Source: Oscillospiraceae bacterium (GTDB lineage Bacteria > Bacillota > Clostridia > Oscillospirales > Ruminococcaceae). Taken from it: a DNA stretch of 34,238 nt. Position 1 is the stretch's first letter; each line of letters begins with the position of its first letter. The stretch lies in assembly GCA_014799365.1 (NCBI GenBank), contig JAAVIF010000019.1, positions 1-34,238 of the forward strand, written 5' to 3'. The notes beneath the pieces are model-generated. The model was not told the origin of the DNA, did not search any database, and saw only the letters and a program-made list of their open reading frames with translations. A program made the translations under genes and the position numbers. Of the stretch, positions 1-34,238 are shown piece by piece.

Positions 1-117
1 AAAATCATATTGTAGACAATATTTTACAGGGTCTGCAATATGATTTTCAATTACACCCAAAGCACTAATTCCCAATCAACAACATAATTTGTCTATACTT
101 TGATTGGGAATTAGTAT
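1..117. repeat. Palindromic element, copy A (left edge cut by window)
   Basis: This is two hairpins joined by the family core, read here on the complementary strand. Hairpin arms 1-12 and 36-47 match perfectly (12 bp), and arms 64-79 and 100-115 match perfectly (16 bp, 20-nt loop). Between them, 51-69 carries TTACACCCAAAGCACTAAT, the reverse complement of the core seen at 3615-3633, 14850-14868 and 18015-18033. The right end is ATTAGTAT, as in the other copies. The arm sequences are unlike those of the other copies, so this is a separate subfamily. It ends 65 bp before the start of the condensation-domain gene. Confidence 0.8.
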
Positions 118-120
118 CAG

Positions 121-181
121 ACCCGTCATGCTGATGCCCCGGCATATCGGCACGCTTCAAGAAGAAAGGTGGATTATACAA
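121..181 (+). promoter_or_regulatory. Hairpin leader of the condensation-domain gene, shared with the ligase gene
   Basis: The segment from ACCCGTC at 121 to the start codon aligns almost without gaps to 1875-1934 before the AMP-ligase gene. Both read ACCCGTC, then a hairpin, then TCAARAAGAAAGG with GATTATA just before ATG. Here the stem is imperfect: TGCTGAT at 129-135 pairs with ATCGGCA at 146-152, with one G-U pair. The AGAAAGGTGG ribosome binding site follows. It could be a regulatory RNA leader or the trace of a duplicated 5' region; its function is not known. Confidence 0.55.
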
Positions 182-1591
182 ATGAAGGAATTTAACATCA
201 ATGGTACGGTGATGCAGTGTTATCCGCTCACCGCCGCGCAAAGACTGCATTTCTACACAATCAAATTTGCAAAGCCGCAGGTGCTTAATATCGGCACCGG
301 GCTGTATATCAAGCAGGACGTGGATTTCGGGATATTAAAGCAGTGCATAAAGGAGGCAATTGCGGGCTTTGATTCGATGAGGCTGCGTTTTGTGGAGGAC
401 GAGGACGGCACGGTTTATCAATATGTCGTTCCGTTTGATGAAAGAGAGATAGGTTTTTTTGACTTCTCTCACTGGCGCGAGGAGGACGCTCACGCCGAGA
501 TGACCAATTGGACCCATAAGCCCTTTGAGCGTTACAATTCTCCAATGAACACTGTTGTTATGATAAAATATCCGGGCGGCTACAACGGAATTTATCTTAA
601 GGTTGACCATATGACCATGGATTCCAGCTCGATCATCGGGTTCAACAAATTGGTGCTGGAGCTTTACTGCGCAAGGGTTTACGATTATCCTCAGCCAAAG
701 CCTTTACAGTCGTATATTAAGGCCGTCCGGCACGATCTGGAATACGAAGCGGAGGGCAGCGCGGTGCGTAAAAGGGACGAGGAATTCTGGAAAAACGAGA
801 TCGAACGCGATGAGCCCATATATACCGACTTTACGGGTCCGGGCAGACTGATCACTCAGCGCAGGGAAAGCGGAAATCCCGATCTCAGAAGCGCGGTTAT
901 CACATCAAGCACACTGGACGCGGCAATTTCGGTTTATCACCTGGAGGGAGAGCCTTCCGCAAGGCTGATGAAATTCTGCGAGGAAAACAAGGTCACAATG
1001 GCGGGTCTGCTGCTTATGGGACTCAGAACCGTGCTTTCAAAGTTCAACAACGACGAAAAGGACGTTTCGGTAAAAACCAACGTGGCAAGGCGCGGAACGC
1101 TGTTGGAAAAGTACAGCGGCGGCACAAGGATCCACTTCTTCCCGCTGCGCACGATCTTACAGCCCGAACAGACCTTTATTGAAGGAATAAGGACTATTCA
1201 AACGGAGCAAAACAGGATTTTCAGACACGCAAACTACGACCCTATCGAGCTTACAATGAAAAGGGCGAAATACCGCAAATTTGCTCCCGGAGCAAGCTAC
1301 GAAAGTATTTCTCTCACCTATCAGCCCTTGACGCTGAGAGAAAAAAATACCGAGCTGCCCGATATTGATTATAAGACCTTCTGGTATTCAAACGGAGTGG
1401 CGGCACAGCCCTTGTACCTGACGGTAATGCACCGCCCCGAGGATAACGGTCTGAATTTCAATTTTGAATACAAAAAAGACGTGGTAAGCGATAAGGAAAT
1501 GGAATTTCTGTATTACTATTACTGCCGCGTTTTGTTCAGAGGGATCGAGGACAAAAACAGAACTATCGGTCAGATTCTGGAAATGATTTAA
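182..1591 (+). CDS. Freestanding NRPS-type condensation-domain protein
   Basis: The product is a 469-residue protein that resembles a single condensation (C) domain with no fused carrier or adenylation domain. Residues 142-147 read DHMTMD. This keeps the catalytic second His (H143) and the Asp (D147) of the HHxxxD motif, with Asp in place of the first His. Such domains join a carrier-bound acyl or aminoacyl group to an amine or alcohol acceptor. The ATG at 182 is chosen because AGAAAGGTGG lies 9 nt upstream; an in-frame TTG at 104 would run into the palindromic repeat. The ACP gene follows after 21 nt and a ligase after that, so the three proteins probably act together. The acceptor and product cannot be told from sequence. 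Confidence 0.75.
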   Translation: MKEFNINGTVMQCYPLTAAQRLHFYTIKFAKPQVLNIGTGLYIKQDVDFGILKQCIKEAIAGFDSMRLRFVEDEDGTVYQYVVPFDEREIGFFDFSHWREEDAHAEMTNWTHKPFERYNSPMNTVVMIKYPGGYNGIYLKVDHMTMDSSSIIGFNKLVLELYCARVYDYPQPKPLQSYIKAVRHDLEYEAEGSAVRKRDEEFWKNEIERDEPIYTDFTGPGRLITQRRESGNPDLRSAVITSSTLDAAISVYHLEGEPSARLMKFCEENKVTMAGLLLMGLRTVLSKFNNDEKDVSVKTNVARRGTLLEKYSGGTRIHFFPLRTILQPEQTFIEGIRTIQTEQNRIFRHANYDPIELTMKRAKYRKFAPGASYESISLTYQPLTLREKNTELPDIDYKTFWYSNGVAAQPLYLTVMHRPEDNGLNFNFEYKKDVVSDKEMEFLYYYYCRVLFRGIEDKNRTIGQILEMI

Positions 1592-1612
1592 AGGAAAGGA
1601 ACGGTTTTAATT

Positions 1613-1840
1613 ATGTTTGAAGAGCTTAAGGAAATGATATGCAATTATGTTGAGGCGGACGCCGATGCCATAACATTGGAAAGCAAGTTCGTCGACGATC
1701 TGGGCTTTAACTCGTTCGATTTTATGAGCTTTTTGGGTGAAGTCGAGGAAAAGTACGATATTCACGTTAACGAAGAGGAAATAATCGATCTTGCTACCGT
1801 GGGCGACGCGATTGATTATATTGAGAAGCTGAAAGGTTAA
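1613..1840 (+). CDS. Acyl/peptidyl carrier protein
   Basis: This is a 75-residue acidic four-helix carrier protein. The motif DDLGFNSFDF at residues 28-37 places the phosphopantetheine-accepting serine at S34. The usual motif is DSL/DSI, and here it is NSF, which fits a specialised carrier rather than the housekeeping fatty-acid ACP. It lies 21 nt after the condensation-domain gene with a good AAAGGAAAGGAA ribosome binding site, and the AMP-ligase gene follows. The likely role is to hold the substrate activated by the ligase and present it to the condensation enzyme. No phosphopantetheinyl transferase is visible in the window. A role in fatty-acid synthesis is less likely, because the fab cluster lies 23 kb away. 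Confidence 0.88.
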   Translation: MFEELKEMICNYVEADADAITLESKFVDDLGFNSFDFMSFLGEVEEKYDIHVNEEEIIDLATVGDAIDYIEKLKG

Positions 1841-1874
1841 GCTTTAAAGAACCCGAATAATCGGTTTTTTTAAA

Positions 1875-1934
1875 ACCCGTCGTGCTGCTGCTTTTGGCAG
1901 CAGCACTCCTCAAAAAGAAAGGCAGATTATAATT
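1875..1934 (+). promoter_or_regulatory. Hairpin leader of the AMP-ligase gene
   Basis: Arms 1882-1891 (GTGCTGCTGC) and 1897-1906 form a perfect 10-bp hairpin with a 5-nt loop. No T-run follows, so it is not an ordinary terminator. The whole stretch from ACCCGTC to the start codon matches the leader at 121-181. The stem bases differ between the two copies but pairing is kept. The ribosome binding site AAGAAAGG is 10 nt from the ATG. A weak terminator-like CCGA-ATAA-TCGG plus seven T (1853-1871) sits just before it. Confidence 0.55.
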
Positions 1935-3476
1935 ATGAAAACATTATTTGATTTGGTCAGCGACGCGCAGAGCAATTACGGAAGCAATATTTTCGTTAAG
2001 GAAAAATGCGGAGACGGCATCAGTGAAAAGACCTTCGGAGAGTTTTACGCAGACGCGCTTAAGATCACCGATTTTTTGAAGGATAAATTCGGCGGAACGG
2101 TTCACGCGGGAGTTATAGGTCCTACAAGCTATAACTATTTGGTATCATATATCGGCACAATGATCGGGGGCAGCACCGCAGTGCCTATTGACGCGCAGCT
2201 TGCTCCCGCCGATATATGCGAGCTTTTGGCACGGGCGGATGTTGACATTTTGTTTTACGATGAAAGATTTTCGGCCGCCGTTCCCGCGTTTAAGGCAAAT
2301 TGCCCGAATATAAAGGAGTTCGTTTCCCTGTCGGATAAAACGGAGGGCGATACTCCAACGATGGGGAGAGTGCTTGAAAAGTACCTGCCCAAAGCTCTTG
2401 AGACTTCCGAGCTGCCCGACGAAAAGACGCTTGCGGCGATCTTATTCACGTCGGGAACAACGGGAAAAGCAAAGGGCGTAATGCTGTCTCACGGCAATTT
2501 TACGGACAATGTTTTTTGCTGCGAAAACGAGAGCACAAGCGAGGACGTTTTGCTTACGGTACTCCCCATTCATCATATATACTGCTTTACCTGCGATATA
2601 CTGCTGTCGCTTCGGTACGGAACAACGGTATGTGTAAACGATTCTTTGCTTAAGGTGGCGCAAAATCTTAAGCTGTTCGCGCCCACAATAATTTTGCTTG
2701 TGCCAATGATCGCCGCAACTGTTTATAAGCAGATCAAAACCGCCGCAAAGGCAAATCCCGATATTCCGATACAGGCTATCGCAAAGAGCGCGCTGGGCGG
2801 CAGACTTAAGGTAATATACAGCGGCGGCGCGTATCTGAATCCCGAGCTTATCACGGCGTATGAGGAGCTTGGTGTAACTATCGCACAGGGCTACGGAATG
2901 ACGGAATGCTCGCCGAGAATAACGACCGGAGATTTGAGCCGCAAGTCCGTGGGCGACGTGGGAACGGTGGTAAAGGGCTGCGAGGTAAGGATAGTGGACG
3001 GCGAAATAACCGTAAAGAGCGGTTCGGTAATGCAAGGCTATTACAAGGACGAAAAATCCACCGCCGAAACGCTTAAGGACGGCTGGCTGTATACGGGCGA
3101 TCTGGGATATGTTGACGAAGAAAACCGTCTGTTTATCACAGGCAGAAAGAAAAATCTGATAATTCTTTCAAACGGCGAAAACGTTTCTCCCGAGGAGCTT
3201 GAAAACAAGGCAGAGGCCTTACAGATAGCTCAGGAGCTTATGGTGTATTCCGAGGACGAGCTTCTGACGATAGAGCTGTACTTAGGAAACGAGCTTTACA
3301 AGGGTAAAACCGAGGAGGAAGCGGTTACAGAGGTCAAAGAAAAGGTTAAGCAGCTCAATAAGGCTCTTCCGTCCTCAAAGGCCATACATCGCATAAGGAT
3401 AAGAAATACGGAGTTTGAAAAAACTACCTCGAGGAAGATCAAGAGAAGTCAGCAGGTTAAGGGAGAAATTGTTTAA
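1935..3476 (+). CDS. AMP-forming acyl/aminoacyl ligase (ANL superfamily)
   Basis: This 513-residue adenylate-forming enzyme activates a carboxylic acid with ATP, presumably for loading on the carrier protein encoded just upstream. Clear family motifs are the P-loop FTSGTTGKAK (171-180), GYGMTE (319-324), YTGDLG (386-391), GRKKNLI (403-409) and the C-terminal TTSRKIKR, where K501 would be the catalytic lysine. No carrier or condensation domain is fused. The length and the compact N-terminus resemble acyl-CoA/acyl-ACP ligases as much as NRPS adenylation domains, so the substrate may be a fatty, aryl or amino acid. A hairpin leader like that of the condensation gene precedes it. The next plus-strand stretch holds palindromic repeats and a terminator. 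Confidence 0.85.
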   Translation: MKTLFDLVSDAQSNYGSNIFVKEKCGDGISEKTFGEFYADALKITDFLKDKFGGTVHAGVIGPTSYNYLVSYIGTMIGGSTAVPIDAQLAPADICELLARADVDILFYDERFSAAVPAFKANCPNIKEFVSLSDKTEGDTPTMGRVLEKYLPKALETSELPDEKTLAAILFTSGTTGKAKGVMLSHGNFTDNVFCCENESTSEDVLLTVLPIHHIYCFTCDILLSLRYGTTVCVNDSLLKVAQNLKLFAPTIILLVPMIAATVYKQIKTAAKANPDIPIQAIAKSALGGRLKVIYSGGAYLNPELITAYEELGVTIAQGYGMTECSPRITTGDLSRKSVGDVGTVVKGCEVRIVDGEITVKSGSVMQGYYKDEKSTAETLKDGWLYTGDLGYVDEENRLFITGRKKNLIILSNGENVSPEELENKAEALQIAQELMVYSEDELLTIELYLGNELYKGKTEEEAVTEVKEKVKQLNKALPSSKAIHRIRIRNTEFEKTTSRKIKRSQQVKGEIV

Positions 3477-3523
3477 ACATTTTTGCTTGTATTGAACGTA
3501 CATAACCTGCGACTATCGTCGCA

Positions 3524-3542
3524 CCTTCGGCAAAGCCGAAGG
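3524..3542. other. Short perfect hairpin after the ligase gene
   Basis: CCTTCGGC and GCCGAAGG pair over 8 bp around an AAA loop, 47 bp after the stop codon. There is no T-run after it; a palindromic element begins directly. It may help terminate or stabilise the ligase transcript. Confidence 0.4.
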
Positions 3543-3588
3543 ATTTGGACAGTAGATTTTATCTACTGTCCAAACGGATATTAGTATA
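3543..3588. repeat. Palindromic element, partial copy B1
   Basis: A perfect 14-bp hairpin (3544-3557 with 3561-3574, 3-nt loop) is followed by GGATATTAGTATA, the conserved right end of the family. The core is missing, so this is a half element. It abuts the left end of copy B2, so the junction 3581-3595 reads as a perfect palindrome TTAGTAT-A-ATACTAA. Confidence 0.65.
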
Positions 3589-3683
3589 ATACTAATCCCT
3601 TTTAAAACTGTTGGATTAGTGTTTAGGGTGCAATCCCTTTTTAAACTGTGGGTATTTCGTCAGTTTAAAAAGGGATTGGTATA
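3589..3683. repeat. Palindromic element, complete copy B2
   Basis: This is the clearest intact copy. The left end is ATACTAAT, and hairpin 1 has outer arms ACTAATCC (3591-3598) and GGATTAGT (3613-3620). The core ATTAGTGTTTAGGGTGCAA is at 3615-3633. Hairpin 2 has perfect 17-bp arms at 3632-3648 and 3661-3677 with a 12-nt loop, and the end is GGTATAA. It is closely related to the interrupted copy at 14824-15046. It holds no open frame. With copy B1 and the hairpins around it, this accounts for most of the 320-bp gene-free stretch 3477-3796. Confidence 0.85.
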
Positions 3684-3689
3684 AGAAAC

Positions 3690-3737
3690 CGCCGAGAATG
3701 TGCAAAACATAGTGTTTATGCACGTTCTCGGCGTTTT
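3690..3737 (+). terminator. Rho-independent terminator between convergent genes
   Basis: Arms 3690-3704 and 3719-3733 pair over 15 bp with one G-U pair, starting CGCCGAGAATG. The loop region can pair further (AAACA with TGTTT), and TTTTGATTT follows. It lies between the plus-strand ligase and the minus-strand phosphotransferase; the minus-strand side has only a weak T-run. Confidence 0.7.
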
Positions 3738-3796
3738 GATTTCGTTATGTACTCATTTTTTGAAAGGCTGTTCCCGTTATGGTTCTTGTTTATATT

Positions 3797-4750
3797 TCAA
3801 ATTTGCAGTTCCTTCCATGAATCCTCAAATAACGGTTTTGTCCATTGATACTGCCCGTCATCGGGATACCCGCGGTACGCTCCCTCCGTCATCATCGTAA
3901 GGTACAGCAGCACATCGTACCAGCAAATACGGCGCATTTCCTCTTTTGAAAAATTCTCCTGTCCGTATCCTTTCAGAAATTCGCGGTTTCTTGCGTGTCT
4001 GCGAAAACGGTCGTCCAAGAAAGCCTCTGCCCACATGGCGCGCTCCCAATCAATGATACCGCTGATCTGCCCGTCTTTTACAAAAACATTGCCTTCCCAC
4101 ATATCCCAATGCACCAATGTAGGTTTGGATACCGCGTCAAAAACATATCTGTCCTGTTCCAGCCTCGCCAAAATATCCTCGGACTCCACACCTATCACAA
4201 TTTTTTTCTTTATGGCATCAGACAATACATTTGAAATCAAGCGATAAACAAAATCAAACAAATATGTATATCGATGCTTTTCGTCTCCCAGAAGTCCGAA
4301 TTTTTCCCCTTGAATAGCCGTAAGCTTTCTTTCTGTACGTCCAATTTCGTAATTCAATCTCCGTTTTTCTTCCTCGGACATGCTTTCCTTTGCAGTGAAA
4401 AAGCTCTGTCCTTCGATCGCTTCCATAAAGAAATAGTCGCTGCTGCAAATTGTTTTGGAGGTATCGTAATACTGAACCTCCGCCACCCTTATAAGACCGC
4501 TTTTTCCCACGATGTCCATTGCTTTTACTTCCGCGTCCATCATGTTTACTTCATTTGACAGAAGCCCCTTATTCTCCCCGGGAGCGATTTTCAGAACGCT
4601 TTTGCTTCCGTCCGAGAATTTCACAAGGTAGGCGGCATTGCACATGCCCTCAGTAAGCTCTGTGCATGATTCCATACGCTTTTGCGGAAACGCGGACAAA
4701 GCCATTCGACATATTGCGGTTTCCGATTGGATATTTTTCGTAATGCTCAT
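3797..4750 (-). CDS. Aminoglycoside/choline kinase-like phosphotransferase
   Basis: This 317-residue protein belongs to the APH/choline kinase fold (Pfam APH family), which transfers phosphate from ATP to a hydroxyl of a small molecule. The catalytic loop LVHWDMWEGN (212-221) supplies H214, D216 and N221, and IIDWE (232-236) holds the metal-binding D234. The N-lobe Lys is probably in VLKI near residue 54. The substrate is not predictable: aminoglycosides, macrolides, sugars and homoserine are all used by relatives. It starts 25 bp after the end of nrdD on the same strand, with only a weak ribosome binding site. It sits where nrdG, the RNR activase, is often found. Confidence 0.8.
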   Translation of the reverse strand: MSITKNIQSETAICRMALSAFPQKRMESCTELTEGMCNAAYLVKFSDGSKSVLKIAPGENKGLLSNEVNMMDAEVKAMDIVGKSGLIRVAEVQYYDTSKTICSSDYFFMEAIEGQSFFTAKESMSEEEKRRLNYEIGRTERKLTAIQGEKFGLLGDEKHRYTYLFDFVYRLISNVLSDAIKKKIVIGVESEDILARLEQDRYVFDAVSKPTLVHWDMWEGNVFVKDGQISGIIDWERAMWAEAFLDDRFRRHARNREFLKGYGQENFSKEEMRRICWYDVLLYLTMMTEGAYRGYPDDGQYQWTKPLFEDSWKELQI

Positions 4751-4775
4751 AGATATTTCTTTTTATAGGTGTCCT

Positions 4776-7034
4776 TTATTCCTTTATCCTCTTGACTCTT
4801 TCCGTATCCACCGCATGCTCTTCCTCTCTGCGTCCGCACTTAGGGCAAATATCCCCGATAATTCCCGTATATCCGCAGATAGAGTCGCGGTCAACGGGGT
4901 GGTTGATAGAGCCGTAGCCTATGCCGCTTTCCTTCATGCAGCGAATGACCTGTTCGAAGGCTTCAAGATTTTGCAGCGGGTCGCCGTCAAGCTCGATATA
5001 GCTGATATGTCCCGCGTTGGTCAAGGCGTGGTAGGGTGCTTCAAGCTTTATCTTGCTGAACGCGTCGATATTATAGTAAACGGGCACGTGGAAGGAGTTG
5101 GTATAGTATTCTCTGTCGGTAATGCCCTTGATCTCTCCGAAGCGTTTCTGATCCTTTCTGATAAACGTACCCGAAAGACCCTCGGCGGGAGTTGCAAGCA
5201 GCGAGAAATTCATTCCGGTTCTCTTGCTTTCCTCGTCCATGCGCTGTCTCATTCTGCCGATGATTCTTAAGCCCAGCTCCTGCGCTTCCTTGCTTTCGCC
5301 GTGATGAACTCCGATAAGAGACTTTAAGCACTCCGCAAGTCCGATAAAGCCCATAGACAGTGTGCCGTGCTTCAATATCTCCTCAATGCTGTCGTCCGTA
5401 CCCAGCTTATCGGAATCTATCCAAACGCCCTGTCCCATAAGGAAAGGATAGTTGCGCACCTTTTTCTGAGCCTGTATTTTATAGCGGTACTTTAACTGCT
5501 CCACCACAAGGTCCATTTTTTCTTCCAGAAGCTCGAAAAATTTAACCACGTCATGCTCTGCCAATATACCCAATCTGGGAAGATTGACGGAGGTAAAGCT
5601 TAAGTTTCCTCTGCCGCATACTATTTCGCGTTCGGGGTCGTAAACATTGCCGATTACGCGGGTACGGCAGCCCATATACGCTATCTCGGTGTTGTAATCG
5701 CCGGGCTTGTAGTATTGGAGGTTGTAGGGCGCGTCGATAAAGGAAAAGTTGGGGAACAAACGCTTTGCGCTGACGCGGCAGGCCAATTTGAACAGATTGT
5801 AGTTGGGGTCGCCCTCGTTGTAGTTGATACCCTCTTTTACCTTAAAGATGTGGATAGGGAAAATAGGCGTCTCGCCGTTGCCAAGTCCCGCTTCCTCCGC
5901 AAGGAGGATATTTTTTATCACCATTTGTCCCTCAATAGAGGTGTCGGTGCCGTAGTTAATGGAGCTGAAGGGCGTTTGCGCGCCCGCTCTGCTGTTCATG
6001 GTGTTCAGGTTGTGTACAAGAGCCTCCATTGCCTGATATGTAGCTCTGTCCGTTTCCTTGAAGGTCAGCTTTTTGGTATATTCCTGAATGCTTGCCGCAA
6101 GCTTTTCGTCTCCCGTTATTTTGGCGAGGTATTCTCTTTCCCTTGCGCAGAAGCCGAATTCGTCCGCAAGAGAGGGGAATATCTTTTCGGCGGCAAGCTT
6201 GTCCATATATTCGTTTACCGCCTTTTCGGTCTCTTCCGGATCGGTCTTGCCCGTTTTAAAGCCGATACCGCGGATAATGTTCTTTTTGTAAAGCTGCTTG
6301 TAGGTCTTTTTGATACCCTCGGCCATTGCATAGTCGAAATTGGGGATAGATTGTCCGCCGTGCTGGTCGTTCTGGTTGCTTTGAATGGCAATGCAGGCAA
6401 GAGCGGAATAGCTTCCTATGTTGTTTGGCTCTCTTAAGTAGCCGTGACCTGTGGAAAAGCCGTTTTTAAAGAGCTTTATCAAGTCTATCTGACAGCAGGT
6501 CGTGGTTAAAGTAAAGAAATCAAGGTCGTGAATGTGAATGTCTCCGTCAATGTGGGCTTTGGACTGCTCGGGCGGGAGAACGTACATTTCATTGAACTGC
6601 TTCGCACCCTCGGAGCCGTATTTAAGCATGGTACCCATTGCGGTGTCGCCGTCTATATTTGCGTTTTCGCGCTTCATATCGCTTTCAATGGCGGGCTTAA
6701 AGGTCAAGTCCTCGTATATCTTCATAAGTCCCGTATTCATTTCGCGTATACGGGTCCTGTCGGCGCGGTAAAGGATATATGCCTTTGCGGTTTTGGCGTG
6801 TCCGTTTTCCACCAACACCTTTTCAACGGTATCCTGAACCTCCTCGACGGTAGGGGGATTGGAGCTGCTGAAATTGTCATGCTCCAGCATTTCGCATACC
6901 TTTTCCGCCAAATCCTCCGCGGAGGAATAGTCGTTGCCGCCTACCGCTCTTGCCGCTCTGTAAATAGCGTCCGTGATCTTGTCCACACTAAAGGGAACGG
7001 TTCTGCCGTCTCTCTTTTGAATTTTCGTTATCAT
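4776..7034 (-). CDS. nrdD: Anaerobic ribonucleoside-triphosphate reductase, C-terminally truncated
   Basis: This is a class III RNR large subunit of 752 residues, which reduces NTPs to dNTPs without oxygen using a glycyl radical. An ATP-cone fills about residues 1-95, and the core has the family stretch IQSNQNDQHGGQSIPNFDY. The start at 7034 (MITKIQ) is preferred because GAAAGGACAAGG lies upstream of it; an upstream in-frame ATG at 7064 has no binding site. The zinc-site region CGYTGIIGDICPKCG is present. The protein then ends TERVKRIKE, where I expect ERIRRITGYLVG with the radical-bearing Gly. Neither the stop readthrough nor the other frames restore that loop. No nrdG is next to it. The protein is either inactive or needs a radical domain from elsewhere. 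Confidence 0.88.
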   Translation of the reverse strand: MITKIQKRDGRTVPFSVDKITDAIYRAARAVGGNDYSSAEDLAEKVCEMLEHDNFSSSNPPTVEEVQDTVEKVLVENGHAKTAKAYILYRADRTRIREMNTGLMKIYEDLTFKPAIESDMKRENANIDGDTAMGTMLKYGSEGAKQFNEMYVLPPEQSKAHIDGDIHIHDLDFFTLTTTCCQIDLIKLFKNGFSTGHGYLREPNNIGSYSALACIAIQSNQNDQHGGQSIPNFDYAMAEGIKKTYKQLYKKNIIRGIGFKTGKTDPEETEKAVNEYMDKLAAEKIFPSLADEFGFCAREREYLAKITGDEKLAASIQEYTKKLTFKETDRATYQAMEALVHNLNTMNSRAGAQTPFSSINYGTDTSIEGQMVIKNILLAEEAGLGNGETPIFPIHIFKVKEGINYNEGDPNYNLFKLACRVSAKRLFPNFSFIDAPYNLQYYKPGDYNTEIAYMGCRTRVIGNVYDPEREIVCGRGNLSFTSVNLPRLGILAEHDVVKFFELLEEKMDLVVEQLKYRYKIQAQKKVRNYPFLMGQGVWIDSDKLGTDDSIEEILKHGTLSMGFIGLAECLKSLIGVHHGESKEAQELGLRIIGRMRQRMDEESKRTGMNFSLLATPAEGLSGTFIRKDQKRFGEIKGITDREYYTNSFHVPVYYNIDAFSKIKLEAPYHALTNAGHISYIELDGDPLQNLEAFEQVIRCMKESGIGYGSINHPVDRDSICGYTGIIGDICPKCGRREEEHAVDTERVKRIKE

Positions 7035-7140
7035 TGATGACCTTGTCCTTTCTTTTTCAGCCATATTTAGGCAAAATAATAAAGACCGTAAAACTATTGT
7101 ATACAGCCTTTAGGATAGTTGTACTTCCTCGTTGGGTTTT

Positions 7141-7186
7141 CACAATATGTTGTGTTTTTTTCGTTAACAATATATATTATATTGCG
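7141..7186. promoter_or_regulatory. Pair of NrdR-like boxes
   Basis: CACAATATGTTGTG at 7141-7154 matches 13 of 14 central positions of the NrdR box as I recall it (CACWATATATWGTG). A weaker match (about 10 of 14) lies at 7173-7186. The two are 32 bp apart, about three helical turns, as is usual for NrdR. The second box overlaps the -10 of the nrdD promoter, which fits repression of nrdD when ATP/dATP levels are high. Confidence 0.65.
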
Positions 7187-7204
7187 TTTTTAAGTTTTTG
7201 TCAA
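7176..7204 (-). promoter_or_regulatory. Consensus sigma-A promoter of nrdD
   Basis: Read on the minus strand, this is TTGACA, a 17-bp spacer and TATAAT, a perfect match to the housekeeping consensus. It lies about 140 bp upstream of the chosen nrdD start. The 382-bp gene-free stretch 7035-7416 holds this promoter, the NrdR-like boxes and the vanR promoter. Confidence 0.85.
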
Positions 7205-7357
7205 TATGGATAGGGAAATATATGATGTCTAAATTTAGGAACGATTTTTGTACAAAATTACTAAAATATGTGTGGTTTACCTGCGCACGTGACATGTATA
7301 AAACATTATGTCAATTCTTACATTTTTCTTAAATTATCCTTGCGGCTTTAAATTTTG

Positions 7358-7386
7358 TTGAAATCGGAAAAGCTTTGTGTTAAAAT
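7358..7386 (+). promoter_or_regulatory. Promoter of vanR
   Basis: TTGAAA at 7358-7363 and TAAAAT at 7381-7386 are spaced by 17 bp, about 30 bp upstream of the vanR start codon. The ribosome binding site AAAGGACAGG follows. Confidence 0.7.
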
Positions 7387-7416
7387 AAAGAAAAAACAAA
7401 GGACAGGTCAGACCCG

Positions 7417-8115
7417 ATGAGCGAAACAATATTGATTGTTGACGACGAAAAGGAAATTGCCGATCTGATAGAGGTATACCTCCAAAATGACGGCTACAAA
7501 GTATATAAATTTTACAACGGAGTGGACGCGCTGGGCTTTGCGGAAAACAATTCCGTTGATTTGGCCATTCTCGATGTTATGCTTCCCGACATAGACGGCT
7601 TTCATATTTGCAGAAAAATAAGAGAAAAATATTACTATCCCATTATTATGCTTACCGCCAAGGTGGAGGATGCGGATAAAATAATGGGGCTTACCATAGG
7701 CGCGGACGATTATATCACAAAGCCCTTTAATCCGCTGGAGGTAACGGCAAGAGTAAAGGCGCAGCTCAGAAGATACGTAAAGTACAACGGCACGGGCGAA
7801 CAGGAAAAGGAGATAAACGAGTTTGATTTTAACGGACTTGTTATAAATAAGGACAATCATAAATGCAGCCTTTACGGAAAGGATATTACCCTGACGCCTA
7901 TCGAATTTTCGACCCTGTGGTATCTTTGCGAGCACAGGGGAAAGGTCGTGCCGTCGGAGGAGCTTTACGAATCGGTGTGGGGTGAAAAGTATCTGGACAG
8001 CAACAATACCGTTATGGCGCATATCGCAAGACTCAGGGAAAAGTTAGGCGAACCGTCGAGAAACCCTAAGTTTATAAAAACCGTGTGGGGAGTGGGGTAT
8101 ACAATTGAAAAATAA
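7417..8115 (+). CDS. vanR: VanR-type response regulator
   Basis: This 232-residue OmpR/PhoB-class regulator would activate the downstream van genes when phosphorylated by VanS. The receiver domain (1-120) has the DDE acidic pocket near residues 9-11, the phospho-acceptor D53 in ILDVMLPDIDG and the conserved lysine in ITKPFNP. The C-terminal winged helix (about 130-230) ends VWGVGYTIEK, typical of the class. The ATG at 7417 follows AAAGGACAGG. The end overlaps vanS by 11 bp. The assignment to the Van group rests on the vanW-vanG-vanXY-vanT genes directly downstream; the sequence alone shows only the OmpR class. Confidence 0.85.
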   Translation: MSETILIVDDEKEIADLIEVYLQNDGYKVYKFYNGVDALGFAENNSVDLAILDVMLPDIDGFHICRKIREKYYYPIIMLTAKVEDADKIMGLTIGADDYITKPFNPLEVTARVKAQLRRYVKYNGTGEQEKEINEFDFNGLVINKDNHKCSLYGKDITLTPIEFSTLWYLCEHRGKVVPSEELYESVWGEKYLDSNNTVMAHIARLREKLGEPSRNPKFIKTVWGVGYTIEK

Positions 8116-9328
8116 AAAGAATCAAAAGGGCTTCGTGGCGTTCAGAAGAAAGCTCACCATCAGGTTTATAATATACTCGGTACTGGGTTCTGTTGTGGCG
8201 ATAGGACTTTCGCAGTTTGTCTATGTGATGCTGCAAGGGTATTTCGGAGAGTTTTTTGTAACTACCGTTTCAAATATATTCAAAATTGATTATTGGGTGG
8301 TTGTTGATTTTTATCACTTAGTCAGACAATGGGAATTTTTGTTTTACGTTGCTTTGATACTCCTTATATTAGTGCTTTCTTTCAGAAGCTGCATAAAGCG
8401 GTTTGACGCGTATTTTGTCAATGTGATAAGCCGAAGCTTCGGCCTTTTATTGCGGGACAATTACGCCGAATCGGATTTTCCCGAAGAATTGGCGGCAATA
8501 GAGGACAGTTTTAATTCGGTAAAGCGTACTCTTGAAAGAAGAACTCTTGACGCAAAGCTGTCCGAGCAGAGGAAAAACGACCTGATCGTTTATCTTGCCC
8601 ATGATTTAAAAACTCCTTTGACCTCGGTTATCGGATATCTGACCCTGCTTCGGGACGAAAAACAAATTTCGGAGGAATCAAGGGAAAAGTACCTTAATAT
8701 TTCTCTTGATAAGGCGCAAAGATTAGAGGACTTAATAAACGAATTTTTCGAGATAACAAGATTTAACCTTACCGATATTGAATTGCAGTACAGCAATGTT
8801 AATTTAACAAGGCTGCTTGAACAGTCCGCTTATGAGTTTCAGCCTATGTTAAGCGAAAAAAATCTTACCTATAAGCTTAACGCGGCTGAAAATGTAATGC
8901 TGAAATGCGACGCGGACAAGCTGCAAAGAGTGGTTGACAACCTGCTGCGCAACGCGGTGTTTTACAGCTACGAAAACACCTCCATAGATATAAACGTACG
9001 GCAGCTTGACGGCGTGATTTCGATCAGCGTATCCAACCGAGGCAGCACGATTCCTCCCGAAAAGCTCGGAAGGCTGTTTGAGCAGTTTTTCCGCTTAGAC
9101 AGCTCGAGAGGTACGAACAAGGGCGGGGCGGGACTTGGTCTTGCCATAGCCAAAAAGATAGTTGAGCTGCACGGAGGCACCATTGAGGCAAAAAGCGAGG
9201 ACGAAACCGTGGAATTTACCGTTACCGTTCCCACTTCCGCACCCGTGCGCGCTCCCGTTCCGGTTATTGCTCCCGTGAAAAAGCAAATTGCGGTTATGAC
9301 GGAAAATCAAGAATTATTAAAATCGTAA
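8105..9328 (+). CDS. vanS: VanS-type sensor histidine kinase
   Basis: This 407-residue membrane kinase is the partner of VanR. There are two membrane segments (about residues 18-45 and 78-96) with a short extracellular loop of some 30 residues. The H-box YLAHDLKTPLTSV puts the phosphorylated histidine at H166. The N-box (DNLLRNAVFYS) and G-boxes (NRGSTIP, GGAGLGLAIAKK) complete the ATPase domain. The start is a TTG at 8105 inside the end of vanR, preceded by GGAGTGGGG. The sensor loop is too short for a large ligand domain, as is usual for VanS proteins. A strong terminator-like hairpin separates it from vanW. Confidence 0.85.
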   Translation: MKNKKNQKGFVAFRRKLTIRFIIYSVLGSVVAIGLSQFVYVMLQGYFGEFFVTTVSNIFKIDYWVVVDFYHLVRQWEFLFYVALILLILVLSFRSCIKRFDAYFVNVISRSFGLLLRDNYAESDFPEELAAIEDSFNSVKRTLERRTLDAKLSEQRKNDLIVYLAHDLKTPLTSVIGYLTLLRDEKQISEESREKYLNISLDKAQRLEDLINEFFEITRFNLTDIELQYSNVNLTRLLEQSAYEFQPMLSEKNLTYKLNAAENVMLKCDADKLQRVVDNLLRNAVFYSYENTSIDINVRQLDGVISISVSNRGSTIPPEKLGRLFEQFFRLDSSRGTNKGGAGLGLAIAKKIVELHGGTIEAKSEDETVEFTVTVPTSAPVRAPVPVIAPVKKQIAVMTENQELLKS

Positions 9329-9377
9329 GAATTTAAAAATAAAAAGTTAAACTTTTCTTTTAAAAAAACAAATAAAC

Positions 9378-9432
9378 AACGCTTTCATTTGTGATAAACT
9401 TAAATCATCACAAATGAAAGTGTTATTTTTTT
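9378..9432 (+). terminator. Terminator or attenuator between vanS and vanW
   Basis: Arms 9378-9395 and 9407-9424 pair over 18 bp (one G-U pair) around an 11-nt loop, and seven T follow at 9426-9432. It would separate the regulatory genes from the resistance genes. The vanW ribosome binding site (TTAGGAG) starts directly after the T-run, so any transcript for vanW must read through it or begin nearby. Confidence 0.85.
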
Positions 9433-9447
9433 ATTAGGAGAAAAACA

Positions 9448-10266
9448 ATGTCACGAAAAAGATTAACTCAGATATTCCCTTTTTTGCTTCCCCTAAGGCT
9501 TTGGCAAAGGAAAAAGTGCTTTTACCTTAAAATGAAGCTAAGCAGAACCAACTGGTCCGAGAATATTTTTCCCGACGTTCTTCCCTACAAGCTTTTTGAA
9601 TACTCCTGCGGCATGATAAACCGAAAAAGCGGCTTTGATATACAGTATCAGTATAACAAGGCATACAACCTTAAGCTGGCGGGCGGAAAAATCAATCATA
9701 TTTTAATAAGACCGGGAGAAACCTTTTCATTTTGGTGGGCGGCAAAGGACGCCGATAAGAAAACACCCTACAAAGACGGACTTGATCTGACGGACGGGAA
9801 AATACAGGGAGCTTACGGCGGCGGACTGTGTCAGCTAAGCAATTTGCTGTTCTGGCTGTTTTTGCATACACCCTTGGAAATAACCGAGCGGCACCCGCAC
9901 ACGGTCGAAGCCTTTCCCTCCGCTTCCGAGGAGCTGCCCTCGGGTACGGACGCCACGATACACGAGGGCTGGCTGGATTTACAGGCGTATAACGGTACCG
10001 ACAGCACGTTTCAGATACTTATAGAATTTGACGGCGAGCAGGACATAATAAAGGGCTGTATACTGTCGGACAGTGAGCGGGAGTTTGAATATGATATATT
10101 CAACAAGGAAAAGCATTACCGCAAAAAAGAAGGGAAAACCTTTCTGGACTGCACCGTTGACTGTGTAAAAACAAACATGAAAAGCGGCGAAACAAAAGCG
10201 TTTTGTTTATACAGAAATCTTTGCGAGATAACATATCCTTTGCCCGATAATGTAAATTTTTCTTAA
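9448..10266 (+). CDS. vanW: VanW family protein
   Basis: This 272-residue protein carries the VanW domain over most of its length, including LIRPGETFSFW (about 85-96) and the glycine-rich GAYGGGLCQLSNLLFWLFLH with ERHPHTVEAFP after it. VanW occurs in vanB and vanG operons. Its biochemical role is unknown and it is not required for resistance in the studied systems. No signal peptide is evident, although basic residues and a short hydrophobic stretch (about 8-17) occur at the N-terminus. The TTAGGAG ribosome binding site lies 7 nt upstream of the ATG. It is the first gene after the terminator hairpin, and vanG follows after 38 nt. Confidence 0.88.
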   Translation: MSRKRLTQIFPFLLPLRLWQRKKCFYLKMKLSRTNWSENIFPDVLPYKLFEYSCGMINRKSGFDIQYQYNKAYNLKLAGGKINHILIRPGETFSFWWAAKDADKKTPYKDGLDLTDGKIQGAYGGGLCQLSNLLFWLFLHTPLEITERHPHTVEAFPSASEELPSGTDATIHEGWLDLQAYNGTDSTFQILIEFDGEQDIIKGCILSDSEREFEYDIFNKEKHYRKKEGKTFLDCTVDCVKTNMKSGETKAFCLYRNLCEITYPLPDNVNFS

Positions 10267-10304
10267 TTTATGAGGCAAGGCAAAAGAAAGGAATGATCAT
10301 AAAA

Positions 10305-11351
10305 ATGAACAGGAAAAAAACAGCCGTGCTTTTCGGCGGCTGTTCAAGCGAATACGGGGTTTCCTTACAGTCCGCGTATTCGGTTTTAAAAGGGCTGAAC
10401 AAAGAAAAGCTTGATATAATACCGATAGGTATTACCGAAAAAGGTGATTGGTATCGGTATAACGGCGATTATTCAAATATAAAAAATGACGCTTGGGAGA
10501 GCGACAGGGAAAATCTTATACCCGTCGCGGTTTCGGTGAGCCGAGGGAAAAAAGGATTGATAGAGCTTGACGGGAACGGGTCGGGGCCGATCGATATTGA
10601 CCTTGCTTTTCCCGTTCTTCACGGAAAGAACGGGGAGGATGGTACGGTCCAGGGCTTGTTTGAGCTTGCGGGAATAGATGTGGTAGGCTGTGATTCGCTG
10701 TCCTCCGCCCTTTGTATGGATAAGCACAGGGCGCATGCCTTGGTTGAAGCGGCGGGCATAAAAGTGCCGAGATCGGTGCTTTTAAAGCGGCCCGTCACCG
10801 ACGAGATGAGGAAAAAGCTTTCTGAGCTGTCATATCCGTTTTTTGTAAAGCCCGTACGGGCAGGGTCGTCCTACGGGGTAAGCAAGATCAAAAGCGTCGA
10901 CGAGCTTCAGGCGGCTTTAAGCCTTGCTTTTTGCTATGATGATGAAGTGCTTGCCGAGGAAAATATCGAGGGCTGCGAGGTGGGCTGCGCAATTATGGGG
11001 ACCGACGGCTTTATTGTGGGCAGAGTTGACGAAATAGAGCTGGAAGCCGACTTTTTCGACTACACGGAAAAGTACACCTTAAAAACCTCTAAAATCCATA
11101 TGCCCGCAAGAGTGGACGGCTTAACGGAAAAAAGAATACAAAGCACCGCCGTTAAAATTTTTGAGCTTTTGGGCTGCTCGGGCTTTGCAAGGGTCGATAT
11201 GTTTTTGACTCCCTGCGGCGAAATAGTATTCAACGAGGTAAACACTATCCCCGGCTTTACCTCCCACAGCCGTTTCCCCAATATGATGAAAGGAATAGGT
11301 CTGTCCTTTGAAGCTATGCTGGACAAGATACTTGAACCCTATTTAAAATGA
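10305..11351 (+). CDS. vanG: VanG-type D-alanine--D-serine ligase
   Basis: This 348-residue ATP-grasp ligase is predicted to make D-Ala-D-Ser, which replaces D-Ala-D-Ala in peptidoglycan precursors and lowers vancomycin binding. I recognise long stretches close to VanG, such as FPVLHGKNGEDGT, VGCDSLSSALCMDKHRAH, KPVRAGSSYG, FDYTEKYTLKTSKI and NEVNTIPGFTSHSR. The EKYTLK omega-loop type separates VanG from D-lactate ligases such as VanA. The ATG at 10305 (MNRKKTAVLFGG) is preferred to the in-frame ATG at 10293, because it aligns with the VanG N-terminus and gives workable spacing from AAAGGAA. The last 4 bp overlap vanXY (ATGA). D-Ser specificity is inferred and untested. Confidence 0.9.
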   Translation: MNRKKTAVLFGGCSSEYGVSLQSAYSVLKGLNKEKLDIIPIGITEKGDWYRYNGDYSNIKNDAWESDRENLIPVAVSVSRGKKGLIELDGNGSGPIDIDLAFPVLHGKNGEDGTVQGLFELAGIDVVGCDSLSSALCMDKHRAHALVEAAGIKVPRSVLLKRPVTDEMRKKLSELSYPFFVKPVRAGSSYGVSKIKSVDELQAALSLAFCYDDEVLAEENIEGCEVGCAIMGTDGFIVGRVDEIELEADFFDYTEKYTLKTSKIHMPARVDGLTEKRIQSTAVKIFELLGCSGFARVDMFLTPCGEIVFNEVNTIPGFTSHSRFPNMMKGIGLSFEAMLDKILEPYLK

Positions 11352-12103
11352 AAAAAGAAGAGCTTATACTGACGGAAAAGGAAATATACAAGGGCAGCCT
11401 GATACTTGTAAACGAAAAATACGGAATAAAAAACGGCGAAAGCATAGATCTTTCCGAAGCCGCACCAAATGTGTTTTTGCAAAGGGAGGCCGCTAATCGT
11501 TTAAAGGAAGCGTTAAAGAAAATCAAGGCGGAGGATAAAATAGTTTTGGTAAGCGGATTTCGTTCAAGGAGCGAGCAAAGCGAAATATACAAAATGTCTC
11601 TGTACGAAAACGGAGAGGAGTTTACAAAACAGTATGTGGCCTTGCCCGATCACAGCGAGCATCAAACGGGTCTGGCAGTAGACCTTGCATTGAAAAGCGA
11701 CAGTATAGATTTTATCAGACCCGATTTTCCTTTTGAAGGAATATGTCAGCAATTCAGAGAAATTGCCGCGGAGTACGGATTTATACAGCGTTATCCCAAG
11801 GAAAAGGAAAATATTACGGGAATATCGTTTGAGCCGTGGCATTTTCGCTATGTTGGCGCGCCTCATTCGAAGATAATGGAGGAAAAAGGGCTTACCCTTG
11901 AGGAATACACCGATTATATCAGAGAATACGGCTTTTACAACAGGTTAAGCTTCAACGCGGACGATGCCGGGGAAGTATTTTACATTAAATTCGACGCAGG
12001 GTCGGGAGAGAAGAAAATACCTCTTTCGGAAAAGGAAAGCCTTACTGTTTCGGGAAACAACCGGGACGGCTTTATTGCAACGGTGAAAAAGAATGACAAA
12101 TAA
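11348..12103 (+). CDS. vanXY: VanXY-type D,D-peptidase
   Basis: This 251-residue zinc peptidase of the VanY/VanXY (M15) family has no signal peptide or membrane anchor, which fits the cytoplasmic VanXY form. Such enzymes hydrolyse D-Ala-D-Ala and trim D-Ala from UDP-muramyl pentapeptide. Zinc ligands are H105 and D112 in SEHQTGLAVD, and H165 in EPWHFRYVG. E162 is the likely catalytic base and R72 sits in SGFRS. The start codon overlaps the vanG stop by 4 bp, so the two are translationally coupled. The length matches VanXY of the vanG operon. The C-terminal 60 residues or so, beyond the catalytic core, have no recognised function. Confidence 0.88.
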   Translation: MKKEELILTEKEIYKGSLILVNEKYGIKNGESIDLSEAAPNVFLQREAANRLKEALKKIKAEDKIVLVSGFRSRSEQSEIYKMSLYENGEEFTKQYVALPDHSEHQTGLAVDLALKSDSIDFIRPDFPFEGICQQFREIAAEYGFIQRYPKEKENITGISFEPWHFRYVGAPHSKIMEEKGLTLEEYTDYIREYGFYNRLSFNADDAGEVFYIKFDAGSGEKKIPLSEKESLTVSGNNRDGFIATVKKNDK

Positions 12104-13157
12104 GCTCGGATATAAAGGGATAGATTTTTTTCGTATTATTGCGGCCGTCCTTGTAATAACAATCCACACTTCTCCCTTGGAGCTGTGCTGTCCGACGGGG
12201 GATTATATCCTGACCCGTGTTATCGCGCGGACAGCCGTTCCGTTTTTCTTTATGACAAGCGGTTTTTTTCTTCTGTCCGACGGCTGCGCGGACATTAAAA
12301 GGCTGAAAAAATTCCTCAAAAAAACGCTTTTGGTATACCTTGTCTCAATTCTGCTGTATCTTCCCGCGAACGTTTATAACGGCTATTTTTCGGCGGATAA
12401 CTTGTTTTTAAACATATTAAAGGATATATTTTTTGACGGTACCTTTTATCATTTGTGGTATCTTCCCGCTTCCGCTTTGGGAGGTGCTGTTGTCTTTTTT
12501 GCGGTACGGAAAGCGGGGTACGGCAAATCCTTGGTTATATTTTTATTTCTTTACATAATAGGTCTGCTTGGCGACAGCTATTACGGGGTTATTTCGGGTA
12601 TTGCGCCTTTAAAAGCCGTGTATGACTGCATTTTTGCCGTGTTTGATTATACCAGAAACGGGATTTTCTTTGCACCGCTGTTTATGCTGCTGGGAGGTGT
12701 TGTCGGGAAAAAGGGGAAGAAAACGGAGAACAGCGGCTTTTCGGAGAGTGGAAGCAGTCACGGCGGCAGGCTCGGCACCGATCTTGTATGCGCGGCCGTT
12801 TCCTTTGGCCTTATGCTTGCCGAAGCACTTATACTGCGTAATTTTAATTTGCAGCGGCATGACAGCATGTATGTATTTCTTGTGCCGCTGATGTGGTTTT
12901 TGTTTAATATTCTCGTACGATTCAAGGGGAAACGTAAAAAATATATCAGCGGGCTTGCGCTTATCGTTTATATTATACACCCAATTACTATCATTGCCGT
13001 AAGAGGAGAGGCAAAGGCGTTGGGCTTGGAAAGGCTTTTTATAGATAACGGGATAGTGCATTTTGCCGCGGTTTGCGTTTGTTCATTTGCGGAGGGGATA
13101 GGACTGCTGCTTGTTAGGGAAATTTTGAGGAAGCCGAGGGGGAGACATTTGAGGTAA
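12093..13157 (+). CDS. vanT: VanT membrane domain only (serine transporter half, no racemase)
   Basis: This 354-residue polytopic protein of the acyltransferase-3 fold has about ten membrane segments. Its N-terminus (KGIDFFRIIAAVLVITIHTSPL, with one more stretch ARTAVPFFFMTSGFFLL) closely resembles VanT of vanG operons. Full VanT is about 700 residues and carries a PLP-dependent serine/alanine racemase domain at its C-terminus. Here the protein stops after the membrane half (ending RKPRGRHLR), and no racemase sequence follows in any frame. The vanL operon splits the two halves into VanTm and VanTr genes, so this could be a VanTm whose partner is missing or elsewhere. It overlaps vanXY by 11 bp. 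Confidence 0.82.
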   Translation: MTNKLGYKGIDFFRIIAAVLVITIHTSPLELCCPTGDYILTRVIARTAVPFFFMTSGFFLLSDGCADIKRLKKFLKKTLLVYLVSILLYLPANVYNGYFSADNLFLNILKDIFFDGTFYHLWYLPASALGGAVVFFAVRKAGYGKSLVIFLFLYIIGLLGDSYYGVISGIAPLKAVYDCIFAVFDYTRNGIFFAPLFMLLGGVVGKKGKKTENSGFSESGSSHGGRLGTDLVCAAVSFGLMLAEALILRNFNLQRHDSMYVFLVPLMWFLFNILVRFKGKRKKYISGLALIVYIIHPITIIAVRGEAKALGLERLFIDNGIVHFAAVCVCSFAEGIGLLLVREILRKPRGRHLR

Positions 13158-13324
13158 AAATAGATAAGGATAATTTTTTAAAAGTAGTTTTTTTATTTGT
13201 ATGAATTGAGAATTATTTTTACATGAAATTTGGTGGAATGCCATTATGAGTTTGAAATATGTCATCGTATATTTTAACTGCTTTATAGGATTACGGATAT
13301 TTTTAATATATATAATTCAGTAAT

Positions 13325-14371
13325 TCACTTATGCTTTGAAAAATTAGATTCATCTAAATCTACATCAACAACATCATCATCCTCCTCATATTCATCCTCG
13401 TCATCAAAATCCAAATCCAAATATTCGTCTGAAAAATCATATTCCTTATAAATAATGTATTTACTTAATTCAGCCGAGGGAATTTTTTTATTGATTTTAT
13501 CTTCGTTATCAAACAACCTATTCGTTAATTTTAATTCAAAATCTTTTTCTATTATGTAATCAGATTTTACATATGTGGTATAGTCATCTTCTTTTTCTTC
13601 ATTTATTTCATAAAAACCTATGGAATTTAAATACTCAATTAAAGCTTTTTTATTAGAAATGAACGGAAAAAAATCAGTATATCCCAATAACTTTTGTAAA
13701 TATCTAATTACATTATTTGGTGCAAAAAATGTTGAATCAAACTTTACCCAAAACTTCTCCATCTCTTCGTTAAATATCTTAATTGAATTTTGTATTGTAT
13801 CTGCCGAAGATTGTAAATCATATGCGGTTTTGGTTTCTGTGACAGATGCGTCATTACTTAATAATCGCTGAAACAATCCTGCAAATTGTTTTTTGAGATT
13901 ATCGGTTATGTCGGAAATGTTTTCGAATGTTTCAATAGGATGGTTCTTAATATTATCTTTTATTTCAGCTATAAATTGATGTATCTTTATATTATCAACA
14001 CTTGCCGGATCAAAATCCTTGTCTTTGTTTTTCAAATAAGTTCGATTTTCTATATCAACCTCCTTTAGAACGTAGATATAGATTTTTTTTCTTGCTTTAA
14101 TTGCTGACATCAACTCATTCATAGTTATTGATAAGTCACCATCTTGTGATTTAGTGCCGTATTTGTTTCCAATAATACAAACTACTATATCACAGTTCTG
14201 CAATTCACTGTAACAAGAACTTTCCAATGTTTCCGTCTGAGCATAAGTAACTCCTCCTTTGTCATGCATTACAGGGTCATATCCTAAAGATTTAATAAAA
14301 TTGCCTATGTCTTCTCTTACATGACGTAAGTCATAATATGTTGAACTTATAAATACTCTTGGTGTTGCCAT
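13325..14371 (-). CDS. DUF4062 (TIR-like) protein with acidic tail
   Basis: This is a 348-residue protein. Residues 3-110 fit the DUF4062 family, a TIR-like fold: RVFISSTYYDLRHVREDIG, then YSELQNCDIVVCIIGNKYGT and SITMNELMSA. DUF4062 domains often precede NTPase or sensor domains in defence proteins, but no P-loop is visible here. The rest (about 180-310) is unrecognised, and the last 35 residues or so are mostly Asp and Glu. The start has a strong AGGAGGG site 7 nt upstream. The gene is clearly more AT-rich than its neighbours, stands alone against the direction of the van operon and is followed by AT-rich non-coding DNA, all signs of transfer. A defence role is a guess. Confidence 0.75.
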   Translation of the reverse strand: MATPRVFISSTYYDLRHVREDIGNFIKSLGYDPVMHDKGGVTYAQTETLESSCYSELQNCDIVVCIIGNKYGTKSQDGDLSITMNELMSAIKARKKIYIYVLKEVDIENRTYLKNKDKDFDPASVDNIKIHQFIAEIKDNIKNHPIETFENISDITDNLKKQFAGLFQRLLSNDASVTETKTAYDLQSSADTIQNSIKIFNEEMEKFWVKFDSTFFAPNNVIRYLQKLLGYTDFFPFISNKKALIEYLNSIGFYEINEEKEDDYTTYVKSDYIIEKDFELKLTNRLFDNEDKINKKIPSAELSKYIIYKEYDFSDEYLDLDFDDEDEYEEDDDVVDVDLDESNFSKHK

Positions 14372-14823
14372 ATTTTTTCCCTCCTAAATTTGTTATGCTA
14401 TTGACGTCCCTGTCATTTCATTTAAAATCTCCTCGTATACAGTTTATAGGTATAGTGAAAATTTAGCATGAGCAATGATTAGAAATCCACTTGGGAATTT
14501 ACGAACCGTAAATTTTTGATAAGTAGAAAAAACAGAGTAATTTGCATTTTAGATTGTTGGATAAATTATTTAAGCAAATCATCTATTTTACTTTGTGTTT
14601 TTTTACCCTACAAAATTTTCTCTAATATAATGAAAGGTATATATCTAATTATTTCTATTTTATCACTTTATTTTACTTAAGTCAACAAAATTTCACATTT
14701 TTTTAAAAATTTTAAAGATGTAATTGCAATATGTTATGTACATTTATGAAAAAGGCTTTACTCAAAAATTCCGCAAATTTCCATTGATAATATTGACTTT
14801 TGCCGAAAATAAGGGTATACTTA
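14372..14823. other. AT-rich non-coding stretch
   Basis: No credible gene is seen here. The stretch belongs to the same AT-rich block as the DUF4062 gene and must hold its promoter, which I could not place with confidence. A perfect 8-bp hairpin (AATTTACG at 14496-14503 with CGTAAATT at 14507-14514) precedes a short T-run. The palindromic elements begin at the right-hand end. Confidence 0.5.
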
Positions 14824-15046
14824 ATACTGATCCCTGTTATAATTGTGGGATTAGTGTTTCGGGTGAAATCCCATTTTATACTAATCTCTGTTTTGACGGT
14901 AGACAAAACATAACAAAGTCTACCGTCAAAACAGAGTTACACCCTAAACACTAATATCTGTTTAAAAAGCCATTTTATCCACTTTTTAAACAGATATTAG
15001 TATTAAACTGTGGGTATTACGTCAGTTTAAAATGGGATTGGTATAA
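14824..15046. repeat. Palindromic element, copy C (interrupted by another copy)
   Basis: This copy is of the B2 subfamily. Its left end is ATACTGATCCC, hairpin 1 arms are 14826-14834 and 14847-14855, and its core is at 14850-14868. The 5' arm of hairpin 2 begins at 14867, breaks at 14878 and resumes at 15006; the 3' arm is 15023-15039. Removing the insert 14879-15002 and one copy of TTA gives AATCCCATTTTAAACTG, which pairs perfectly over 17 bp with the 3' arm. The right end GGTATAA lies 33 bp upstream of galE. Confidence 0.85.
14879..15002 (-). mobile_element. 124-bp palindromic mobile element inserted in copy C
   Basis: The ends are perfect inverted repeats TACTAAT (14879-14885) and ATTAGTA (14996-15002), flanked by a TTA duplication at 14876-14878 and 15003-15005. 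It contains two hairpins: 19-bp arms 14886-14904 and 14918-14936, and arms 14950-14969 and 14982-15001 of 20 bp. Between them is the core on the opposite strand (TTACACCCTAAACACTAAT, 14937-14955). It has no coding capacity, so movement would need an enzyme acting in trans. Its first hairpin is nearly identical to that of copy D. Confidence 0.85.
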
Positions 15047-15078
15047 ATAAGATAAAATAATTATTTTCGGAGGTCGTT

Positions 15079-16077
15079 ATGGCAGTTTTAGTAACAGGCG
15101 GTACGGGTTTTATCGGCTCTCATACTGTTGTGGAGCTTTTGGAAGCGGGCGAGGACGTAATTGTAATAGATAACTTTTACAATTCAAAGCCCGGAGTTAT
15201 CAACGCGATTCAGGACATTACGGGCAAGGGCTTCGGCTTTTACGAGGGCGACGTTGCCGACAAGGAGCTTTTGCGAAAAATCTTCAGAGAATGCTTTATC
15301 GAGGAGGTAATACACTTTGCGGGCTACAAGGCGGTAGCCGAAAGCTGTCAGAAGCCTGTTATGTATTACAGAAATAATATAGATTCCACTCTTGCGCTGC
15401 TGGAGGTTATGGAGGAATTCGGGTGCAGACGTTTGGTGTTCAGCTCCTCGGCTACCGTTTACGGTATTCCCGAAAAGGTGCCTGTGACCGAGGATTTTCC
15501 TCTGTCGGCTATCAACCCTTACGGCAGCACAAAGCTTATCATCGAAAATATGTGCAGGGAGCTGTGCAAAGCGGACGACCGCTGGAGCATCGCGCTGCTC
15601 AGATACTTTAATCCTATCGGAGCTCATGAGAGCGGAAAGATAGGCGAAGACCCCAACGGTATACCCAACAATCTTATGCCAATAATCCTGCGTGTGGCAT
15701 CGGGCAAAAATCCTATTTTGTCGGTGTACGGCAACGATTATCCCACAGCGGACGGAACCTGCGTAAGAGATTACATTCACGTTGTTGACCTTGCAAAGGG
15801 ACATCTTGCGGCGATAGAATCGGTAAGGAAAAACACGGGCGCGATACCCTACAATCTCGGCACGGGCAAAGGATATTCCGTTCTCGATATAATCAACGCA
15901 TTTGAAAAGGTCAATGACGTTAAGGTTCCTTATGTTATCGCGGACAGGCGCGCCGGCGATGCGGCGGAGTGCTACTCCAATCCCTCAAAGGCAAACAAGG
16001 AGCTTGGCTGGAAGGCGGAGCGCGGTATAGAACAGATGTGCCGCGACGCGTGGAACTATATTAAGTCACAGAATTAA
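15079..16077 (+). CDS. galE: UDP-glucose 4-epimerase
   Basis: This 332-residue extended short-chain dehydrogenase interconverts UDP-glucose and UDP-galactose (Leloir pathway and glycan precursors). The NAD-binding motif GGTGFIGSH is at residues 7-15, SATVYG near 124-129 and the catalytic pair Y148/K152 in NPYGSTK. The length is normal for GalE. CGGAGG precedes the ATG. No other galactose gene lies next to it. Its upstream region is filled by palindromic elements ending 33 bp before the start, so its promoter must lie within or before them. Some GalE relatives also act on UDP-GlcNAc, and sequence reading alone does not settle this. Confidence 0.92.
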   Translation: MAVLVTGGTGFIGSHTVVELLEAGEDVIVIDNFYNSKPGVINAIQDITGKGFGFYEGDVADKELLRKIFRECFIEEVIHFAGYKAVAESCQKPVMYYRNNIDSTLALLEVMEEFGCRRLVFSSSATVYGIPEKVPVTEDFPLSAINPYGSTKLIIENMCRELCKADDRWSIALLRYFNPIGAHESGKIGEDPNGIPNNLMPIILRVASGKNPILSVYGNDYPTADGTCVRDYIHVVDLAKGHLAAIESVRKNTGAIPYNLGTGKGYSVLDIINAFEKVNDVKVPYVIADRRAGDAAECYSNPSKANKELGWKAERGIEQMCRDAWNYIKSQN

Positions 16078-16145
16078 GCCGAATTACGTTATACAGACAG
16101 ATAAAAAGACATTTATGCTTGTCTTTTGAATGCGGAGGATAAAAT

Positions 16146-17081
16146 ATGCTGGAGACAGTGGCTTCCTGTACCCTTGCGGTTGACGAAAAGGCGGTAATAA
16201 AGAAAAATCGCCTTGCCCCAAGGGACGGAGCGGAGGGGAAAAAACGAATAGCGATAGTTACGGGGATCCACGGCGACGAGCTGGAGGGACAGTACGTATG
16301 CTATGAGCTTATACGCAGGATCAACGGGGGATATGCCGATCTTAACGGAATCGTCGACGTTTATCCGATGCTGAATCCTTTGGGTGCGGACGCTGTGACA
16401 AGACAGATACCTATGTTCGACCTCGACATGAACCGAATTTTCCCCGGCAGTGAAAGCGGTTCTCCGTGGGAGCATATGGCTAAAAAGGTTTTGGACGATA
16501 TAACAGGTGCCGATCTTTGTATCGATATTCATTCAAGCGATATTTTTCTGCGCGAAATACCTCAGGTGAGGATAGCGGCAGAGGAGAAAATGAGGCTTTT
16601 GCCTTTTGCAAAGCGTTTGAACTGCGACTTTGTATGGGTCGGGAGCAGCTCGGCGGTAAGGCCCTCGTCATTGTCCTACGCCTTAAACAGCGCGGGAACG
16701 CCTTGCCTTGTAGTTGAAATGGGCGCTGGAATGAGGATAACCAAGGAGTACGGCGATCAGCTCCTTGACGGAATTTTTGCGATAATGTCCGACATGGGAA
16801 TATGGTCGGGTCCCGTGAGAGAGGTATCAAACCCGATCGTTTCCAGCGACGGGGAGGTAACTATCATTCACTGCAACAAAAGCGGAGTGTTTATGCCGGC
16901 AATTCGTCACTGGATAGGTATCTGCGAGGGCGATCACATCGGAGATATATTGAACGTATATACGGGTGAGATCGAGGAAGAAATTTTCTCGCCCGTATCG
17001 GGAATGGTGTTTACCTTAAGAGAATATCCCGTGGTATCGTCGGGAAGCTTGATTGCAAGAATACTCGGAGGCGGAAGATGA
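16146..17081 (+). CDS. Succinylglutamate desuccinylase/aspartoacylase-like zinc hydrolase
   Basis: This 311-residue protein is of the AstE/AspA (M14-related) family, which removes acyl groups from N-acylated amino acids or peptides with one zinc. The zinc motif HGDE (42-45) gives H42 and E45, and CIDIHSS gives the third ligand H129. DLDMNRIFPG (about 92-101) is the usual substrate-binding motif. The last 100 residues or so form the beta-rich C-terminal domain of the family. GCGGAGG precedes the ATG. A second, related gene overlaps its end by 4 bp, so both proteins are made together and may form a complex. The substrate is not known. Confidence 0.85.
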   Translation: MLETVASCTLAVDEKAVIKKNRLAPRDGAEGKKRIAIVTGIHGDELEGQYVCYELIRRINGGYADLNGIVDVYPMLNPLGADAVTRQIPMFDLDMNRIFPGSESGSPWEHMAKKVLDDITGADLCIDIHSSDIFLREIPQVRIAAEEKMRLLPFAKRLNCDFVWVGSSSAVRPSSLSYALNSAGTPCLVVEMGAGMRITKEYGDQLLDGIFAIMSDMGIWSGPVREVSNPIVSSDGEVTIIHCNKSGVFMPAIRHWIGICEGDHIGDILNVYTGEIEEEIFSPVSGMVFTLREYPVVSSGSLIARILGGGR

Positions 17082-18013
17082 CAAAGGAAATCATTTATAA
17101 ATTCGAGTCGGCGTACCGTGGAGATTTTAACGTTAAGGCATACCATTTTAACAAGGGAGAAAAGTCCTGCTGCATAGTTGGCGCGTTAAGAGGAAACGAG
17201 ATACAGCAGCTTTATGTTTGCTCTAAGCTTATCAAAGCACTTAACGAGCTTGAAAAGCAGTGCCGCATAAGCTACGGACATAAGATCACCGTTATCCCAT
17301 GCGTCAACCCATTTTCGCTAAATATAGGCAAACGCTTCTGGAGCAATGACAACAGGGACATAAACAGGGATTTCCCCGGAGCAGCGGACGGAGAACCCAC
17401 CCAAAGAATAGCTGCCCGGCTTATGAACGCCGTCAGCGGCTATCAATACGGTATTCAGTTCGCTTCCTTTTACATTCAGGGCGATTTTATCCCTCATGTA
17501 AGAATGATGGAAACGGGGAAGGAAAACACGGGACTTGCCAATCTTTTCGGCTTGCCCTATGTGGTAAAAAGAAATCCCAGACCCTTTGACCGCAACACCT
17601 TGAATTATAACTGGCAGTTAAACGGTACAAGTGCTTTTTCGGTTTACACAAACGAGACGGAGGACATAGACGAAGCAAGCGCGGATTTGGCGGTAGCTTC
17701 CGTTTTAAGATTTCTTTCCCGAATGGGAATAATCAAGCATCAATGTCACGGCGGATATATGTCGACCATTCTTGAAGAAGAATCGCTTATGCCCGTTAAA
17801 TCCGCTGTCGGCGGGATTTACCGCAGAAAAAAGCACCCGGGGGACGAGGTGGTGCGCGGAGAGATTATGGCGGAAATTTTCGATCCTTATGAGAACAATG
17901 TTATTGAGGAGATAAAGGCTCCCTGTAACGGGATCGTGTTTTTTGCGCATAAATCGCCGGTGGTTTGTGAGAGTATGGTTCTTTATAAGATTATTAAAAG
18001 GCTTAAAAATTGA
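17078..18013 (+). CDS. Aspartoacylase-like paralogue without zinc ligands
   Basis: This protein also has 311 residues and aligns along its length with the preceding gene product. However, the zinc motif HGDE has become RGNE (38-41), and the third ligand His has become Gln (Q127 in YGIQFAS). The DINRDFPG substrate motif is kept. This suggests a catalytically dead partner, perhaps a regulatory or structural subunit of a heteromer, or an enzyme with another chemistry. The start codon overlaps the upstream stop (ATGA), which implies coupled translation. The gene is intact with normal codon use, so it is kept by selection and is not a pseudogene. A palindromic element begins at its stop codon. Confidence 0.8.
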   Translation: MTKEIIYKFESAYRGDFNVKAYHFNKGEKSCCIVGALRGNEIQQLYVCSKLIKALNELEKQCRISYGHKITVIPCVNPFSLNIGKRFWSNDNRDINRDFPGAADGEPTQRIAARLMNAVSGYQYGIQFASFYIQGDFIPHVRMMETGKENTGLANLFGLPYVVKRNPRPFDRNTLNYNWQLNGTSAFSVYTNETEDIDEASADLAVASVLRFLSRMGIIKHQCHGGYMSTILEEESLMPVKSAVGGIYRRKKHPGDEVVRGEIMAEIFDPYENNVIEEIKAPCNGIVFFAHKSPVVCESMVLYKIIKRLKN

Positions 18014-18092
18014 TATTAGTGCTTAGGGTGTAACTCTGTTTTGACAGTAGCCCCGTTCCGTTTTGTCTACTGTCAAAACAGAGATTAGTATA
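18014..18092. repeat. Palindromic element, copy D (single hairpin)
   Basis: The core ATTAGTGCTTAGGGTGTAA is at 18015-18033. The hairpin has perfect 17-bp arms (18034-18050 and 18067-18083) around a 16-nt loop, and the end is ATTAGTATA. The first hairpin is missing where the element meets the gene's stop codon. Its arms match those of the insert at 14886-14936 except for one base pair that is A-T here and G-C there. Confidence 0.82.
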
Positions 18093-18160
18093 AAACCAAA
18101 AAAGAAAATTTGAAGCGGCAAAGCCGCCGTTTCGTGCGTAAACAGCTTATCAAAAACAAT

Positions 18161-18209
18161 AACCCGTCAAAACCTCATTTAACTTGGCTTTTTGGCGGGT
18201 TATATTTTT
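18161..18209. terminator. Bidirectional terminator
   Basis: AACCCGTCAAAA (18161-18172) pairs with TTTTGGCGGGTT (18190-18201) over 12 bp with one G-U pair. A run of five T follows on each strand. It serves the convergent aspartoacylase-like pair and the sigma/anti-sigma pair. Confidence 0.8.
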
Positions 18210-18231
18210 ATTGAGTTTTTTACGGTCCTTT

Positions 18232-18993
18232 TTACTGAACTGTCATATTATTAAACGGCTCCTCATAATTTCCGTCAAGGTAATCCTGTAATTTATCCGC
18301 GCTTGTAACAAGGTCAATACCGTTTTTTCCGTCAAAAGCACCTTTGTCCTTATCTCGGTTTTTGCTTATCTGTACGGAAAAGGGTTTTGAATCATCGTCA
18401 TCAACATAGAAGCAAGCTCTTACCATGTAATCCTCCGATATCGGAGAATAGAGATAAGTACTGTCATCGGAGGATATTCGGAATACATCCGAGGTCTCGT
18501 CATAATGACAGTAAAAGGTTATTGTAAAAATGCTGTTTTCCTGTATCACATAAGCGTACTGCTTGAAATACTCAAAGGTAAGCATGTCGATATTTTCCGC
18601 GATTTCATAAAGCTGTGATATGGGGACGCATGCGGAAAAGTAGCCTTCAAAAAAATCATCGGGATCTACGATTAAGTTGTAGGAAGTGTCATTATCTGAT
18701 GTATAAATATCCGATTTGCCTTCGGAACCGTCAAAGTAGGAGCGTGAACCGCTGTCGGAAGGACTTTCGCTGCGAAAAGGCGACGTAATAAAAATCGCCG
18801 CGGCGGATACCGTTCCCGCTGTAATTAAAAGCGCGGCGGCGGTAAAGACTGTTTTAAAATTAAAAAAAAGATTACTTTTTGAGGACTGCGTTTCAAGTAC
18901 TTTTTTAATATTTTCCTTGATATTGCGGACCAATGCCTTATCGGGGGTTATGTCATTCATAGCCGCTTTATATTCGTTTTTGAAATCAGCCAT
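18232..18993 (-). CDS. Putative membrane anti-sigma factor
   Basis: This 253-residue protein has an N-terminal cytoplasmic part of about 45 residues, one membrane segment (about 46-70, TVFTAAALLITAGTVSAAAI) and an extracellular domain with no recognised family. The gene starts inside the last 8 bp of the ECF sigma gene, and this genetic coupling with the single-membrane-segment layout is typical of anti-sigma factors. The ATG at 18993 is chosen because AAAGGAGG lies 9 nt upstream; an in-frame start at 19002 lacks such a site. No zinc-binding anti-sigma motif (HxxxCxxC) is visible. The function is inferred mainly from position. Confidence 0.6.
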   Translation of the reverse strand: MADFKNEYKAAMNDITPDKALVRNIKENIKKVLETQSSKSNLFFNFKTVFTAAALLITAGTVSAAAIFITSPFRSESPSDSGSRSYFDGSEGKSDIYTSDNDTSYNLIVDPDDFFEGYFSACVPISQLYEIAENIDMLTFEYFKQYAYVIQENSIFTITFYCHYDETSDVFRISSDDSTYLYSPISEDYMVRACFYVDDDDSKPFSVQISKNRDKDKGAFDGKNGIDLVTSADKLQDYLDGNYEEPFNNMTVQ

Positions 18994-19513
18994 TAAAATC
19001 AACCTCCTTTAAAATTTCCCTAAGCTTATTTCTGGCGCGGTTAAGTCTTGTTTTTACCGCGTTTTCGCTTACTCCCACAATATCGCTTACCTCTTTTGCC
19101 GACAGCTCCTCAAAGTAGTATAAATGGATTATGATTCTGTATTTTTCCGAAAGGGCCGCGACCGCTTTTCTTATTGACAGCTTAGTGTCGGCTCTGTCCA
19201 TGCTTAAGTCGGAAGAAGGCGTATTTTCATCAAGCTCCTCATGGCTTCTCCTTTTATTCCAGCTTGAACGAAGAGCGGTTTTCGAGCAATTTACCGTTAC
19301 CCGCAGGAGCCACGCCTTTCGGTGTTCCTCGCTTTCAAAAATTTTGCCCTCTTTTCCTATTTTTGCGTATCTTAAAAATACCTCCTGCATAATATCCTCT
19401 GCGTCGTGAATGTTGGAGGTTTTTGCATAGGCTAAGCGGTATATCATTTTTCCGTACAGGTCAACCACCGTTTCAAGGCTGTCTCCCGCATATAATGATA
19501 GTTCTTCCGTCAT
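18986..19513 (-). CDS. ECF-type RNA polymerase sigma factor
   Basis: This 175-residue group 4 sigma factor has region 2 at about residues 22-90 (with NIHDAEDIMQEVFLRYAK) and region 4 at about 115-170 (LSAKEVSDIVGVSENAVKTRLNRARNKL, a helix-turn-helix). It would direct polymerase to stress or envelope promoters when released by the membrane protein encoded next. The ribosome binding site GCGGAG is very close (4 nt) to the ATG. Upstream on the minus strand, TGTAACA at 19576-19582 resembles the AAC-type -35 of ECF promoters, so self-regulation is likely, though no clear CGT -10 is seen. Confidence 0.88.
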   Translation of the reverse strand: MTEELSLYAGDSLETVVDLYGKMIYRLAYAKTSNIHDAEDIMQEVFLRYAKIGKEGKIFESEEHRKAWLLRVTVNCSKTALRSSWNKRRSHEELDENTPSSDLSMDRADTKLSIRKAVAALSEKYRIIIHLYYFEELSAKEVSDIVGVSENAVKTRLNRARNKLREILKEVDFNG

Positions 19514-19555
19514 AACGCTCCGCTTTTTGCCGCTATGAGTGTCTCTATTATTTAA

Positions 19556-19650
19556 TACTTTTCAAACGGCAAAAATGTTACATAATTTTTTATTTTTTTG
19601 AAAAAAATTTGACGCTTGTTTTTGTAATAATTACGTTTTCAAGCGGCAAA
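19556..19650 (-). promoter_or_regulatory. Two copies of a TTTGCCGYTTGAAAA motif upstream of the sigma gene
   Basis: On the minus strand, TTTGCCGTTTGAAAAGTA (19556-19573) and TTTGCCGCTTGAAAACGTA (19632-19650) are near-identical and about 76 bp apart. The nearer copy lies just after the TGTAACA element, so it spans the likely -10 region of the sigma gene. They may be operator or promoter elements, or fragments of a repeat. Confidence 0.4.
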
Positions 19651-19691
19651 TTATTGTTTATAAAGTTCAAGATAAAACCGAAAAAACATGA

Positions 19692-20534
19692 CTATATTTC
19701 TGCTTCCATGTGTCTTGTAACATGGCAGCCTATATTTACCGCCACGGGCAGCCCCGCGATATGAGTAGGGAACTGCTCTATGTTTACATAAAGGCAGGTC
19801 TGAGTGCCGCCAAAGCCCTGCGCGCCTATTCCCAAGGCGTTGATGCCGTTTAAGCATTTTTCTTCCATTTCGGCGTAAAGAGGGTCGGAGTTTCTCACTC
19901 TGAAATCACGGCAAAGGGCCTTTTTTGCAAGGTAAGCCGCATATTCAAAGTCCCCGCCTATGCCTACTCCTACCGTAATGGGCGGACAGGGGTTGCTGCC
20001 CGCTTTGTCCGCAACCGAAACCACATAGTTTATAATATCCTCCTTAGCCGCGGAGGGGGTAAACATTTTCATTCCGCTCATGTTTTCGCTGCCGAAGCCC
20101 TTTGGGGCAACGGTTATTTTCACCTTGTCGCCGCTTACTATGGAGGTATGTATTATGGCGGGGGTGTTGGTGTTGGTGTTAACGCGCTTTAAAGGGTCGG
20201 ACACCACCGAAAGCCGCAGCTTTCCGTCAACATAGCCTTTTTCCACTCCGTCGTTGACCGCCTTGTACAAATCTCCTCCGAAGAAATGAACGTCCTGGCC
20301 TATTTCGAGAAAAATAACCGCCATTCCCGTGTCCTGACAGATAGGTACGCCCAGCTCTCTTGCGCAGTCCGCGTTGTCCGAAATATCCTTAAGAACGCTT
20401 TTGCAAAGGGGACTTTCCTCTTTTTCGGCGGCAAGGTTTATTAACTCCTGCATTTTATCGGGAAGAAAGAGGTTTGCTTCCCCGCAGAGCCTTGCCGTTA
20501 TATCCCTTATTTCCGAAACGTTGATCTCTCTCAT
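19692..20534 (-). CDS. Class I fumarate hydratase, alpha subunit
   Basis: This 280-residue protein matches the N-terminal (alpha) half of oxygen-sensitive [4Fe-4S] fumarases, which interconvert fumarate and malate. The three cluster cysteines are C66 (PICQDTGM), C183 (NPCPPITVG) and C270 (NIGCHVTRHMEAEI). In two-subunit forms the beta gene normally follows directly, but here only 178 bp of non-coding DNA and the sigma gene follow. The beta subunit must lie outside the window, or the enzyme is incomplete. It could also be the alpha subunit of the related tartrate dehydratase. The start is supported by GGAAAGGA. It is the last gene of a six-gene minus-strand run beginning at fabD. Confidence 0.85.
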   Translation of the reverse strand: MREINVSEIRDITARLCGEANLFLPDKMQELINLAAEKEESPLCKSVLKDISDNADCARELGVPICQDTGMAVIFLEIGQDVHFFGGDLYKAVNDGVEKGYVDGKLRLSVVSDPLKRVNTNTNTPAIIHTSIVSGDKVKITVAPKGFGSENMSGMKMFTPSAAKEDIINYVVSVADKAGSNPCPPITVGVGIGGDFEYAAYLAKKALCRDFRVRNSDPLYAEMEEKCLNGINALGIGAQGFGGTQTCLYVNIEQFPTHIAGLPVAVNIGCHVTRHMEAEI

Positions 20535-20550
20535 TTTAAAAGTCCTTTCC

Positions 20551-21099
20551 TTATCCTCTTTCGTCCTCTTCCAGCTCTTCGCTTAAAACATCATAGTTTT
20601 CCGCGGTGGTAAATTCCCTTAAATATTCGTTTATTGCCTTCAGCCTTTTTTTGTCAAACATCAGCAGATTTACTTCCACAAAGGCAACGGGTACAAGCGT
20701 CAGCAAAAACACGGGGATAAGACCCGTTTCGGGCGTTTCCGAAAGCAAAATAGCCACGCTGAAGGCGGCAAGGATTAAAAAAGCAACGGCGATTATTACC
20801 CAAAAAATCGCCCAGATTCCGCCCGGCTTTTTGATATGTCCGTCAAGCTGACAGCCGCTGAGACCTTTGTTTACCTGTCCGTAAAAGGCGGTATCGCACA
20901 TATCGCTTTTATAGCTGTGGTAGAATTTAAGGCTGTATTTGTCATCGCCCAAGCTTTCCCAGTAAAATATCTGACGTCCTTTTTCCGAGTATGTGACGTT
21001 TTCCTCCTGCTCCGCTATGATATTTTTTACCTTTTCGGCAAATTCCTCGGAGGAAAGCCGACTTTCAAAGGTTATGGGAATTTTGGCTATTTTTTTCAT
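20551..21099 (-). CDS. Hypothetical membrane protein
   Basis: I do not recognise this 182-residue protein. The N-terminal 95 residues are soluble and rich in charged residues. Two membrane segments follow (about 97-120 and 126-148), then a charged tail ending EELEEDERG. The layout suggests both ends lie in the cytoplasm. The ATG at 21099 has AAAGGA upstream; a TTG two codons earlier is possible. It lies 16 bp before the fumarase alpha gene, so they are probably co-transcribed, but that gives no clear hint of function. Confidence 0.7.
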   Translation of the reverse strand: MKKIAKIPITFESRLSSEEFAEKVKNIIAEQEENVTYSEKGRQIFYWESLGDDKYSLKFYHSYKSDMCDTAFYGQVNKGLSGCQLDGHIKKPGGIWAIFWVIIAVAFLILAAFSVAILLSETPETGLIPVFLLTLVPVAFVEVNLLMFDKKRLKAINEYLREFTTAENYDVLSEELEEDERG

Positions 21100-21170
21100 T
21101 TCCAATCAAGTCCTTTCGTTTAAAGGGAATAAGGTTCATTTTGTTTCGATGAAGTGCCGACCGTTACATA

Positions 21171-22352
21171 TTAGACAAGTGTAACCGCTTTACCGTCCAC
21201 CAGAACCAGCTTCGGCCTGCTTAATACATCGTAAAACTCGCCGTCTGTCACCGACAGATCCGCGTCCTTGCCTGTCTCGATGCTTCCCACTCTGTCGTCT
21301 ATTCCCGCAATTTCGGCGGGATTTATCGTAATTGCGGCAAGAGCAGCGTTTTTATCAAGTCCGCCCTTTATGCAGACGCCCGCTCCCAAAGGAAGATACT
21401 GTATCGGGTTTTCAGGGTGATCCGTGCATATCGCAACCTTTACGCCCGCTTTATAAAGCCGCGCCGCGTTTTCAACAGACTGTCGGCTAAGCTCCGGCTT
21501 TGAGCGGTCGCAAATAACGGGTCCCACTATGCAGGAGCAGCCGATCTCCTTAAGCTCCTCCGCCACTAAGCCGCCCTCGGTAGCGTGAACTATCACGTAA
21601 TCCAGGGAAAATTCCTCCGCTATTCTTACCGCCGTGAAAATATCGTCGGCGCGGTGACAATGAAAATGCGCCTTGATCTTGTTTTTCAGCAGCGGTATCA
21701 GTGCCTCGCATTTTGCGTCGTAGTCGGGCATTGAGCTTTCGTCGTCGGTGCCTGCGCTTGCTTTATAATTGGCGATGTCGTCGATGTACCTTTTGGCCTT
21801 GTAAAGCTGCTCGCGTATGATCGCAGCGGTGGCAAGCCGTGTTGTGGGCGTTTCGTCGCGGTCGTTATAGCATCTTTTCGGATTTTCTCCCAGCGCAAAT
21901 TTAATTGCCGCGGGAGAAAGCAGAACTCTTTTGTCTATCCTTGGACTGCCATAGGTTTTTAAGGCGATAAAGTCTCCGCCCACGGGGTTCGCGCTTCCCA
22001 CACCGGTCAGAACGGAGGTGACCCCCGCTCTTGCGGCTTCCGTAAAGCAGTAGTCGTTGGGGTTGGCACCGTCAATAGTCCTTAAGTGAGGGGTAGAGGG
22101 GTCGGTTATTTCGTTTCCGTCCGCCCCTTCAAAACCGATGCCGTTTTCCCACATGCCAAGGTGGGTGTGACAGTCGATAAATCCGGGATAAAGGTTTGCG
22201 CCGTCGGCATTAAAGTCTCCCTCGGAGGGAGTAAGCCGTAGGTCGGACATTTCGCCTACCGCGGCTATTTTGCCGTCTTTTACTTCCACAAAGCCGTTTT
22301 CGATAACTCCAAGCTTTGACATCGTATATATTTTTGCGTTATAAATTAACAT
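21171..22352 (-). CDS. Amidohydrolase (imidazolonepropionase-like)
   Basis: This 393-residue metal-dependent hydrolase of the amidohydrolase superfamily has the N-terminal beta-sandwich strands (1-50), then the metal motif GFIDCHTH (H62, H64). Further metal or active-site positions are HFHCHR near 226, VHATEG near 251 and the catalytic Asp in CTDHPEN near 313. The C-terminal GSIETGKDADLSV is typical. Members hydrolyse cyclic amides or related C-N bonds; relatives close to this type are often annotated as imidazolonepropionase-like or prolidase-like. The substrate is unknown and no histidine-degradation gene is nearby. AAGGAAA precedes the ATG. It starts 11 bp after aroK ends, within the fabD-to-fumarase run. 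Confidence 0.82.
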   Translation of the reverse strand: MLIYNAKIYTMSKLGVIENGFVEVKDGKIAAVGEMSDLRLTPSEGDFNADGANLYPGFIDCHTHLGMWENGIGFEGADGNEITDPSTPHLRTIDGANPNDYCFTEAARAGVTSVLTGVGSANPVGGDFIALKTYGSPRIDKRVLLSPAAIKFALGENPKRCYNDRDETPTTRLATAAIIREQLYKAKRYIDDIANYKASAGTDDESSMPDYDAKCEALIPLLKNKIKAHFHCHRADDIFTAVRIAEEFSLDYVIVHATEGGLVAEELKEIGCSCIVGPVICDRSKPELSRQSVENAARLYKAGVKVAICTDHPENPIQYLPLGAGVCIKGGLDKNAALAAITINPAEIAGIDDRVGSIETGKDADLSVTDGEFYDVLSRPKLVLVDGKAVTLV

Positions 22353-22363
22353 TTATTTTCCTT

Positions 22364-22960
22364 TCAAGAATTGCTTTTTTTATTCGGCGCGGTCTCGGTA
22401 TTTGCTCTGTGCTTGTCGTAATTGACGTTTTTTCGGTTAGGCCTGGGCTTTTTTATCCCTTTTGTATAATATTTTACTTTTCTGATAACGTCCGCGGTAA
22501 TTGCCGAGCCTGTTCCCGCCGCTCTCACAGTAACTGCGGAGTGAGCCTTATATATTTTGCGTCGTGTGTTGAAGATATTTTCAAGCTGTTCTTTCGTGTT
22601 GTTGACAACAAGAGGGCGGTTGGCATCGTTTTTTATCCTGCCGTAGCATACGGGGAATATTGCGTCCAAAAAAACCGTCACGCCGTGCATATTTGCGTAT
22701 TTGGCGGTGTTTTCGTTTATCAGCGTTCCTCCTCCCGTAGCGACAATGTAGCCGTCGGAAAGCTCCTTAAGGCAATCGGCTTCAAGCTGCCTGAAATAAG
22801 GCTCTCCGCTTTGTTCAAATATTTCGGGGATACTGCGCTTTTCCTTTTGCACTATGTATTCGTCAAGATCAACAAGGGGCATGTTGAGCTTTTTTGAAAG
22901 CCGTCTGCCTATATGGGATTTTCCGCAGCCCATAAAGCCGCATAAATAAATACTTTTCAT
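22364..22960 (-). CDS. aroK: Shikimate kinase with basic C-terminal tail
   Basis: This 198-residue enzyme phosphorylates shikimate in aromatic amino-acid synthesis. The Walker A motif GFMGCGKSHIG is at 8-18, the shikimate-binding DLDEY follows near 32-36 and RQLEADCLKEL near 57-67, VATGGGTL lies near 73-80, and the lid has NRPLV. After the domain a tail of about 25 residues rich in Lys, Arg and Asn (KKPRPNRKNVNYDKHR) is present that most AroK proteins lack. The ATG at 22960 overlaps the aroE stop by one base (TGATG), so the two consecutive pathway enzymes are translationally coupled. Confidence 0.9.
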   Translation of the reverse strand: MKSIYLCGFMGCGKSHIGRRLSKKLNMPLVDLDEYIVQKEKRSIPEIFEQSGEPYFRQLEADCLKELSDGYIVATGGGTLINENTAKYANMHGVTVFLDAIFPVCYGRIKNDANRPLVVNNTKEQLENIFNTRRKIYKAHSAVTVRAAGTGSAITADVIRKVKYYTKGIKKPRPNRKNVNYDKHRANTETAPNKKSNS

Positions 22961-23787
22961 CAAACAAGCTTCTCCATCTCTCTTATAAGTGCTTCAATAT
23001 CGCTTTCGTCATACTCCGAGCCGTCCCATATCTCATGGGCGGCAACAGCCTGTAAAACCAGCATTGCCATACCTGTCGACGCTTTTACGCCCATTTCCTT
23101 GGCGTATTTTGAAAGGGTCGTTTCTTTAGGGTTATAAACTGCGTCGAAAAGGTACTTTACTCCTTGGAGCTGTTCCTTTTGAAGTGCCGAGCCTTCTGTT
23201 TTCGGGTACATTCCGAGGGGAGTGGCGTTGATCACCAAATCGTATCCTCCCTTTACCTCGGGAAGCAATATTACTTCCGTTTTATTTTCGGGGGCAATTG
23301 TCTCGATCTCCGCCGCAACGCTCCTTGCGATGTCAATATCCTCTTTTCGTACCGCAATGGTAAGCTCCGCCCCTCTTGAAGCCGCTTCGATCGCCATCAT
23401 GCGGCCGACTCCGCCGCAGCCCAAGAGACAAACCTTAGATTCAAGACTTGCTCCCAGCTGCTCAATGGATTTTACAAAGCCGATGCAATCGGTATTATAG
23501 CCCACGCTCTTGCCGGCGGAATTTTTAACGCAGTTAACCGATTCATACCGTTTAGCCTCTTCGGAAAGCTCGTCGCAGAATTTAATTATCGGTATTTTGT
23601 GAGGAATGGTGATGTTGAACCCGTTTAAGGCGTTTAAGTAGTCGTATTTTCCCGAAAGCTCCTCGGGCTTTATTTCGGTTAAGCTGTATTCCGCCTCGAT
23701 GCCCGAAAGCTCAAAAAGCCTTTTATGTATCTGAGGGGAAAGAGAGTGTCCCAAGGGGAAGCCGATCAGGTCGTAACGCTTAGTCAT
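22960..23787 (-). CDS. aroE: Shikimate dehydrogenase
   Basis: This 275-residue NADP-dependent enzyme converts 3-dehydroshikimate to shikimate, the step before AroK. The substrate domain shows GHSLSPQIHK (near 10-19), NITIPHK with its catalytic lysine and NTDCIGF. The nucleotide fold has LLGCGGVGR, and the C-terminal part has NATPLGMYP and GMAMLVLQA. The ATG at 23787 follows AGAAAGGAT; an upstream in-frame ATG at 23814 has no such site. It lies 45 bp after fabD and runs into aroK. Other shikimate-pathway genes are not in the window. Confidence 0.92.
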   Translation of the reverse strand: MTKRYDLIGFPLGHSLSPQIHKRLFELSGIEAEYSLTEIKPEELSGKYDYLNALNGFNITIPHKIPIIKFCDELSEEAKRYESVNCVKNSAGKSVGYNTDCIGFVKSIEQLGASLESKVCLLGCGGVGRMMAIEAASRGAELTIAVRKEDIDIARSVAAEIETIAPENKTEVILLPEVKGGYDLVINATPLGMYPKTEGSALQKEQLQGVKYLFDAVYNPKETTLSKYAKEMGVKASTGMAMLVLQAVAAHEIWDGSEYDESDIEALIREMEKLV

Positions 23788-23832
23788 GGCAGTATCCTTT
23801 CTTTTTATGTACAATGTGTTTTGATATTTTAT

Positions 23833-24762
23833 TTATATATTTAAAGCGGCATTCAGTGTGTCGGTATTTTCGATATTGACGGCTCTTACTTCCTTTAAGG
23901 TTTTGCTTACAAGTCCCGTTAATACCTTACCCGGTCCCAATTCGACAAAGTTGTCAAAGCCGTCGTTTTTCATGGCGTTCAGCTCGTCCGTGAATTTAAC
24001 GGGTGAGCAGATATGCTTTGCCATGAGGGAGGGCATGTCGGAAAAGTCGGTAAGCTCCGCTCCCGTTACGTTTGAGTAAAATTTGACCGCGGGTGCTTTA
24101 AATTCGATGTCCTTCACCGCTTCTTTAAATTCCTCGGCGGCGGGCTTCATAAGCTCGGAGTGAAACGCGGCGGATACCGCCAAGGGTAACGCGCGTTTTG
24201 CTCCCGCTTCCTTTGCGGCTTCCGAGGCTTTTGCTATACCGTCCTTTGTACCCGCTATAACTGTCTGTACGGGTGAGTTGAAGTTTACGGCGGTGACGTA
24301 ATCGCCGTTGGCCTTGATTTTTTCGCACACCTCAACAACTTTTTCCGCGGGAAGTCCTATTATCGCCGCCATTGCCCCGGGATTGGCCTTTGCCGCCTTG
24401 TCCATGGCGTTTGCTCTGTGCTTTATGGCGGTATAGCCGTCCTCCAAGGATAAAATACCTGCGGCGACCATGGCGGCGTATTCTCCCAAGGAGTGTCCCG
24501 CCGCGCCCTCAAATTCCATACCGTTTTCCTTTGCGGCGGCCAAAGCCAAAAGCGAAACGGTAAAAATGGCGGGCTGACTTACTCTTGTCTGAGCCAGCTC
24601 TTCGGCGGTGCCGTTTTGCATAATATTCCACAGATCAAAATCAAGGGCTTTGTTTGCGGCCTCGAGGATTTTTTCCGCCTGCCTCGGATAGGCTTCAAAA
24701 AGCTCTTTTCCCATGGCGGGGTACTGAGAGCCTTGTCCCGAAAATAAAAATGCGGTCTTCAT
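23833..24762 (-). CDS. fabD: Malonyl-CoA:ACP transacylase
   Basis: This 309-residue enzyme moves malonyl from CoA to ACP, supplying the extender unit for fatty-acid synthesis. The nucleophile S91 is in GHSLGEY, H201 in AAFHSELM is the base and R116 (KHRANA) would bind the malonyl carboxylate. The N-terminal FSGQGSQYPAMG is diagnostic. Unlike the usual clostridial order, it is not between fabK and fabG; it is transcribed away from fabH across a 327-bp control region and leads the aroE-aroK run. AAAGGAA precedes the ATG. A possible minus-strand promoter (TTGTAC with ATACAT) lies within 60 bp upstream. Confidence 0.93.
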   Translation of the reverse strand: MKTAFLFSGQGSQYPAMGKELFEAYPRQAEKILEAANKALDFDLWNIMQNGTAEELAQTRVSQPAIFTVSLLALAAAKENGMEFEGAAGHSLGEYAAMVAAGILSLEDGYTAIKHRANAMDKAAKANPGAMAAIIGLPAEKVVEVCEKIKANGDYVTAVNFNSPVQTVIAGTKDGIAKASEAAKEAGAKRALPLAVSAAFHSELMKPAAEEFKEAVKDIEFKAPAVKFYSNVTGAELTDFSDMPSLMAKHICSPVKFTDELNAMKNDGFDNFVELGPGKVLTGLVSKTLKEVRAVNIENTDTLNAALNI

Positions 24763-24901
24763 GTTTTTTTGTTCCTTTCATTTTATGTATTTAAAATTTG
24801 TTAAAATTGTACAAAAATCTCTTAAACCTCTCTTAAAACGGCAAATTGCCGATTTTTAAAAAAATTTTTGCCTTTTTTTAAGACCTGTTAAAAAAATAAT
24901 G

Positions 24902-24931
24902 TTGACAAAAGGCTGTTGTTTGAGGTAAAAT
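24902..24931 (+). promoter_or_regulatory. Promoter of the fabH operon
   Basis: TTGACA at 24902-24907 and TAAAAT at 24926-24931 are spaced by 18 bp, leaving an untranslated leader of about 150 nt before fabH. The gene-free region 24763-25089 holds this promoter, the inverted repeat and hairpin listed next, a small hairpin CGGCA-AAT-TGCCG near 24839-24851 and the fabD promoter region. Confidence 0.75.
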
Positions 24932-24973
24932 ATAGTGAATGGTATTTTTTTGAAGCACTCTATTTTAAACAAC
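24915..24973. promoter_or_regulatory. Inverted repeat across the fabH promoter, candidate operator
   Basis: GTTGTTT (24915-24921) and AAACAAC (24967-24973) are perfect complements, with AAAATA (24927-24932) and TATTTT (24961-24966) inside them. The left arm lies in the spacer and -10 region. The arms do not match the FapR or FabT site as I know them, so any regulator would be of another type. Confidence 0.4.
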
Positions 24974-25033
24974 AAAAATATTATATACTATTTTTATAAT
25001 AAAATCAAGCACAAAATGCAGGAATAAAAATAT

Positions 25034-25066
25034 GTCTTTATGTGAGACCGCGTGTTTTATAAAGAC
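25034..25066 (+). other. Leader hairpin before fabH
   Basis: GTCTTTAT (25034-25041) pairs perfectly with ATAAAGAC (25059-25066) around a 17-nt loop, and GGCCTTTT and then the fabH ribosome binding site follow. It could act in attenuation or mRNA stability. Confidence 0.35.
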
Positions 25067-25089
25067 GGCCTTTTAGGAAAGGGGAAAAA

Positions 25090-26094
25090 ATGAAAGGTAT
25101 AAAAATTTTGGGAACGGGCAGCTATATCCCGCCTACAACGGTTACAAACGATGATTTTGTAAAGTTCATCGACACCTCCGACGAGTGGATATTCACCAGA
25201 ACGGGTATTAAACAGCGTTTTTACTCCACCGAAAAAATGAATTTCCAAATGGCGGCGGAGGCTGCTGAAAACGCACTGGAAAATTCGGGAGTAAAGGCGG
25301 AGGAGATAGACCTGATCATTCTTTCCACCTGCTCCACCGACTTTTTCTATCCCAACACCGCCTGCCTTGTGCAGAATCTTATAGGCGCGTCTAACGCCGC
25401 GTGCGTTGACGTCAACACCGCCTGCACGGGCTTTATAACCGCGCTTGACATGGCGAGACGTTATTTGTGTACAGGAGACGTTAAAAAGGTTCTGGTGGTA
25501 GCCAGCGAGTTTCTCACAAGACAGCTTGACTATACCGACCGCACAAGCTGCTTCCTTTTCGGCGACGGAGCGGGAGCGGTGGTTGTCGAATCAGCGGATA
25601 AGCCTTTTTACAGCGTAATGGGCGCAAAGGGCGATATGCTTGACTCCTTGTACTGCCGCATACGGTTTTCATCAAAGTTCCCCATGGAGGGCTTTGACTC
25701 GTACGATAAGGATATAAGGGATAAGCTTGATACCGAAGCCAAGAATCAATTTTTGCAAATGGACGGAAAGGCTGTTTATCGTTTTGCGGTGGACGCAATG
25801 GCGGACAGCTTTGCAAGGGTGTGTAAAAAAGCGGGCGTAAAAAGCTCGGAGGTTGATATTCTGATACCTCATCAAGCCAATATCAGGATCATAAATGCCG
25901 CTATGAAATCCATGGACATACCCGACGAAAAAATATACATTAACCTTGACAAGCACGGAAACACGTCAAGCGCGTGTATTCCCACAATAATTGACGAGCT
26001 GAACAGAACGGGCAAGCTCAAAGAGGGCAATAAAATGGCACTGGTGGGCTTCGGCGCGGGACTTACCTACGGTTCGATATATATGGAGCTTTAA
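25090..26094 (+). CDS. fabH: 3-oxoacyl-ACP synthase III
   Basis: This 334-residue condensing enzyme starts fatty-acid synthesis by joining acyl-CoA to malonyl-ACP. The triad is C112 (NTACTGF), H261 (IPHQANIRI) and N291 (HGNTSSA). The usual N-terminal TGSYIPP and DTSDEWI motifs are present. TAGGAAAGGGG lies just upstream of the ATG. It is the first gene of the plus-strand fab/acc operon and is preceded by its own promoter and a leader hairpin. Substrate choice (acetyl or branched acyl-CoA) cannot be read with confidence. Confidence 0.95.
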   Translation: MKGIKILGTGSYIPPTTVTNDDFVKFIDTSDEWIFTRTGIKQRFYSTEKMNFQMAAEAAENALENSGVKAEEIDLIILSTCSTDFFYPNTACLVQNLIGASNAACVDVNTACTGFITALDMARRYLCTGDVKKVLVVASEFLTRQLDYTDRTSCFLFGDGAGAVVVESADKPFYSVMGAKGDMLDSLYCRIRFSSKFPMEGFDSYDKDIRDKLDTEAKNQFLQMDGKAVYRFAVDAMADSFARVCKKAGVKSSEVDILIPHQANIRIINAAMKSMDIPDEKIYINLDKHGNTSSACIPTIIDELNRTGKLKEGNKMALVGFGAGLTYGSIYMEL

Positions 26095-26205
26095 TATAAG
26101 GGAATCTCAAAAACCCACCGCGGACAAAAACAAACAGGGTGCAACTGTCCGTTTTTGCCGTTCACAGGGGCTTTAGAGGCTTCCATAAAAGAAAGGACGT
26201 TAAAA

Positions 26206-27144
26206 ATGACTACCTTAAAAACAAGAATAACCGACCTTTTGGGCTGCAAATACCCCATTATTCAGGGCGGAATGGCGTGGATAGCGGAAAACACTCTCGC
26301 AAGCGCGGTTTCCAACGCGGGCGGCGTCGGTCTTATCGCGGGCGGCTCCGCGCCTATCGACTATCTCCGTGAGCAGATAAGAAAAACCAAGGCTGCCGTG
26401 GGCGATAATCCCTTTGGCGTAAATATCATGCTTATGAGTCCCAACGCGGACGATCTGGCCAAGCTTGTTATCGAGGAGGGAGTTCCCGTTGTCACGACCG
26501 GGGCGGGTAATCCCGGAAAATATATGGAAGACTGGAAAAACGCGGGAATAAAGGTTATCCCCGTTGTGCCCTCGGTTGCTCTCGCCAAGAGAATGGAAAG
26601 AGCGGGAGCGGACGCGGTGGTTGCGGAGGGTACGGAAAGCGGCGGACATATAGGCGAAAACACCACCATGTGCCTTGTGCCGCAGGTAGTCGACGCATTG
26701 GAGATACCCGTTATCGCGGCGGGAGGCATTGCCGACGGCAGAGGTATCGCCGCAAGCTTTATGCTGGGCGCGGAGGGCGTTCAGCTTGGCACAAGATTTT
26801 TGGCCGCGGAGGAATGTCAGGTTCACCCTACATACAAGCAGCTTGTGGTTGACGCAAAGGACACCGACAGCATAGTAACGGGAAGATATACGGGTCATCC
26901 CTGCCGCAACGTAAAGACCAAGTTTTCAAAGAAGCTGGCTAACGGCGAAAGAGACGGTTCACTTACTCCCGAGGCCTTTGAGGAAATAACACTCGGTTCT
27001 CTGAGAAAAGCGGTTCAGGACGGAAACCTCGAGGAAGGCTCTTTCCTGTGCGGAGCTATCGCGGGTATGGTAAAGAAGATCGAACCCGCAAGAGATATGA
27101 TAGAGGAAATGTTTAAGGAAGCGGAAGCATTATTGAACAAGTAA
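26206..27144 (+). CDS. fabK: Enoyl-ACP reductase II (flavin-dependent)
   Basis: This 312-residue FMN enzyme of the nitronate-monooxygenase fold carries out the last reduction of each elongation cycle. YPIIQGGMAW near residues 16-25, VPVVTTGAGNP near 93-103, a catalytic-type EGTESGGHIGE, and IAAGGIADGRG and GAEGVQLGTRF for FMN phosphate binding are typical of FabK. It replaces FabI, which implies intrinsic resistance to triclosan-like FabI inhibitors. The ATG at 26206 follows GAAAGGACG; an in-frame ATG at 26155 is less likely because it lacks a binding site and adds non-conserved residues. The 111-bp gap after fabH holds a small hairpin (26121-26126 with 26146-26151). Confidence 0.93.
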   Translation: MTTLKTRITDLLGCKYPIIQGGMAWIAENTLASAVSNAGGVGLIAGGSAPIDYLREQIRKTKAAVGDNPFGVNIMLMSPNADDLAKLVIEEGVPVVTTGAGNPGKYMEDWKNAGIKVIPVVPSVALAKRMERAGADAVVAEGTESGGHIGENTTMCLVPQVVDALEIPVIAAGGIADGRGIAASFMLGAEGVQLGTRFLAAEECQVHPTYKQLVVDAKDTDSIVTGRYTGHPCRNVKTKFSKKLANGERDGSLTPEAFEEITLGSLRKAVQDGNLEEGSFLCGAIAGMVKKIEPARDMIEEMFKEAEALLNK

Positions 27145-27208
27145 TCGGAGCGGGTAACAAAGAACACTTTTGCTAAACATTAAGTCAAAAATGAAAGGAA
27201 AAATAAAA

Positions 27209-27943
27209 ATGGCAGTTGCAGTTATTACAGGCTCGGCAAGAGGTATCGGAGCGGCTATCGCGTTAAGACTGGCGTCCGACGGCTTTGATATAGCTTTGAA
27301 CGACATCGGCGAAAAGTCCTTTGAAAACAACGATATTATGGATAAGATAAGGGCTTTGGGCGTAAAGTGCGAAAAGTACATAGCCGACGTTTCCGACGGC
27401 GCACAGGTAGAGGCGATGGTCAAGGCAGTCAAGGATAATTTCGGTTCGATCGACGTTCTTGTCAACAACGCGGGTATCACAAGGGACGGCCTGCTTGCCC
27501 GAATGAGCGAGGAAAATTACGACCTTGTAATTGCGGTAAACCAAAAGAGCGTGTTCAATATGATGCGCCATGTTGTGCCGGTCATGATGAAGCAGAGAAG
27601 CGGAAGGATCATAAACATGTCCTCGGTTGCGGGACTTCACGGCAACCCGGGACAGTTCAATTACAGCGCGTCCAAGGCTGCCATTATCGGTATGACCAAG
27701 TCGGCGGCAAAGGAGCTGGGCAGCAGAGGTATCAACGTAAACGCCATTGCGCCGGGCTTTATCAGCACTCCCATGACCGACGCTCTGACCGACGAGCAGA
27801 AAAAGGCTATTTTTGAGATGATAGCCATGAAGCGTTACGGAACCGTTGAGGAGATAGCGGGCGTGGCTTCCTTCCTTGCGGGTAAGGATTCCTCATATGT
27901 GACGGGACAGGTTATAGAGATCAGCGGCGGACTTTCTATGTGA
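27209..27943 (+). CDS. fabG: 3-oxoacyl-ACP reductase
   Basis: This 244-residue NADPH-dependent short-chain dehydrogenase reduces the beta-keto group. The cofactor motif TGSARGIG is at 7-14 and NNAG at 86-89. The catalytic triad is S139, Y152 and K156 (YSASK), and the segment after it (SRGINVNAIAPGFI) is standard. The ATG at 27209 has AAAGGA upstream; earlier in-frame starts at 27170 and 27191 lack one. It lies between fabK and fabF in the usual clostridial order, except that fabD is not between fabK and fabG. Confidence 0.94.
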   Translation: MAVAVITGSARGIGAAIALRLASDGFDIALNDIGEKSFENNDIMDKIRALGVKCEKYIADVSDGAQVEAMVKAVKDNFGSIDVLVNNAGITRDGLLARMSEENYDLVIAVNQKSVFNMMRHVVPVMMKQRSGRIINMSSVAGLHGNPGQFNYSASKAAIIGMTKSAAKELGSRGINVNAIAPGFISTPMTDALTDEQKKAIFEMIAMKRYGTVEEIAGVASFLAGKDSSYVTGQVIEISGGLSM

Positions 27944-28027
27944 TCGGGCTTTGTTTTATAGCAAATACTTAATTGTAGAATACGAATATAAATATAAAAA
28001 TGTTTTAAAGAAAAGGAAAAGTAACAA

Positions 28028-29263
28028 ATGAAAAGAGCAGTTATAACGGGTCTGGGAGTGGTAAGTCCCATAGGAAACTCGATAGACGAATTTTGGAGCA
28101 ATATAGTCGCGGGAAAGCACGGCTTTTCTCTTGGGAACTGGTTTCCCGGACAAAGCGAGGAGGAGAACGTTTTTGCCGATGTTAAAGACTTTGATCCCTC
28201 GGAATACATCGACAAAAAGGAAAGACGCCGTGTCGACTTATTGACACAGTACGCGGTGTATGCCGCAAAAAAGGCGTTGGAGGACAGCGGCAGCGACTTT
28301 AAGGACTTAGACCCTTATCGCTGCGGTGTTATTGTTGGAAGCGGAATAGGCGGACTGCACACAACAGAGGAGCAGGTGCTGACATACCACAATAAAAGCA
28401 ATCAAAGGGTAAGCGTTTTCACTATCCCCATGATGATCGGAAATATGGCGGCGGGTACAATTGCCATAAAAACAGGTTTCAAGGGTGCTAACTACTGTCC
28501 CGTTTCGGCCTGCTCCAGCGGCGCGCACGCCGTCGGAGAGGCTTTCAGGGCGATAAAATACGGCAACGCGGACGTAATGCTTGCGGGAGGCGCGGAGGCT
28601 TGCCGAGTTGGGTTTGCTTTTGCCGGCTTCAACAACATGCACGCAATAACCAAAAGCACGGACGTAAACAGGGCTTCGATCCCCTTTGACAAGGAAAGAA
28701 GCGGCTTTGTACTGGGAGACGGCGCGGGAGTGCTTGTCATAGAGGAGTACGAGCATGCGAAAGCGAGAGGCGCGAAGATATACGCGGAGCTTGCGGGCTA
28801 CGGAGCTACCTGCGACGCTTATCACGAGACCTCCCCCGACCCCAGCGGAGAGGGCGGAGCAAGGGCTATGGAGCTTGCGGTAAAGGAAGCGGGAATACCT
28901 TTTGAGCAGATAAATTATATAAACGCTCACGGTACCTCCACTGCACTTAACGACCGCACCGAAACGGCGGCGGTAAAGCTTGCTTTCGGCGAACACGCCA
29001 AAAAGCTTGTTATGAACAGCACAAAGTCGCTCACGGGACATCTTCTCGGTGCGGCGGGCGGCGTTGAATCGATCGCGGTGTGCTTACAGATGAAAAACGG
29101 CTTGGTTCACGCTACGGCGGGCTTGCAGGTCGACGATCCCGAATGTGATCTTGACAACTGTAAGGGTGAAAACCGCAAAATGGAGATTACAGGCGCGGTA
29201 AGCAACTCCTTGGGCTTCGGCGGACATAACGTAAGTCTTTGCTTTTTGCCAGTTAAGGATTGA
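28028..29263 (+). CDS. fabF: 3-oxoacyl-ACP synthase II
   Basis: This 411-residue elongating condensing enzyme has catalytic C162 in VSACSSGAHA, H301 in NAHGTST, K333 in STKSLTGH and H338. GSGIGG near 105 and the C-terminal NSLGFGGHNVSL are also typical. AAGAAAAGGAAAAG precedes the ATG. The 84-bp gap after fabG is AT-rich with no clear terminator, so transcription probably continues. It extends chains after FabH and FabG/FabZ/FabK have made the first saturated acyl-ACP. Confidence 0.95.
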   Translation: MKRAVITGLGVVSPIGNSIDEFWSNIVAGKHGFSLGNWFPGQSEEENVFADVKDFDPSEYIDKKERRRVDLLTQYAVYAAKKALEDSGSDFKDLDPYRCGVIVGSGIGGLHTTEEQVLTYHNKSNQRVSVFTIPMMIGNMAAGTIAIKTGFKGANYCPVSACSSGAHAVGEAFRAIKYGNADVMLAGGAEACRVGFAFAGFNNMHAITKSTDVNRASIPFDKERSGFVLGDGAGVLVIEEYEHAKARGAKIYAELAGYGATCDAYHETSPDPSGEGGARAMELAVKEAGIPFEQINYINAHGTSTALNDRTETAAVKLAFGEHAKKLVMNSTKSLTGHLLGAAGGVESIAVCLQMKNGLVHATAGLQVDDPECDLDNCKGENRKMEITGAVSNSLGFGGHNVSLCFLPVKD

Positions 29264-29331
29264 TTTATACATCGGGTAAATTCTGATCGATTTATACAGC
29301 TTTTGATTGTGTTTGAAAGGATTAAAAATAT

Positions 29332-29799
29332 ATGGATAAAAAAGAGCTTCTTGAAACCGTAAACGCCCTTACCGAACAGGTAAATAACGGGCAGCTTGAT
29401 GAATTGGAGGTAGAGACCGACGAATTTCGCATAAGGCTGTCCAAAAGACCGCCCATGCCTCCCATTCCGCCGATGCCGCCTGTAAATATGGCCGTTCCCA
29501 CGGTAAGCACCGAGATAAAAACGCAGATAAGCGAGACGGTCTCCGATACTGTCAAGACCGTCAGCGGCAAGATCATAAAGTCGCCTATTATCGGTACATT
29601 TTATGCCGCCGCGGCTCCCGGAAAGCCTGCCTTTGTGAGCGTAGGCTCAAAGGTGGCAAAGGGCGGAGTTGTCTGCATAGTTGAGAGTATGAAGCTTATG
29701 AACGAGATAACCAGCGAGTTTGACGGAACCGTTGCGGAAATATTCGTGAACGACGGGGAAGCGGTAGAGTTCGATCAGCCCTTGTTCAGACTGGACTAA
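29332..29799 (+). CDS. accB: Biotin carboxyl carrier protein of acetyl-CoA carboxylase
   Basis: This 155-residue protein has a short helical N-terminus, a proline- and methionine-rich linker (RPPMPPIPPMPP, 39-50) and a C-terminal biotinyl domain (about 82-155). The biotin-accepting lysine is K121 in VESMKLMNE; the usual motif is EAMKM or EAMKL, so there is a Ser for Ala change next to it. SPIIGTFY marks the start of the domain. It carries carboxybiotin between AccC and the AccD/AccA transferase. GAAAGGA precedes the ATG. An unrelated lipoprotein gene separates it from fabZ. Confidence 0.93.
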   Translation: MDKKELLETVNALTEQVNNGQLDELEVETDEFRIRLSKRPPMPPIPPMPPVNMAVPTVSTEIKTQISETVSDTVKTVSGKIIKSPIIGTFYAAAAPGKPAFVSVGSKVAKGGVVCIVESMKLMNEITSEFDGTVAEIFVNDGEAVEFDQPLFRLD

Positions 29800-29845
29800 G
29801 TTTACTGAGCGTAATTCAATAGCCATGTAAGCGAAAGCGGGTGAC

Positions 29846-30985
29846 ATGTTGAGTGTATTGAGAAAAAGCGGAATAATGAAAACATTTGCCTTGTGTTTTT
29901 TTGCTGTGCTCAATTTCTGCTCCTGCACTGTCAATGAGGTACTGCCTCCGCTTAATACCGAACAAGGTTCTTCTTGCGAATTTGTCCGCGTACCCGGCAG
30001 AACCAGAGGGATTGACCGTATGTTAAACGATGACCCCGACGATTCCACGGTTTTGATATTCGTTTATCCCGAAATCGACTTTACTGAGATAAAGACCTTA
30101 CCGGTTTACGAAAAAACCGACTGTCAAATAATATCGGAAGATGATATTGAGGAGTATATTTCAGAGGTAAACAAAATCGGTGAGCTTATCGGCGCGCGCT
30201 TTGAAAGATTTATATACGGCGATGAGTACAAGGATTTTGATGAGGACTACGATAAAAAATGGCTGTCTTTTTATGTCGGCTCCGAAAGATATTCACCCGA
30301 CTGCCGCGGAATTTTTGAAATAGATTCCTTCGGTTGGTGCTTTTTGGTGGATGAAAGCAGTACGGAGCTTGTTTTTGCCGACTGTATCGAAAGAGATCTG
30401 GATAAGTTTGACAACCGCTTATTGAAAGACGTGGATAACCAAGCTTATATAGAAGCCGTACATATGCTTGACGAAATAATGTCACAGCCTTTTTCCGAGG
30501 ATACAAGGGAATATCTTAGCGAATTTTTCGGCAGCTTAGAGAACATTGCTCCTTCCTTGTTCAAGGAAAAATACAGTTACGTAAACTGCGGACAAGGTTT
30601 GGGTGTACGATATTCGGGGAGAAACGACTGTATATGGTTCAGCTCTTCAAGCGTGGATCTATCGTTGGAGAAAAGCAAGCTTTTGGATTACAACGGATTT
30701 ATTGACAAGTACAGTGTTTACTTTTATGACGATGAATACGGAAACAGAGATTATGTAAGCGCAATTTTCGGTCACAACGACAACAGACTTATGGGCGAAT
30801 ACAGGATTATTTCTCCCGAAGAAGCTGCTAAGGCACTTGATCTTGGGGAAAATGAAAAGCTTGCAATTTTGTATATTGAACAGGATTATGAGGAAAAAAC
30901 GATTTTAAGACCCGTTTATGCTAAATATACATATCAAAGAGATTTGTTCGGAGGTCCCGAACGTTATATTGACGCTATTTTTTAG
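29846..30985 (+). CDS. Hypothetical lipoprotein inside the fatty-acid operon
   Basis: I do not recognise this 379-residue protein. It starts with a signal peptide that has a lipobox-like end (FAVLNFCSC, lipidated Cys about residue 27), so it is probably a membrane-anchored outer-face lipoprotein. The rest is rich in Asp, Glu, Tyr and Ser with no known domain. A start at 29876 (MKTFALCFF) is equally possible, since neither ATG has a strong ribosome binding site. It lies between accB and fabZ, which are usually adjacent, in the same direction and only 21 bp before fabZ. This looks like a later insertion of a cargo gene; a role in lipid synthesis is not indicated. Confidence 0.7.
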   Translation: MLSVLRKSGIMKTFALCFFAVLNFCSCTVNEVLPPLNTEQGSSCEFVRVPGRTRGIDRMLNDDPDDSTVLIFVYPEIDFTEIKTLPVYEKTDCQIISEDDIEEYISEVNKIGELIGARFERFIYGDEYKDFDEDYDKKWLSFYVGSERYSPDCRGIFEIDSFGWCFLVDESSTELVFADCIERDLDKFDNRLLKDVDNQAYIEAVHMLDEIMSQPFSEDTREYLSEFFGSLENIAPSLFKEKYSYVNCGQGLGVRYSGRNDCIWFSSSSVDLSLEKSKLLDYNGFIDKYSVYFYDDEYGNRDYVSAIFGHNDNRLMGEYRIISPEEAAKALDLGENEKLAILYIEQDYEEKTILRPVYAKYTYQRDLFGGPERYIDAIF

Positions 30986-31006
30986 AAAATGAAAGGAAGA
31001 ATTGAT

Positions 31007-31435
31007 ATGCCTTTAATGACACAGGAAGAGATCAAAAAAATAATCCCCCACAGGGACCCGTTTTTGCTGATAGACACCATTGAGGAAATGGAGGAGGGCA
31101 AAAGGGTAGTGGCAACCAAGTACATGAAAGAGGACGAATTTTGGTTTAAGGGTCACTTTCCCGATTACCCCGTAGTGCCGGGCGTGCTTATGCTTGAAAT
31201 GATGGCGCAGGCGGGAGCTACGGCTATGCTTGCTTTGCCCGAAAACAAGGGCAAGCTGGGCTTTTTCGGCGGCGTCAAGGAAGCTAAGTTCCGCAGACAG
31301 GTAGTACCCGGCGACATGCTCAGAATAGAAGTGGAAATAATCAAGGTGAAGGGTCCCGTAGGCGTGGGAAAAGGCGTTTGCACCGTTAACGGGGAAAAGG
31401 CCGTTTCCGCCGAGATCACCTTTGCGATTAAATAA
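31007..31435 (+). CDS. fabZ: 3-hydroxyacyl-ACP dehydratase
   Basis: This 142-residue hot-dog-fold enzyme removes water from 3-hydroxyacyl-ACP. The catalytic residues are H50 in KGHFPDYPVVPGV and E64 in MLEMMAQAG; HRDPFLLID near 15-23 is also typical. The ATG at 31007 follows GAAAGGAAG; an earlier ATG at 30989 lies before that site. The length is normal for FabZ. No fabA-like isomerase is seen, so unsaturated fatty acids, if made, need another route. Confidence 0.95.
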   Translation: MPLMTQEEIKKIIPHRDPFLLIDTIEEMEEGKRVVATKYMKEDEFWFKGHFPDYPVVPGVLMLEMMAQAGATAMLALPENKGKLGFFGGVKEAKFRRQVVPGDMLRIEVEIIKVKGPVGVGKGVCTVNGEKAVSAEITFAIK

Positions 31436-31482
31436 TTCTAATTCCGAAACGCAGCTATTATTAAAAAGATAGAGGTATACTG

Positions 31483-32832
31483 ATGTTCAGTAAAATACTT
31501 ATTGCCAACCGAGGGGAGATCGCCCTCAGAATAATAAGAGCCTGCCGCGAAATGGGAATAAAAACCGTTGCGGTATACTCCAACGCGGACAAAAACGCTC
31601 TGCACGCGCAGATCGCGGACGAGGCCGTTTGTATCGGTCCTGCGGCTACCAAGGACAGCTATATAAATTCAAAAGCCATTATTGCCGCCTGTGAGATAAC
31701 GGGAGCGAAGGCTATTCATCCCGGCTTCGGTTTCTTGGCGGAAAACAGCGGATTTGTACGGCTTTGCGACAAGTGCAAGATAAAGTGGATAGGTCCCACC
31801 GCCAACGCGATGGACGCAATGGGGGACAAGGCTAACGCAAAAAAGACCATGATAGAAGCCAATGTTCCCGTTGTACCGGGTTCTGACGGCGTTATAACAA
31901 GTCTTGAGCAGGCTAAGCGCGTTGCAAAGGAAATAGGCTATCCCGTTATGGTCAAGGCTTCGGCGGGAGGCGGCGGCAGAGGAATACGCAACGTTGAGAG
32001 CGAAGAGGAGCTGGAGGAGAAGATACTTGCCGCAAAGCAGGAAGCAAAGCAGTTTTTCGGCAACGACGACATTTATATAGAAAAATTTATCGTAAATCCC
32101 AGACATATCGAAGTACAGCTTCTTGCGGACGAGCACGGAAATGTGGTATACTTAGGCGAGCGGGATTGCTCCTGTCAAAGAAGGAATCAAAAGCTGCTGG
32201 AGGAAAGTCCCTCGGTAATAATGACCGAGGAATTAAGGAAAAAAATGGGAGAAGCGGCGGTGAGAGCGGCAAAGGCCTGCGGCTACACCAATGCGGGAAC
32301 GGTGGAATTTCTTGTTGACAAGGACAGAAATTTCTACTTTATGGAAATGAACGCGCGTATTCAGGTGGAGCATCCAGTTACCGAAATGGTCACGGGAATC
32401 GACCTTATAAAAGAACAGATAAAAATAGCCTGCGGACAGGAGCTAAGCTTTAAGCAGGAGGACGTACACCTTGACGGACACGCCATAGAGTGCCGCATCA
32501 ACGCGGAGGATCCCGCAAAGGGCTTCAGACCGTGTCCCGGAAAGATAGAGTCCATTCATATGCCCGGCGGCTTCGGCGTGCGCATAGATACGGCGGTGTA
32601 TCAGGGCTACGAGATCTCTCCCTACTACGACAGCATGATAGCAAAGGTTATAGTAAAGGGGCATGACAGAACGGAAGCCATTCAGAAAATGAAGGTCGCC
32701 CTTTCGGAATTTCTTATCGAGGGAATAACCACAAATGTTGACTTTCAGCTTAATCTGCTGAGAGATCGGGATTTCGAAAACGGCGATTTTGACATAGGTT
32801 TTCTTAACCGTAAGGATCTTACTAAAAAATAA
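31483..32832 (+). CDS. accC: Biotin carboxylase subunit of acetyl-CoA carboxylase
   Basis: This 449-residue ATP-grasp enzyme carboxylates the biotin on AccB using bicarbonate and ATP. Typical features are ANRGEIALRIIRAC (8-21), the ATP loop KASAGGGGRGI (near 159-169), FIVNPRHIEVQ, GERDCSCQRRNQKLLEE, MNARIQVEHPVTE and the C-terminal domain from about residue 330. The length is that of a standalone AccC, with no fused biotinyl or transferase domain. AGAGGTA precedes the ATG. accD follows after 15 bp. Confidence 0.95.
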   Translation: MFSKILIANRGEIALRIIRACREMGIKTVAVYSNADKNALHAQIADEAVCIGPAATKDSYINSKAIIAACEITGAKAIHPGFGFLAENSGFVRLCDKCKIKWIGPTANAMDAMGDKANAKKTMIEANVPVVPGSDGVITSLEQAKRVAKEIGYPVMVKASAGGGGRGIRNVESEEELEEKILAAKQEAKQFFGNDDIYIEKFIVNPRHIEVQLLADEHGNVVYLGERDCSCQRRNQKLLEESPSVIMTEELRKKMGEAAVRAAKACGYTNAGTVEFLVDKDRNFYFMEMNARIQVEHPVTEMVTGIDLIKEQIKIACGQELSFKQEDVHLDGHAIECRINAEDPAKGFRPCPGKIESIHMPGGFGVRIDTAVYQGYEISPYYDSMIAKVIVKGHDRTEAIQKMKVALSEFLIEGITTNVDFQLNLLRDRDFENGDFDIGFLNRKDLTKK

Positions 32833-32847
32833 AGGCGGTGCAAAAAA

Positions 32848-33732
32848 TTGCTTGAAGATCTTTTTAAGGTAGTAAAAGCGCGTTTTAACGATGAAACCTC
32901 GGACAGGAACGAGGAAACGGGCGCGGTCAGCATACCTCAGGATTTGTTGTTTAAGTGTCCCCGCTGCGGCACTGTGGTTTATATGGAGGACTTTGAAAAA
33001 AACCGCAGGGTATGCGCCGCCTGTAACTATCACGCGCGCTTGAAGTGGCAGGACAGATTAAATATGACTGCCGACGCGGACAGCTTTAAAGAATTTGACG
33101 CAAATATGACAAGCAAAAACCCCATAGATTTTCCCGACTATGAAAAAAAGATAAAGGAAATGCAGCAAAAGTGCGATACCAAAGAGGCTATCGTTACGGG
33201 CGAATGCTTGATTCACGGCTACCGATGCGTTATCGGCATTATGGACAGCAACTTCATGATGGCGAGCATGGGAAGCGTGGTAGGCGAAAAAATCACAAGG
33301 CTTTTTGAATACGCTACCGAGCATAAGCTTCCGGTAATTCTTTTTACCGCCAGCGGAGGAGCGCGAATGCAGGAGGGAATCGTTTCTCTTATGCAGATGG
33401 CGAAAACCAGCGGAGCGATCGCAAGGCATAATCAGGCGGGACAATTGTACATAACCGTCATTACCGATCCCACAACGGGAGGAATAAACGCTTCCTTTGC
33501 CAGTCTCGGTGATATTATAATTGCCGAGCCCAAGGTGCTTGTGGGCTTTGCGGGAAGACGCGTTATTCAGGATACCATTAAGCAGCAGCTTCCCGACGAT
33601 TTCCAGACGGCCGAATTTATGCTGGAAAACGGCTTTGCGGATATGATAGTTGAAAGAACCATGATGAGAAGGACGCTTGCAAGGATAATGAAGCTGCATA
33701 ATTACGAGAAGGAAAAGGCTCCGCAGGCTTAA
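32848..33732 (+). CDS. accD: Acetyl-CoA carboxylase carboxyltransferase, beta subunit
   Basis: This 294-residue subunit moves the carboxyl group from biotin to acetyl-CoA together with AccA. The N-terminal zinc finger has C37, C40, C56 and C59 (CPRCG and CAAC). The crotonase-like core has ASMGSVVGEKITRL, FTASGGARMQEGI and DPTTGGINASFASLGD. The start is a TTG at 32848 with AAGGCGGTG upstream, and the protein begins directly with the conserved region before the zinc finger. A decayed gene separates it from the next start site, where accA is expected. Confidence 0.94.
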   Translation: MLEDLFKVVKARFNDETSDRNEETGAVSIPQDLLFKCPRCGTVVYMEDFEKNRRVCAACNYHARLKWQDRLNMTADADSFKEFDANMTSKNPIDFPDYEKKIKEMQQKCDTKEAIVTGECLIHGYRCVIGIMDSNFMMASMGSVVGEKITRLFEYATEHKLPVILFTASGGARMQEGIVSLMQMAKTSGAIARHNQAGQLYITVITDPTTGGINASFASLGDIIIAEPKVLVGFAGRRVIQDTIKQQLPDDFQTAEFMLENGFADMIVERTMMRRTLARIMKLHNYEKEKAPQA

Positions 33733-33858
33733 GAACATGTTCCGATAGTACCGGCGCATGTCTTTTCGGCGAAATTTTCCGTGTTTTGGAACAAGTTCTA
33801 AAGCTGTTTTCGGGAAAGGGAAATACATGGAAGCGTTAAACAGCCGCAATACCGTTGA

Positions 33859-34164
33859 AGAGCAGTTATTTCGGGACTCCTTAAGGACTACGGAGCTACA
33901 GACGCCACCGGTAAAAATTTTACGCTGCAAAACGGTCACACTATACTGACAAAGTATTTTTCGGACGTTAAAAGGTATGATTACGAGGATCGTCTGGAGG
34001 TCACAAATATCGAGGATATACTGGATTATATTTATTCAATGAGCGGTATTCTGTCGATAGCGGGGCTTGAAAGAGCGGAGATAAAAAGAGTTTTGGAGAA
34101 AAACGCCGTAAACGGCGTGTTGTATATACCTAAGGAAAACGGAATGTTCGTTTGCAGAAAATGA
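33859..34164 (+). pseudogene. Remnant of a class I SAM-dependent methyltransferase (C-terminal part)
   Basis: An open frame without a plausible start encodes LLKDYGATDATGKNFTLQNG, then YFSDVKRYDYEDRLEV and GVLYIPKENGMFV up to a stop at 34164. I know this pattern from the C-terminal third of class I methyltransferases of Clostridia. The SAM-binding N-terminal part is absent. Just upstream, 33829-33879 in another frame reads MEALNSRNTVEEQLFRDS, which may be a frameshifted continuation. It is probably a decayed gene between accD and accA. The stretch 33733-33828 before it holds no gene I can support. Confidence 0.55.
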
Positions 34165-34222
34165 GAATATTTTCTAAAAGAACGGTTCCGTATCATATTG
34201 GGCGGTGTACCCAATACAATCG

Positions 34223-34230
34223 AAAGGAGG
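34223..34230 (+). promoter_or_regulatory. Strong ribosome binding site of the next gene, probably accA
   Basis: AAAGGAGG lies 8 nt from the window end, so a start codon is expected right after it. By operon order the gene should be accA. A 7-bp hairpin TATTGGG/CCCAATA (34196-34202 and 34210-34216) comes just before. Confidence 0.6.
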
Positions 34231-34238
34231 ATAGGAAA

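Follow-up and report, generated by a model that had tools for sequence, protein, structure and literature searches.

A two-hairpin family of MITE-like elements with a constant frame and replaceable, paired stems in one bacterial genus

Short palindromic sequences recurring in a window of 34,238 nucleotides (the whole stretch of DNA analysed here, taken from contig C19 of genome G000, that of a clostridial bacterium) belong to a family of MITE-like mobile elements, in which a constant frame encloses stems that change in sequence and remain paired. Each element is laid out as a tip TACTA(A/T)T, a stem, a loop, a stem, the core GYTTNGGGTG, a stem, a loop, a stem and a tip ATTAGTA. A constant frame with replaceable stems had already been proposed in a preliminary description of the window, and is confirmed here. 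With moderate confidence, we favour the explanation that these elements are non-autonomous transposons moved in trans by a putative DDE-type transposase, which would read the tips and core as sequence and would need the stems to pair.

Copies in the window and spread of the family

Palindromes are present at all of the places first listed in the window, and the phenomenon is larger than it was first described. At least six full or partial copies of one plan had been claimed; five of the six places listed carry such copies, and the remaining one (3543–3588) is the tip of a second family, M. The copy at the left edge is a single element on the minus strand (1–116, corrected from 1–117; covariance-model match C19:4–116 minus) with an incomplete second hairpin, cut because the first base of the window is the first base of the contig. 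A complete 92-bp element occupies 3590–3681 on the plus strand, between TAA at 3587–3589 and 3682–3684. It directly adjoins the M-family remnant (about 3487–3586, minus strand), to which 3543–3588 belongs and which retains the left tip, the first hairpins and the M core (C19:3487–3504 minus) without the right half. The element at 14825–15043 on the plus strand (TAA at 14822–14824 and 15044–15046), previously bounded at 14824–15046, is complete but interrupted by a complete 124-bp element on the opposite strand (14879–15002, minus; TTA at 14876–14878 and 15003–15005; also a covariance-model match), whose empty site is readable from the unbroken arm of the outer copy; both copies had been recognized earlier. 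The last copy (18015–18090, plus strand; formerly 18014–18092) is partial and comprises the core, hairpin 2 and the right tip directly after an ORF at 17078–18013; its left end was looked for and none was found.

The preliminary description proposed counting copies across the genome, searching relatives with a covariance model, and looking for empty sites and for a transposase gene flanked by the same ends. With up to two mismatches, the core has 183 matches in the genome of the window (96 + 87), partial copies included, against 1 (1 + 0) for a reversed-pattern control. The covariance model finds the two-hairpin family in 9 of 71 genomes, all of one genus; further searches found no believable match beyond that genus and no exact core in viral contigs, and an exact core in a Chitinophagaceae record was rejected as an unrelated tandem repeat. 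The ninth bearer, G034, was found out-of-sample, and its arms are new yet paired; of its four copies, two stand between TAA triplets, a third is flanked by differing triplets (CAA and TGA) and the fourth is truncated. The genomes searched are drafts, in which elements coincide with many contig ends. The copies examined first were 115 core matches of G000 and 38 of G032, among the matches listed. The main set comprises 208 core copies from eight genomes, only 145 of which have both ends under the pairing rule; setting aside one copy with an over-long hairpin leaves 144. Complete copies are mostly 91–125 bp long.

The M family measures 189 bp when whole, has the core TATGTACGTTCAATACAA and shares the tips and plan of the two-hairpin family. 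It occurs in 6 of the 71 genomes, all six among the nine two-hairpin bearers. Seventeen complete M copies remain from 22 rows once five artefacts are removed, of which four are wrap-round cases and the fifth is broken by a nested element. One M copy, L287, is a hybrid of unlike halves.

Insertion leaves a clear mark on the flanks. TNA stands on both sides in 130 of the 144 copies, and its middle base is identical on the two sides in 122 of these 130, where 69.6 would be expected. The fourth flanking base is identical in 30 of 144, which is the chance level, and the duplication is therefore exactly 3 bp; a 3-bp TNA duplication is also found in the IS1031 group of the IS5 family. Insertion into another copy, with an empty site that can be reconstructed, is seen for 12 of 124 copies (at most four mismatches in 25; 11 with at most two), against 2 of 138 in the control.

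Frame, local pairing and stem turnover

Nearly all copies with both ends carry the terminal inverted repeats TACTA(A/T)T and ATTRGTA. The ends first described hold, apart from variation in matched pairs at left-end base 6, at the Y of GYAA and at the R of ATTRGTA. The Y and R bases of the frame co-vary (C-G 76, T-A 67, C-A 1), and left-end base 6 forms A-T with its hairpin partner in 122 copies and T-A in 20. The right tip remains T in those 20, and hence pairing is local to each half. The two halves form separate hairpins, and across 30 representatives 91.9% of cells pair, a pairing level inflated among accepted copies by the threshold used in calling ends. Stem covariation reaches 0.511, compared with 0.147 after shuffling (sd 0.012; 0 of 500 shuffles) and at most 0.186 in a slid control, and 23 of 34 stem pairs have changed on both sides among the same representatives. 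The predicted folds are stable. To our knowledge, fold-back halves are no feature of IS5-type or PIF/Harbinger transposons.

Compensated and uncompensated changes are distributed differently. Counting lineages, with clusters cut at 20% divergence, 19 of 28 compensated events are common to at least two copies, as against 12 of 72 uncompensated ones. The arms had been assigned to several unrelated groups; many differing groups do exist, but within an element the left arm resembles the right (6.64 of 12 against 5.07 shuffled, with 41 of 10,000 shuffles as high, in 11 collapsed lineages that include L232, whose left end is doubtful), and the loop letters TATAGACAAA recur across different arm groups. 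Hybrids joining unlike halves also occur: L199, which is well paired, and L220, whose second half is partly decayed, both have a target duplication, and L216 has none.

Candidate movers and rival explanations

A transposase gene flanked by the element ends was found in none of six family searches of bearer or genus drafts, which break at repeats. Among 60 genomes of the genus, PF01609 matched 21, comprising 7 of 8 bearers and 14 of 52 others; this excess in bearers is suggestive, and some of the matches are weak fragments. Loci were obtained for 20 of the 34 PF01609 match rows. Element ends are absent at 23 loci, those of PF01609 and PF13359 included, and at 17 of these the flanking repeats listed do not start with element tips. 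No IS5-type transposase flanked by element ends was seen among the 23 loci and 5 others, the remaining 14 of 34 PF01609 rows being without a locus. No partner gene emerged from PF13359 in seven bearers, from PF00665 (9 loci) and PF13586 (5 loci) in eight, or from PF01797 (6 loci) and PF13701 (1 locus) in nine. L171, an IS5-type gene in G032, is bordered on each side by TACCAATA, which there forms part of the longer repeats AAGAACCTG-TACCAATA, so that the element tip is not at the end of that transposon, and the IS5-type ends in G007 are AGACCTCC with ATT. A scan of unpaired ends 500–3500 bp apart revealed no transposase among the ORFs of the 45 listed of 89 compatible end pairs in the stretches retrieved, these ORFs being taken by eye for host genes, and host genes were likewise seen by eye downstream of ten truncated copies.

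Several explanations of the paired stems must be weighed. The same mobile element could carry palindromes that correct themselves by template switching during replication or repair, its shape being a by-product read by nothing. Such templated correction yields patterns similar to those of required pairing; compensated changes are present among closely related copies, and G-T and A-C mismatches are equally frequent in stems (36 and 35), as expected without selection on the fold of one strand. However, private events in resident copies are 60 uncompensated and only 9 compensated, so in-place correction looks slow. Constraint on the stems is indicated by change being less frequent among pairs (85 altered of 2156 and 137 of 3034) than among unpaired bases (133 of 2105 and 144 of 2202). 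We consider this explanation rather unlikely. It is tentatively possible, on the other hand, that a diversifying transposase or repressor binds the arms, which would represent a site repeated four times in inverted pairs; hairpin pairing would then follow simply from the repetition of sites in double-stranded DNA. The likeness of left and right arms suits this idea, as does the M family, where 12 of the 17 complete copies repeat a motif ATCC, AACC or ACCC in each of the four positions, but pairing within halves is far tighter than likeness between them, and the unlike-half hybrids with target duplications also speak against it.

An RNA-level mechanism, raised in the preliminary description, finds no support. 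Transcribed two-hairpin structures might end, stabilize or regulate neighbouring transcripts and be kept for that; 91 of 96 copies sit between crude ORFs and the folds are predicted to be stable, but tolerated insertions would likewise be intergenic, orientation in tandem gene gaps is 31 with the genes and 19 against, and G-T is not in excess over A-C. Four Rfam matches were obtained for the window and six loci, none reaching its gathering score, and an Rfam RNA family was rejected accordingly. An RNA function is thus improbable. Less probable by far is movement of a REP-like or IS200/IS605-like kind by a Y1 transposase reading single-stranded hairpins: Y1 matches occur in four of the nine bearers, but none was found in the other five (G000 and G034, rated 100% complete, together with G015, G049 and G055), and an exact 3-bp duplication would, as far as we know, be unexpected for Y1 enzymes. 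The Y1 matches at L253 and L254 have an element end or a whole element close by but are not enclosed by it. In favour of such movement, REP families with constant tags and variable complementary stems are known (PMC3733652).

The explanation we favour, a DDE-type transposase acting in trans, would proceed as follows. The enzyme would generate the 3-bp TNA target duplication and recognize the tips and core by sequence in an element made of two self-paired halves flanking the conserved core. Pairing of each stem within its own half would be needed for a copy to propagate, rather than being merely restored during mobilization, and stem sequence would otherwise be fairly free; lineages could then drift by compensated change, and uncompensated changes would build up in individual copies. 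The copies, the TNA duplication, the empty sites, local pairing with its covariation, the exchange of halves and the second family with identical tips are observed; DDE chemistry, action in trans and a need for pairing during mobilization are inferred. Matched-pair change of stems under constant tips and centre suggests that the mover depends on shape as well as sequence, and a mover that reads structure, as first surmised, is plausible. Should movement require pairing, folded DNA ends would be the substrate of a transposase that makes duplications. A bolder form of this idea, which we regard as possible but doubtful, is a cut-and-insert system making 3-bp duplications at fold-back hairpin ends that are read mainly by shape, with the code held in tips and core and the halves exchangeable. 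Structure-read ends are known from Y1/HUH and integron attC systems; shape-reading here would amount to a second such route, independent of these and common to both element families, whose halves have one or three hairpins.

Comparison with known systems

The preliminary description knew of no named family of this design. No Rfam match above threshold was found, and no description of the two-hairpin family appeared among the papers that the literature searches listed, though partial precedent exists in REP and CIR. As far as the cited sections describe them, IS5-type and PIF/Harbinger transposons make 3-bp AT-rich duplications (ANT, TWA and TNA among groups; PMC4482050), as these elements do, TNA not being unique to IS5; a difference is that the loci searched yielded no IS5-type transposase bordered by these ends. 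REP subfamilies combine a constant tag with alternative complementary stem residues (PMC3733652); in the portions cited, those with GTAG/CGTC tags are in many cases arranged as dimers, and most GTAG stems are 6–9 bp (up to 12–13) and associated with Y1 transposases (PMC3733652, PMC8266576). A constant tag with exchangeable complementary stems is shared, whereas the present stems reach about 23 bp, a 3-bp duplication is made, the genome of the window has no Y1 match, and neither GTAG nor CGTC appears at the stem foot among the invariant columns of alignment A1. CIR of Caulobacter and Brucella has two long arms and a linker, carries a GANTC motif and is given, in the part cited, as of unknown target duplication (PMC2229807). 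The likeness is one of plan only, two arms joined by a linker; TNA duplication, constant tips and the GYTTNGGGTG core set the present family apart, and GANTC is not invariant in alignment A1.

Also close are bacterial MITEs (ERIC, Correia/NEMIS, RUP, BOX), which, in the sections cited, are like the present elements under 200 bp, AT-rich and geneless, with terminal inverted repeats, target duplication, a mostly intergenic location and strong predicted folds, although their usual fold pairs one end with the other (PMC2229807, PMC10969869, PMC3049150). MITEs are normally grouped by shared sequence; here frame and fold are what is common, and sequence-based catalogues would therefore split or miss the family, which a covariance model can recover, as the out-of-sample find in G034 illustrates. 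Unlike those MITEs, the present elements have halves that fold back separately, a constant core, and stems that vary among lineages with compensation.

Copies in the window and distribution of the two families

The window (contig 19 of the own genome, bases 1–34238) contains five two-hairpin elements (tip, hairpin 1, core GYTTNGGGTG, hairpin 2, tip) as well as one remnant of a second family. All five were found within a few bases of the positions reported in the preliminary description, while its sixth place, 3543–3588, which had been taken for a copy of the same family, is a tip of the second-family remnant (3487–3586, core 3487–3504, minus strand). Two of the elements are nested, the outer at 14825–15043 and the inner at 14879–15002, and taking out the inner element together with one TTA restores an arm of the outer one that matches its other arm. 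The start of the window also falls inside an element copy.

At up to two mismatches, the core occurs 96 + 87 times in the 2.69-Mb draft genome, a count that takes in partial copies, versus 1 + 0 for the reversed pattern. At up to one mismatch it was present in 7 of 99 genomes (own included), all of the same genus, and in 0 of 39 genomes from other genera. A covariance model built from 30 representatives was positive at E ≤ 0.001 in at least 9 of 71 genus genomes; no more than 51 candidates were scored per genome, under stricter filters, and counts from this search are thus floors. In a 147-genome draw of the order, the sole matches among the matches listed were the own genome and G034, both of the genus. 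An exact-core scan of genome contigs returned 22 stretches, and four of the five inspected are real elements. The fifth, from a Chitinophagaceae record (L026), was rejected: it is a tandem repeat of TAGTGTTTAGGGTGCAAACA-like units, unrelated to the elements, that matches the core by chance. Core-bearing records were labelled Oscillospiraceae, Ruminococcus, Ruminiclostridium and Clostridia. In the bearer genome G015, a 112-bp subfamily with TATCCA arms has at least 34 copies; their equal scores (89.7 bits in the covariance search) and the location of many of them at contig ends suggest a recent burst.

The second family is 189 bp long, has the core TATGTACGTTCAATACAA and shares its tips with the first. 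Its core is matched 26 + 37 times (63) in the own genome. Of the 71 genus genomes, six carry this family, and each of the six is also one of the nine that bear the first. Contigs of the own genome often start or stop inside copies of either family (contig-end copies at C14:5–22, C15:14–31 and C28:13–30), and 20 of 56 second-family matches, among the matches listed, begin no further than 60 bases from the start of a contig.

Insertion sites

T-N-A lies on either side of 130 of the 144 copies with both ends, and its middle base is identical in 122 of these 130, versus 69.6 expected. The fourth flanking base agrees in just 30 of 144, which sets the length of the duplication at exactly three bases. 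Among 124 copies whose 3-bp flanks are identical, 12 are nested in another element of either family, the rejoined site showing up to 4 mismatches over 25 bases (up to 2 for 11 of the 12), as against 2 of 138 control 25-mers taken 150–350 bp upstream; the target of four was the core's own TTA. All 17 complete second-family copies examined have TTA on both sides, including L285 with its odd right tip. Of the 96 complete copies in the own genome and G032, where the crude coding fraction is 0.807, 91 are intergenic by crude ORF calls, 3 run over the end of an ORF and 2 are within one, and the 81 copies with two neighbours give 50 tandem, 23 convergent and 8 divergent gaps. A solo hairpin at L036 (~228) has both tips (TACTAATATCTG...CAGATATTAGTA), no core, and the flanks TAA and TGA.

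Pairing of the stems and its maintenance

At the cut used, hairpin 1 fell into 15 clusters, at least two of which rest on doubtful ends, and hairpin 2 into 18, several clusters being single copies. In the 30 representatives, standard pairs filled 91.9% of pair cells, an absolute level that is inflated because ends were accepted by a pairing threshold; the figure is pulled down by three alignment rows that are out of register behind the core, where they lack one T. Covariation was 0.511, versus 0.147 (sd 0.012) when shuffled and at most 0.186 with slid partners, and 23 of 34 pairs had changed on both sides. The frame covaries too, the Y of GYAA and the R of ATTRGTA (right end) being C-G in 76 copies, T-A in 67 and C-A in 1. 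Left-tip base 6 and its own hairpin partner are A-T in 122 copies and T-A in 20, and the right tip is unchanged at its base in those 20; therefore, pairing in the first family is local to each half. Four copies in G034, found later and not used to build the covariance model, provide an independent check: they have new, paired arms and retain the core (TAA on both sides of two, unlike flanks in one, one cut). A conserved frame with replaceable stems, as first proposed from the window, is confirmed.

Stems of the second family (seen at loci L257, L260, L265, L270, L272 and L284, among others) likewise differ in matched pairs, and whole copies have three predicted hairpins per half. ATCC, AACC or ACCC stands at both tips and both core sides in 12 of 17 copies. 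Of the remaining five, L287 carries ACCC in its left half and ATCC in its right, both halves being self-paired, a single base of the motif is unpaired in each of L057, L258 and L268, and L285 is irregular.

In clusters of at least three copies with divergence up to 20%, 60 of 72 uncompensated events were private to one copy, 19 of 28 compensated events were common to several copies, and five further double changes were without pairing. Spreading lineages are therefore paired and lone copies decay, and resident copies show little in-place correction. Core-strand mismatches are G-T in 36 cases and A-C in 35, and tandem gaps are oriented 31 to 19, so a one-strand RNA role is unsupported. Hybrids unite halves of unlike groups, with intact duplications (L199, and L220, whose second half has partly decayed) or without (L216). 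Nevertheless, left and right arms within an element are alike beyond chance (6.64 of 12 versus 5.07; 41 of 10,000 shuffles; 11 collapsed lineages), so some sequence demands on the arms remain.

Mobilisation and known relatives

The duplication of exactly 3 bp points to a DDE-type transposase, which would act in trans. Tips and core are constant and halves can be exchanged between elements; in the mechanism that we propose, the main need of the stems would be pairing, which would be required, or restored, during mobilisation. Searches for six transposase families found no mobilising enzyme in the drafts covered, which are broken at repeats and hence give weak evidence of absence. At L171 (G032 C4, 921–1768) inverted repeats AAGAACCTGTACCAATA flank an IS5-type gene; their TACCAATA part recalls an element tip but lies off the repeat's end. 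Another IS5-type element, bounded by AGACCTCCTCGGAAACTAATT and with ATT adjoining, occurs at the ends of contigs C130 and C12 of the bearer genome G007 (L144, L149), and its ends are unrelated to those of two-hairpin elements.

The two-hairpin elements are a real, multi-copy, mobile family of the MITE kind, found in one genus and unusual in design; no published description of it appeared in the literature surveyed. The bolder case would be a structure-reading system, of which integron attC sites and IS608 are examples. In the portions of the literature consulted, the known relatives are MITEs (PMC10969869, PMC2229807, PMC3049150); CIR elements, which have a linker joining two arms (PMC2229807); REP families, in which complementary residues of the stem differ between subfamilies (PMC3733652) and which are recognised by Y1 (PMC8266576); PHIS transposons, which make ANT, TWA or TNA duplications (PMC4482050); and IS605-related stem-loops, which carry compensatory changes (PMC2775950).
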